Shown here: in pieces, positions 1 to 64,000 of the stretch
Layout: each line of letters begins with the position of its first letter
Position numbering within the stretch: the first letter of the stretch is position 1
Assembly (NCBI RefSeq): GCF_001638985.1
Contig: NW_017265192.1
Location: 159,681-223,680, forward strand
Reading direction: 5' to 3'
DNA from: Phycomyces blakesleeanus NRRL 1555(-)
Lineage: Eukaryota > Mucoromycota > Mucoromycetes > Mucorales > Phycomycetaceae
Length of the DNA: 64,000 nucleotides
The notes under the pieces: generated by a model
The model's input: only the letters and a program-made list of their open reading frames with translations
What the model was told of the DNA's origin: nothing
Database searches by the model: none
Position numbers and translations under genes: made by a program

Positions 1-813
1 CTGAAAAACTTCGAGACAAATCAGAAGGGTGGATTCGAGTCAACAATGATGAAGCAATTTCTTGAAAAAGCATACATCAGCAGCTATATCAGAGCCTTTT
101 CAACCAGTCTTGACAAATTTATTATTACTTTCCTACACAGCATTTCCAACAGTCAACCTCATTTGCCTTTGCAATCTGATAGCAGTGCTTTCAAGTTACC
201 TCAGTTTGTCAAGTTTTCTTCAAACCCTCGCAAGTTATCCTCAGGATGGGAATCTTTACCACCAGCAACATTTCCAATAAAGCTTGAGAAGATGATTACG
301 ATGTGCAAGGAACATTATAATTGTTTACTGGAATTTTACCGTCACGTGTATAACAGTCACAATCTTTTTGCCCATTACTCAGACCACCATTCAAGCCAAA
401 TCTTTGTGAACAACCGAATTGAAAAAATCAAGCGCATATCACTTCTTAGACAAGAATATTCCTCTGGTTCCTATTTCCAAGCCTTTTTTCTTGAACACAA
501 AGGCGAAGATATTTCAGCATTCCCTGGCCACATTCTCTACCTCTTTCAACATATCTTGAACATCAATGGCAAAGATGTTGTTCATACATTTGCTTTTGTA
601 GAATGGTATACGAGCTATGCTTCAGGAAGTTATCAACCATTGATGACAGAAAAGATTGAGTTATGGAATGAGCCTTTAACCACTCTGAAATATGATTGCA
701 TTCTTCCAGTACATTGTCTATACTCACTAATAGCAGTTGCTAGATATAAACTTAATATAACCAGTGACTTTAAACGTTTAGTAATCCCTTTTCTTCAGAA
801 AATAGAAGCATAA
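1..813 (+). CDS. Plavaka/tnp2-type transposase, C-terminal part (5' truncated by window)
   Basis: The frame is open from the first base to a stop at 813, about 270 residues. It opens with the LKNFETNQKGGFEST segment that in other elements lies C-terminal to the catalytic core, after the MHLHLH and WLFSFERYN motifs. It continues through the C-terminal domain with 'NNRIEKIKRISLL', 'HTFAFVEWY' and a final 'FKRLVIP'. The closest relative here is the transposase of element C (41094-44268). The catalytic core and zinc finger lie left of the window. No stop interrupts the visible part. Known of the family: DDE cut-and-paste transposase of the CACTA superfamily. The function of this C-terminal domain is not known to me. 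Confidence 0.8.
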   Translation: MKNFETNQKGGFESTMMKQFLEKAYISSYIRAFSTSLDKFIITFLHSISNSQPHLPLQSDSSAFKLPQFVKFSSNPRKLSSGWESLPPATFPIKLEKMITMCKEHYNCLLEFYRHVYNSHNLFAHYSDHHSSQIFVNNRIEKIKRISLLRQEYSSGSYFQAFFLEHKGEDISAFPGHILYLFQHILNINGKDVVHTFAFVEWYTSYASGSYQPLMTEKIELWNEPLTTLKYDCILPVHCLYSLIAVARYKLNITSDFKRLVIPFLQKIEA

Positions 814-890
814 TATAACTAAATAAACACAACCTTTGATTCTATAAAGATTTTTATGAATCAGGTTTTTTTTTTAAAAAAAAAGAAAGT

Positions 891-2101
891 TTATTTGATT
901 TTTGACCAGGATAGCAGTATATCCGTTTTTTTCTTTTCAAGCACCTTTGCTCTTCTTTCTTTGAGCTTGTGGAAAAAAGCCTTGGCATTCTTTTTTTTTG
1001 GGAGAGACTCATAATGTGTATCAAGTTCATCAACAAACTTGTCAGCCTATAAAATCAAGAATATATATATTACTGAACAATTCTTCTATTTTATCTCTTT
1101 ATATAGTACCTCATCGTTTCTTTATGTTGGCCAAAATTGCCAAAAACAACTTGATGAACCAGAATCATTGTCATTGTCAGAGTCCAGATCTGACGTATAA
1201 TCAGCCTGAAGAAGTATGTTGCTATCTTCTCCAAATGTCTTCACAAAGTACTCTTTTTTTGAGGCAAAAGCGAAGAGCCGCCTTTTGCTAGTCTATATAT
1301 TTATTTCGTTTTTTTTTATTAATATGGTTACATTTATAAGAGATGATGTATTATCTCTATGCACCTTTGATGGTACTGTGAAGATTTGTTGTCAATGGTC
1401 TTCTGTTCTTTGGACCTATTCTCCTTTGACTTCTTGTTGGCAATATGGGCCACAACTTTTTTATGCAGAGTGGAAGGTAGTAGATTCTTTGCTTCGCTTT
1501 AGTTGCTAAGGTAGGTTTTTACAGACTGAATTATTTGTCTGTTTCCATCAGAGCGACATGTTTCTGATCCATTGTACTGACTGTACAAGCTCTCATTAAA
1601 CATGTAGTCCTACATCAATTGCTATGATTTATATATTAGATATTTCTTTAAAAAAATACATTAAATACTTACATCTACAGTAGAAATACGTCCAGGAGCA
1701 AGGACATTTTCTACGACCTCACTTGCAATAGTAGCAATTGTGTTTGAAGCTACATTTTGAGCACTACTCAAAAGGAAGGTGCTCACCTGGTCAATTTTCT
1801 GATACACATCTTCAATTGTATGAGTGCTCTCAGATGGATCATTCTCATTGTTTGTGCGTGCTCTTTTGGGTGATGGAGCCATTGGAGCACTGCTTGGAAC
1901 TCTGGTTCTTTGCTCCATAAGATCCAAAAGTTCCCCTACATTACTTGGTGAACTAATATGATATTTAAAAAAAGAGTAATAAGTGTTAATATAATGATAA
2001 TAATGAAATCTATATAATTACATCTGCTCAGCAGATTCATAGCCATTGGTGCTGGTGGAGTTGTTGGATTTGTTTGAGCGGTTGGTCTTTGATCTTAGCA
2101 T
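891..2101 (-). pseudogene. accessory gene of element G, broken
   Basis: Convergent partner of the G transposase. The start codon is at 2101 (MLRSKTNRSNK). A second exon around 1930-1670 carries APSPKRARTNN and EDVYQKIDQ, matching APKRARLN and HDVYEKLDT in the element C partner. A third exon around 1625-1370 aligns colinearly with the C protein but contains two in-frame stops, TAG at 1610-1612 and TAA at 1499-1501. The last exon ends in LLSWSKIK, matching LPSWSKK in C. The architecture is a short helical region, a basic middle and a conserved tail. A DNA-binding partner of the transposase is an inference. The two stops make this copy non-functional. Confidence 0.65.
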
Positions 2102-3912
2102 ATTAAGCAATAAAGTCTATTATTTTAGAAATACAATTTATTCATTTTTTATATACAATTTTTATTTAAACTCAATGCTTTACATTTTCTTGGGGAACAC
2201 AGTGAACTTTGATGTTCACTATAGACTTGGTAAAAATAAACATACTTACTATCATTATAATAACATTATTTTTATAATAAGTGCATATGAGTTAATACCA
2301 ATAATTGTTTGATATAAAAATATACAATATTTATTTTATTTATCATTATTAGATATTAAAGATTATAAAGATGTGTGATTTTATATTTGATTTTTATAAG
2401 AAAACACTTGCCCTAATTTTTGTTTGTTTTTCTTTTTCATATATTTCTAAATTTGTATTTAATAGAATAACTGCGTTCCCTTTTTCTTTTCTTTCACTTT
2501 CTTCTCTTCCACATGCTTTTTTTTGGCTTCCTTAATAATTTGGTAAGTTTACTGCTCACACCCGCACTTTTATTATCCAACGTGTGTTCTATACTCTTCT
2601 TATACTGCTTACTCTATAGGTTTTTCAAGAAAGCAAGTACTATTAGCAAGTATTCAAAACACTATGGTAATATTCTTTGAATTTTCTACATATAACCCAT
2701 TGACTCATTATTATCAAAATATCTCAGAGAATATTTGAATAGATAACCATGCCTCACTGTACTTTACAAAAGATATATTAAGATATCTATGGTTCAGTCA
2801 AAGGTAATATTAACTACTTTGCAAAGTTGGAATATATTATTATTATTTTTATATATTTTAAATAAAATATAATTTTAGTTCAAGCAATACACTTAACAAT
2901 CTATCTTGTAAACATGTGTCTATAATATATAAGTAAAATACACTCTTATAATTTTATATATTAACAACTGTATATTTATTTTGTGTTTTTTAATGATTTA
3001 TTCAGTATCTAAAAATCAAAATGGTGTTATTATTTTCTGAAAATCCTACCCGTAGATATTCTAAAATGTCTTTATATGTAAGTATTCATATATATATCTA
3101 TGAAGCAATATATATTAATGATAATTTCTTTTTTATCTTAAATGTTCAAAATATAGCTCTCACAAAAGAAGTCTAAGAAAGTCTAAAAAAGTCGCAACAA
3201 AATTATTTTTGGTCAAAGGAGTATAAATCAGAGAAAAAGGCATTGGATATATGAAAGCAATAAGGTGGGAAAGTATATTATAAATCGCGTCATCAATATC
3301 TCTCATTTTATCCAATGAATGAAATTGTAACATGTATACAAATGCTACTATCCAAATATGTGTATGTAAAGAAGTATTAGTGGCAAACGTTAAATAGTTA
3401 AATTGTTTTTTCAACCATTCCAAAAATCAATAAAAACCATTTTTTCCATGATATTCCATTCCTGAATCATCATCTTTTAATGATGTCAGCAAGCTTTTTG
3501 AAAGTAATTGAGAGTCTTAATCTTCCAAAAATCCTATTTAAATCCTATTTAAATCCTATTTAAATCCTATTTAACAAAGCTTTTTACTATTAATAAATGT
3601 GAACCCAAGTTTATTTTGTTTTAAAAGGTGGTTATTTAAAAAAACAGATTCATATAAAGATATATTTGAGTAGGATTCGTAACTATGGATAAATATATAA
3701 CCAAAATACTAATGAATTATAGATTTCAATTCTGCATGAATGTAAATGTCAAATGTAATTCATTATCTAATAGTATGTAAAATATTATCATTGACAAATT
3801 CAGGAGTCCATTTTTACAATCTTGTATGGAATTCATATAGGCTTACTATATTATATTTAAGTCTGCTATTACAGATATTTTATATATTATTATAGGATGT
3901 TTTTTGCAGTGC
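2102..3912. other. accessory-gene upstream region of element G, no supported gene
   Basis: AT-rich, with no convincing gene. About 3160-3500 aligns without gaps over long stretches to 38400-38680 in element C, in the same orientation relative to the accessory gene. Four tandem 11-bp units lie at 3530-3573. The open frame in the conserved block shows no excess of silent changes relative to C, so I treat the block as a conserved non-coding or regulatory segment. Confidence 0.5.
3530..3573. repeat. 11-bp tandem repeat, four units
   Basis: Four perfect head-to-tail copies of AATCCTATTTA inside the upstream region of element G. The corresponding region of element C lacks this array, so it is probably a local expansion. 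Confidence 0.85.
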
Positions 3913-6390
3913 AGTTGCTGTGTCATGTTCACCAGAAGCCAATTCTGCTGGTTACTTTATTCAATGAAGTTGTTGAAAGAGTTTTCAATTTTCTCAAATC
4001 AGCTGTCTTGTTGTTGCTGCAATTATATGATCCGATGATTTACTTCTGTCACTCTGTTGGCTACCTCTTTGTTCATATTGACAATGTTAGGAACAAGGCT
4101 TTTATACTCTTCTAGTCTACCAATGGAAGGGCTGGTAATGGCAGCTATAATATCCTCTTGAAACATTCTGAAGCTGTTACTTGAGAACGGAAGGTTTCTT
4201 GTGTGAATGTGCTTGTTTTCTTTGTTCAAGTACAAGTAAATGGCTGCATCTTGTAAGATTATTCTTCTGCATCATATTAAGAGTTGTAAAAATTTGCGCT
4301 TTGCTGTATTGATACTGCTTTGAGTTGCTCTTTGCTTTTCTTTTCTCTTTTTTTCTTTCGACTGCAATCTTCCATCTTCCTCCACGAATTCTACGGAATC
4401 TGCTTTTTCATCTATCTCCAAATTTATGATGTTTTCATCCTCATCCTCGTTCTTATCAACTTCATTCATCTCCTTCTCACAGACAGCTATTCACTCTGCA
4501 TTACCAACACTGAAATAGTCTTCGATCCAAGGAAATACCATCTTTTGTAATTCCATTGGCAGTGACACGCCATTTCTTGCTAGTGAGAAAGGCTTTTCCC
4601 AAAAGCCAGCCATACCTCTGGCAAAAGGAGATGGGAGTTTACCCAAGTAATGGGTCTCCAAACGACCAAGTCGATCCTTCCATCCTCCTTCTTGCTTGAT
4701 CAGATCAAAAGATATCCTTAAGCCCTCAGCTTCCATTGACCCAGCATGACGGCCACCATGTATTACTTGTGTGGTGTATATCTCTTCATCTGCAAGTGCC
4801 TTTTTTGCAGTTTTCTATTGAGAAGCGCCAGTTAAACTCTTCTCAGGGCTAGTACGTCTATGCAATACCTTCCAGTTCTGTTATCTGTCTTCGTTCAAGA
4901 AGTCACCACTGGTCTATAATTTTTGTCAAGAAAGTTAGAAATTATTTTAAAAAAGTCCCTTTTTTTAGCTGGCCAAGCTACTTGAAGCAAACTGAACATA
5001 AAAAAGGCAAATGCACCAAAAGGACATCTGAATACGTTTTCATGGCAAATGGCACATGCAAATTTGACTTTTCCTTCCTTCAGAGTCTTGCCCTTGTCTA
5101 GACTAAAAACTAAAGCAAGAGCCTGTTGCATTTCTTTGTGCTGTTTCTTTGGAATGATTGTGCAAAAGCAATACGCAAAGTTTAAATTTCTCAAATCCTG
5201 ATCCCTAAGTAGTATATGGTGGCAGGAAGAGATAGAAAACATCTCGCACAAGCCTGATTTGCTGTCAGAAGTCCAAAGGCTCTTCAGGACTCTTATAAGT
5301 TTGCCAGACTTATAAGAGTCCCGAATCACATAATGGGCTGCTCTATCTATGTTTGTTTGTACTTTGTCGTAAACAAGGTCGTGTTTATACTTGAGCAATT
5401 CAATCGCTTCTTTAGTCTTCTTGGAAGATGGCCATCCAACTTCTCGACCTTTAGACTAAAATTTGTGCAAGAACATCAAGACTTTCTTGTATTGATTGAC
5501 AGATTCAATACCTAAAGGAACTTTGATAACTTTCTTATTACCATTCTTGTTAGAAGGAGCATTCTCAGCAAATATAAAAATGGGTTGATGATTAAGTATA
5601 ATTGACGGATTTTTTTTATATATTTCATGCAATTTTGTATTACTTTGGAGCAAAGTCAATTGTCTTTCTTTGTTATCTTCTGTTCTTAAGCCAATTTGTG
5701 TTCTAACATCAGTCTCTACTGAAACACTTTTTATATATGTTTGCTTGAAAACAAATTCTTTGAAGGAGGCAATAACAAATTCAGTGGGCCCAACAGTGTA
5801 TGGATACTGAAGATCAACAGGATATCTGTGTCAGTTGTTTTGCAAAAGTCCTTCAATTTAAGCAATATTAAAAAATGAATACAATCAATACAATATAGAT
5901 TCTTATTCTATTGAGTTGAGACATACCTTCCAATGTTCTAAGGGCATTCTGTAAATTGCGGCAGTGCTGGCATGTACTTTCATTGGCAAAGCCTTAAGTG
6001 CAAGCTCAAACTCAGACACATTGATTGACGAGCTACTTTGAAGAGCAACAAAGACATTTGAGCCAACAGAAGTAGACAAATTGGCTGAACTGGACGATTC
6101 AGCTGTTGAATTTTCAACCAGCATAATCCTTTTTGATGGTCGACTCCTATGAGCTTTTTAGGCATCTCTTCAGAAATTGCAGCAATACTAGTATGCTATA
6201 AAGATATATTGTTAATATTAGTGTGCATTTTTTGCATATAATTTATTGTCTATATTGTTTATACTTGAACTCTGCTAAAAAGCTCAGCTTCTTATTACTC
6301 AATTAAATGCTCTAGTTTTTCTAAATCATGCTTGTTAACAAAGCGTCTCTTAAAAGCAGTGATATTAGTAGGCAAGGGCAACATAATAAA
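3913..6390 (-). pseudogene. Crypton-type tyrosine recombinase (Ndc10-like), decayed
   Basis: A disabled gene read right to left. The N-terminal part (about 6165-5903) has LPMKVHASTAAIYRMPLEHW, like the core-binding entry of Crypton and Ndc10 proteins. The middle (5660-4895) has AAHYVIRDSYKSGKL. The C-terminal part (about 4800-4490) has VIHGGRHAGS, resembling the H-x-x-R box of tyrosine recombinases, then GGWKDRLGRLETHYLGKLP and ARGMAGFW, typical of the Ndc10_II fold, and KMVFPWIEDYF, resembling a GCR1-type DNA-binding end. Several frameshifts and stops separate the pieces. A tail piece (4469-4023) is lysine- and acid-rich. Element G's right end adjoins it at 3912 and element A starts at 6394. 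I assign the family from motifs alone; no active copy is visible. Confidence 0.65.
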
Positions 6391-6739
6391 TAACATTGCA
6401 AAAACACCTTAAAATAATTGAATTCTACTTACCTGGAATTATCGATAACACACCTACTGACATTTCTTTCATTTATGGTAATTTCTAATGGTACAGCTGT
6501 TTCTATTGGTTTAGAGTTCCAATTTTAAGTTGAACCTGTTAAGGCTCAGATTTGGGTGTACGAATTTGATATAAATGAGCCAAAAGTGGATTAGTGTAAT
6601 GTTTTAAGTGTCATGATAAAATTTTAGATGGTACAAAAATCTGAAATGGGGGGAGAAGCGAAGAGAGCTGGAAAAGAAGAGATTTTATTGGACGAACCCC
6701 ATTGGGAAAAATACTTTTTTTTTTGATAAGTCATTTTTT

Positions 6740-9700
6740 TTAATAGATTTTTGCAATGTTCATCAACATCCACCAGAACATGCCGAATTTTGCAACGTTG
6801 AGGAACTTTTGGTTATTGGAAGACCCGACGGACAAGTGAATATCAACAGCCTGAACGATGTTGATGTCATCTTTGTTGACTTCAACCAGGCCTCCAAGGG
6901 GCAGAACCACAATGTTGTTGTAATTGTCCGTTACCACGGCTGGGGTATAGATGCAATTTACATTGCTGTTCGGAACAATTTGGTACTTTTGCATAAAGAA
7001 CGCCTTCCTCATTCTGTCTGCAGAGTCTCTTGCTTGAACGATCTTTACCTGACCAAGGAATAATTGACCATTTGATTGAAAAACACCTGCAAGTGTATCG
7101 CACAAAGTGGGAGTCGACAACCTAGAATTGTCACTGTTGACACGAGAACCAAAGAAATGGAGATTAAAGCCTGGGAAATTGACAGGGGCTAGCTTGACAA
7201 AATCACCAATTGAACTTCTCACAGATCTTGTTCCATTACCAGCTGGTTTCTCTACGACATACGATCCTCCATTACAAAGATGCCGACAGATGAATTGCTT
7301 GCCAAATCTTGTAGCGACGTCTCGAGAGGTGGAATGGCGGTTGGTCTTGAATAAATGTTCGCGGATGAACTTATTGAACTGTTCACCGTTTTCAGTTTCG
7401 TATTGCAGCACGGAACCGAAACGAACAATGTCATCAGTGATATGATGCAGAAGGTGGACCTTTGGCTTGAACGTGAAGTCTTGCTTAGAAAATCCTTTTT
7501 GGAGAATCTGGACATCCAGTTGAAAAAGCAGATCCGTTACATCAGTGACAGCGTGTTTTATCTGGGCAATATAGTAGTCGAAGCACCGGTCGACTCCACG
7601 CATGTACACCAAAGACGACAGGCGGCCTAATGCATGCAAGGCTTTAATGAACAAACTTGCCAATGGTTTGTCACTAAAGAGCTTGCTCATAATTCCAGGC
7701 AGGACTTGAATCAATTCCTTGAAATCGCGTCCAACGAACGAACCAGTGTGGCGAAGCTTGTTCCTGAATGTTCGGCTGTAACTCTTACAAGACTTGTAAG
7801 AGTTTAGAGCTTCCTGGAGTCTCCCCTTTTCACTTGTAGTCAGCATCTTCTGTTTCCAGAGAAAAGTCATCAAGTATTTCGTCAGGCCAAGAGGAATAAT
7901 GTGGAGAATTTCGACAGGCATGTCTTTGGTAGGGTCAAAGGCTTCGAGTCTAAGAAATTCCTCACTTCCATTCTTGATATAACTCAATTCGCACCCATTG
8001 AGATATAGCTCTGACTGGGAATCGGCATTGGCAAAGGCGCACAAGAAATCCCTTGTTCTTTCTTCTGACCCACGGTGGTCAACTGGAGAATACGGCGGAG
8101 CATCAGGGATGGAACCCTGTTCAATACGAGGCGAAGGTATGAGGCATTTTCGGCAAAACTTCTTGGCAGATGTTCCCTTATGCATGGCAAGCTGAGATTG
8201 ACGAGGGTTGTCACCCATAAAGAGCAACAGGGGCGCAACAACAAGAACTACTTCACCATGATCCTCAGAATACATCTCAATACCTTTCTCCAGCCTAACG
8301 AGGTCATCGACGATAGGGGGCAACATCTCAATGGCATTCAGTGTATGATTCGAGGTACAAATGAAAAGAGCATTTTCTCGTTTGTTTCTCGTCTCAAGTG
8401 GCAACGCAGCAAAGTACATTAAGTAACTGTCATACTTGTTGTACTGCTTTGTTGAATTACCGGAGGTATCGTCGGAATAGAGATTAAGTGGGCAGACAAC
8501 CACTTTCATCAAACCAGAGCCTGGAAGTCTTCTCTTGAATTCTTCAACACGGGATTTGTTGAGCCACAAGTCAGATTGAACACCAGTAAGAGCATAGGTG
8601 ACAATTTTGGCAGGGCAATAAGAAACAGAGAAACCACGTCCGAGGAAAAGATCGCTGTCTTTTTGAACAGTAGACATAATCCTATCAACTTCAATGGTAT
8701 ACTTCAGGGTAGAGACAGCAAAGTTCGTAGAGTTTCCAAACCGCAGGAAGTGAGTATCATCAGGATGGTTCAGCCAAGGATCGTGGCCACCATAAACCTG
8801 GAACGCATTGGCAAGTATGGATCCGTCCTTGGTGAAGAACTTCTCAAGGAGATACCGGTTCGGGGAGCCTTGGACTTCGACGACATCACCCACCCAGTAG
8901 TCCATTCCGTTTGAAGTGATCATCGGGTGCTGGAGCAATGGGTTCTCCTTCCACTTTTCGCCTTGGTTGAGATTCAACCGCTGGTTTTCCGTGAAGTCAG
9001 GAAGGGCCGAGATTTGAGATGATTTTCCGGGACATGTCATGGTAAACTTGATGTAATCGGACGGTTTGTTCATCCAAAGTACATGTCGTTCATTGTCTTG
9101 GTTCACAACATCGAAACTGGCAGTAGGAAAAACAGGGATCTGGTTCTTTTTCTGCTTGTGATAGTTAATCACAGCATTTGGTGTCGGAAAATCCAGTGCT
9201 ACTCCAGATTCTTCACGGACGTCCAAGACCATCTTCATGGCAAACATGATCTTCTTGATAGATCTTTCTGAGGCAAGATCTTCATCGCCGTAGAAGAGAG
9301 CATGTAAGATAAACTCTACTTTCGATTTAAACGGACGGGTGGGTCCAGTAAAAATGTCAGCAAAGTCATCGGGCCGGTACGATGTCTGTCTGCTGCTGTC
9401 TTCGTTCGAGTAGGCATTCATGGCATGAGAAAGAGATTGGAAGGTTCTCATTTCTGCTGCCATTCTAGCGATATGATCCTGGCTATCATATTCTACTCTG
9501 GTGTCCATGTCTTCGTCGTCAGTGGTCTCATCATAGTCATCTGATGAATCACTGTTCAGCAAAAAAAAACAGGTTATTATCTATTTCAATATTGCATTAC
9601 TAATTTTTACTTACGATAGAATGTGATCATCACTATATTCGTCTTCGTCAGAGATTTCATGGCCATACGTGTCCTGAGGGTTTTCAATAATAAATTCCAT

Positions 9701-10053
9701 TGGGGCAGGTTCATTATTACTGTTCAGGTTGGTAGTGGCAGTGGTAGTGGCAGTGGTAGTGGCAGTGGTAGTGGCAGTGGCAGTGGCAGTGGTAGTGGCA
9801 GTGGCAGTGGCAGTGGCAGTGCTTGCAGAAGAAGAAGGGCCATCAAACATAGCAGGTCTAATGTTAAGGTATGCTCAATTTCAGCTTTACATTACATAGT
9901 ATTTTTCATCCTACTTTTAGGATTAACTTACCTTCTTTTTAGAAGTTTCTCATACTCCCCCATTTCGTTTGGATGTTTTTTTGTATAATGTCTTCTGAGG
10001 CCTTGCAAGGACCCTAACACTCTTTCGGTTTCGCAGACGGTGCATACAAATGT
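6740..10053 (-). CDS. DDE-type transposase, 'DDTSGN' fungal family, with zinc finger and Thr/Ala linker
   Basis: Three exons are supported. A C2H2 finger exon (about 10053-9948) has FVCTVCETERV then LRRHYTKKH. A linker exon (about 9863-9613) consists of Thr/Ala repeats and acidic residues. The main exon runs to a stop at 6740 and is uninterrupted for over 900 codons, far longer than neighbouring open frames. Near residue 363 of the main exon, LNLYSDDTSGNSTKQYNKYD resembles the first catalytic Asp region of tnp2-type enzymes. LPPIVDDLVRLEKGIEMY, VVAPLLLFMGDNPR and a C-x-x-C pair (FCRKCL) follow. I recognise the DDxSGNxxK(x)xNK pattern as a fungus-wide transposase-like family but cannot name its superfamily with certainty. 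The true start is unresolved because an in-frame TGA (10054-10056) lies just upstream of the finger. This is the most intact transposase core in the window. Confidence 0.75.
9731..9822. repeat. GTGGCA/GTGGTA microsatellite inside a coding exon
   Basis: About 92 bases of nearly perfect hexamer repeats (GGTAGT/GGCAGT type). On - this is translated in the transposase linker as alternating Thr and Ala. On + the same bases would read Gly-Ser, but that frame has no other support. The repeat keeps the transposase frame open on both sides. Confidence 0.9.
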
Positions 10054-10056
10054 TCA

Positions 10057-11000
10057 GTTGTCTGTAGCCGTCGGTGTGAGGAATGTGTTCCTCTTTGTTG
10101 TGAAGTGATTTTCCATGTTTAAAAATCTTTGGAACGAAAGATGTAGAAAAGCGTAAACTAATTCGAGGTACCATATCTTTAATCATGCAAAAAATGACTG
10201 CTAAAAAAATCATGTGAAATAATGTGAGCTATTTTTTTTTGTTTACTTGTTTCCTTCTTTTTCTTTTTTTTTCTCATGACTGAAAGGTAAGTTTCAAGCG
10301 TAATCTAACAAGATGATAGCGTCCATCATACCGAACACCCTCAGTAAGTAATATATTTATTATGCCCTACTTCATATTGATACTAATATATATTTTTTAT
10401 TAGATTCTATGGAGATTCCAACATGAGATTGTATTAGGAAGTTACTTCAAACTATGCCAAGCTGTCTGTCGTGGTATTATAAGGTATCTACTCCTAACAT
10501 AACTAAACAAGCAGTCTTTTCCTTTACTTTTGTTAATAACTTTACCCTCATCTCTTTAGGTAAGTCTCATATATCACTGTCTGTCTAGTATAAAAAGGTA
10601 ATTTACCATATTATTTACTTCAAAGGTCATAACACTAATACTGTTTCTGTTTAATAGTCGTTCTTCTTTACTTTTACCATGTCTATCTCCCAATCTATTG
10701 CATAAGAGAGGCTGCTACACTAGACTAGCTACTAGTATATAGAACGCGTAATCCTAGTACTATTTTTTTATTGAAACCAAAATAAAAACATTTTTTTGAA
10801 ACATTTTTTTTTTAAATATTTTTTGAAACCCTATAATTGCAATTATTGGACCCCCCATTTTTCAGATTTTTTGTATCCATCCTTTTTTCCATTCACGGTA
10901 AATTCGAGCGGACACTTCATATTCCGCTTTAGGAAATTTTAGTCAGGCCAACTTTAAATCTAGCTTGGACATTGAGTTTAAAAAAATCTCAGTGGGTGTG
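10057..11000. other. upstream and right terminal region of the CACACC-ended element
   Basis: No gene is visible. It holds the promoter side of the 940-codon transposase and the right terminal inverted region, with the G-rich/C-rich segment near 10850 that mirrors 6630-6650. It is AT-rich with several T runs. Confidence 0.5.
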
Positions 11001-11189
11001 AATAGTAGCCAAAAAATTACAACCCAGGTCATTTCCTGTGTTTAGCAGCGAGAATATATTTAAAGACATATCATTGGCCTAATATATATCAGAGTCCCTG
11101 AGAGAATTTTTTCAAAATAATAAAGACAATTATAATAAGCAACGGCTGTTACACACTTCCTTTATTATTAAAAAAAATTAAGTGAAAAA

Positions 11190-11266
11190 ATGTTTTCCAT
11201 TGCCAATCCCGATGAAGTTCGTTGCAAATGCACAAGATGCAATCGCAATCCTCTTGGATACACCAT
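11190..11266 (+). pseudogene. element A transposase, first half of exon 1 (cut by CACTA copy 1)
   Basis: ATG at 11190 opens MFSIANPDEVRCKCTRCNRN, a CxCxxC zinc-binding module. The frame runs into the CACTA end at 11267. Deleting the CACTA element and one copy of the CAT duplication makes the frame continue at 18816 as MTDKRTAKCHAQNDN. An uninterrupted paralogue of the same exon exists on - at 45872-45760. The insertion therefore hits the zinc-finger exon precisely. The rest of the gene is at 18816-21837. Confidence 0.85.
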
Positions 11267-11590
11267 CACTACGGCGGGATGAATGGCAGTTGGGCCGAAA
11301 GTAGGCACATAACTGCCATTTTTTTGGTCGAAACCCAATAAAATCTCCGCCGTTTGTTGTAAGATGGTAATGTCATTCGTAGCAATTTAAAAAAGTAACA
11401 TGAAAACACTTTTTTTGTTGCTGTACAATATTTTCAATACTGTAAAAAATGTTTGTAAGTTGTAATGACCACTTTGAGTATTGAAATATATGTTTTATTG
11501 AATATCAAAGATGTCAACAATTATTAAGATTAATAATTTTTGGAATGTGTGAACGAAATAGTAACATAACTGCCATTTTTTTATTTTTTA
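11267..11590. repeat. CACTA copy 1, left terminal and subterminal repeats
   Basis: Terminal CACTACGGCGG is followed by ATGGCAGTTGGGCC, ATAACTGCCATTTTTTTGG (about 11310) and TAACATAACTGCCATTTTTT (about 11562). The motif AACTGCCATTTTTT or its complement recurs at the right end. Such subterminal arrays are the binding sites of TnpA-type proteins in plant CACTA elements; here that role is inferred. Confidence 0.75.
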
Positions 11591-11895
11591 AACTACGTTC
11601 TTTTTTTTTTAGATATTCTTTTTATCTTGATGAATTGGCAATTTGATTTTATTTAAATCGCGTAATGGCATATAGAGCATATAGGGAATGAAGAGAAAAG
11701 CATAAGGTGTATAGAGAATAGAAAAAAAACCGGAGTATATAAAGAAGAAAAGAAAGACGGGGCATATAGAGATTAAAAAAAACATAAGAAATAGAGAAAA
11801 TTAAAAAAAGAATATAAGATACAAGGATGATATAAAAAATATAAAAGATATAAGGATATAGAGCATATAGAAAAATAAGATAAAAATAAAAAGGA

Positions 11896-14800
11896 TTACA
11901 GAATGGAAAGATTGCCTTTAGTAATGCGCATGTTGTTGTTAAAGATATAATAGGGCGCGATTACATAAAACTGGTTTCCATTCGGTGGGTATTGGACCAG
12001 ACCAACTTGATGACAAATGTTATTTACACTTATAACTGCATAAGTCGGTTGCGTTTGGTGGCCTAGTGTATGGGTGCTTTGTGACCATTGTTTGACGATA
12101 GGTACTGATGAGTCATGACCAGCCGCGTCATGTTCCTTCATGACCTCCACGAAAGCAAGAAAGTGTGGGAAGCCATAGAAATCTACATGCTGAAAGTAGA
12201 ACTGTACTGTACCAACGAGCCAGCTGTGAACAATTACATTACGGTTGCTAAAATAAATAAATAAATAGAATGTAAGCAACTTTTGATTGTATATCGAAAA
12301 ATATTATACTTACTTTCTATAGGGGCAAGTAAACATCACGTAATGGTTGCCACGGCTGGTCTCGTTTTTCTTTCTTCAGTACATGCATGAGGAATATACA
12401 GTTGAGTCCATCCACAGACGTGCAGCTACAACAACAACAGAGTCACCAAACTCGTGGCCAGTCAAGCCTGTTGTTCTCTGGTAGTATTTCAATAAAGCTT
12501 CCTTCACACTAGGGCCGCCTACACCTTCCACCGAATCATCATTCAAATTAACAAACTGATGAAACGGCTCCCACAACTGCGCACCACTAGGATCATTAGG
12601 AAGGTCCATGTAGCTCTCTCTTCCATATGGCTTTGGCCAAATGAGGTTGATTTCATCACAGATGCTGATTGCTGTGCTGGTATAATTGTGAATCGCAAAT
12701 CGCTCGACGAGAAAACTGGCATTTCGGCCACCCTTTGATTTGGACTTTATCAATTTCGAGAAGACGCCAATTACTCTCTCCATTGAGCGAGTGGAGTAGC
12801 ATCGCAGGGGGCCTTGCTGCTTGATGATATAGGGTATATGGACCAGGTAATGTTGCACTGGTCGGAAAACACTACGAGACAGGGTATTATTCTGGACTTG
12901 TTGGTATAAAAACGAGTGCCAGTGCTTGAAGTATCTATTATTAATATTTAAAAAATGGTAACAATCAGCTATTTGTAATGATAATATATGAGATGTATAA
13001 TAACTTACAACTCCATCTCATCAAGCAATTCTGATGTCAACGTCCATTGCAAGGCAAGCGCACAACCTTTCACGAGAGATAATAGAGCTGTTTTGACAGC
13101 CCTATTTGGTAAATAAGGCACAACCAAAGTGGGGACAAGGTATAAGAGAAAGTAAAGCCAGTCTACTGCGCGAGTACCATCGATCTTGGCAAATACGTTG
13201 TCGAAACTACCTTGAAATGAGGTGGGTATATATTTTCGTGAGCTGGTAATACAGTTTCCAATTGTTACAAGGTCTGCTCTTGGTATATGAAAAGGGTATT
13301 CGGTGGTATTGAGGGTATTGTCTGGATGGGTATAATAAAATTTGGTTTCCTTTGTGAGGGTGACAGTAATCAGGTCATACACAAACTTTCCAATCCCTCT
13401 TGCAATTAAATGAAGTTCATCTAATGCAAAAAATGATGATCCAGAGAAGGTTGAGAGTTGGGTATATATGCTCGGCTGGTATATGTTCTTCGACTATTAC
13501 AAGCAGTTATTTAGTATGAAAAAAAGATGGCTAATTGAACATTTGTATACTTACAGGGTTGCCTACTTTGAAGTCTTCCAAAGGTCTTAACCGGGCGGAA
13601 ATGTCATCAAAGTACATGCCATGCCGTCTGTTAGTAGGGCATTTGCCTTTGGTCTCACAAAAATGGCAACCAAATAAACTTGTATGGGAACCAATGTGGA
13701 CCATATCAGCTACAGCTGGAATATCGCCAGAAGCAAGCAGAAGATAGACCTTGGATCTGCAAAGCTCCACTCCATTGTGCTTGACAACCAAGCTATGTGC
13801 CTCAAGATCTCGCAATTCATTGATGATGGGTATAAGAAAGGAGTCCAAATGAGTTGGCTTCTTGGGGCCAGACAAGATTGCCAGTTGCAAAAGGTATTTG
13901 TTGGTATATCTAAGTATTTTATTAGTAATTTTTTTTAAAAAAAAAATGTAATAATAATAATAAATAGTAATAAATTAATTAATTACCTGATGGATGGGTC
14001 TAGGTTGAATATTATGCAATGGATGATGGTATATGAGTTTTTGCCTTTCTTTTGATTGACAAACCCATCAGTATAAAGCCCAATGGCAATATCATCGGGA
14101 TTGGAGAACAGGCCCTGCTGCACCAACTGCTTGTAATTGTCACCATCAAAAATGTCGGTTAGCTGACCAGCTACAGATTCCCGGTTTGCTCTGTAACAGA
14201 GGAGTTCTCTTGTGGCTGGATCTGCCAACATTTGAGAAAGCATATCCCCAACTGACATAAGTTTCATACTGGCGGCTGGTGTCTGACTTTGATCGGGATC
14301 AGTCTTGTATCGCGGTTTGCCGCAGTCAACACAAGATTCCTGGTCGTCATTAATGCCATACAATCGACAACCACTAGAGCAGACATCATACTCATGGCCC
14401 TTGACACTTGACTTTGACTTGAGCAAAGCATCAACAGTTTCGCCATGACTGATCTTAGCCCCAGGTTCTAAAAAAAATGATATCACTACATGTTAGTGAT
14501 CTGGAATTAAAGTACAAGGTAACAGAAAATATAATATTTTACCCATCATTATATCGTCATGGTCTCGGATGACAGTGTTTATAAATTGAACAATGTCTCT
14601 ATATGCTGCTCTAGCAATTCTATGCTGTAGCATCAATTGAGACAGATGAATACTCATCAACTCGGCCTTGGTAAAAGTATTTGTACTGATTCGGCTGCTG
14701 TCGTAAATGTGAGCTTCACCCTCACTGTCCTCAAAATTACATGCGCACTTATATGAAATAGTATTATCAAGCTCCATAGACTCCATAGTATATTCTGTAA

Positions 14801-15086
14801 TACATTATTTAGTAATTGGAAAATAAATAATACAATTACAGCTCTTTTCATTACCTGAATTGCTAACAGATTCATCTTCATTACTAGTATCATTTTCGTC
14901 ATGGTACATGTCAACATCATTCAGAATAGACTGGTCAATTTCAGTCATTGTTGCTGAATCTCCTCTGTGAATTCTCTTGTGGTTTTGCAGCTTCTGGTAG
15001 TTATCAAAAAACAAGACACATTGATCACATTGGTATTGCTGTGTAGATATTCTATCTCTCTGCTAGCTGGCGTTGGAAGAAGACAT
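11896..15086 (-). pseudogene. CACTA (tnp2-type) transposase, copy 1, with two in-frame stops
   Basis: Exon 1 (from 15086) encodes a C2H2 finger, YQCDQC then LQNHKRIHRG. An acidic stretch and exon 2 follow, ending at a donor near 14540. Exon 3 (about 14470-13988) has DVCSSGCRLY and CVDCGKPRY, a zinc-ribbon-like pair, and ends in GLYTDGFVNQKKGKNSY, matching the first Asp region of tnp2 enzymes. Exon 4 (about 13917-13560) has LLASGDIPAVADM and GCHFCETKG. Exon 5 (about 13495-13005) has FALDELHLIARGIGKFVYDL. Exon 6 (to about 12310) has YSTRSMERVIGVFSKLIK. The last exon ends at 11896. Codon 8 is TAG (15063-15065; CAG in copy 2), and TGA at 12376-12378 interrupts SSCMY/RKKNETSRGNHY in both copies. 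Confidence 0.8.
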
Positions 15087-16524
15087 ATTGGTTGGGTTGG
15101 TACGTATGTAATATATAAAATAAAGCTGCGAAGAGGATTTTGGTGCTATTCATTAAATGTAAAAGACATCTTTATATACTCTTTATTTTTTAACCAAAAT
15201 GCTTGCAGCTCTTTTTTTTTTCTCTCTCATAGTGATGATATAGCAATGATTACAGTAATGTCAATGCTAGGTGAAACACCTGTCAGTAAATAATTCCTGT
15301 GGTTGGAAAGATTCTTCTTCATTAATAATTATTATATAAGTTAAAATACTTCTTGGTTGACAAGGGGGTACCATTAAAAGAGCACTGGTGAAACAGACAT
15401 GTACTCTTTACTTGTGAGCGATTAGATATTCTTTGGGCTTTATAAAGAGGTATATGTATATTTAGGATAATTAATGACCAAATAATTTATGTTTTTTTTT
15501 AAATAAATTATCAATTACTCTCTAATATCAAAGGCAAAGAAAAACAGCCTTCTAATAATTAACAGTTAAAAAAAAGTAGTACTGTCTAAACACATTGGTA
15601 GAAAAGACATATTTATATTATCTGTGTTGTACTAATAGTATTTTTGAGATAGTGAATATATATTTAGCTAATAGCATTATTTTCTTGTTTATGTATAAAA
15701 CTTAAAGAAATAGATATAGATAATGAGGGCTATAGTCTGATACTCTTTTACTGACATCATCAAGATAAGCACTACTGATCGAAAGGGGTGTTAATTGAAA
15801 GTGCCGATGTGAGTTAAAGCACACCTTTTTCAAAAATGTACGGTTTCAGTCAAAAATGCCCCTTGGTAAATAATAGTAATGACAGTTAAAATTATTTTTA
15901 CCTTTGATGATAGCATCAATCAAAACGCGTTTTAGTCGATAATGATAATAAGTATGATATGAACTTGAGTATCATAACATTTACTTTAATATTGATAAAA
16001 AGGGGCTAATTAACTATATGATGTTCAGATGTTATATAGCTACTGTAGAGTATATTTAAAGTTATAATTTTAACTGGTACAGGGTTTTGTCATCGAGAAC
16101 TTTAACCAAATTTCATGCTATATCTGCAATATGTATAGAGTTATATTATTATATCATATACTTTAAAACGTTTAATATGTAGACGGTGCAAAGTATGAAT
16201 ATTTATACATATAATATTGATTTAAAGTCTAATTCATTTTATCTTTATATTTCTTACAGTTTTGTTGTGTCAACACGAAAAGACTGTATCATGTTCACAT
16301 GAGCTACTGCAGACAGGTGCAGACAGGTGCATACAAGTGCATAAGCATCCCTTCTTTTATATGTTTTGTTTGTACATCTGTCTGTATCTTTTTCATATAA
16401 ATAGCTATCAATTGCTTGTAATAAATCGTTGCCTTTCTCAAACTCAAATCGCTCTTATTCTACTTGTCTAAACTATCACCTTTTCTTTTCAACTCACTGC
16501 TTATAGCTAAAAAAAAACTTAAAC
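15087..16524. promoter_or_regulatory. divergent promoter region of CACTA copy 1
   Basis: 1.4 kb between the two divergent genes, with no open frame of weight. It is present nearly unchanged in copy 2 (61659-63095). It contains short internal repeats such as GACAGGTGCAGACAGGTGCA near 16313-16335 and a TATATAA-like AT-rich core. That it drives both genes is inferred from position only. Confidence 0.5.
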
Positions 16525-17555
16525 ATGTCCGATATTAACACAACTCTCCTCAACTCAATTCAAAAGATTGAGGTTGATCTTGCTGAAATCAAGCAAGCAT
16601 TGCGCGAGCTTCAAAGGCAATTCAGCAATCAATTTGCACCAGCAGTCAGTGCGGAAGATCTAACTACAATGCAACAAAGCATTATTGAGCAGAGTTGTAA
16701 GTCATATATATTCTGTGCTTAGATGTTTATTTACTTTATTAATATTGTCATACATTTTTTGTAGCTCTTGAGCGCATTGCCGAGTCTGTGAAAAGAGCCC
16801 AGCTCACAGAGTACCCTGATCAGCTTGGTAAGCGAGTAATCAATACTGGTGGCGAGTTCAAAGGAAAAAACGAAGCGCAAAAATACAATCTGTTGCTTCA
16901 GATTCTTCACGAGCAGGACTGGAAGGCGCGCTGCAAAGAAGTTCCACAAGGGCAGCCTTTGCCCCCATTAGTCCCTCTTTCAGACCATGATTTGACAGTA
17001 AAAAGACTGCATCTCAAAACATTAGGCTGTATGGTAAAGCATGATATCATTGACAAAGACTATCCTGCGGCCTCAAAAGAATGGAAGAATATCCCAGAGA
17101 AAAACAGGGAATACTACATGATGCATTTGGAGAGGTTGGCAAAGAATGGTGGATTGCACATCCACCAATGTAAAAGAATGTGGTGTGCAAGAAGCCTTCT
17201 TCGGGAAAGCTTCAAGAGCGACAACCAGACGCACAAGAGAAGAATGGCAGAGAAGAACAAAGTAAGTTTATCAATTAACAAATCTATATATTGTAAACTT
17301 TAATTAACATCGTTTCCTTTTATTATGCTATAGACACAGCGAGACATAAGTGATTCTTCGCTTTCTTCTCCTGATATGTCAGAAACTGGTGATGTTGAGT
17401 CGCCCATAATGGCAGATGTGCTGTAAGTTACCATTGTTGCTTTTTCTCATGCGCTGTTAATACAAAACTAATATAAACTTCTTACTCTTTTATGTAGGTC
17501 TCCTCCACCCACAGCAAGTGTCGAGCCTGCTCACAAGAGAAGCCAAAGATCGTAG
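16525..17555 (+). CDS. CACTA accessory (TnpA-like) coiled-coil protein, copy 1
   Basis: Four exons. Exon 1 (16525 to about 16696) is a heptad-rich helix (IQKIEVDLAEIKQALRELQ), a likely coiled coil. Exon 2 (about 16766-17262) has KNEAQKYNLLLQILHEQDW, EWKNIPEKNREYYMMHLE and the basic ARSLLRESFK and THKRRMAEKNK. Exon 3 (about 17334-17423) is Ser/acid-rich. Exon 4 ends with PAHKRSQRS before TAG at 17555. Donors and acceptors are canonical (GTAAGT..TGTAG, GTAAGT..TATAG, GTAAGT..TGTAG). The predicted protein is about 250 residues with no lesion. I do not recognise a named domain. By position and build it resembles the second gene of plant CACTA elements, which binds subterminal repeats; that role is inferred. 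Confidence 0.75.
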
Positions 17556-18563
17556 TTTGGCTGCTGTGATTGGCCAAGTTTGATTTTTTTAGTCTGTCTT
17601 TAGTGCATTTTTTTTCTTATCTCGTCATTTTTCTTTTTATGTTTTTTATTCCTTTTTTCTTTCATATAAAAAATTTATTGATCTCTTTCATATGATTGCT
17701 AATGTTGTGATTACAAGAATTTGAAGCTAATGTACAGCATCTACAATTCCGCTACATTCAAATATAAAAGGAAATAGTATATAGCCTTTTTTTTGGGAAA
17801 AAAATTAATAGTAATATTTTTGTACTGATATATTATACTTGGGAGTCGTTCTATTATATGTAAGTATATTGAGTAGAATAAACACGTTAAGCTTTCTAAC
17901 AAGATGCTCATTCCAGTTGTATGAATCAGATTCGAATTAGCTTCATGTTACATGACTTGAATCTTTGCTCAAGTTTTTCTTCTTCTATGATAACGACTTT
18001 CTATAGTGCTTATGTTTTATTGCTTTTCTTATATATAGATCTTAAATATTAATACATTCTTTAATATATATATATATTCTTAGAGTAAATGCTTATTTTA
18101 CTGAACAAGTAAGCATATTATATAAAGGTAAGCATTATAATAATATTATATCTATTTATTTATTTTAAGTTTTTTCTCTAATATTAGTATATTTGTAGAA
18201 ATTGGTAAAAAATAATAAGTGCTATCTAAGATATATTAGAATACCCAAAGTATATGAAATACAATTTGAATAGTAGTGTTTTACTGCATACGTTTTGCAG
18301 TAGCTAAACAGAACCATTTTTTATTGCGAGTGGCCAATGGAATTGTTTTTTCATTATTACTATTATTATCATTTTCATTTAATAAAACATGCATTGAAAT
18401 AAAGATTCAATTCAATTAAACCCGATTCAATATTGTATAATAAAAAACAGACCATTCTGTTAAAGCTGCAAAGGAAAAACAAGAGGTTGTGCTAGAATTG
18501 AAAGCAATAGAACAAAAGAAAGAATGTAATAGAGGAAAGGAAGGACGCTTGATTTTTTTTTTG
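17556..18563. other. right non-coding region of CACTA copy 1
   Basis: About 1 kb of AT-rich DNA without a supported gene, between the accessory gene stop and the subterminal tandem array. Confidence 0.5.
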
Positions 18564-18815
18564 AAAAATGGTAACAGTGCCTGTTTTGGCTTTTTACATA
18601 ATAAATAACTGCCATTTTTTATTATGAAAAAAATGGTAACAGTGCTTGTTTTGGCTTTTTACATAATAAATAACTGCCATTTTTTACTATGTAAAAAATG
18701 GTAACAGTGCCTGTTTTGGCCTTATACAGAGTCATAACTGTAATTTTTTATTAAGTAAAAAATGGCAGTTATGTTACCAAAGTGGTAACATGTTACCATT
18801 TTCTCCGCCGTAGTG
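18564..18815. repeat. right subterminal tandem repeats and terminus of CACTA copy 1
   Basis: Three head-to-tail units of about 63-64 bp begin near 18564, 18628 and 18692. Each starts AAAAATGGTAACAGTGC and ends with ATAACTGCCATTTTTT or a variant. A shorter inverted pair, AAAAAATGGCAGTTATG and GTTACCAAAGTGGTAAC, leads into the terminal CCGCCGTAGTG. This is a classic subterminal array for a transposase partner protein. Confidence 0.9.
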
Positions 18816-21800
18816 CATGACAGATAAAAGAACTGCCAAGTGTCATGCCCAGAATGATAATGACAGGAATATGGATAAAACCATTAATGGTAAATTAAGT
18901 TATCAATTTTTCATTTATTTATATGATGTATTCTAATCCATTAGAACAAATAGTTTTGACAGCCGAAGTAAACACTGGTGAAGCTGATATGGACGTAGAT
19001 CAAATTGAAGAACATATTGAATGTAATAGTATTTTATTTTTTATACCCAATGCGCACTCTATTTAAACTCGGTACCAATAGATGATAATTACTCCGATGG
19101 TGCACCCTCACCAGAGCAGTATGTCAATACCCACTTACCTCTTTTGGTGGAAGAATCTCTTTTTGAAACAGAGGAGTATACCTCAGAGTATGAGTCTGAA
19201 TATGAGTCGTTGGATGAATTTGAGCAAGAAGAACAGAACAGAGAGCAAGAACAGGGTAAATATTAAAAATAAACTATGATTGAAGAAAAAAGGTTTGACT
19301 TAAAGAAACAAAAAATTAATATTATTTTATGATAACTTACAGAGTCTACAGAAAACCTTCCAGAGAATATTTGGCATCAAGTAATTGCGGTTTTCACTGT
19401 GATATTTATTTCTAGCTTCATTGTAGATGAAGGCGCAGTAATTTTGATTACATTCATAAATACAATCCTCGAACATTATGGAGAGGATTTCCGACTTCCC
19501 ACAAGCATTCCGGGTTTGAGGAAAATGACAGGATACAATGACTTGACAAATGGCGTATCAAAATATGTAGCATGCAGTAATTGTCACACATTGTACGATT
19601 ATAGCAACAACACACATACATCCTGCAATTTCAAAAGAGTTGGTAGTAAGACGCATTGTAAGAATGATCTCTACAAGTCTAGTATGAAGAACGCCATGAT
19701 TCCAAAGTGCACATTTGTTTATAACTCGTTGACAACTACCTTGAAAAAAATGTTTACACGTCCTTCTTTTGAGAGTATGATCAACAGATGGAATTGTGAA
19801 CCAAAAGTCGACGGTACTTTATTCGATGTATATGATGGAAAGATGTGGAACGAATTAGTGGATGAGGATGGTATCCAGTTTGTTTCGAAGGAACGATCAT
19901 TACTATTGACACTGAACATTGATTGGTTTCAACCATTTGATGGAGTAACATATTCTTGTGGTGCGATATACCTGACAATTAACAATCTGCCGAGAGAAGA
20001 GCGGAACAAGGCAGAAAATGTCATTCTTGTTGGATTGATGCCTGGACCTAAAGAAGCAAGCACCAACGAGATCAATAACTATTTGCGTCCTCTTGTTGAT
20101 GAACTTATGCTATTGTATAAAGGTATCACAATTGATACATATAACTGCTCAGGTGCTCTGGTGCGTGCTGCTCTGTTGATGGTTGCATGCGACATCCCTG
20201 CTGCAAGAAAGACGTGTGGGTTTACATCTCACAACAGCACATGTGCATGCTACAAATGCAATCGTCAGTTTGCTCATGTTGATGGGACCACTGCTGTAAA
20301 CTATTTTGGGCTTAAGTTTTTGGAATGGGTAGGCCGCACAAAAGAAGAAAATCGCAGACATGCAAACCTGTGGAAGAATGCAAAGACATTGACAGAGAGA
20401 AAGCGATTGGAGATTGAGAATGGTGTTCGTTGGTCTGAGCTTCATCGACTTGTGTACTTTGAGCCAGTGCGTGCAACCATTATCGATCCCATGCACAACC
20501 TTTTTCTCGGGACTGCAAAACGAATGATGGATATTTGGATTGCAAACAATTTGCTTGATGACAAAGATTTTGTAGAGATGCAGGAAGAGGCTAATAGAAT
20601 GGTACTCCCTGTAGGGTATACGACTCTGAAGATAAAGATTGGAAAGACATTTCCATTTATGAAGGCAGATGAGTGAAAATCATGGTGCCTGATATACTTT
20701 CCTGTTCTGCTTAAGACACGCCTGCGAGATGATCTGCTTGGCAATTGGATCCATTTTGTCAATGCATGCAGAGAATTGACGAAGCCAAGTATCACCAAAA
20801 ATGGGATCAAAAAAGCTCACGAAAGTTTGGAGAAGTTCTGTGTTGGTTGTGAAGACTTTTATAAACCAGATGTATTCACGCAAAACATGCATCTCCATCT
20901 CCATCTAAAAGAAACGATTGAGGACTTTGGGCCAATTTACGGATTTTGGCTATTTAGCTTTGAGCGCTATAATGGTGTATTGAAAGGGTTTGAGACAAAC
21001 CAGAAGAGTGGGTTCGAGAATACCTACATGAAAAGGTTTCTTGAGAGTTCTTACAATGGTGACTTTTGTCAAGCGCATCTCAGAAATGTTACCAGCCCTT
21101 TACTCCTCTCTCTCTTTCTCAAGCTGTCTGGTCGTAAAATCTATAATCCTGCACTTTCGCCACATCCTTTGATACCGTCATTCTTTCACTTGCCAACGTT
21201 CCTACAATCCGCTGAAAAGCCTTCAAAGCAAACATTTGGCAACGAACCTCTACCTCTTTCCGCTCTACCATTGTGTTTGAAGCCACCAACAACAATGAGA
21301 AAATCTGAGTATGATTGTCTGCTCGATTTCTATAAAATTGAGTATGACAATGATTCTCTTTGCAGTGCCAAGACAACAATCAGGAATTGTTGGTTTGTGA
21401 ATGACCGAATCCAGAAGATTTTGTCCATCAATCTTCTTGGACAAGTTTACACAGGTGGAGAAGGCTTGGTCATTAGAGGATCGCATATACAAGCGAAATT
21501 TATTGAAAAAAGTGGAGACTCTGAGGAAAGATATGCTGGTCGTATTAAGTACTTGTTCTTGCACGATTTTACACCAAACCTCACGCACACCAACCTTTCC
21601 CCTTGTCACAACCCCCAACACGTATTTGCCTTCGTTGAGTGGTACAAAATTCCTCGCCATCAACCTAGAATCAAGCAGGGCATCGAGTTGTATGAGCCAG
21701 AATTTCTGAAGTATGACTACGACAACATTCTGCCTGTCCACCGTATCTTGTCGCCAATTGCAATTGGAAGTCATATGTCTGGTAGTGGTGCGGCAAAAGT

Positions 21801-21837
21801 CGTTGTTATTCCTCTGCCAAGAAAGCTGTACGCTTAA
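18816..21837 (+). pseudogene. Plavaka/tnp2-type transposase of element A, main part
   Basis: The rest of exon 1 is followed by two acidic exons (VLTAEVNTGEADMD; SDGAPSPEQYVNTHLPLLVE) and a long exon from about 19342 to 21837. Core motifs in order: MTGYNDLTNGVSKYVACSNC; LNIDWFQPFDGVTYSCGAIY with the first catalytic Asp at 19921-19923; NLPREERNKAENVILVGLM; GPKEASTNEINNYLRPLVDE; CDIPAARKTCGFTSHNSTC with CxCxxC; IIDPMHNLFLGTAKRMMD; NMHLHLHLKETIEDFGPIY; a C-terminal domain ending PLPRKLYA. These match basidiomycete Plavaka transposases motif for motif. One in-frame TGA (20674-20676) replaces the Trp of ADEWKSW. Together with the CACTA insertion in exon 1 it makes the gene non-functional. Confidence 0.9.
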
Positions 21838-21944
21838 TAAAATACTCTATCTTTTTTTTAAACTAATAATAATAATATAAAACATAGTTCATAGACATAA
21901 AAAGAGATGTGATAAAGAGTGCAACTAAAAAGACAGAAATTTTA

Positions 21945-23149
21945 TTATACGCGTTTTGACCACGTAGGCATTTTTGTGACCAAGCCACGAGGAATTGTCT
22001 CGTGTACTAACACATGACTCCGCGACTTCAACTGCGTTGCTCTTTTTCCCAAGTCATCTCTGGCGAGCTCATCAAGAAAGTCAAACACAGTATTCAACTA
22101 TAAATGTATATATACATCAGGAATCAAACAACAGAAAAACCATTTTATATAAAACATTACCTCATCACTACGCCAATCAGGACGAGATGCAACAACAGAA
22201 GTATCGGTTTCTGTCTCATCACCAGACATTGCATCTCTGTAAAAAACGCCATTATAATCCCGATTAAACTTTTCAGTGACAGCATCCTTATGCTTTGTGT
22301 ACGTTCTTTTTCTCCTTTTATTAAGCTACTATATATATAATATTTTAAGTATACTTGTCAAAATAGAATTATTATAAATAGAAATGCTTACAGCAGTCTT
22401 TCTATTTCCTCTTCTGTTTGAGGTAGTGTTTGTCTGTCTGTCTTCTTCAGTAAGCTTACTAGCAGCCAAGCGATTGTAATAGCTGTTTACAATTATACCA
22501 CATAGCTCTTTTGGTGGTACCATAGCTGCTACAGGTTGACGACGAATGTAAAGCATCAAATCACTTGCAAGATTCTTGTTAAACTCGTCAGACAAACCAA
22601 CATTGACATCCCAAGTTGGTTTATCATCATTCTCTCTGATCAACTCCAAATCATCTGTCTTAAGATTAATATCTCTTAACCGCCCCCGAATAATACTCTA
22701 TTAAAGGTATATTGATGTTAGATTTAAAGGGAGATTGTTTTTATAATTTTAGTATTTGAGCTTACTGAGATCTTTGGGTGTCTTGCGCTGCTTATGATGT
22801 CCTGAGGATCCATATCAGAATCCAGAACGGCTTGCATGCCAGTCGATTGAGCACCCACCTGGCATTGTACTGTTCAAATAGTCAGTCTATTGGAAAACAA
22901 TATAGTTTGTGTTTAATTACCTTTCAATTCACTAACATCGGAACTAACGGCTGTCATTTTGTTATTGAGTGTAGCGAGAAGACTGACTACATCATTAAAC
23001 TCTGACACTGGAATTGACATATTTTCTGGTCTAGGAGCAATCATTGGATTTGACGATTCTATACGCCCAGTGTTGACTGCGTTGATCAATGGCCTAGATG
23101 TTGATCCATTGGTACGTGCGTTCTGGTTGATGTTAGTTCTTGGAGCCAT
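21945..23149 (-). CDS. accessory gene of element A (RPxWRSDE family), apparently intact
   Basis: Convergent with the transposase, whose stop is 108 bp away. Five exons: 23149-22922 (MAPRTNINQNARTNG, ending DVSELK); about 22870-22768 (QSTGMQAVLDSDMDPQ); about 22695-22395 (KPTWDVNVGLSDEFNKNLAS, then basic NRRGNRK); about 22325-22163 (KRRKRTYTKHKDAV, AMSGDETETD, RPDWRSDE); about 22095-21945 (FDFLDELARDDLG, ending MPTWSKRV). The order helix, basic block, acidic MSGDE, RPxWRSDE, then tail is shared with elements E and D and partly with C and G. I do not recognise a named domain. No stop or frameshift is visible in the exons, unlike the linked transposase. Confidence 0.75.
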
Positions 23150-25372
23150 TATCTGTATTTTTATATAATAAAATAATAAGTTTCTGGTATATATTGCTTG
23201 ATATTTCTATTTTAATAAATTTTTAAGAGAGTACTTTACACGTAAAGAATTGTAGAGTAATTGAGTGATTAAACAATTATGTTAATGATTAAGTGAGCAA
23301 GTTGAGCAAGTGTATGAGTGTGTAAATACTTCTTTATTTAAATGATCGAGGAGATCGAAATATATTATTTTGAAAAAAATTGAGCTAGAAAACAACTTCT
23401 TTAGGTATATAGTAAGTAACAATTGTTTTATGAAACATATAAAGCTATAATTAGTAGACAATTTTTTTTTCAAAGTAAGAGAAACAGTCTAATAACTTTT
23501 TCAGGGTCTACGGCTTTTTCAAACACTGTTTTTTATTTTCCCACCTTTTTCTGTTTTTCTCTACTCTTTAATAATATTAATAAAAATAACACTCTTTTAA
23601 TCCTACTATGTTTCACTTTAGGCACCCTTAATATATACATATGATGCAGGTGTCTTTCATTATACAAGAGGTACTTTACTATTAAATATATCATTATTTT
23701 ACTAACTATAAATTACTTTAAATAGCCATTACATATATTTCTCTGATATAACCGGTGCAGACAAAAAAAAACACAAAAACATATTGGTGGCATGTACGTA
23801 TATATCTATATCAACATCTTCTTCCCAGTATTAAAAACAATATCTAACATCTACTTTAAATATAGCTCACCCTTGATTTACATATGGTCAGTAAAAACAA
23901 ATCATTTAAAGAATATAAGGGTACGTGTTATTCATTTTATTATTGTGTTGTTTTTATTTTGTTTTGTTTTTTTATATCAGCATTCTCACTCTCCTTTTTT
24001 ATAGTTGAAATGGTTCTTCACATTCTTATATGACCGGTACTCAAGGACAAGACATGTTCCTTTAGTAAATATGTATGTATATGTTTTATATTCCTTTCTT
24101 TGTAATATATACTTGAATGACGCATTGGCTCGTAGCTTTTGATAATATAAATCTGTGTTTTATTCCATTATTAACAAATTATTCTAACAGTATGTAAGTA
24201 TCTTTCTACTCCCTTTAATCAAATAGCTTCAGTAAGCATATATACTCACTATCCAAGTTTATTAATTCAAAAAATTCTGAAACAAAATTTATAAGAAGTA
24301 CAATATAACAGATTAGTGTATTTAATAGTAATACTATATAGAATTCTTATTATTGCCAAAAAAAAAGGCTTTTTTTATCCAAAATAAAAACAAATAAAAA
24401 ACCATTTTTCAAAACAAAACAATATCCAATTGAGTAACTCGTGCTTAGCATTTGCACCTATGAGAATTTTTTCTTCGATTCATTTAGCCAATAAACATTA
24501 AAGAAGTGCCCTGTTATTACGCCTGTTATTACAAAAACAAGGCCTACATCAAATTACAGGTATAATCAGCGGTAGATAATACATTGTTCTGCATTTGGAA
24601 TAGTCTATATAATTGATCCCCGAGAACAGTTGATACACAGACCTTATACCTAAACTCCCGGTTTTTATTTTTGGAATAAGATAGTATTCAATTATTTTTG
24701 ACACTTTATTCAATAACTTGTCAACTATGATTTCCTTAATATTTACGAGTAATTCATTTTTATGTGACAAAATATCCCGATAATCAAAACCTATTATTAT
24801 AATAATTCCCAATGGTTTTTGCAGTGTAAGTTTTTGAAAAAGAAAGAAAAATTTAATTTTAAAAGTTAATCAAACTGTGGGCAAACCAGTAATTTCAACT
24901 CACAAGTTGATAATACTAGAAAGTTCCAGCAGAATCAATAGTATTCTCAACTCGACTTTCAGTTTAATCAACTTGCTACTACCATATTTAGAAATTTCGG
25001 AGTAAAAATAAAGACATTTCATTGGAGGATCCCATTTTTTATTTCCAAAAAAAATGAGTTATGATACTATAGCGTTTATAACTCTTGCACATACAGTGCT
25101 AGATGATCTTAAAACCTAGTGGAAAAAATATCAACTATAGTATATCATGTTATTTCAGTACTGTTTACCCATATATATATGTCAGTATTTTCTTACTTTT
25201 TTCCGGTGTTTGTTTATTAGGCGGTTTAATTTTAGGTGATAAATTTACTTTTTGTCAATCTTTTCAAAAAACATAGTTTTTTTAGCTTCAAATTAGATTT
25301 TTAGTAATGTTTTAATTATTATAGACCAAAACAAAGGTACAAAAGCAGAAAACTGCCATTTTTTCTGTAGTG
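23150..25372. other. accessory-gene upstream region and right end of element A
   Basis: 2.2 kb of AT-rich DNA without a convincing gene. The right terminus CTGTAGTG (25372) is preceded by AACTGCCATTTTTT, the same 14-mer that marks the subterminal DNA of the CACTA copies. Elements C, E and G have gene-poor regions of similar length in the same place. Confidence 0.5.
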
Positions 25373-25375
25373 TAA

Positions 25376-27454
25376 ATTAAAATTAGATGTTCAAGACTTT
25401 ATTACTAATTAAAAAAGTTGAAAACAATTGAAAAAGATAATATTATTACAGCTAATAAAAATAATAAAACACAATTTAAAAATTGATTTGTAATGTATTA
25501 AGTTTGTTGTGGATTGTAATGGATCACTTGGCAAATAAAATACAATGATAATAGAATAAAGTAGAAGACAGATACACTAAAAGACAGCAAGCAGCAATAG
25601 TTAACAGATAAGAAAAGAAAGAACAACTAATAGAATCATTGTTAAAAATAAGAGAGAGGGAAAGGTATATAGAAAGAGAATGACAAAAACAGAAAAAAGT
25701 AATAACTAACAAGGAGACCAAAACTAACAAACAATCTTCCTAAAACCAAGAAATCAATATGTTATGTTGCAAGATGATATAAATTACAAAGAAAAAAAAA
25801 CAAGAAAAAAATACTGAATTGGATCAAAAGATAATATTTTAGTGAATAAAATTGCTTCTTTTTTATAGTCGATAAGATTTAGAATTGCTAATAGAAGTTA
25901 AGAAAAATAAAGATAGTAAAAATAAAATGATAAGTAATTGATATGGCAAGAATAAAATATATGGATAAAGATACAATAAAAATATAATAATAAAAGTACT
26001 GATGTTGCGCAGAGATGTTAGAAAATGAATTGTGTGCATTGTAGAAAAGAAAGGTTACTAGCATGGGGAACCATGATTTTAAATGAGTACAATGTAGACA
26101 AATATGTTAACAAGGGAAAAGGAAAAAGTATTGTATATAAAAAGAACAGGGAATGGAAATGAGATTTTTCCTGTGCACAGAAAAATTCTCCTCTTAATAC
26201 CAAGGGCACAGCACCACATAAACAAACCGTTGATGTCAGCCTCTTATAACTGAGACGGCACATCATGACACAGCACCAGACAAACTCACTGAGCAGACTG
26301 ACCTTCCGGTACTGGACACTACGACATGGCCAAAAGCTGGACATGCCCATAACACATGTGATACACTGACATGTGTGATACTCTATTGTATGTATGGTGT
26401 GTACAAGAAAAGCAAGGTACGGGTAGTAATAAGAATTGAATTCTGTAATAAAGTAAAGTTATTTAAATTGGGAAACAATTGTATAAAAATGTAAAATAAA
26501 TAAGAGAAACTACTTCTAGAAGAGAAAAATAGAAGGAATTTTATAAGGGAAAGAATATCTGGAACTAGCAAAAGGAAATGAATAATGCTAATGTAAAATA
26601 AACTAAGTTAAGGGAAATGTTTAGAGAATAGAAGATTGAAAATTAACTAAGATAATTTTTAAGATAATTTTAAAATAAAAAATAAAGGGAAAATTCAACA
26701 AAACAAAAATCATAAAATTCAAGAGGAAGAAAAATAATAGAAAATAAATAATAAAAAATAGTCAATCATCCACAAAGACTTGACAAAAAAAATAGTAAAC
26801 AGAAGAAAAATTTATAAAAGAGATCAGAAAAAGTAAACAACATCTTTAGAAAAAACTTTTGTATTAGAAAAATTCAACAATTGTTTATTGATTGATTTTT
26901 GAAGGGTTATTTATACTACTTATTGAATAAAATTTATGGTAAGAATAGATTACATTGATATCTCAGAGATAATTGAAATAAAAAAGATAGATAAAATAAT
27001 TATAATCAAGATTTATCATGAAAGAAAAATAAATGAAGTTATAATACATAACTACAAAGAATAGAAAACATTGGAAGAAGTATGTTTTAAAGAAATAAAA
27101 AAACTACAGTTAACAATTTTAGTAAAGTAGTGTTGAGAGGAAAACGTCACATTTAGTGTGTAAGAAAAGTAAGAAAAATAAAAGAGGGAGAAACTAATTT
27201 TGGTAAAGAATAAAGGGAAGAGAAATTTATTTTCAGAAAATTGGAAGAAGAATAAAAATAAAAATAATGAGAAGTCAAATTTTAGAATAAGAAATAAAAT
27301 TAATATAAATAAAATTAAAATTAAAAATTAAAAAAACAATTATAATTGGGGGTTTGAGACTTTGTGACTGATTAAAAAAGTTAAAATCGATTGAAAAAGA
27401 ACTAATACTGCGGTTAATACATTTTATAGCGCACCAGATGAAAACTATAATTAC
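25376..27454. repeat. purine-rich repeat R1 upstream of tRNA-Met
   Basis: About 2 kb, strongly A/G-rich on +, without a supported gene. The part 26760-27260 aligns with 47457-48900 (R2, upstream of tRNA-His) once two solo LTRs are removed from R2. Shared blocks include CAATTGTTTATTGATTG, GATGAAGTTATAATA and GTCACATTTAGTGTG. A degenerate direct repeat of about 60 bp lies near both ends (25395-25456 and 27358-27418). It may be the non-coding end of a tRNA-seeking element or an old duplication; I cannot decide. Confidence 0.6.
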
Positions 27455-27478
27455 AGCTGAATAGCGCAGAGGAAGCGC

Positions 27479-27518
<40 letters not shown>

Positions 27519-27526
27519 TTCAGCTA
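27455..27526 (+). tRNA. tRNA-Met (anticodon CAU)
   Basis: A 72-nt cloverleaf: acceptor AGCTGAA pairs with TTCAGCT, D-arm AGCGCAGAGGAAGCGC, anticodon stem TTGGG/CCCAA around loop CCCATAA, and T-arm GGAGGATCGAAACCTCC with discriminator A. No intron. The elongator-like T-loop (TCGAAAC) argues for elongator rather than initiator. A weak T-run follows. Confidence 0.93.
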
Positions 27527-27549
27527 CAATTTTTAAAAAGTTTTGTTTT

Positions 27550-27860
27550 TGTTGTCGGACACTATTGTGTCGTACCCGAATTCTTGTCAGCCAATCAGAA
27601 TGATGATTACACAGAATTCTCTGTCAGGTCTCGATCTGGTATTTCTTTTCTGGCACTTGTAACTAAGTCACAGAATCAATATCACTGGGGATCGTTAAGT
27701 TTTTAAGAATAGTTTTTAGATAAGAATAAAGATGTCTTTTTATTAAATGTATTTCCTGACTATTTATACAAAATGATAATTGATTTCTGGCTAAAAGAAT
27801 AGCTATGATAATATGTCTTAGATGCTTGTTGTCCAGTAATATCTTTTACAAGTATATTCA
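27550..27860 (-). repeat. LTR of a Ty3/gypsy-type element next to tRNA-Met
   Basis: The proposed LTR reads on - from TGAATATACTTG (27860) to CCGACAACA (27550), lying about 24 bp downstream of the tRNA and just 3' of the pol fragment at 27916-28496. A segment CTGGCACTTGTAACTAAGTC..CAGAATCAATA (about 27648-27685) matches a segment near 51720-51755, and CACTGGGGATC recurs near 49211 downstream of tRNA-His. Boundaries are approximate because only one LTR is present. Confidence 0.5.
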
Positions 27861-27915
27861 CCATCTTAAATATCTAAAACATATGTGAAAGACCAATTAG
27901 CAAAGTCAAGGACTT

Positions 27916-28496
27916 TTATCCTAAAAAGTCAACCATTGCTGGTTGCTTGTAACTCCCGATTTTGGTTACCAATGTCAACTCTGACATTATCCCCTCCTGG
28001 CTTTGTGATTGTCCATGAGCACCAATGTCATCAGGTGAAGCCACAGGGTCAACCGCGTCATTTGGAATTTTGGTGTCAAGGAGTGTCATGGCAGCAAGCC
28101 AGGCTGAGCAATAGGCGGTTGGATTGTACCAAGTGTCATTAGGGGCATCACCATTTGTCTTGTATAACCAGTCGACGTGAACCCATGATGCAAGAGGTTT
28201 TCCTTCCATGGTTTTGAGCTGATACGTACCATATTTGTTGTTCTTGTTCATCACAATAAATGGACCCTTGAACTGTGGCTCCAAACCAAAACGACCTTCA
28301 TGCGTGAGCTTGACGTGATTACCAATCTCAAACAATACTTTCTTGATCACTGCGTCCCATTTTTCTTTGTCCTTTGAGCTCATGACGCTCATGCACAACT
28401 CAGCAGCTTCCCTGGCTCTACCAACATTTTCCAGTTGGTCTGCTGTCTGGTTGGCTATGACATGTGGGTCTTTTGAGATAGTCTTGTCGAGGTAAG
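27916..28496 (-). pseudogene. Ty3/gypsy pol, C-terminal end (integrase tail)
   Basis: The open frame starts abruptly at AYLDKTISKDPHVIANQTAD and ends PAMVDFLG. It contains a classic integrase C-terminal GPF/Y module: FEIGNHVKLTHEG, EPQFKGPFIVMNKNNK, and SWVHVDWLYK. Protease, reverse transcriptase, RNase H and the integrase core are missing. The coding sequence is cut exactly where the CACTGG end of element E begins (28497). Known: this module lies at the C-terminus of Ty3/gypsy integrases. A frame-keeping but 5'-deleted relic. Confidence 0.85.
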
Positions 28497-28523
28497 CACT
28501 GGAAAAATAACAATAAATACACA

Positions 28524-30525
28524 TGGGGAAATTCAGGCATACTATTGTGAATATTCCGCATTTTACAGTGGGGTTTTGCCTATTTCCACTGGTACCAAAG
28601 CTGATCTGGTTACATGTGCACAGACCTGCTATCTACAAGTGTAAAGTTCGATAGCACTAGTGAAGTTGGGGTCAATAGTAATTTTATATCTTTGTATATA
28701 ATAGAGTACCAAGAAAACTTTATTTCAAACTTTGTTTTTTTGCTGTAATACAATCTGTTTCCATGTTAAAGGTTAATAATCAGGGACTACGTCGCATGTG
28801 TATTGTTGAACTATCCCTGGGTGAATAGTTAGAACCATGGACATTTTATTGCTTATAAGCCAATCATTAACACTCTTTATTATGAGGTCATAGATTATCT
28901 GCTCCACCAATTACTTGATATTCAATTATTATTGGTTTGAATTATAGTTTATTTTTGTATTTATTAGAAAAAATAGAATGATTCTAGGTTGATAGTATTG
29001 GAATAATATTATATGCCTCGGGCCGTCTTCACTGGTATCCTTCATATGACTCAAATCAAGCAGTGCTTTATATATAATGTTTGTAAACCCTCATATTCAG
29101 TAGTTATCTTTGGCACAGATACTATTTAACATAATAGAAGAGAAGTTAGATGTGTACTTAAATATTTACATGTTGTGAGTGATATATTAATTTGAGGATA
29201 CATACAATATAATGACTGAAGAAGATAAAAATAAAACTTTGAGAGTTCGAGGCATGGCGCCAAGTATAATTTCTTTAACAATGAAAATAATATAGAGAAG
29301 TTAGTTGGAGTGAATTGGGTGACAGAATATGTAATGAACGTATCCAAAGAAAGTCAATTTATTTGTAGACCTAGATAGTACTTGTCAAGAGTTGATATAA
29401 CCTTTAGTAAAAAACATATATTAATATACAGTATAAATAATACTATCATACATATTAAGAGAATAAAAGAAGAAGTCTTACCATGTCAATGATGGTGCCA
29501 AGAGATAGAGGTTCTTGATGCATTGCATGTTTGGCAGATGAACATTCATCTGTAATAAAAATTATATTCTGTCAGATAAATATTAAAAGTAAATAAAAAA
29601 TAAAATATTACCGTGTTGATGGTCTTGTTTAATTGTAGGGAATATTTTTGGCAATATTGTCTATAAAAAAGAAGGAGAAAAGTCAGAATAATTTTATATG
29701 ATGATGACATGAAGTATAGTTACTAACCTGGACTAATCCGGATAGCCATTGTAAAGAGAATACATCAGATGGAAAAAACACGCTAGTATCTATGACAACT
29801 GAAATAATAATTATTATTTAGTTACATTTGAAGAAAAGAATTGCTTTAAAAAAAAAGAAGATATGTTACCAAAAAAGTTTGCAAATATAGTAAAACACTA
29901 AGAGAGTATATATGTATCTATGACAACAGAATGTGTTAATCTTGTTGTTGTCTGTACAGAAGTATTTTTAAGAAGAATGTATCTTACCAGTAAAATTCAC
30001 AGTTATAACAAAAATCAGAAAGAGAAAGAAAAGAAAAGAAAATGGTTGATAAGGAAAAATATGGAAAAATATGGAAAAATAAAAAAAATAAGTAAATAAA
30101 ATACAAAAAAAACAAAATAGGTAATTAAAAAAAATGAAACTCAAGAAAAATATCCAAAAAGCATAATAGATATAATGGTGTAGTATCTAAAAGCAATCTT
30201 TGTATCAATTTACACAGTGTGTGTACAAGAAGTTACTTTAGATATATTCTTTTAACCAAGATCAATCAAGACTAGACATCCTTTTTTTGGAAATATAAAT
30301 ATACGTTTTTGCTACAATCTTACTCACCCTTGCTCACGCACTCTTACAATTATTCTTACTTATACTCACACTTTCTCTCTCTATCTTCCCATCTTTTTCT
30401 GTCTTTTATTTTGGTATGTTTGATAATAAATATAATTGTAGTGTATAATAGAAATTTATTCAAAGAATATAAAAGCATTAACAGTTAATACATATTTGAA
30501 CTTATATTTTTTAAATTAATAGAAT
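28524..30525. other. accessory-gene upstream region of element E
   Basis: 2 kb of AT-rich DNA without a supported gene, between the left end and the accessory gene start. Its length and position match the corresponding regions of elements A, C and G. Confidence 0.5.
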
Positions 30526-31675
30526 ATGTCTAACCAAAATGAAAGCTATCCCACTCGACGCACTCCTGCTGAGAGAGAGATGACAAACTCTCTTGCCATC
30601 TTGCGTCGTGACATGACCACTGTCATGAAAGACGTTGCTGATATCAAAGCAAAAACTTTGAACACTCCTGTGTCTGCTGTTTTGCAGAGTCAGCCGATGG
30701 CTTTAGTGCATGCTGTTGCTCCTGTGAGCATGGAAATGAATGTAGCTGGTTCTCCCACCATGGCTTCTGATGTAAAATCAGTCAACAAAACAAAAGCCTA
30801 TGTATGTATCATACATATAGTAAGTTATATCTTTAATAACTTACCAAGATTCAATAGAGACTTCTTCGGGAGCATTTGTGGGACCCTAAGTTCAAGTCAA
30901 AACATTTGGCTGAAATTCAAGCCAACAATGGCAAGCCAAGGTGGAACACGGCTGTCAACTTCAACCAGTCGCCAAACACTGAGCTGACAGAAAACCTCGT
31001 TGCCTACTTGGAAAGAAATTTTGTAGGAGCAGGACTGAGAAAAAGTGATGTTCGTGACTTTGTCTACACGAACTTCACTAGCAGAAAGCGTGCAGCTAAT
31101 AAGTCTCAGGCTAAAAAGAAGTCAGACAATGCTCGCAACAGAAGGAGTAGCCGCGAAAAGGAGGTAAGTTATACTTTATTTATTTATTATTTGAATAATT
31201 CTTATCTAAGTCATTAATTTAAAGCAAAAAAAGAAAACTAATTTAATATTTTCAACAGCACTTGAAACGTCGCAAAACAGCGTACCAGTCTAACAAGACT
31301 GCTATTGATGACGAGATGAAAAGAGATTGCTCTGGTCTCATTATAGAAGAGGCTATGTCTGTTGGTGAGTCAGACGATGGCACTTCGCCTCATGTTTCTT
31401 ATAGTGGGCTTCGTCTTCGTCGTCCAGGTTGGAGAAGTGATGAGGTAATTAGTTTTTTGAAAGTTGAAATATTGAATTTAGTTAATATATTATATTGTAT
31501 TATACTGAATAAAATATTAATGTCTTTAATATAGTACAACCACTTCATCACACTTGTTGACAAGAAAGTGATAGCTGATTTAGGCTCAAATAGCCATCAA
31601 TTGCTGTCACATGCTTTTGGCAAAACCATTGAAGGACCAGTTTCTGATGCAATTGTGTCACAGTTTCCTCAGTGA
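30526..31675 (+). CDS. accessory gene of element E (RPxWRSDE family), apparently intact
   Basis: Four exons. Exon 1 (30526-30800) encodes MSNQNESYPTRRTPAERE and the helical VMKDVADIKAK. Exon 2 (about 30857-31163) has KHLAEIQANNGKPRWNTAVN, ENLVAYLERNFVGAGL and the basic NRRSSREKE. Exon 3 (about 31258-31445) has HLKRRKTAYQSNKTAIDDEM, AMSVGESDD and RRPGWRSDE. Exon 4 (about 31535-31675) has FITLVDKKVIADLG and ends SQFPQ. Donors GTATGT, GTAAGT and GTAATT have canonical TAG/CAG acceptors. Alignment to the element A protein is colinear. The transposase of the same element is broken, so this gene has outlived its partner. DNA binding or transposase assistance is inferred from the basic blocks and linkage. 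Confidence 0.78.
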
Positions 31676-31828
31676 GCTCTTAGAAACGGGCCCTAAATAA
31701 AGTTTATATTTTTGCTCTTTTTTTTTCATTCATAACGTCTTATATTTTAAATAACCAAAAAAATGCATAAAGAGGCATTACTTTTACTTTGTTTTTTATT
31801 TAATTATTCTCATAAAAAATCATAGTGC

Positions 31829-34800
31829 TTAATTATTCATAAAGGCTTCAGGCATAATATTTTTTGGCATAGGAATGACCAGCATTCTTTCTTCATTCAT
31901 ATCAGTTACATCTACAGCAGTTGCGACCTCTAAGTGTATGCGATGTACAGGCAAGATGCTGTGATAATTATCAGCAGAGAAATCTGGCAAGTAGATTGCA
32001 ATACCTTCATCTCTGTGTTCATTGTCATTTGTCGAATTATACCATTGGATATATGCAAAAACATGCTGGTCTTGATGTAATGTTGATGCTCGGTGGTTTG
32101 GATGAAGAGGCAGAGTAAATGAATGTATAAAAAGATACTGAATTTGTCCGGTATATAGGCTTGAAGTTTGGCCATTTCTGCTATGGAAGAAAGCTTGAAC
32201 GAGTGACCCGCGCTTACCAGAACTGTTATTTCCAATATATGTTCGGCCAAGGAGATCAATTAATTTCAATTTTGTGATTCGGTTATTTATAAAATATTGT
32301 GACAATCTGGCATCATGATAAGAAATGAGATTGGACATGGCATAGGCAATTTTATAATAATCTAACAATTGAGGATAATCAATATCACTCATTGTTAATT
32401 CTTTTAAGGACTGTAAAGGAAAGGTGGACGGCGGGAGTGGTTCATTGCCTTTGATAGGTGCTGCTTGGCTTAAGGATGAGTCTATAAATTGTTGCAGTCA
32501 GAAAGGTTGTTGGTTGGTTGGAGCATAAGTGGCATAGGTTGTTATAGATGCAGTCGTAGAGGTAAGTTTTTCGAAAAGAGGAAGGAATGGAATGAGGCTT
32601 GGACATGATAACATATTTTGTACATAATCAGCTTTGTATGCGTCTGCAGTGAATTTTGTTATATAGGTTGTTTCAAACCCGTCTTTTCTGTTTGTCTTGT
32701 TATTCTTTAACAAACCATTGTATCTCTCAAAACCAAAGAGCCAATAGCCATACACGGGTCCAAAATCACGAATTGTGTCATGAAGATGGAGATGCAGGTG
32801 CATGTTGCAGGTGAGGGCTTTTGGTTCATATGTATCTTCACAAGATTGACAGAATTCTTGTAGATATCTGTGTGCTTGATCTATTTCGATGAAACTGATT
32901 GACGGCTTTACAAGTATACGGCATGCTTTTACATAGTGCATCCAGCCATTGAACATATTGGACGGAATAACTGGTTTTAGAAGCACAGGAGAGTACACCA
33001 ATACCCAAGACTTCCACTCATCTGCTTTCATGTGGGAAAAGCCCTTTCCTATATTTGTTTTTAGCTTGGTATAGTCACTAGGCAATATCATCGTTGCTGC
33101 AACTGTCTGCATTGCAAGCAGATCATTGTTTTTCATTTTTTTGATTTTTGTCCATGTTTCAATCATTCTCTTTGGTGTTCCCAGAAAAAGATTATACATG
33201 AGATCAATGATTGTTCCATGTACTAAATCAAAGTATCCAAGGCGATACAACTGCGACCATTGAACACCATATTTGACCTCCAGCTGCTGCCTTTCTGAGA
33301 GTGTACTCGCACTATTCTACTCCTCAGCATGTACACAGTTTGCTCTATCACTTCGATGGCGCCACTGGTCACAATCAAATCCACGGAAATCGACAGAAGA
33401 AGTGCCTGGTAGTCGAGAAAATTGATTGTTGCATTTGTAACAGGCACATGTGCTGTTGTGCGCGGTGAACCCACTAGTCTTTCTGGCAGCAGGTATATCG
33501 CGTGCAACCATCAATAAGGCTGCACGAACTGTTGCACTGTCTGTTTGCTGGTAGGTAGGTATCTGTATTCCAAGATAGAGCTGTATCATTTCGTCGACTA
33601 ATGGCTTGAGATAATGATTGATTTCTTCTGATTTTGGCTCTTTTGGTCCGGGCATGAGGCCAACAAGGATTGTATTTTCTGCTTTAAACCGCTCACTTCT
33701 AGGCAGGTTGTTAATCACCAGGTAGATAGCACCGCAGGAATAGCTAGTACCATCGAAAGGCTGGAACCAGTTGATGTTTAATGTCAGCATCAATGAACGA
33801 GGATGCTCAACAAAAATTTCATTGTCATTGTCCTTCAAATTGGTCCAGGCTTCACCATCGTAAACATCACACAATGTATCAGTGATCTTGAATTCTTGGT
33901 TCCAGTGCATGATCTTTTGCTCGAAATCGGGATGGAGGAAAAGAATTTTAAGAGCACATGTGAGAGACTGATATACATAAGACTTCTTTGCAACCAAACC
34001 ACCAGATAATGATTGGACCATTAATTTGCAATTACAGACAGTATGTGCAACAAGCTTTACGAAATCATAATTCAAAGGAGCAGGTACACTTTCCTCATAC
34101 ACCTTGTGGCAGTCCTGACACATGACAAATCTCTTAATCCCTTTTGTCATAGCTGAGAATCCTGTCATGCTTTGGAGACCAGAAAGACTCACAGGCAATT
34201 GGAAATCCTGCTCGTAAATCGACAAGAGCTTGTTGATGAACTTGATCAAGACAATAGCACCCTTATTGACCACATAGCGGGAAGCAAACATTACCACAAA
34301 AGTAGCAATGAATCTGTGTACCAGATTTTCAGGCATATTTGGGGTGGCAAAAGGATCTATTGTAAAAAAAAACAAAAAAAATTAACCCCCCCCCTTTTTT
34401 CAGATTTTTCTTTTTTGGTTCTTTTGATTTTTTTTGGGTCTTTTTTTATTAGTTAATTAACACGGGCTGACCTTCAGTATCGAATTCTTCGACTTCAATC
34501 TCAACAATATTCTCTTCATTGTCTTCACTTTCTTCACCGCCATTGCTTTCTTTGTCATTGTCATTTTCATCACCATCACTGCTTTCCCCATTCGACTCAT
34601 TGCTAAAAGCAACCTCATCGTCAGAAATTGGGGCTCCTTCCCAAACAGGCGAGTTGGTCTGACCGCCCATTGCTTCCATGGGTCCGGTTTGTTGGTTTGA
34701 TGTAGCTACATATAGAATTCAATTTTTAGTTTACTTCTCTTTTTATCACAATTAACGTTTCTTACTTTCAAAATCAATATCTGTGAGATTTCTTTGAACA

Positions 34801-35019
34801 GATACATCTATTGAAATAAAACATTATATAAAATAACCAAAATGAAAATGAAAATAAAAAATAAAACATACTTCTTTCACTTCTTTCCATGTCTTCATAT
34901 CTTGCTCTTTTATTGTGACGCTGGAGGGTTTGTGTAGAAACAAAGCTGTAGCCTTGTTGATTATTGCTGCATTTTGTGCAATAGCACTTCTTATTATAAA
35001 GTTCAGAAGTAGAGGACAT
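31829..35019 (-). pseudogene. Plavaka/tnp2-type transposase of element E, broken
   Basis: Exon 1 (35019 to about 34870) has KKCYCTKCSNNQQGYSF then TQTLQRHNKRAR, a CxCxxC..H zinc module. Acidic exons follow near 34800 and 34700-34450. The long exon from about 34355 carries MTGFSAMTKGIKRFVMCQDC, NLPRSERFKAENTILVGLM, ARDIPAARKTSGFTAHNSTC, IIDLMYNLFLGTPKRM and NMHLHLHLHDTIRDFGPVYG, and the C-terminal domain ends at 31829. Lesions: the first catalytic Asp is Asn (LNINWFQPFD; codon at 33770-33772), TAG at 33317-33319 replaces a conserved Trp, and TGA lies at 32498-32500. The His of the MHNLFLG motif is Tyr. The enzyme is dead in this copy. Confidence 0.88.
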
Positions 35020-35270
35020 GGTGTTTATTTTTTTATAAATGTTAAGATAAAAGGGAAACAAGTGTTACATTTACTTTATTTGTTCAAACTTTATAATAAT
35101 AATAATAATAAAATAACTTGGATGGTTATTATATCCGAGCCAATAGAAAATTACAACATGACTTTATGAACATGTACACCAAAAAACATGCTGAGATAAA
35201 AAATTGCTCTAAATATTCACATGTAACCATGAACCTTCACACAAGGGTATTCAGGGTCATTTCTCCAGTG

Positions 35271-35557
35271 AATGTCTGGTGATGAGACAGAAACTGACAC
35301 TTCTGTTGTTGCATCTCGTCCTGATTGGCATAGTGATGAGGTAATGTTTTATATAAAATGATTTTTTCTATTGTTTGATTTCTGATGTATATATACATTC
35401 ATAGTTGAATGCTGTGTTTGACTTTCTTGACAATCTTGCCAGAGATGACTTGGGAAAAAGAGCAACGCAGTTGAAGTTGCGGAGTCATGTGTTGGTACAC
35501 AAGACAATTCCTTGTGGCTTGGTTACAAAAATGCCTGCGTGGTCAAAACGCGTATAA
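35271..35557 (+). pseudogene. accessory gene of element F/B, 3' fragment
   Basis: The end of an RPxWRSDE-family accessory gene: MSGDETETDTSVVASRPDWH then SDE, a GTAATG donor near 35341, a 60-base intron, and a last exon (about 35404-35557) with FDFLDNLARDDLG and the tail MPAWSKRV. It is nearly identical to the last two exons of the element A gene. All earlier exons are missing because element E abuts at 35270. Confidence 0.85.
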
Positions 35558-35663
35558 TAAAATTTCTGTCTTTTTAGTTGCATTCTTTACCACATCTCTT
35601 TTTATGTCTATGAACTCTGTCTTATATTATTATTATTATTTAAAAAAAAGATAGAGTATTTTA

Positions 35664-37982
35664 TTAAGCGTACAGCTTTCTTGGCAGAGGAATAACAATG
35701 ACATTTGCTGTACCACTACCAGACACATGACTTCCAATTGGAATTGGTGACAAGATGCGGTGAACAGGCAGAATGTTGTCATAGTCGTATTTTAAAAACG
35801 CTGCATCATACAACTTGATACCCTGATTAATTTTTGGCTGATGGCAAGGAATCTGGTACCATTCAATGAAAGCAAAAACATGTTTGGGATTGTGGCAAGC
35901 ATGGAGGTCGGTGTAGATAGGATTGAGTGTAAAATTGTGTGTAAAAAGATACTTGATACAACCAGCGTATATCCCTTTACTATTATTGTTGGTCTCTATA
36001 TACTTGGCCTGTATATAGGACCCTCTCATGATCAAGCCTTCGCCGCCTTTATAGACTTGTCTAAGAAGATTGATAGATGCAATCTTTTGAATTCTGTCAT
36101 TGGCAAATATTCTGTGCCTTAGCATAGTTTTTGCACTACATAGAGTCTCATCATCATACTCAATCTTGTAGAACTTTAAAAGACAGTCGTATTCTGCTTT
36201 TCTCATTGTTGTTGCTTCTTTTAAAGCCAGTGGCAAGGCAGAAGGTGGAAGAGGCTCATTACCAAATGTTTGTTGTTCTGGATTGGTGGCGGATTCCAGG
36301 AATGATGGAAGATGAAAGAATGATGGCGAGTTTTGATGATTGCCAAATGGAATTGTGCCAGTTATACTGTTGGTAAGTTTGCTGAAGAGAGAAATGTAAG
36401 AGGGGTTGGTAATGGTGCTGAGATGTGTGTGATAGAAATCACCCTTGGAAGAGTTCTCAATGAACTTCTTCATGTACGTTTTCTCAAAGCCACTTTTTTG
36501 ATTTGTTTATAATCCTTTCAAGACACCATTGAAACACTCAAAACTAAACAACTAAAAACTGTAGATTGGTCCAAAATCCTGAATCGATTCTTTCAAATGA
36601 AGATGAAGATGCATGTTTGGCAGCAGTAAGTCAAGCTTACAAATTGTTTCACAACCACAGCAGAATTTTTTCAAACTGAGATGGACTTTATCAATCTCTT
36701 CTTCAGTAATGGCTGGCTTTGTTAGTGCCCTACACACATCAGCAAAATGAATCCAGTTTACAAAAAGATTACTTGGCAGGCACGTCTTCAGCAGAACAGG
36801 AGAGTATATCAGACACCAGGATTTCCATTCATCTGCCTTCATAAATGGAAATTCTTTTCCAATCTTTGTTTAGAGAATTGTATACCCCATTGGGAGTGTT
36901 ATTGCATCAGCTTCCTTCTGCATGTCTGCAAAGTCATTACTGTCAAGCAAGCCACATGCGATCCAATTGTCCATCATGTGCTTTGCTGTCCCAAGGAAAA
37001 GATTGTGCATGGGATCGATTACTGTTGCACGCACTGGTTCAAAATAGGTGAGTTGGTGAAGCTCGGACCAATGAATGCCATTCTCAACCTCCAATCGCTT
37101 TCTTTCTGTTAGTGTTCTGGCATTCTTCCACATTATGGCATGCTCAATATTCTCTTCCTTGGTTCTGCTTACTCAGTTGGAGAACTTAAACCCAGAGTAG
37201 TTAACAATAGTGGATCCATCAATGCGTTTGAAATAGCAGTTGCATTTATTACACGCACATGTGCTATTATGGGAGGGGAACCCACATGTTTTTCTTGCAG
37301 CTGGTATATTGCAAGCAACCATCAGCAAAGCAGCACGGATAAGAGCACCAGGGCAGTCATAGATATTTACTGTTATACCCTTGTAGAGAACTATGAGCTT
37401 GTCAATAAGAGGACGCAAATAGTTATTGATCTCGTCAGTACTTGCTTCTTTGGGTCCAGACATTAACCCCACAAGGATAACATTTTCAACCTTGTTGCAC
37501 TCTTCTCTTGACAGATTGTTTACCATGAGATATATGGTACCACAAGAATATGTCACCCCATCAAAGGGCTGGAACCAATCGATATTTAATGTCAAGAGCA
37601 ATGAATGTTCCTTTGCAACAAACTGGGCACCTTCATTATCAACAAACTCTTTCTACATTTTCCCATCATAAACATCAAATAAAGTATCATCAACCTTTGG
37701 CTCGCAGCTTCACTGATTGATATTCTTTTTGAAAGAAGGACGCATGAACAATTTCTTCAAGGAAGCTGTCAACGAGTTTTAGACGAACATACGCTTAGGA
37801 ACCATTGCATTTCTTATACTGTGCTTGTAAAGATCGTTTCCTCAAAAGGTCTTGCTGCCGACTCTTCTAAAATTGCAACATGTTTGTGTGGTGTTGCTGT
37901 AGTCATATAAGGTGTGGCAATTGCTGCATGCTATGTAATTGGATACCTCATTCATCAAATCATTATACCCTGTCATTTTCTT
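35664..37982 (-). pseudogene. Plavaka/tnp2-type transposase of element F/B, 3' two-thirds, heavily mutated
   Basis: Reads from MTGYNDLMNEVSNY near 37979 to PLPRKLYA at 35664 and aligns along its length with the element A protein. Core motifs remain: LNIDWFQPFDGVTYSCGTIY, CNIPAARKTCGFPSHNSTC, VIDPMHNLFLGTAKHMMD and NMHLHLHLKESIQDFGPIY. Conserved Trp codons are stops at 37710-37712 (TGA), 37653-37655 (TAG), 37173-37175 (TGA) and 36552-36554 (TAG). Further TAA stops lie near 36869 and 36508. The 5' part (zinc finger, acidic exons) is at 45090-45872, separated by element C. Confidence 0.88.
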
Positions 37983-38008
37983 CACTGCAAAAGACAACTG
38001 ATTTAAGT
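37983..38008 (+). repeat. left terminal inverted repeat of element C
   Basis: 26 bp starting CACTGCAAAAGACAACTG, matching the right end at 24 of 26 positions. It abuts the ctt target duplication inside the F/B transposase gene. Confidence 0.95.
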
Positions 38009-39780
38009 AGCTTAATTTTTGTTTAAATCCTCCAAAAATCGGTGGTTTATGTTCAATTATAGTTCAGTATTTGTTACAAAAATTAGTTCATTTAGTTAAC
38101 CAAATGATGAGATTATAGATACTAAAATCAATAGATAAATTGAGAGTTATAATTCCCCCTTTTCTTGAAATGTTATAATTGTTTGTAATTCTGGTTATAT
38201 ATTCACCCATAACTTCAAACCGTACCTAAACCCTACTTGTTATGGAATTGGCTTTGAACTCTCTACCTCTTAAAAAATTTTATTTGCTTTAATTACATGA
38301 TATTATTGGATAGATCTCACTAAAATTGACCTAGAATCAGTCTGAAATCTTACAGGAACCAGCATTCAAATGAATGATTGTAAAAAAAAACTTAAATAGA
38401 TCTTGTTGACATCATCAAGAGATGACGCATTTGAAATAGAATCTCATGGAAATATGGTTTTTATTGATTTTTGAATAGTTGGAAAATATATTTAGCTATT
38501 TAATATGGACCACTAATACTTCTTTAAAAGTGTGTATCCGAATAGTACGACTTATATACATGTTATACTTTTATTTATTGGACGGCTTGAATACATTGGA
38601 TGACCTGACTTATACTATACTTCCCTACCTTATCGGTTTCATGTATTTGGCACGTTTTTTGGTTTTACACTTCTTTAACTGAAAATGAAATCCTTGGTAT
38701 TTTCTTGGAGAATACGTTTGTTTGGAGCTACATTAGCTTAGAGCAAAAAAAGATATAGAAGTGTTAATACAGGTTTCTTTATGAAATAAAATGAAATAAC
38801 ATACTTACTAGATCATTTATGGGGCTTCATAACAAATCTCGCAATAGAATAAAAATCCGTTTGATTGATATTTTCTTTTAAATAAAAAGCAAGAGATAAA
38901 ATAAACAACTTTATTAATATGTACGCTTTGATTGTAAAGACACTTGAATTACTTACATATTATAGACACGCGTTTGCAAAAGGGGGCAAACCAGTATGAC
39001 TTGAAAAAAAGACATGACATATTTATCTAAGAAGAATTGATGTTACATTATTTAAGTTGCGTTATATATATATTATCTTTTCATAGACTGAAAATACCAG
39101 AAAGTATATAGTGTCAAGAGCAAAACATCTTTTATTACAAAATGGGTAGAAGTCCTATCATTTTAAAAATAAAAGATATTTAGTCAGCAAGGTGTTTCAT
39201 TTTGGTTAGGAGATTGTTTATTACCTGTACTGTTTTGAATGCTTGTTGAGTGTATTGTTTATCTAATATATATTAAGATGATTCTAAAAGCCAAAAGTAT
39301 TAATAAAAGTTGAGATCTTAAGAGTAAGCTTATCAAGACATATAAAAAGAGACAAAACGAGAAGAGCAGGTTAAAGAAAGAGAAAATAAAAAAGAGGGGC
39401 GCAGTTATTCTATTAAATACAAATTCAGGGTTTTTTTTTTAAAAATAAATAAATCAAAAAATAATTTTTGTCTGTAACTTAGAATTGAAAGAAAACGCAG
39501 TTGCACTATGCCAGCAGCTAATACATATGAAAAACAGAGTATAGTATAAAATCATATTATTCAAATACTAATACATAATATAAGAATAAAACATGGATTG
39601 AAAATTAAATTAAAGAAACACATAAAATACTCACAACAAGAGTGGAAACATTCAAAGCTGTTCTTGTTACGTAATAGATCATGGTGTTCTCTGAGAAAGA
39701 ATAAAACTTAAAGCCCAAATTAAACATAATATAAATAGACCCTTTGGATTTAAAAAAAACAAGATATTCTTATTATTCAC
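38009..39780. other. accessory-gene upstream region of element C
   Basis: 1.8 kb without a supported gene. The block about 38400-38680 aligns with the reverse complement of 3160-3500 in element G (shared CACTAATACTTCTTTA and ATACATGTTA), in the same orientation relative to the accessory gene. An open frame in this block lacks the silent-change bias of coding DNA. Confidence 0.5.
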
Positions 39781-41008
39781 AATGTCAAGAAATCTCAATA
39801 ACAATTCAGTTAACAATGCTTTTGGTGAAGAACCTTCTGTAGGAAGGTAGATTAAAACCAGGCAGTCTTCAATTTTCTTATATTAATTTTATTTTCGTTT
39901 TTTATAAAAATCAAAAAAAAGCCCACCAAGAAATATCAATGATATAAGGACAATAATGTTGCAACACTCACAGGGAACAGTGAGCAATCAAAGACCACTA
40001 GCACCAAAGAGAGCTCGGTTGAATCTTGAAGGTGATTCGTCGGGTAGAACTCGTAGCATCCATGATGTGTACGAGAAACTTGATACCATGAATGGTGTCT
40101 TAAACACTGTTTTGAAGAACACATCTTCTGAGAAAGCCGAAGCCACTGCTAGTAATGCAGTTGAGCAAGACATGTCGCCTGGACATCAACCAACATTGGA
40201 TGTAAGTAATCATAATATGTTTTTATGTAGATAGAATTTAATATACATTTATATTATAGCAATTGTTGCGCGATTATTTGAGTGAAGAGAAATTGTATGA
40301 CCAATACAATACCAATGAAAATAAAAACAGTGAGGGAAACAGACTCGTTCTGAAGTCTGTTACCAATTATCTTCGTTGTCAAGAAGAGGGAAAAAAGGTG
40401 GACTTGCCAACTCTTCAAACTAAGATTGTGCGGCACATTGGCAACAGAAAGTTGCAAAAAAAAACAGGAGAAAAGAAGCAGGAAGAGAATCGACGGGCCT
40501 GTCTTTGTCAGCAATGTGTAAAGGTAAAAAACACACGCACACAATATACTAGATGTGATATTAAATTAGAAATATTATATATTTATATATAGTCGTGTGA
40601 AAGAAGACAATCTGCCTTGAAAGCCAATCGGGCACACTTTGTGAACAGCTTTGGAGAGAATGTTGACAGTATTCTCCATGCTGATTATATGTCAGACCTT
40701 GAGAGTGATGATGAAAGAGAAGAAGAGGAACAGGATTCGTCCTCAGAAAAGAGTTTTTTTGGAGATTCCACCCAAGCTGGAGAAGCAAAGAGGTATAGTA
40801 CAAAAAACTATTTTTTTGGATGGTGTGTAATAATACTTACATTGACATATAGGGAGATAGGTTTGTTGATGAACTTGATGTGGATTATGAGGCAGCTCAT
40901 GATAAGAAAAATAATACCCGTCCATTCGAGCATAAATTTAAAAGAATAAGAGATAAGCGGCTTAGTAAGACCAAGGCAAACAAGCTGCCATCATGGTCAA
41001 AGAAATAA
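39781..41008 (+). CDS. accessory gene of element C, apparently intact
   Basis: Five exons. Exon 1 (39781 to about 39846) encodes MSRNLNNNSVNNAFGEEPSV. Exon 2 (about 39950-40200) has APKRARLNLEG and HDVYEKLDTMNGVL. Exon 3 (about 40261-40523) has LLRDYLSEEKLYDQY, VTNYLRCQEEGKK, QTKIVRHIGNRKLQ and KKQEENRRACLCQQC. Exon 4 (about 40593-40792) has ERRQSALKANRAHF and a Glu/Asp/Ser-rich stretch. Exon 5 (about 40852-41008) has DRFVDELDVDYEAAHDK and the tail KANKLPSWSKK. Introns begin GTAAGT, GTAAAA or GTATAG and end TAG. It is the intact counterpart of the broken G gene. The basic blocks suggest nucleic-acid binding. It lacks the RPxWRSDE motif of elements A, D and E but shares their overall order and WSK tail with A. 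Confidence 0.75.
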
Positions 41009-41093
41009 TAAGACAATAAATCAAACATTTTCTAATAAATTGATAAAAGAGTGCAAAGTGGTATTTTATTAATATTATTTAAGCTTATATTTT

Positions 41094-44000
41094 TTAGGGT
41101 AAAGGGATTACTAAACGTTTAAATTCACTAGTTATAGTAAACCTATATTTAGCAATTGCAATTGGTGAATATAAACGATGTACTGGAATAATACATTCAT
41201 AATTAAGTACAGAAGAAGGTTCATTCCAGAGCTCAATGCCTTCATTTAACATTGGCTGGTAACTCCCCAAAGAATAACTAGAGTACCACTCAACAAACGC
41301 AAAAGTATGGGTGATGACAGTTTCGTTGATGGTTATCAAATGTTGAAATAAATACAGTATACGGCCAGGAAACGCTGCTTTATCTTCACTGTTATTCTCA
41401 AGATAATAGGCGCGGAAATAAGATCCAGAAGAGTATTCCTGTCCAAGAAGAGATATCCGTTTCATTTTCTCAATTCGGTTATTGACAAAAATCTGGTTAG
41501 ACTCACAGTTTGAATAATGGCCAAAAAGATTGTGACTGCCATACGCGTGTCTGTAAAACTCCAGTAAACATTCATAATGTCCCTTGCACATTGTAATCCT
41601 TTGGTCGAGTTTAATTGGAAACACTGAAGGGGGCAACGGCTCACAACCCAAAGCAGAATGGTGAGGGTTTAACGAATATTCAACAAAGTCAGACAGAGAA
41701 AAGGTACTGGCAGTAGAAGATGGATGCAATGCTGCTAATTGATCTTGACTATTTGAAATGCAATGCAGAAAGTCAATTGCGAACTGGGGAAGATGGTTGA
41801 CAAAAGATTGTATGAAGCTGCCAATGTATGTTCTCTCCAAAAATCTCTTCATCATTGTTGATTCGAAGCCGTCTTTTTGATTTGTTTTGATATTCTTCAA
41901 CAAACTATTGTATCTCTCGAAACTGAATAACCAGAAAGCATAAATTGGCCCAAAGTCATGAACACACTCGCCAAGATGAAGATATAGATGCATATTTGGT
42001 GTCACAGCCGATTTTCCATACAGTGTCTGAAATCTTGTACAAAACAATTGGAGTTTACTGTGGGCTTCGTCTATTTCTTTGTCATTGATCGAAGGTTTTG
42101 TGAGTAAGCAGCATGTGTCAACAAACAAAATCCAGTTTTCGAGATTCTTGGCTGGGAGCACATGCTTCAGAACAAATGGAGAGTATATGACGCACCACGA
42201 CTTCCACTCGTCAGCTTTCATGAACGAAAACCCATTGGCAATCTTCTTTGTTATATGCGCATATCCACAAGGTACAAAAATACCATTGGCAAGCTCTTGC
42301 ATAGTTAACTGATTCTTTTCATTGATGTAGTTACACTCGCGCCATATCTGAATCATTCGCTTTGCAGTTCCAAGATAGAGGTTATGCATTGGGTCTATAA
42401 CTGTAAAGTGGACTGGGTCAAAGTAAGATAACCAATGAAGCTCTGACCACCGAGTGCCGTTTTCTTTTTCTAGGCGTGTTCACTCAGTATTGTTCAATGC
42501 ATTTGCCCAGCTGACAGCGTGTTTCAGATTCATTGTCTTCGTGTGTCTCACCCAATTGCTATACTTGGATCCAGAGTAGTCAAGCTTGCTGGTCTTCTTT
42601 ATAGTCGTGAATTGTCGTTGACATTTGTGACAGGCGCATGTGCTCATGTGGCCAGTAAATCCAGAGGTTTTGCAAGTGGCAGGGATATCACAGGCAACAC
42701 ACATCAATGCAGCACGAACAACAATCTTTCTATTTTGCGAGTCTGTCATTTCTACACCAATGTACATCTCCAACAATTCGTCAACGAGCGGCTTCAAGTA
42801 ATGATTCATGCTGTCAGTGCTTGCTTCCTTTGGCCCAGGCATCATACCAACAAGAATGACATTTTCAGACTTAAGGTGTTCACTCCGTGGGAGATTGTTG
42901 ATAGAGAGATATATTGCACCACTGGAATGTGTTCGTCCATCAAATGGCTGAAACCAATCGATATTCAGAGTCAACATTAAAGATCGGCTATCATCAACAA
43001 ACCGTCTGCCATTGATGTCTTTAATATCACTCCAAACTGCACCATCGAAAATGTCAAGTTTGGTGTTTTCAATTATTTGACGATTTCTCCACAAATTGAT
43101 CTTGGACACGAAATCTGGCTTGGAGAATTTTTGTTGCAAGGCGTACTTCAGAGAGTTGAATGGATATACCATTGCTGGAAGAGAATGATTTCCGGTTGAC
43201 ACTTTAAAGAAATTGTTGTTGCAAATGGCGGATTGAGAGAATTTCTTAAATGTACAGACTCTTTGACTTGTTTCTGGAGAATAAATCGAATGACATTGTG
43301 AGCATGCAATGTATACTGTCATTCCATCTGTTGCCATGTTAAATCCTATCTTATGCTTCAAGCTATTGGTCGTCAGTGGAAGGGCGCCAGACATATCACA
43401 GAGAGACAGTAGAGTATTACAATATTCAATGAGAATCGATACACTGCTTTCCACCAAAAAGATCAAGTGAAATATGACAATGAATACTGCAACAAAGCAG
43501 ATATACAAGGGCATGTTATCAAAAGACAAAGGACGAACTATGAAGACAAAGGTTAAGTTAGTTTAAATTAATATATTGATTAATTGTCTATACTGTATTA
43601 ATTCATACCTGATTCTACTATTGAGGTCCCACTGGTCTTATCAAAGTTTTCTTCTTGTTCAAAATCAAAACCAGTATCGCCTTCTTCAATCTCATCACCA
43701 TCAACCACAAATGCTCCTGTAATTATATCTTCGGTAGTAAAGATGGACTCTTCTTGGGACAAAGGTAAGTCAACTGGAAAGAAATAATTGTTGTAAAGAT
43801 GTAGAAATAAAAATATAATTACAATTATAATCATATAAAAAATAAAAAATAAAAAAAAGATATATCAGTTTCAATTATTATTTTGTTCATTTATTTTATT
43901 TTATTTTCTTACCTTCTTGATCAAATTCAATGTTTTGTTCTTCATTTTCATCTTCATATTCGCCTTCGCCTTTGTTTTTGTAATCATAATCATTGTCATT

Positions 44001-44268
44001 GTCACTGTCAATACTATCTACTTCCATGTTGTCAAAATGTTCTTCAGGAACATCTATTTTATGAATTAATTTATATTAATTTTACATGTACAGCTCGAGT
44101 TATTCTTGTTATTTACCTATTGCATCGTCTTTGGCAACAGGCACTATATGTTTCTCATAGTGTCGTTGTGCATTTTGTCTTTTCTGTTTCTTTCCACGGC
44201 TATCCAACTTTGTACAGTCTGGAAATTTACAGATAACATAACTGTCTTTCTTTTGATTATTGGACATG
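41094..44268 (-). pseudogene. Plavaka/tnp2-type transposase of element C, one in-frame TGA
   Basis: Exon 1 (44268 to about 44118) has VICKFPDCTKL then NAQRHYEKH, a Cx4C..Hx4H finger different from the CxCxxC module of elements A, D and E. Two acidic exons follow (about 44055-43915 and 43772-43607). The long exon from about 43553 has a hydrophobic start, KIGFNMATDGMTVYIACSQC, LNIDWFQPFDGRTHSSGAIY with the Asp codon at 42957-42959, CDIPATCKTSGFTGHMSTC, VIDPMHNLYLGTAKRM, and NMHLYLHLGECVHDFGPIY. The C-terminal domain ends VIPLP at 41094. The only lesion found is TGA at 42480-42482, in the NNTE/TRLEKENG region where relatives have a coding triplet. Reading through it would give a full-length enzyme. 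Confidence 0.88.
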
Positions 44269-45089
44269 TCGATTGTTTTAAATTATAAAAAAAATTATAT
44301 AGATTTGAAGAGATCTTGATCAAGGTCTTTATATACCAAAAAAAAATTATAAATAGATAAAATACTGCTCCATGCCATGACTATAGTATGCCAAGTAATT
44401 CTTTGATACATCTACCACACATATCATCATAATTATACTCATATATCGTTAAGTCATTAACCAAGTCAAATACTGCGTACATTACTAAAAGTGTACGCAA
44501 TTTTTTTTAAAAGTCTTTTTTTAGAATTATAATATTTGATATGACAATGATTTGACCATGACAAAAAATAATCCAAAAATGGAACATTCGCCTCTCACAA
44601 CATGTGAAATAAAAAAATCTGATATTTTAGTTCCATATATCAAAGGGAAAAATCACGCAAAAATATTGTCACAGTAAAAATGAAATCACAACCTTTTGTC
44701 TCGTTCCCTTGAAATATATTGATTAAATATTTGTTCTTATATTCACATTTATAATATATAAAATATATTTAAATGATTTATTTTGAAATAGAAAAAGTGA
44801 AACCTTAAGAATATATATAATTTTTATTAAATATTATATTAACTTTTGTATAAGTGTTTTTTCAGTGTAATTTAGAATTATATCAAAGAAGTGTATAATA
44901 TAAAAAAAAACCCACTTTTGTAATTTTATGGCCAAAAAAAATGACGGTAGTGTGATTTTACAGCTTAAAAAGAGCAATCTGAAATCACAACAGAAAAAAA
45001 TAGAAATTATTTGAAAAAATTAAAAATCGAAAATTGTAGTAAAATTTTTGCAGATTTTCAGGAACTAAAATCAGTGGTCTTTTGCAGTG
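44269..45089. other. transposase-side end of element C
   Basis: 820 bp of AT-rich DNA without a gene, containing the transposase promoter side and, at 45064-45089, the right terminal inverted repeat. An internal GGTAGTG near 44954 resembles a CACTA-type end but is not needed to explain the structure. Confidence 0.6.
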
Positions 45090-45872
45090 CTTCAGACCAG
45101 GAATACTTATAGGAAGTTTGAAATCCTCTACGTAATGTTCAAGTATTGTATTGATGAACGTGATCAAAATCACAGCGCCATCATCCACAATGAAAGTCAA
45201 AATAAATATCATAGTGAAAATGGCAATTACTCTATACCAAGAATTTTCCGGGAGGTTTGCTGTAGACTCTATAGATTATCATGATATAGTATTAATTTTT
45301 GTTTTCTTGGTTTGATCTAGATCAATTCATTTTAATTATCATTTATTTTTAATAGTTACCCTGTTCTTCCTCTCTGTCTTGCTCTTCTGGCTCAATATCA
45401 TCCGACAATTCATATTCAGACTCATACTCTGAAGTATACTCCTCTGTTCCAAAAAGAGATTCTTCCACCAAAAGAGGTAAGTCGGTATGGACATACTGCT
45501 CTGGTGAGGGTGCACCAACAGAGTGATTGTCATCTATTGGTACCAAGTTTAAATAGAGTGCACATTGGGTATAAAAAATAAAATACTATTACCTTCAATA
45601 TATTCTTCAATTTGATCTATGTCCATATCAGTTTCACCAGTGTTTACTTTGGCTGTCAAAACTATTTGTTTCAATTAATTAGAATACATCATATAAATAA
45701 ATAAAAAATTGATAACTTTAGTTACTATTAATAATTTTATTCATTTTCTATTGTTGTCATTCTGGGCATGACGCTTGGCAGTTCTTTTATCTGTTGTGAT
45801 GTATCTGAGAGGATTGCGATTGCATCTTGTATATTTATAACAAACTTCATTGGGATTGGCAATGGCAAACAT
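45090..45872 (-). pseudogene. Plavaka/tnp2-type transposase of element F/B, 5' exons
   Basis: ATG at 45872 opens MFAIANPNEVCYKYTRCNRN, in which two zinc-binding Cys are Tyr relative to element A, then TTDKRTAKRHAQND and an early TGA. Acidic exons follow near 45665-45595 and 45540-45362 (SVGAPSPEQYVHTDLPLLVE). The long exon starts near 45275 with FTMIFILTFIVDDGAVILIT and stops at SIPGLK, where element C begins. The continuation is at 37979. A fossil copy, but very useful as an empty-site reference. Confidence 0.88.
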
Positions 45873-46113
45873 TTTTTTACTTATTTTTTTTAATAATAAA
45901 GGAAGTGTGTAACAGTCATTGCTTATTATAATTGTCTTTATTATTTTAAAAAAATTCTCTCAGGGACTCTGATATATATTAGGCCAATGATATGTCTTTA
46001 AATATATTCTTGCTGCTAAACACAGGAAATGATCTGGGTTGTAATTTTTTTACTACTATTATTGATAATTTTAGATAAGTGGAATTCAATTATTTTAAGA
46101 TGTTTTTGTAGTG
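45090..46113 (-). mobile_element. Plavaka-like element F/B, right half with terminus
   Basis: Begins with the second CTT copy of the element C target duplication and ends at TTTTGTAGTG (46113), i.e. CACTACAAAAACATC read inward, followed by aaa. It contains the 5' exons of the F/B transposase and its leader. The whole segment aligns with the 5' end of element A (6394-6449 plus 11001-11266 and 18816 onward) and so supplies the uninterrupted versions of both insertion sites in A. Confidence 0.9.
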
Positions 46114-46232
46114 AAAGATACAGTAATTCTGTAATGGTAACTTCTCACGCATCTAAATATCCAGAGACTTATTTTCATCAGGGAGAAACTTATACAGTAA
46201 ATTCTTCATCTATATTTTTTATTTAACACTTT

Positions 46233-46803
46233 TTAAATAACTTCTATCTTATAGTATTCTTCACACATCTTTCTCATTTTGTTATAGATGTCTTTATAAT
46301 TAGACTTTCTAATGTCTATACCCCACTCTTCAATTTGTTTCAAAACTGAAACTCTAGTATTTCTACAGGTTCTGCCCCCTTTTAACTGATCTTCAATAAT
46401 TTTGATGGCCTCAGAAGGTAAAAGCAATGTTCTAATTTCTGAAGCGTCACCAGAAACATAGTTGGTATGATCTTTAGTCATACAAATTAAAACTACTTCA
46501 GGGTTGTTGACGTATTGCTTGATGAAAATAGTGGCTTCGCAATAACAAAGCTTAGTGTCTTTCTGAGCAAGACAAACATTTTTGTCTGATATATAAAATC
46601 TTGCTTGGTGACATTTTCTTGTCTTTTCATACATCAGTTCTCTTACACGAAGTTTTCTACATTTATTCCACTTTGTTGAACAAAGTGATTGAATGTGATC
46701 AAGACATTGTTCTCATTTACTTGCTTTTACTTTTACTACAACATCCAAAGCAAGCAGTTTTATTTCTTCTGTAGATGAGTTGACTAAAGCATTCTGTACA
46801 TTT
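46233..46803 (-). pseudogene. MULE-type transposase, N-terminal domain fragment
   Basis: About 185 codons: NSSTEEIKLLALDVVVKVKA, a TGA, then HIQSLCSTKWNKCRKLRVRE, MTKDHTNYVSGDASEIRTLL and SNYKDIYNKMRKMCEEYY. It aligns with the N-terminal part of the MULE at 49601 (VTKDHAEHTPGDMRSDICTL; NYYDIWNLINK). The catalytic and SWIM domains are missing. By family knowledge this region is the DNA-binding N-terminus. Confidence 0.7.
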
Positions 46804-47540
46804 CAAAGATTGAATATAATGTTGAACATTAGCAAGCTTGTATTATGATAGTATATGTAATTAAAATAAAGAGGAGAGAAGAAGAAAAACATAGCAAAAA
46901 AAAGTTTTAATAAAAGCCACCTTGAAAATTCTCTATATGAAAAAGCCACATCCTTATAATTTAAAGCCCTTTGCAACATAAAAAAGTAGACTCTCTAAGT
47001 AATTTAAACTTGGCATGCAAGGAAATATATATGTACATTTTTTACATCATTTTATGTCATCACATTGTCACGTGTGATATGTGGTTATGTATAAGAGATG
47101 TACAAGAAGAGATAAATGTATGTAAGAAGAGAAATTAAAAAGAGAAATTGAGGATTTGGGTTCAATTTTGGATAAATTGGAGTGATAAAATAGTCTTTTT
47201 GTTATTAAATAGATCAGTTAAAGAAATTAAAATGGAATCTAACACTAAGATAAGAATGTAAATAATTTGAATGATTAGAGAAATAGTTAAACTAAAAGAA
47301 GTGAAGTAAATAATACCAATTCTAAAGAGTTAACTTCAAGAAAAAAATGTTTACTAGAGTAAAGGATTTAACTAAAGTGAAATTTACTATGGTAAATTTA
47401 CTAAGAAATAAATAAAAAAGATAAATTGGGACAAAATAATAAAATATAAGGGGATGGTCAATCTTCTATGAAGACTTGACAGAAAAATAAAGAAAACGGA
47501 AGAAATTTTATAAAAAGAGATCAGAAATAATAGACATCAT

Positions 47541-48083
47541 TGTGGTGATCCAGACACTCGGATGTTGGATTTATCACATATAAGAACATATTCATATTGG
47601 GATAGCGTAGTAGCTATCATCTTGTCAGTATAAAATATATATAAACGATTAAGTAATCAGCCCAATAATTATTACAGTTAGTACTGTAGATAATATCTTA
47701 AAGATTGTTAAGATAATTATATCATACTGCCGGGTAAACTGTGTCAGATCGATATGGAGCTAATTTAGTAGGAAGTCCTAAAGCTCTAGTATAAAAGAGA
47801 AAAGAATAGCTAAGAGCTAAAGAAGTACGATTTAGGACTTGATGTCATAATTGTAACACCGACACTAGTTAAGCAGTAAATACACTCTAATAACCAAATA
47901 TAGTAAAGGAAGAAAGCCTTAAGAAACTAAGACGTAATGACAAGAGCAGATTGTGTTTTCTTATAAAAAGGGACACTTTTTATTTATGAATAAAAACAAC
48001 TTATATACAGTCTCAAAGTATTTCTATACGTCTCTATTATCAAATATTTTATTTTTCTATTGTTTCGTACCTGAAATACCACA
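47541..48083. repeat. solo LTR 1 (543 bp, TSD ATCAT)
   Basis: Starts TGTGGTGATC and ends AATACCACA, a TG..CA repeat with inverted TGTGGT/ACCACA ends. It is flanked by perfect 5-bp duplications ATCAT (47536-47540 and 48084-48088). The homologous site in R1 (near 26843) is uninterrupted. It contains no coding region. Strand and superfamily cannot be decided from a solo LTR. Confidence 0.92.
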
Positions 48084-48435
48084 ATCATCTTAAATAAAAC
48101 TTTGTATCAAAAAAATTTGACAATTGTTTATTGATTGCTTTTAGAGAGATATTTATACTACTTTATGGATAAAATATATAGCAAAAATAGGCTAGATAAA
48201 ACTCGATGAGATAATCGTAAATAAAAATATAAAGAAAAATAATTATATAAATATTTTGTCATGAAAAAAGAAATAGATGAAGTTATAATATATAACTACA
48301 AGAAAAGAAAAATATTGGAAAGAATTATGTTATAAATAAAGAGAAAAACTATTCAGTTAACAATTTTGGTAAAGTAATATTTAAGAGAAAGTGTCACATT
48401 TAGTGTGCAGGAATAAAAAAAGAAAAGAGAGAAGA

Positions 48436-48838
48436 TGTTGTATCCAACATAATCGTAGATTTAAATTAAAAGTACAGACACTCAATAAATACGTACATTG
48501 AGTTACCGACAACTAGTAACGATACTAAAAGATATATCTTCCCTTATACAAGGAAATTACGTAAAGAACATACTAAGACAAATACTAAGACTCTAGTCAA
48601 TAACACTAAAAACATAAGAACTAAATCATAGAAGATAATGGTAGAGAAACAGACATTACATGATATTATCATATCATCACCAAGCTAAATACAATGTCTA
48701 TATAAACGCACAATACTAATAGCAATAGAACAGCATCTCTTTTCTGATTCTTTCACTTCTTCTAATAAAACAAAGTCTCACTGTACTCTCATCTGCACTT
48801 GTTTTATTTTATATCTTATTTTTACCTCATACATAACA
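48436..48838. repeat. solo LTR 2 (403 bp, TSD GAAGA)
   Basis: Starts TGTTGTATCC and ends ATACATAACA. It is flanked by perfect duplications GAAGA (48431-48435 and 48839-48843). An AATAAAACAAAG segment and TATAAACGC are present inside. It is a different family from LTR 1. A TATATAAACG-like box followed by AATAAA suggests the + orientation, weakly. Confidence 0.92.
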
Positions 48839-49061
48839 GAAGACAATTTCGGGAAAAATAGAGGGGAAAAGATTTTAATTTTCAGAAAATCAGTTTTTGG
48901 AAATAGGCGATTTTGTGAAAATGGAAGAAAGAAATTAAAATTAAAATTAAAATTTTGAAGAAAAATTAAAAGGGGTTTTCAAAAGAATGTCTGAACTTGG
49001 TAGAATATTGTTTTTGGACTACGGCTGACAAAATTTTAAATTAACTTGTCAACATCATCAC

Positions 49062-49132
49062 GCCATGATAGTATAGTGGCAGTACGTCGCGTTGTGGCCG
49101 CGCTGACCCTGGTTCGATTCCAGGTCATGGCA
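49062..49132 (+). tRNA. tRNA-His (anticodon GUG)
   Basis: Acceptor GCCATGA pairs with TCATGGC. D-arm with AGTATAGTGGCAGTAC, anticodon loop TTGTGGC in a GC-rich stem, T-arm CCTGGTTCGATTCCAGG, discriminator A. No intron. The length of 71 nt fits a normal tRNA-His gene without the encoded G-1. Confidence 0.93.
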
Positions 49133-49149
49133 TTTTGAACAAATATTTT

Positions 49150-49440
49150 GACGTTCCCGATCTGGGTTGGTCTTCCTTTTACTATAACAAAGTCAAAAGG
49201 TCAAACCCACTGGGGATCAAGGAGTATATGTAAAATCAAAGAGAGGATAAAAGGTACTTTTTATTGATATGAATTGAATTGTCTTATATAGTTTTCTACA
49301 CTAATACTGTGCATTATCCACAGTAGCTATTATATTATATTTAAATAAAAGAAGAGTCATTATACTGCGATTAATGCTCAGGAAGACGTTACTGCGCATA
49401 AAGAGGTACTGTGGTTAACCATCTTCAAATTTTACAGATT
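49150..49440. repeat. LTR-like remnant downstream of tRNA-His
   Basis: About 20 bp after the tRNA, CGATCTGG and CACTGGGGATC lie in the same order and spacing as in the LTR after tRNA-Met (27550-27860), followed by ACTTTTTATTG and, near the far end, ACCATCTTCAAAT beside CACCATCTTAAAT there. The ends are not sharp. An old, diverged LTR of the same family is the best reading. Confidence 0.45.
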
Positions 49441-49600
49441 CATTAAAATAATGAAAGTCTATATTTTCTGGTAGATGATAAAATATTAACTGAAATGGTG
49501 ACTGCCAATCCTTTTCTTTGTTTTTGAATTGTTTATTTGAAACAGATATTCTATATCTATTAAATTACTCATTTTATTAAAATACACACTCTCACCAAAT

Positions 49601-51539
49601 ATGTCAATCAACAACACTTAATCTAACAAAACCATTTACACTTTGACAACAATCTCTCAAGCCTTGGAATTCTCTTCTGTTCCAGGAGTGATGACACTTA
49701 GATTAGAAAATATTATTAGAGTAAAAACATCTGAGTAGAAAGAATGTTTAATAGAGATTAAGGAAGCTTGTGCAGTCAAGTGGGTCATTTGCAACACCAA
49801 TAAGCAACCCACCAACATTACTGCTGAAGAAGCCAAAGCAACTGGTATTAAGTTGTGTTTTTCTCAGGAGTATTCCTGTCATCATTGGGGAACCTATGAA
49901 TCTAAGGCAGCTTTGCGTGTGGTTCAAAAGCAAACAAAGAAAAACAAGTATCCTGCTCTTCTTCTTGTGAAAGGATTCTTTAAGACACCTGAGTTTTATG
50001 AATTTGTTGTTACAAAAGATCATGCAGAGCATACTCCTGGTGATATGCGTAGTGACATTTGCACCCTTCCTCTTGCAAATAAATATCTTCACGAGTTGAC
50101 TCAGCAATTAGAACAGTCATCAAAATCTGCTAGTCAAATTAGAATTGATATGTTGAGAGCTGTAAATCGATATGGTAGAAAGTCTGAAAGAAAAGTTAAC
50201 TATTATGATATCTGGAATTTGATAAACAAAGTAAGCTTTAAAAATAATATATCTTATAGCATTTACTTTAATATATTTCTGTAATAGGTCAATAAAAAGC
50301 TGTATCATTTTGACAAAGACCAAATGACTTCTTTCTTAATCTGAATGAACAACAAACTTCCTGCCTTAAACTTTAACATCTTTAAGACAAACACTTCATA
50401 TTCTCCAGATCCATCAGCCTTTGCGTATGGTTTTATGTCACCCGTTCAGCAAGAAAAAATGAAAACCGCAACTTCTTTCTGTTTGAATACTACTCATGCA
50501 ATCTCTAGCAATGTGAATGAGATTCTTTATACCTTTTTGGTACGTGATAAAGATATTGGTAGAGGATGGCCTGTTGCCTTTATGGTAACCAATGATCAAG
50601 GTGTAAGCCCCATTGTGCAGTGGCGGCAGTTCTTGAAGAGATCTTCTTTGCTTGTTGACCCAAAGCAATTTACTATTGATTGTTGTGCAGCAGAAGTTCA
50701 TGTCATTCAGACAACTTTCCCTGCAACATCCATTCAATTTTGCATCTTTCATGTAACCCAAGCATGGAACCAAAAGTTATCTGACAGTGTGAAGATTCCT
50801 GGATCCTTACTATCAGAGACACAAATTTTACGTGGTGTAATGATGAAGTCTTGGCAAGAGATCATTTATGAAGAAGATATAGACGAGTTTCATCATAAAA
50901 TTGTACAGTTTAAAGAAGACTTTAATGACCAAGAAAGCTTCTTGGATTACTTTGAGAGAAACTGGTGCACAGAAGCAAAGTTTAAGATCTGGAGTAGAGC
51001 ATACCATGAATGACAATTCTCCCATATGCTCACAAATAACTATATTGAGTCCTGGCACAATCAATTAAAAACAGTTTTCATGAAAAGATCTAGAAACAAG
51101 AGACTTGATAAGCTTGTTTTTGTTTTAGTACATGATGTTGAGTATTATCTCACCCAAGAATATGAACACATCATGTCAAACAATGGTCCAATGAGTTCTT
51201 TTACTAGACAACAAAGAATATGTGAGATGGAAGCTGAAGAAGTTGATGATGATGACAGGAAAATGATGATTGTTGCTCCTGGTACTGCAGAAGATGTAAA
51301 TTGTCAAGTTCGGTCATTTGTAAATGAAAATACAGCATATGTCGTTCAGGTTGCAGAGCCAAACTTGATTATTTCCTGCACTTGCTTTGATTATCAGCAA
51401 AGATATAAACCTTGTAAGCATATGTATTTGCTTAAAATGCATACAAACCAATCTCTCTACTTCTCTTCACCTTATGTCACAAATACAAACATAATACAGC
51501 CAGTCTCTACCTCTGAAACAGCTACAATCACACCAACTA
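49601..51539 (+). pseudogene. MULE-type transposase with SWIM zinc finger, broken and truncated by element D
   Basis: Start ATG at 49601. The N-terminal domain (to about 50230) has YSCHHWGTYESKAALRVV and VTKDHAEHTPGDMRSDICTL. An intron at about 50231-50288 is followed by the catalytic region with PKQFTIDCCAAEVHVIQTTF, FCIFHVTQAWNQKL and NNYIESWHNQLKTVF, then a SWIM finger ISCTCFDYQQRYKPCKH near 51370-51420. In-frame stops: TAA 49619, TAG 49736, TGA 50342, TGA 51011. The family fit is clear from the FCIFHV..W and SWIM signatures of Mutator-like transposases. The frame runs into the CACTGG end of element D at 51540, so the natural C-terminus is lost. Confidence 0.85.
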
Positions 51540-51703
51540 CACTGGAAAAATAGGGTAATTTCATCTATGGCGTAGGGTACTATTATTTGTGGAGTGGTAG
51601 CTTAAATTTCCATCACTTTTGTCTTTTTTATTTTCGATGGCGATGATAATGCTTAGTCTGTTTTATTGGATAAAAAAACGAGTTTACTCTTTTTTGTAAA
51701 AAA

Positions 51704-51920
51704 TGTCTGCAAGATTTCTTTTTGGGACTTGTAGCCATGTCGCAGAGTCAATAGTTGTAGGGAACTTAAACCAAATGATATCTTTTGAGTGAGATAATAA
51801 AACTTTTTATTGTTGTAATATTTATTTATAAGTATGATGAGGTTAATGGTCGTGATATTACTACAAATATTTTTGTTGTATATGCTCTACAGCCAATAAA
51901 ATGTACATGACAACATGTTT
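51704..51920. repeat. LTR-like insertion in the leader of element D
   Basis: TTTCTTTTTGGGACTTGTAG and CGCAGAGTCAATA match the LTR beside tRNA-Met. The D leader is about 580 bp, against about 245-260 bp in elements A, B and E, so roughly 300 bp is extra. The exact ends and a target duplication could not be fixed. Confidence 0.4.
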
Positions 51921-52121
51921 TAACAAAAGCGTGTATTATTGTATTTTAGAATGAGGCAATCAATTACTGTTTAGAGAACTGCTCATTTTAACAGCCGGAA
52001 TAAACTATGTCATTTTGGAAGCTGGTATAATTTGGAAAGATATATATTAAATTGTGTTCCTGAACAATTTTCTATTCTTGTCAATTCTAAAGACTTAAAA
52101 AATAAAACACACACACACAAT

Positions 52122-55100
52122 ATGTCAAACAACAACAACAATTCAGAATGCAAGTGCTCTAAATGCTCTTCCAATAGCATGGGATTTGTTTTGGTGTCTA
52201 CCCAAACACTCAGAAGACATGCACAACAGGATATCGTGAGACAATATCAGTCAGGATCTTCTTGTAAGTTCAAATTTAAGAAAATTATTATTAAGACAAT
52301 TTTAATTAAATATTTATTTTCATATAATATAGCCTCAGTTATAGAAGTAATGTCGAATGACAATGACATAGAGATTGACTTTGAATACAATGTTGATGCC
52401 GAAGATCAAGTTGAAGGTATGCATAGTATTTTTATTAAAGTTTTATAATAATTTATAATATGTAATAATTTGATTCTTTTTTACCTAACAAAACAGCCAA
52501 AGACTTACCTCTTTTTGGCATTGATTCCTTGTTTGATTCTGAAAGCGAAGATGAGGGTGTCATTGAAGTAACCATTTTGGATATTTCTGACGATGAATCT
52601 GACGATGTTAGAGATTAGTACAAAAAGCACATATAAATCAATAAAGTCAACAAGTATTGATTTTTTTTTCAAATAGAGCACTTTTCTTCATCCAATATGC
52701 CAGTCGATCCTACTCATGCTTTCATTGCTTCTTTTGCTGCCTTCTTCATATCCAAATATGTTGTCAATTCTGGTGGTGCTGTTCTGTTAAAGTGTCTTAA
52801 CGAAGTATTGGCACACTTTGGACAGTCTTTCCGTCTTCCCCTCAGTATAAACGGTGTCAACTTTATGACCGGTCTCAGCGATGTGACTCGAGGTGTCCAG
52901 CGGTTTGTTGCATGTGGCAATTGTAACAAAGTATACAAAGAGTCTGATGTTGTTCCAGAGTGATGTAATTTCGAGAGACTCTCTGGTAGAGAATGTGGAA
53001 ACGCTCTTTTCTTTGCAACATCAAGAGCCTTGACTATCCCCAAAAAGATCTACATGTATAACTCCATAATCAAAACATTGTCTATCCTTTTTTGCCGCCC
53101 TGGATTTGAAGACACCATCAACCATTGGAGAATCAGAGTGCAAGTTCCAGGCATGATGTTTGACATTTACAATGGTACGAAGTGGAACAGTCTGAAGGAT
53201 AGCAATGGTTTACCATTTGTGAATCATGAGCGCTCCATAATGCTTACCATGAACATCGATTGGTTTCAACCTTTTGATGGGGTCACTTACTCCTGTGGTG
53301 CGATATACCTTTGCATCAACAACTTGCCAAGATTGGAACAGTACAAGAAGGAGAATGTTGTTCTCGTTGGTCTCATGCCAGGGCCCAAGGAAGCAAAGAC
53401 AAGTGAGATCAATCACTACCTCTGTCCCCTTGTCACGGAACTCAACCAGTTGTATGGCAGTGTGGTGATGGCTACCGTACAGTGCCCATCTGGTGCTCTT
53501 GTCCGTGCTGCCCTTCTTCTTGTTGCCTGCAACATTCCTGCTGCCCGTAAGACTTGTGGGTTCACCTCTTATTCAAGCACATGTGCATGCAATAAGTGCA
53601 ACCAACAGTTCCCTCGCCTTTCAGACTCCAATGCTGTGGACTACTCTGGGTTCGTGTTTTCTGAGTGGATGCCTCGCACTGATGCCAAAAACTGCCGTGA
53701 TGCACAGAGAAAGAGATTGGAGAGGGAAAATGGTGTCCGATGGTCAGAATTGCATGACCTGGTTTACTTTAACCTCGTGGAGTGCACTGTCATCGATCCG
53801 ATGCACAACCTGTACCTTGGAAAGCAAAGAGGATAATGGAGAAATGGAGATCTTCAGGTCTCATCACAGATGCACACTTGGCTGAAATGCAGTTGGATGC
53901 TGACAAGCTTGTACTGCCAGAGGACTACACGCCATTAGGGACAAAGATCGGGCGTGGCTTCCCATTCATGAAGGCTGACGAGTGGAAGTCTTGGTGCTTG
54001 GTGTACTCTCCTGTTCTCCTGCGTGGTCGTCTACCTGAAGCTCATCTCGGTAACTGGACAGCGTTTGTCAATGCATGCCAGTACCTCTCAATGCCAAGCA
54101 TATCCATGGCTCACCTTGATGAAGCCCATCAATCTTTGGAGGCTTCCTGCAGAGAGTGCGAGAAGTTGTATAAAGCCCCATTCCTTTCGCCAAACATGCA
54201 TCTCCATCTTCATCTGCAAGAGACTGTACTGAACTTTGGCCCGGTTTATGGCTATTGGCTTTTTAGTTTCAAAAGATGCAATGGTATCTTGAAAAACTAT
54301 GCGACAAATAGAAAAGATGGGTTTGAGGGAACCTATATGAATAAGTATCTTGAAGAAGCATACCAGGGAGATCTTATTCGCTAAACTTTGCCAATAATTT
54401 GACCTGAGCATTCGGTGATCATCCTTGAGCTCACTGCATCCACTGCCAATTCCATAGCCACTTCCACTTCCACTGCCACCTCAATCCAATTCGATATCAA
54501 TGCTTTTCTTGATTCTCCTGAGATCAACTTTGATATTGTCAAGGGAAATGAGCCTTTGCCCCCTTCCGCACTTCCTTTAGCTCTAAAGGGGGAGATTTCC
54601 ATGGATGAATCCGAGTATGAGCATTTGTTGGAATACTATCGCGAGACATACAATGATCAAACTCTTGTTCATTATCGTCATGCTGGTCATTCCAATAATT
54701 TTGTTAACAATCGGATACAGAAGTTTGAATCAATCAATCTTCTTGGGCAAATCTACAAGAGCAAAATGAAGAATCAGCGTGGGTTGTTCATGCAAGCCTT
54801 ATTTGAGACAAGTGATGGTAGAAGTACCAAGCCATACACAGGCCAAATTCAGTATCTCTTTGTCAATACTGCTGTAAACTCGTTTGCTGGTCATGCGAGC
54901 CAGCATGTATTTGCATATGTACGATGGTACAAGGAAGTTTTACTTCAGCCCAGAGCAGGAGAAGGAGTTGAGGTGAATGAGGTGGGGTTCGAAGATGACA
55001 GCATGAACAGCATTCTCCCAGTGCATAGAATCTGCTATGTAGTCGCAGTAGGCAAGCACCTTGGTCTAGAAGGCAAAGTTCAGATGTGTGTAGTTCCTTT

Positions 55101-55122
55101 GCCACGAAAAATTAATATTTAG
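52122..55122 (+). pseudogene. Plavaka/tnp2-type transposase of element D, broken
   Basis: Exon 1 (52122 to about 52263) has CKCSKCSSNSMGFVLVSTQT then LRRHAQ. Acidic exons lie at about 52333-52415 and 52498-52600. The long exon starts near 52677. Motifs: MTGLSDVTRGVQRFVACGNC, MNIDWFQPFDGVTYSCGAIY (Asp 53258-53260), CNIPAARKTCGFTSYSSTC, VIDPMHNLYLG, NMHLHLHLQETVLNFGPVYG, and a C-terminal domain ending VVPLPRKI. Lesions: TGA 52961-52963; a one-base deletion near 53820 in the GTAKRIME motif; TAA near 54382 and TGA near 54400; and the segment corresponding to LWKNAKTLTE is missing near 53700. The core Asp is retained but the gene cannot make a full protein. Confidence 0.88.
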
Positions 55123-55329
55123 ATTCAAATACAAAAATAAAACACATATAAAAAAGAAAAATTAATTAATACAGACTAATATATATAGCTGCACGTTTAT
55201 TTTTTATTATTTCTATAAATTTTTGTTTGTACTTGGCATGCTATACATGCATCTGTATACATCATGCTAATCCGTAAACATAAACAAGTAGAAAAAAGAC
55301 TCTAAAATAGTTGGCAAGAAAAAAAAGAT

Positions 55330-56602
55330 TTATTTTGAAAAGCACCAATCTGGTAAAGTGACTGCCAAATTCTCGGGAATGCTCACTTCTTTCTCATAAG
55401 GGATGCGCTTTTTCAAGCTTTCTGAATTTTTCTTCAAACGGATAACAGTAAGTTTATCAATAGTACTAATAAACGTCTGGAGCTGGTTTAAAGAATAAAT
55501 AGTATTAATAAAGTATTATTATTTTCTTTAAAACATAAATAGATGTTTAACATTACCTCATCAGTTCTCCAGCTGGGACGATATGCCCGCACTTTGTTAT
55601 CTCCATCCGACTCGTCATCAGAAATCACGTCAATAGAAAGAATATTTCCGCAATCATATCGATTCATGCTCTCATGAATAGCCTCTGTGTATGTCTGGTA
55701 CATGATAATATGACGGTCAAGAAGCTACCAAAGAATATTGTATTAAAACATTAAATCAATAGTAAATTAACTTTATTTTAAAACTTATGGTCTTCTTTCT
55801 GTTGCGTCTTCTTCCAGCTTTATTTCTAGCCATAATCTTCTCTGCTGAGATCCGGAAGACTCGCACTTGATTTTGTTAGTGATTCTTTATTATATTCATA
55901 ATGACACTCTTTGACACATTTGTGCAACATCTTTGAGGTCTCAGGTACTTGAAGAGAGCCAGTGCAAGTGTCTTGTTGTACTTGTTGCCATACGTGCCAG
56001 TCATTGACCATGCTGATCTATTATTATTCTCAGCAACTTTGAGTGGGTCTGTGCTAACAAAGTTCAGTTTCTTGATGTAACTATTGATAAGTTGCTATAA
56101 AAACAGTATTAGATATATTAATCAGTAATGTTATTATTATCAATTTACTTACAGAAATCAAGGGATGATGTTTTGCTCCAAGGTCAAGATTATCATTCAT
56201 GGAAGAAGAAGAATCTGCTGGTACAGCAGAAGGCATCACGGAATTTTGGCTGGTCATTGCCTTTTTTATTTCAGCATTTTCAGTCATGAGCTGAAGGACC
56301 GAGTTCTTCAAAAATTCATTTGTCTTGTTGGACAAATCCAGGCCATTCTTCAAATGAGTTATTGCATCAGTCACTCCTTTTGCATTTTGTTGCAAGGATT
56401 GCATCAACACATTGTTGGCTGCCAACAAGGTAAGGACGTGATCCATTGGGGTCCCAGCGACTTGAACTTCAGGGGCTGTGTCAACTGCTACTTCTGGGGT
56501 TGGTATATCAATTGGAGCAACAACACCTGCAATTGTGCTATTAAGAACAGCATTCATGCGTAGGTTGGGTTGGCGGGGAGCAGTAGGAATACGCTTTGTC
56601 AT
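55330..56602 (-). pseudogene. accessory gene of element D (RPxWRTDE family), one stop
   Basis: Exon 1 (56602 to about 56156) is long: MTKRIPTAPRQPNLRMN, then a helical region (VTDAITHLKNGLDLSNKTNE; LQLMTENAEIKKAMTSQ) that could form a coiled coil. Exon 2 (about 56096-55790) has YIKKLNFVSTDPLKVAENN, TLALALFKYLRPQR, an in-frame TAA near 55886, and the basic RNKAGRRRNRKK. Exon 3 (about 55735-55556) has TEAIHESMNRYDCG, ISDDESDGD and RPSWRTDE. Exon 4 (about 55480-55330) ends VTLPDWCFSK. It is colinear with the A and E proteins. The single stop lies in a weakly conserved stretch, and an intron boundary error could also explain it. Confidence 0.68.
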
Positions 56603-57868
56603 TTTCTGTTAATAAAATAAATATTAATAATTTTCAACTAATATTGTACAATTCACTACACTTGTTATATCATATTTAAAATTCACATACTAGTAAAGAG
56701 GATAAGCGGTGCAGATTAACTCTCTACCTTTCATTTGATATTTAAGCACATTTCCCAACCGCTTAATCCACATTTAGACAACTTCTTTTCTAACTCAATG
56801 AGGCACAAAGTAGTATTTCAAGATGACGGTGGTCATCTTCTTTTGGAGTATTACTTTTTACAGCCCGCATTTTGTCAGAGTCAAACTGGATTTTAAGACA
56901 AGTCTTTTTTTTCCTTTTTTTTTCTTTTAACAACATTTATTATTGATATTTTCTTTGTTTCTCTTTTGCTTATGTTTTTACAATTTCACTTATAATTTTT
57001 TTTTCTTTTATAGCTCAATACCAAATATGTGTCTCTTTGTTTGGCTATACTCTATCTGATATATCAAGGTAAGATATCATTATCTTACAGATCTTTGTTA
57101 CTCATCATATTGTTTGTCTAGCCATTGCTACTCATTTCCATTGAGTCTCATCATCTCTTAATCGAACATGATGGTAAGTTTTTTTCTTAAAAAAAATTCA
57201 AATTATTCTTTTGTCTTCCTCATAAATATATATTTATTTCTATTACAATTTATTAGCTATGTCTGATATTATGCAGGAAGACGTATAATCAGTAATATTT
57301 GGTAAGTTAACTACAATATATTTAATGAATATGCCTTTACTACGCACAATATTAATAACTATTCATTTTTAGAATGTATCTCTATTCAAAGACTACTGGT
57401 ATTGTCTTGATAATTCTGAAGAACATGTTTATATCAATTTTATGTCAAGTCTTCTCCGCCTTGTAAGTATTTATGAAGAAATTTCAATTTAAATCATTTA
57501 CTAATTCTTCTTTTCTATTAATCATTTTTTAATAGCATTCCTGCTATTAAAGTATATATTCCATGTCTACTCCCGGAAGGCTTTAAATTATATATAGCGA
57601 GCAAGAAGTATTAGCAATTATAATAGCTATAGTATCAAAACTGTTGCGAAATTAGGATTTTTATCTAGAAAAGATTTTCCTATCAAATAAAACAAAATTG
57701 AACAAAAAATATATAACCTAATGTTTTTCCAAAAAATAAATAAATAAAAGTAAAATAAATAAACAAACCAAAGAGGCTTGTTTATAAAAATCTACCCATG
57801 CTTTGTTTCTCTTTTCCATTGTAAAAAAACCTAGTTTCATTGCTTTTGTGTGTATAAAAAACCTAGTT
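56603..57868. other. accessory-gene upstream region of element D, cut by CACTA copy 2
   Basis: No gene is supported. AT-rich, with T-rich runs and several GTAAGT..TTTAG pairs but no coding frame between them. It stops at gtt, where CACTA copy 2 starts. Confidence 0.5.
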
Positions 57869-58497
57869 CACTACGGCAGGATGAATGGCAGTTGGGCCGA
57901 AAGTAGGCACATAACTGCCATTTTTTTGGTCGAAACCCAATAAAATCTCCGCCGTTTGTTGTAACATGGTAATGTCATTCGTAGCAATTTAAAAAAGTAA
58001 CATGAAAACACTTTTTTTGTTGCTGTACAATATTTTCAATACTGTAAAAAATGTTTGTAAGTTGTAATGACCACTTTGAGTATTGAAATATATGTTTTAT
58101 TGAATATCAAAGATGTCAACAATTATTAAGATTAATAATTTTTGGAATGTGTGAACGAAATGGTAACATAACTGCCATTTTTTTATTTTTTAAACTATGT
58201 TCTTTTTTTTTTAGATATTCTTTTTATCTTGATGAATTGGCAATTTGATTTTATTTAAATCGCGTAATGGCGTATAGAGCATATAGGGAATGAAGAGAAA
58301 AGCATAAGGTGTATAGAGAATAGAAAAAAAACCGGAGTATATAAAGAAGAAAAGAAAGACGGGGCATATAGAGATTAAAAAAAACATAAGAAATAGAGAA
58401 AATTAAAAAAAGAATATAAGATACAAGGATGATATAAAAAATATAAAAGATATAAGGATATAGAGCATATAGAAAAATAAGATAAAAATAAAAAGGA

Positions 58498-61400
58498 TTA
58501 CAGAATGGAAAGATTGCCTTTAGTAATGCGCATGTTGTTGTTAAAGATATAATAGGGCACGATTACATAAAACTGGTTTCCATTCGGTGGGTATTGGACC
58601 AGACCAACTTGATGACAAATGTCATTTACACTTATAACTGCATAAGTCGGTTGCGTTTGGTGGCCTAGTGTATGGGTGCTTTGTGACCATTGTTTGACAA
58701 TAGGTACTGATGAGTCATGACCAGCCGCGTCATGTTCCTTCATGACCTCCACGAAAGCAAGAAAGTGTGGGAAGCCATAGAAATCTACATGCTGAAAGTA
58801 GAACTGTACTGTACCGACGAGCCAGCTGTGAACAATTACATTACGGTTGCTAAAATAAATAAATAAATAGAATGTAAGCAACTTTTGATTGTATATCGAA
58901 AAATATTATACTTACTTTCTATAGGGGCAAGTAAACATCACGTAATGGTTGCCACGGCTGGTCTCGTTTTTCTTTCTTCAGTACATGCATGAGGAATATA
59001 CAGTTGAGTCCATCCACAGACGTGCAGCTACAACAACAACAGAGTCACCAAACTCGTGGCCAGTCAAGCCTGTTGTTCTCTGGTAGTATTTCAATAAAGC
59101 TTCCTTCACACTAGGGCCGCCTACACCTTCCACCGAATCATCATTCAAATTAACAAACTGATGAAACGGCTCCCACAACTGCGCACCACTAGGATCATTA
59201 GGAAGGTCCATGTAGCCCTCTCTTCCATATGGCTTTGGCCAAATGAGGTTGATTTCATCACAGATGCTGATTGCTGTGCTGGTATAATTGTGAATCGCAA
59301 ATTGCTCGACGAGAAAACTGGCATTTCGGCCACCCTTTGATTTGGACTTTATCAATTTCGAGAAGATGCCAATTACTCTCTCCATTGAGCGAGTGGAGTA
59401 GCATCGCAGGGGGCCTTGCTGCTTGATGATATAGGGTATATGGACCAGGTAATGTTGCACTGGTCGGAAAACACTACGAGACAGGGTATTATTCTGGACT
59501 TATTGGTATAAAAACGAGTGCCAGTGCTTGAAGTATCTATTATTAATATTTAAAAAATGGTAACAATCAGCTATTTGTAATGATAATATATGAGATGTAT
59601 AATAACTTACGACTCCATCTCATCAAGCAATTCTGATGTCAACGTCCATTGCAAGGCAAGCGCACAACCTTTCACGAGAGATAATAGAGCTGTTTTGACA
59701 GCCCTATTTGGTAAATAAGGCACGACCAAAGTGGGGACAAGGTATAAGAGAAAGTCAAGCCAGTCTACTGCGCGAGTACCATCGATCTTGGCAAATACGT
59801 TGTCGAAACTGCCTTGAAATGAGGTGGGTATATATTTTCGTGAGCTGGTAATACAGTTTCCAATTGTTACAAGGTCTGCTCTTGGTATATGAAAAGGGTA
59901 TTCGGTGGTATTGAGGGTATTGTCTGGATGGGTATAATAAAATTTGGTTTCCTTTGTGAGGGTGACGGTAATCAGGTCATACACAAGCTTTCCAATCCCT
60001 CTTGCAATTAAATGAAGTTCATCTAATGCAAAAAATGATGATCCAGAGAAGGTTGAGAGTTGGGTATATATGCTCGGCTGGTATATGTTCTTCGACTATT
60101 ACAAGCAGTTATTTAGTATGAAAAAAAGATGGCTAATTGAACATTTGTATACTTACAGGGTTGCCTACTTTGAAGTCTTCCAAAGGTCTTAACCGGGCGG
60201 AAATGTCATCAAAGTACATGCCATGCCGTCTGTTAGTAGGGCATTTGCCTTTGGTCTCACAAAAACGGCAACCAAATAAACTTGTATGGGAACCAATGTG
60301 GGCCATATCAGCTACAGCTGGAATATCGCCAGAAGCAAGCAGAAGATAGACCTTGGATCTGCAAAGCTCCACTCCATTGTGCTTGACAACCAAGCCATGT
60401 GCCTCAAGATCTCGCAATTCATTGATGATGGGTATAAGAAAGGAGTCCAAATGAGTTGGCTTCTTGGGGCCAGGCAAGATTGCCAGTTGCAAAAGGTATT
60501 TGTTGGTATATCTAAGTATTTTATTAGTAATTTTTTTTTTAAAAAAAATGTAATAATAATAATAAATAGTAATAAATTAATTAATTACCTGATGGATGGG
60601 TCTAGGTTGAATATTATGCAATGGATGATGGTATATGAGTTTTTGCCTTTCTTTTGATTGACAAACCCATCGGTATAAAGCCCAATGGCAATATCATCAG
60701 GATTGGAGAACAGGCCCTGCTGCACCAACTGCTTGTAATTGTCACCATCAAAAATGTTGGTTAGCTGACCAGCTACAGATTCCCGGTTTGCTCTGTAACA
60801 GAGGAGTTCTCTTGTGGCTGGATCTGCCAACATTTGAGAAAGCATATCCCCAACTGACATAAGTTTCATACTGGCGGCTAGTGTCTGACTTTGATCGGGA
60901 TCAGTCTTGTATCGCGGTTTGCCGCAGTCAACACAAGATTCCTGGTCGTCATTAATGTCATACAATCGACAACCACTAGAGCAGACATCATACTCATGGC
61001 CCTTGACACTTGACTTTGACTTGAGCAAAGCATCAACAGTTTTGCCATGACTGATCTTAGCCCCAGGTTCTAAAAAAAACGATATCACTACATGTTAGTG
61101 ATCTGGAATTAAAGTACAAGGTAACAGAAAATATAATATTTTACCCATCATTATATCGTCATGGTCTCGGATGACAGTGTTTATAAATTGAACAATGTCT
61201 CTATATGCTGCTCTAGCAATTCTATGCTGTAGCATCAATTGAGACAGATGAATACTCATCAACTCGGCCTTGGTAAAAGTATTTGTACTGATTCGGCTGC
61301 TGTCGTAAATGTGAGCTTCACCCTCACTGTCCTCAAAATTACATGCGCACTTATATGAAATAGTATTATCAAGCTCCATAGACTCCATAGTATATTCTGT

Positions 61401-61658
61401 AATACAATTACAGCTCTTTTCATTACCTGAATTGCTAACAGATTCATCTTCATTACTAGTATCATTTTCGTCATGGTACATGTCAACATCATCCAGAATA
61501 GACTGGTCAATTTCAGTCATTGTTGCTGAATCTCCTCTGTGAATTCTCTTGTGGTTTTGCAGCTTCTGGTAGTTATCAAAAAACAAGACACATTGATCAC
61601 ATTGGTATTGCTGTGTAGATATTCTATCTCTCTGCTGGCTGGCGTTGGAAGAAGACAT
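58498..61658 (-). pseudogene. CACTA (tnp2-type) transposase, copy 2, with one in-frame TGA
   Basis: Same exon plan as copy 1, but codon 8 is CAG, so the N-terminal C2H2 finger (YQCDQC..LQNHKRIHRG) is open from ATG at 61658. The first intron has shrunk to 30 bp and is in frame, giving a continuous reading frame 61658-61095 through GNEKSCNCITE. Later exons carry GLYTDGFVNQ, LLASGDIPAVADM, GCRFCETKG, FALDELHLIARG and YSTRSMERVIGIFS. TGA at 58978-58980 lies at the same place as in copy 1, between SSCMY and RKKNETSRGNHY, and the coding sense after it stays intact to 58498. Without readthrough the enzyme lacks about 150 C-terminal residues. This is the better of the two copies. Confidence 0.82.
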
Positions 61659-63095
61659 ATTGGTTGGGTTGGTACGTATGTAATATATAAAATAAAGCTG
61701 CGAAGAGGATTTTGGTGCTATTTATTAAATGTAAAAGACATCTTTATATACTCTTTATTTTTTAACCAAAATGCTTGCGGCTCTTTTTCTTTTTCTCTCT
61801 CATAATGATGATATAGCAATGATTACAGTAATGACAATGCTAGGTGAAACATCTGTCAGTAAATAATTCCCGTGGTTGGAAAGATTCTTCTTCATTAATA
61901 ATTATGATGTAAGTTAAAATACTTCTTGGTTGACAAGGGGGTACCATTAAAAGAGCACCGGTGAAACAGATACGTACTCTTTACTTGTGAGCGATTAGAT
62001 ATTCTTTGGGCTTTATAAAGAAGTATATGTATATTTAGGATAATTAATGACCAAATAATTTATGTTTTTTTTTTAAATAAATTATCAATTACTCTCTAAT
62101 ACCAAAGGCAAAGAAAAACAGCCTTCTAATAATTAACAGTTAAAAAAAAGTAGTACTGTCTAAACACATTGGTAGAAAAGACATATTTATATTATCTGTG
62201 TTGTACTAATAATATTTTTGAGATAGTGAATATATATTTAGCTAATAGCATTATTTTCTTGTTTATGTATAAAACTTAAAGAAATAGATATAGATAATGA
62301 GGGCTATAGTCTGATACTCTTTTACTGACATCATCAAGATAAGCACTACTGATCGAAAGGGGTGTTAATTGAAAGTGCCGATGTGAGTTAAAGCACACCT
62401 TTTTCAAAAATGTACAGTTTCAGTCAAAAATGCCCGTTGGTAAATAATAGTAATGACAGTTAAAATTATTTTTACCTTTGATGACAGCATCAATCAAAAG
62501 TTTTAGTCGATAATGATAATAAGTATGATATGAACTTGAGTATCATAACATTTACTTTAATGTTGATAAAAAGGGGCTAATTAACTATATGATGTTCAGA
62601 TGTTATATAGCTACTGTAGAGTATATTTAAAGTTATAATTTTAACTGGTACAGGGTTTTGTCATCGAGAACTTTAACCAAATTTCATGCTATATCTGCAA
62701 TATGTATAGAGTTATATTATTATATCATATACTTTAAAACGTTTAATATGTAGACGGTGCAAAGTATGAACATTTATACATATAATATTGATTTAAAGTC
62801 TAATTCATTTTATCTTTATATTTCTTACAGTTTTGTTGTGTCGACACGAAAAGACTGTATCATGTTCACATGAGCTACTGCAGACAGGTGCAGACAGGTG
62901 CATACAAGTGCATAAGCATCCCTTCTTTTATATGTTTTGTTTGTACATCTGTCTGTATCTTTTTCATATAAATAGCTATCAATTGCTTGTAATAAATCGT
63001 TGCCTTTCTCAAACTCAAATCGCTCTTATTCTACTTGTCTAAACTATCACCTTTTCTTTTCAACTCACTGCTTATAGCTAAAAAAAAACTTAAAC
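61659..63095. promoter_or_regulatory. divergent promoter region of CACTA copy 2
   Basis: Counterpart of 15087-16524, with a few substitutions and very small indels (for example AAAACGCGTTTTAG in copy 1 is AAAAGTTTTAG here). No gene. Confidence 0.5.
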
Positions 63096-64000
63096 ATGTC
63101 CGATATTAACACAACTCTCCTCAACTCAATTCAAAAGATTGAGGTTGATCTTGCTGAAATCAAGCAAGCATTGCGCGAGCTTCAAAGGCAATTCAGCAAT
63201 CAATTTGCGCCAGCAGTCAGTGCGGAAGATCTAACTACAATGCAACAAAGCATTATTGAGCAGAGTTGTAAGTCATATATATTCTGTGCTTAGATGTTTA
63301 TTTACTTTATTAATATTGTCATACATTTTTTGTAGCTCTTGAGCGCATTGCCGAGTCTGTGAAAAGAGCCCAGCTCACAGAGTACCCTGATCAGCTCGGT
63401 AAGCAAGTAATCAATACTGGCGGTGAGTTCAAAGGAAAAAACGAAGCACAAAAATACAATCTGTTGCTTCAGATTCTTCACGAGCAGGACTGGAAGGCGC
63501 GCTGCAAAGAAGTTCCACAAGGGCAGCCTTTGCCCCCATTAGTCCCTCTTTCAGACCATGATTTGACAGTAAAAAGACTGCATCTCAAAACATTAGGCCG
63601 TACGGTAAATCATTATATCATTGACAAAGACTATCCTGCGGCCTCAAAAGAATGGAAGAATATCCCAGAGAAAAACAGGGAATACTACATGATGCATTTG
63701 GAGAGTTTGGCGAAGAATGGTGGATTGCACATCCACCAATGTAAAAGAATGTGGTGTGCAAGAAGCCTTCTTCGGGAAAGCTTCAAGAGCGACAACCAGA
63801 CACACAAGAGAAGAATGGCAGAGAAGAACAAAGTAAGTTTATCAATTAACAAATCTATATATTGTAAACTTTAATCAACATCGTTTCCTTTTATTATGCT
63901 ATAGACACAGCGAGACATAAGTGATTCTTTGCTTTCTTCTCCTGATATGTCAGAAACTGGTGATGTTGAGTCGCCCATAATGGCAGATGTGCTGTAAGTT
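63096..64000 (+). CDS. CACTA accessory (TnpA-like) coiled-coil protein, copy 2 (3' end beyond window)
   Basis: Exons 1-3 are as in copy 1: the IEVDLAEIKQALRELQ helix, KNEAQKYNLLLQILHEQDW, THKRRMAEKNK and the Ser-rich exon, leaving the window just after the third donor. A few amino-acid changes from copy 1 (for example LGRTVNHYIID for LGCMVKHDIID). No stop is visible. Only the last exon is missing. Confidence 0.78.

What the first reader, a model, noticed from the sequence alone, without database searches (positions are those of the whole stretch)
891..56602. A two-gene Plavaka-type system: every element pairs its transposase with a convergent accessory gene
Five independent elements (G, A, E, C, D) and the F fragment each have an intron-rich gene tail-to-tail with the transposase, about 80-210 bp apart. 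The proteins are colinear: helix, basic block, acidic MSGDE-like stretch, RPxWRSDE (A, D, E, F) and a xPxWSK-type tail (A, F, C, G; LPDWCFSK in D). Those of A, C and E look intact although their transposases are broken, which suggests selection or action in trans. I know of no named domain for them. Role inferred: a TnpA-like end-binding partner.
Basis: partly seen in the sequence, partly recalled or inferred. Interest (0 to 1): 0.82.

Follow-up and report, generated by a model that had tools for sequence, protein, structure and literature searches.

The report
Two-gene CACTA transposons of a mould
Several jumping DNA elements in this stretch of the mould Phycomyces carry, besides their cutting enzyme, a second gene of an unnamed protein family that faces the enzyme gene and probably helps it recognise the element's ends.

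Summary
The core observation holds and reaches far beyond the window. The window is Phycomyces blakesleeanus. In its genome, 185 of 202 accessory-gene hits lie 3' of, and convergent with, a tnp2-type transposase tail within 4.5 kb (random places: 1.7%). Six of seven modelled accessory families have an exon of exactly 306 nt between phase-0 introns, and a last intron right after the RPxWRSDE block. Relatives occur in Phycomyces nitens and Mucor saturninus. No Pfam domain (apart from a low-complexity repeat) or solved structure matches. UniRef gives 29 of 75 relatives a name beginning 'Homeodoma'; these are probably transposon genes.

Corrections: these are CACTA/EnSpm elements (CACTG ends, 3-bp duplications), not Plavaka. 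Only A's accessory gene is intact. Nothing shows it to be better preserved than the transposase.

New: F-type elements share with A the transposase-side end region (85-93%) and the accessory gene with 1 kb beyond it (91-98%), but their transposase is a diverged one (58-80%; dS about 1.4 against 0.15). The transposase was exchanged while the rest stayed together, which fits an end-recognition partner working like plant TnpA. The main rival is anti-silencing: copies decay mainly at CpG. DNA binding was not tested, and F's accessory-side end was not seen.

The parts
21945..23149 (-). Accessory gene of element A, 5 exons (22921-23149, 22766-22869, 22392-22697, 22161-22325, 21945-22097), 318 aa, intact
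   Evidence: Splice model; NCBI protein P0002 from the same contig differs by 13 residues
19336..21837 (+). Transposase of element A (tnp2; weak DUF4218), broken by an internal stop
   Evidence: ORFs; PF02992 E 8.4e-19, DUF4218 E 1.3e-4 under its cut-off
6394..24826 (.). Element A as it lies: pieces 6394-6448, 11001-11266, 18816-24826, flanked by TAA on both sides; two other elements are inserted in it
   Evidence: Comparison with full copy L065; ends and flanks
30526..31675 (+). Accessory gene of element E, 4 exons (30526-30801, 30858-31163, 31259-31444, 31535-31675), ends 7 residues early
   Evidence: Splice model; 28 E-type copies compared
31829..34381 (-). Transposase of element E, in three frame pieces (broken)
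28497..35270 (.). Element E, ends CACTGGAAAAATAACAATAA.. / CACTGGAGAAATGACCCTGA..; no matching 3-bp duplication in this copy
   Evidence: Borders equal to those of L064 and L068
39782..41008 (+). Accessory gene of element C, about 5 exons, with a reading-frame break in exon 4
   Evidence: profile built without C hits two of its exons at iE 1.7e-4 and 7.9e-4
41094..43562 (-). Transposase of element C, broken by a stop
   Evidence: PF02992 E 1.8e-23
37983..45089 (.). Element C, 7107 bp, TIR CACTGCAAAAGACMACTGAT, target duplication CTT, inserted in element F
55330..56602 (-). Accessory gene of element D, 4 exons, broken (internal stop, lost splice donor)
   Evidence: open copies of the same gene exist (P0036)
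52964..55122 (+). Transposase of element D, in frame pieces (broken)
51540..57868 (.). Element D up to the point where a second B-type element starts (57869); its accessory-side end lies beyond or is lost
   Evidence: left TIR CACTGGAAAAATAGGGTAAT as in L066 and L070
35271..37982 (.). Element F, right piece: diverged transposase (-) and parts of the last two accessory exons (+, 35272-35358 and 35405-35554); the left piece is 45090-46113
891..2100 (-). Accessory gene of element G, degraded; transposase tail at about 1-816 (+); probable element end at 3911

Best explanation
These are CACTA/EnSpm DNA transposons of about 6.3-7.4 kb. They encode two proteins from convergent genes inside the same terminal repeats: a tnp2-type DDE transposase (open frames of 827-871 aa in several copies) and an accessory protein of about 300-380 aa from a 4-5-exon gene. 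The accessory protein has an N-terminal long helix, a conserved all-helical domain of about 100 residues coded by one 306-nt exon, a basic helix, an acidic MSxGESD stretch and an RPxWRSDE/(L)PxW tail. Shown: the pairing, the gene structure, the family's spread and the element ends. Inferred: the accessory protein is a nuclear DNA-binding partner that recognises the element's own end regions and helps assemble the transposase on them. That is the job TnpA does for TnpD in plant En/Spm, done here by a protein without detectable relation to it. The A/F mosaic, in which an end region and the accessory gene stay together while the transposase is exchanged, is the main functional clue.
For: Pairing: 185 of 202 hits convergent and downstream, 2 same-strand, 15 without a transposase hit in 4.5 kb; random 1.7%. 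Four transposases without an accessory hit by the first queries (L067, chosen for its open frame, and the first 3 of a random sample of 10) all had the gene when read or scanned with a profile. Conserved 306-nt exon between phase-0 introns in A, E, D, X, Y, Z. 17 invariant columns in an alignment of 7 members. Relatives in P. nitens (49% over 83%) and Mucor saturninus (43% over 99% and 37% over 82%). CACTG ends and 3-bp duplications. A/F mosaic: F-type loci L048 and L057 against window A have dS 1.36-1.39 in the transposase tail and 0.13-0.16 in the accessory gene. Against element A of L065, window F is 85-93% identical over the terminal 750 bp on the transposase side and 58-80% over the transposase; L048 and L057 are 91-98% identical through the accessory gene and about 1 kb beyond.
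Against: DNA binding was not tested. No repeated 7-12-bp motif in the subterminal regions of A, D, E or X beyond chance, and in C only a 7-8-mer that is part of the TIR, whereas element B shows such repeats clearly. No Pfam match apart from a disordered PT repeat in Y, no PDB sequence match below E 0.02, and no confident fold match. Recent accessory copies evolve near neutrality: omega 1.05 in A (0.79-1.52) and 0.78 in E (0.56-0.93). The mosaic may be a single event. The accessory-side end of F-type elements was not seen: it is missing in the window and lies outside L048 and L057.
Confidence: 0.48

Rival explanations
1. The accessory protein is mainly an anti-silencing factor: it binds the element and removes or blocks cytosine methylation so that the transposase gene is expressed (as recalled for VANC of plant VANDAL elements, and as reported for TnpA on the Spm promoter).
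For: Copies decay mainly by C-to-T at CpG: 0.126 (A, 21 copies) and 0.120 (E, 27 copies) changes per CpG site and copy, against 0.007-0.034 in other contexts, the footprint of CpG methylation. TNPA's role on methylated promoters is stated in a passage of PMC1636069. Absence of TnpA-like subterminal repeats.
Against: No enzymatic domain found. CpG decay suggests that elements are methylated, not that the accessory protein acts on it. It does not by itself explain why an end region and the accessory gene stayed together in A/F.
Confidence: 0.28
2. The accessory gene is a transcriptional regulator of the element or a captured host transcription factor of homeodomain/Myb type, not needed for the transposition reaction.
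For: UniRef names beginning 'Homeodoma' for 29 of 75 relatives (names cut off in the output). Basic helix plus acidic stretch.
Against: Pfam gives no homeodomain or Myb match (7 members at E up to 1; 5 relatives at E up to 10). The predicted C-terminal part is one long helix, not a three-helix fold, at low confidence. Only 15 of 202 hits lack a transposase hit nearby.
Confidence: 0.13
3. The exons are chance open frames or part of an antisense transcript, not a protein-coding gene.
For: Within families, omega of the accessory copies is near 1.
Against: Same exon length, intron phase and 17 invariant residues in families that are only 21-29% identical to A; 43% identical Mucor protein with the same motifs; independent gene models.
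Confidence: 0.03

Closest known systems
CACTA/EnSpm elements with two proteins (maize En/Spm TnpA and TnpD)
   Same: CACTA/G ends, 3-bp target duplications, Transposase_21 transposase, a second element-encoded protein without enzymatic domain
   Different: In Spm both proteins come from alternative splicing of one transcription unit (passage of PMC1636069); here there are two convergent genes. No Pfam match links the accessory protein to TnpA, and no TnpA-type subterminal repeats were found
Fungal CACTA element CNIRT6 of Cryptococcus
   Same: CACTG ends and a CACTA transposase (passages of PMC12810828)
   Different: I searched that paper for 'second ORF', 'two ORFs' and 'accessory' and saw no accessory protein described (passages only)
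Plavaka
   Same: Related transposases; three elements of this genome reach the Plavaka Pfam model weakly (29.7-32.7 bits, cut-off 26.3), and two of them lie next to the same accessory tail motif
   Different: Ends and duplications differ; the window ORFs scanned match Transposase_21, not PF18759
PIF/Harbinger two-gene elements (Myb-like ORF1 plus transposase) and VANDAL VANC (recalled, no call)
   Same: Two-gene layout; small DNA-binding partner beside a transposase
   Different: Other transposase superfamilies; Myb fold not shown here
SmTRC1 of Schistosoma (CACTA-like)
   Same: Transposase_21 element with extra proteins for which a TNPA-like role was proposed (passages)
   Different: Extra proteins arise by splicing and had no similarity to proteins of other animal or fungal elements, according to that paper

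Membership tests
CACTA/EnSpm superfamily | Ends 5'-CACTA/G.. | tested here: met
   CACTG at both ends in L064, L065, L066, L068-L071, window C and window E; CACTA in B. No ends found in L067 and only a doubtful pair in L072
CACTA/EnSpm superfamily | 3-bp target site duplication | tested here: met
   8 of the 10 elements just listed: L065, L066, L068-L071, window C, window B; not in L064 and window E. For L071 and B the duplication was part of the search that set the ends; for A, C, D and E types the ends are also set by alignment borders or a long TIR
CACTA/EnSpm superfamily | Transposase_21 (tnp2) transposase domain | tested here: met
   A, E, C, D over the Pfam cut-off; F and G were not scanned
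CACTA/EnSpm superfamily | Short repeated motifs in subterminal regions | tested here: not met
   None in A, D, E, X; a TIR-derived 7-8-mer in C; clear in B. As recalled, common in plant members rather than required, so not used to exclude
Plavaka | Match to Pfam PF18759 | tested here: not met
   None of the 10 window ORFs scanned matches at E<=0.01; genome-wide 3 weak hits elsewhere
Plavaka | TGT..ACA ends with 2-bp duplication, or CATCA..TGATG with 2-3 bp | tested here: not met
   Definition from passages of PMC12730594; ends here CACTG with 3 bp
En/Spm TnpA protein family | Sequence homology to TnpA/TNP1 Pfam families | tested here: not met
   No such family among the hits of 7 members at E<=1 and 5 relatives at E<=10; no direct comparison with a TnpA sequence was made
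En/Spm TnpA protein family | Binds the subterminal repeats of its element | not testable with these tools
   Needs protein and DNA
Myb/SANT or homeodomain-like | Profile match to Myb or homeodomain families | tested here: not met
   No hit in Pfam; HMMER filters may drop very weak hits
Myb/SANT or homeodomain-like | Three-helix HTH fold in the RPxWRSDE region | tested here: inconclusive
   Model shows one long helix (266-287) at block means of 63-77, rest lower
BEN domain | Fold similarity of the 306-nt-exon domain | tested here: inconclusive

The most novel reading that the evidence does not exclude
Mucoromycote CACTA transposons are modular: a new class of DNA-binding protein, with no named domain, forms together with the element's end regions a fixed address module, while the catalytic transposase is an exchangeable cassette. 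Dozens of genes annotated as homeodomain factors in Phycomyces would then be these address proteins.
Probability: 0.27. Interest if true: 0.76.

Novelty: new variant of a known kind. Interest (0 to 1): 0.55.

Why it matters
The plant element Spm needs two proteins for transposition (passage). For fungal CACTA elements I saw no accessory partner in the passages read or in the listings of the paper searches, which cover only open-licence PMC papers. A conserved, abundant partner makes division of labour in CACTA transposition testable in fungi. The A/F mosaic gives a direct prediction: the accessory protein of A should act on F ends with either transposase. Annotations that count these genes as homeodomain factors would need correcting.

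Tried and rejected
Plavaka label: rejected on ends, duplications and Pfam. PF18759 does ring weakly on three elements of the same genome, two of which show the accessory tail motif.

TnpA-type subterminal repeats: 12-mers with one mismatch in the terminal 700 bp, and 7-10-mers in the terminal 250 and 500 bp against 100 first-order Markov shuffles; nothing beyond chance in A, D, E, X.

Selection: omega against window A gave 0.68 for the accessory gene and 0.43 for the transposase tail over 20 of the 23 copies (I left out L048, L054 and L057, numbers typed). Against the majority codon: 1.05 and 0.45 in 21 A copies, 0.78 and 0.92 in 29 E copies. The accessory gene is not the better preserved one. 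CpG decay biases these ratios, and the E transposase counts suggest that some rows are badly aligned.

Relatives: the search with A alone gave 12 proteins, 11 of P. blakesleeanus and 1 of P. nitens; the 7-member profile also gave only Phycomyces (35); the 4-member profile reached Mucor (2 of 40). In some searches only about 8000 candidates were scored, so absence elsewhere means little.

Counts: the 202 accessory hits are one exon per gene that I copied. I left out hits to other exons of the same genes, fragments without the chosen exon (for example C36:82373, C44:135332, C20:10740, C12:1401203, C7:306382, and the window's own F), and rows that the tool did not list. Transposase side: 355 distinct C-terminal loci, 187 with a convergent accessory hit by these queries, 168 without.

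Full report
Where it is. The window is G000:C46:159681-223680 of a 53.5-Mb assembly. NCBI proteins that match it come from Phycomyces blakesleeanus NRRL 1555(-), on a contig of 223,680 bases, which is the length of C46. It is a nest of transposons. A (6394-24826) carries a 4.55-kb element and the CACTA element B (11267-18815, duplication CAT). F (35271-37982 plus 45090-46113) carries C (37983-45089, duplication CTT). E lies at 28497-35270 and D begins at 51540.

What the transposases are. ORFs of A, E, C and D match Transposase_21 (tnp2) well above the Pfam cut-off; A, E and C also match DUF4218 below its cut-off. Ten elements with both ends known begin and end with CACTG (CACTA in B), and 8 of the 10 have a 3-bp target duplication. 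By the criteria in passages of Kojima 2025 (PMC12730594), this is EnSpm/CACTA. PlavakaA ends TGT..ACA with 2 bp and PlavakaB ends CATCA..TGATG with 2-3 bp.

The accessory gene. Splice models for A, E, D, X, Y and Z share an exon of exactly 306 nt, phase-0 introns on both sides of it, and a last intron directly after the RPxWRSDE block. X, Y and Z are families found elsewhere in the genome. C has a corresponding exon of 264 nt. An alignment of seven members (six families, A represented by P. blakesleeanus and P. nitens) has 17 invariant columns, although the members of other families are only 21-29% identical to A. A profile built without C and G still finds exons of C (iE 1.7e-4, 7.9e-4) and one of G (6.7e-4). 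The NCBI models of A (P0002, short by 13 residues), D (P0036) and X (P0038, whose third exon ends earlier) use the same junctions otherwise.

State of the copies in the window. A's accessory gene is intact. E's ends 7 residues earlier than 24 of 28 E-type copies. C has a reading-frame break, D an internal stop and a lost donor site, G stops. Open copies of these families exist elsewhere in the genome (A, D and X types).

Genome-wide pairing. One-exon hits were collected for seven groups. Convergent downstream transposase tails within 4.5 kb: A 25 of 26, E 28 of 31, X 32 of 36, Y 16 of 19, C 33 of 37, C-like 8 of 9, D 43 of 44; total 185 of 202, 2 on the same strand, 15 with none. Random places give 1.7%. 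Conversely, 187 of 355 transposase tails have a hit by these queries. Of the 168 without, the first 3 of a random sample of 10 could be fetched and all 3 have the gene by profile. So does L067, which was chosen for its open transposase. The pairing is probably close to universal, with the queries limiting the count; the other 7 of the sample were not seen.

Spread. Relatives: P. nitens 49% over 83%; Mucor saturninus P0059, 43% over 99%, and P0061, 37% over 82%. The Mucor proteins keep the exon-2 domain, MSEGES, RPGWRSDEFN and, in P0059, LPQWAF. I could not see their genomic neighbourhood. Of 75 proteins found in the three searches, 29 carry a UniRef name that starts 'Homeodoma' (18, 11, none; names are cut in the output). 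No Pfam hit supports that name.

Structure. In the full model, residues 111-190 are confident (block means 83-92) and all helical; the N-terminal helix 48-93 and the basic helix 195-233 are less so; the RPxWRSDE tail is one helix at low confidence. The domain alone folds at pLDDT 83.6. No solved structure matches convincingly.

The A/F mosaic. Along element A (L065), window F is 85-93% identical over the terminal 750 bp on the transposase side, 58-80% over the transposase (about 750 to 3150; the ORF ends at 3335), and mostly 90% or more from about 3220 on, as far as F goes. L048 and L057, two further F-type loci on other contigs, show the same jump and stay 91-98% identical through the accessory gene and about 1 kb beyond its start. 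Synonymous divergence of L048 and L057 from window A is 0.13-0.16 in the accessory gene and 1.36-1.39 in the transposase tail. Windows that cover the introns are as similar as the exons, so protein constraint does not explain it: the transposase was exchanged between elements that share an end region and the accessory gene. By protein identity to A, F-type loci have 73-74% in the transposase tail but 86% and 92% (L057, L048) and 78% (C2) in the 306-nt exon. Elsewhere the accessory gene diverges faster than the transposase: 40-45% against 50-53% for X versus E, and 34-44% against 43-69% in 8 of 8 C-like loci compared with C. The four known F-type loci (window F, L048, L057, C2:1324711) may descend from one event. 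The accessory-side end of F-type elements was not seen.

Mechanism. Shown: two convergent genes in one element, conserved together, ends defined. Inferred: the accessory protein is nuclear and binds DNA (basic helix, partner position). Inferred from the mosaic: it belongs functionally with the ends. The closest working model is TnpA with TnpD in En/Spm; a passage of PMC1636069 states that TNPD interacts with TNPA and stabilises its DNA binding, and that TNPA acts on the methylated promoter. Against a close copy of that model, no subterminal repeats were found in A, D, E and X and only TIR-derived ones in C, while B has them.

Silencing. In 21 A and 27 E copies, C-to-T changes fall at CpG at 0.126 and 0.120 per site and copy, against 0.007-0.034 in other contexts. 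This is the expected footprint of CpG methylation; methylation itself was not measured. It fits an anti-silencing role as a rival, and it also disturbs dN/dS.

Papers. Seen as passages: PMC12730594 (also its abstract and outline), PMC1636069, PMC4007536, PMC12810828, PMC10386755. En/Spm details beyond, VANC and PIF/Harbinger ORF1 are recalled.

Noticed in passing
window 6449-11000: A 4.55-kb element inside A with imperfect inverted ends (CACACCYACTGA..), no 3-bp duplication found, and a 946-aa open frame (6740-9580, -) without a Pfam match at E<=0.01.
   Followed up: no
window 11267-18815 and 57869 onward: Element B: CACTACGGCGG ends, duplication CAT, strong subterminal repeats (AACTGCCATT, TGGTAACA); a second copy, 96-99% similar in the compared pieces, begins where D breaks off. 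Whether it has the accessory gene is open: only a weak profile hit (iE 0.66) at 16507-16719.
   Followed up: partly
A- and E-type copies, loci L004-L032 and L034-L056: Decay dominated by C-to-T at CpG (about 0.12 per site and copy), the expected footprint of CpG methylation.
   Followed up: partly
P0003, P0004, P0023, and L072 upstream of the accessory gene: A recurring peptide (SQYEYVLICDKSNIRVSGSP in P0003, P0023 and L072; another part of the same insert in P0004) appears inside accessory-gene models and beside an element, probably a small repeat inserted there.
   Followed up: no
window 50345-51013 (+): ORF with a MULE transposase domain match just under the Pfam cut-off (26.3 against 27.6 bits), next to D.
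   Followed up: no
proteins P0013-P0068: 29 P. blakesleeanus relatives bear UniRef names starting 'Homeodoma'; probably transposon genes annotated as transcription factors.
   Followed up: partly
window 27455-27527 and 49062-49132: tRNA-Met and tRNA-His genes called between the elements (bacterial code settings).
   Followed up: no
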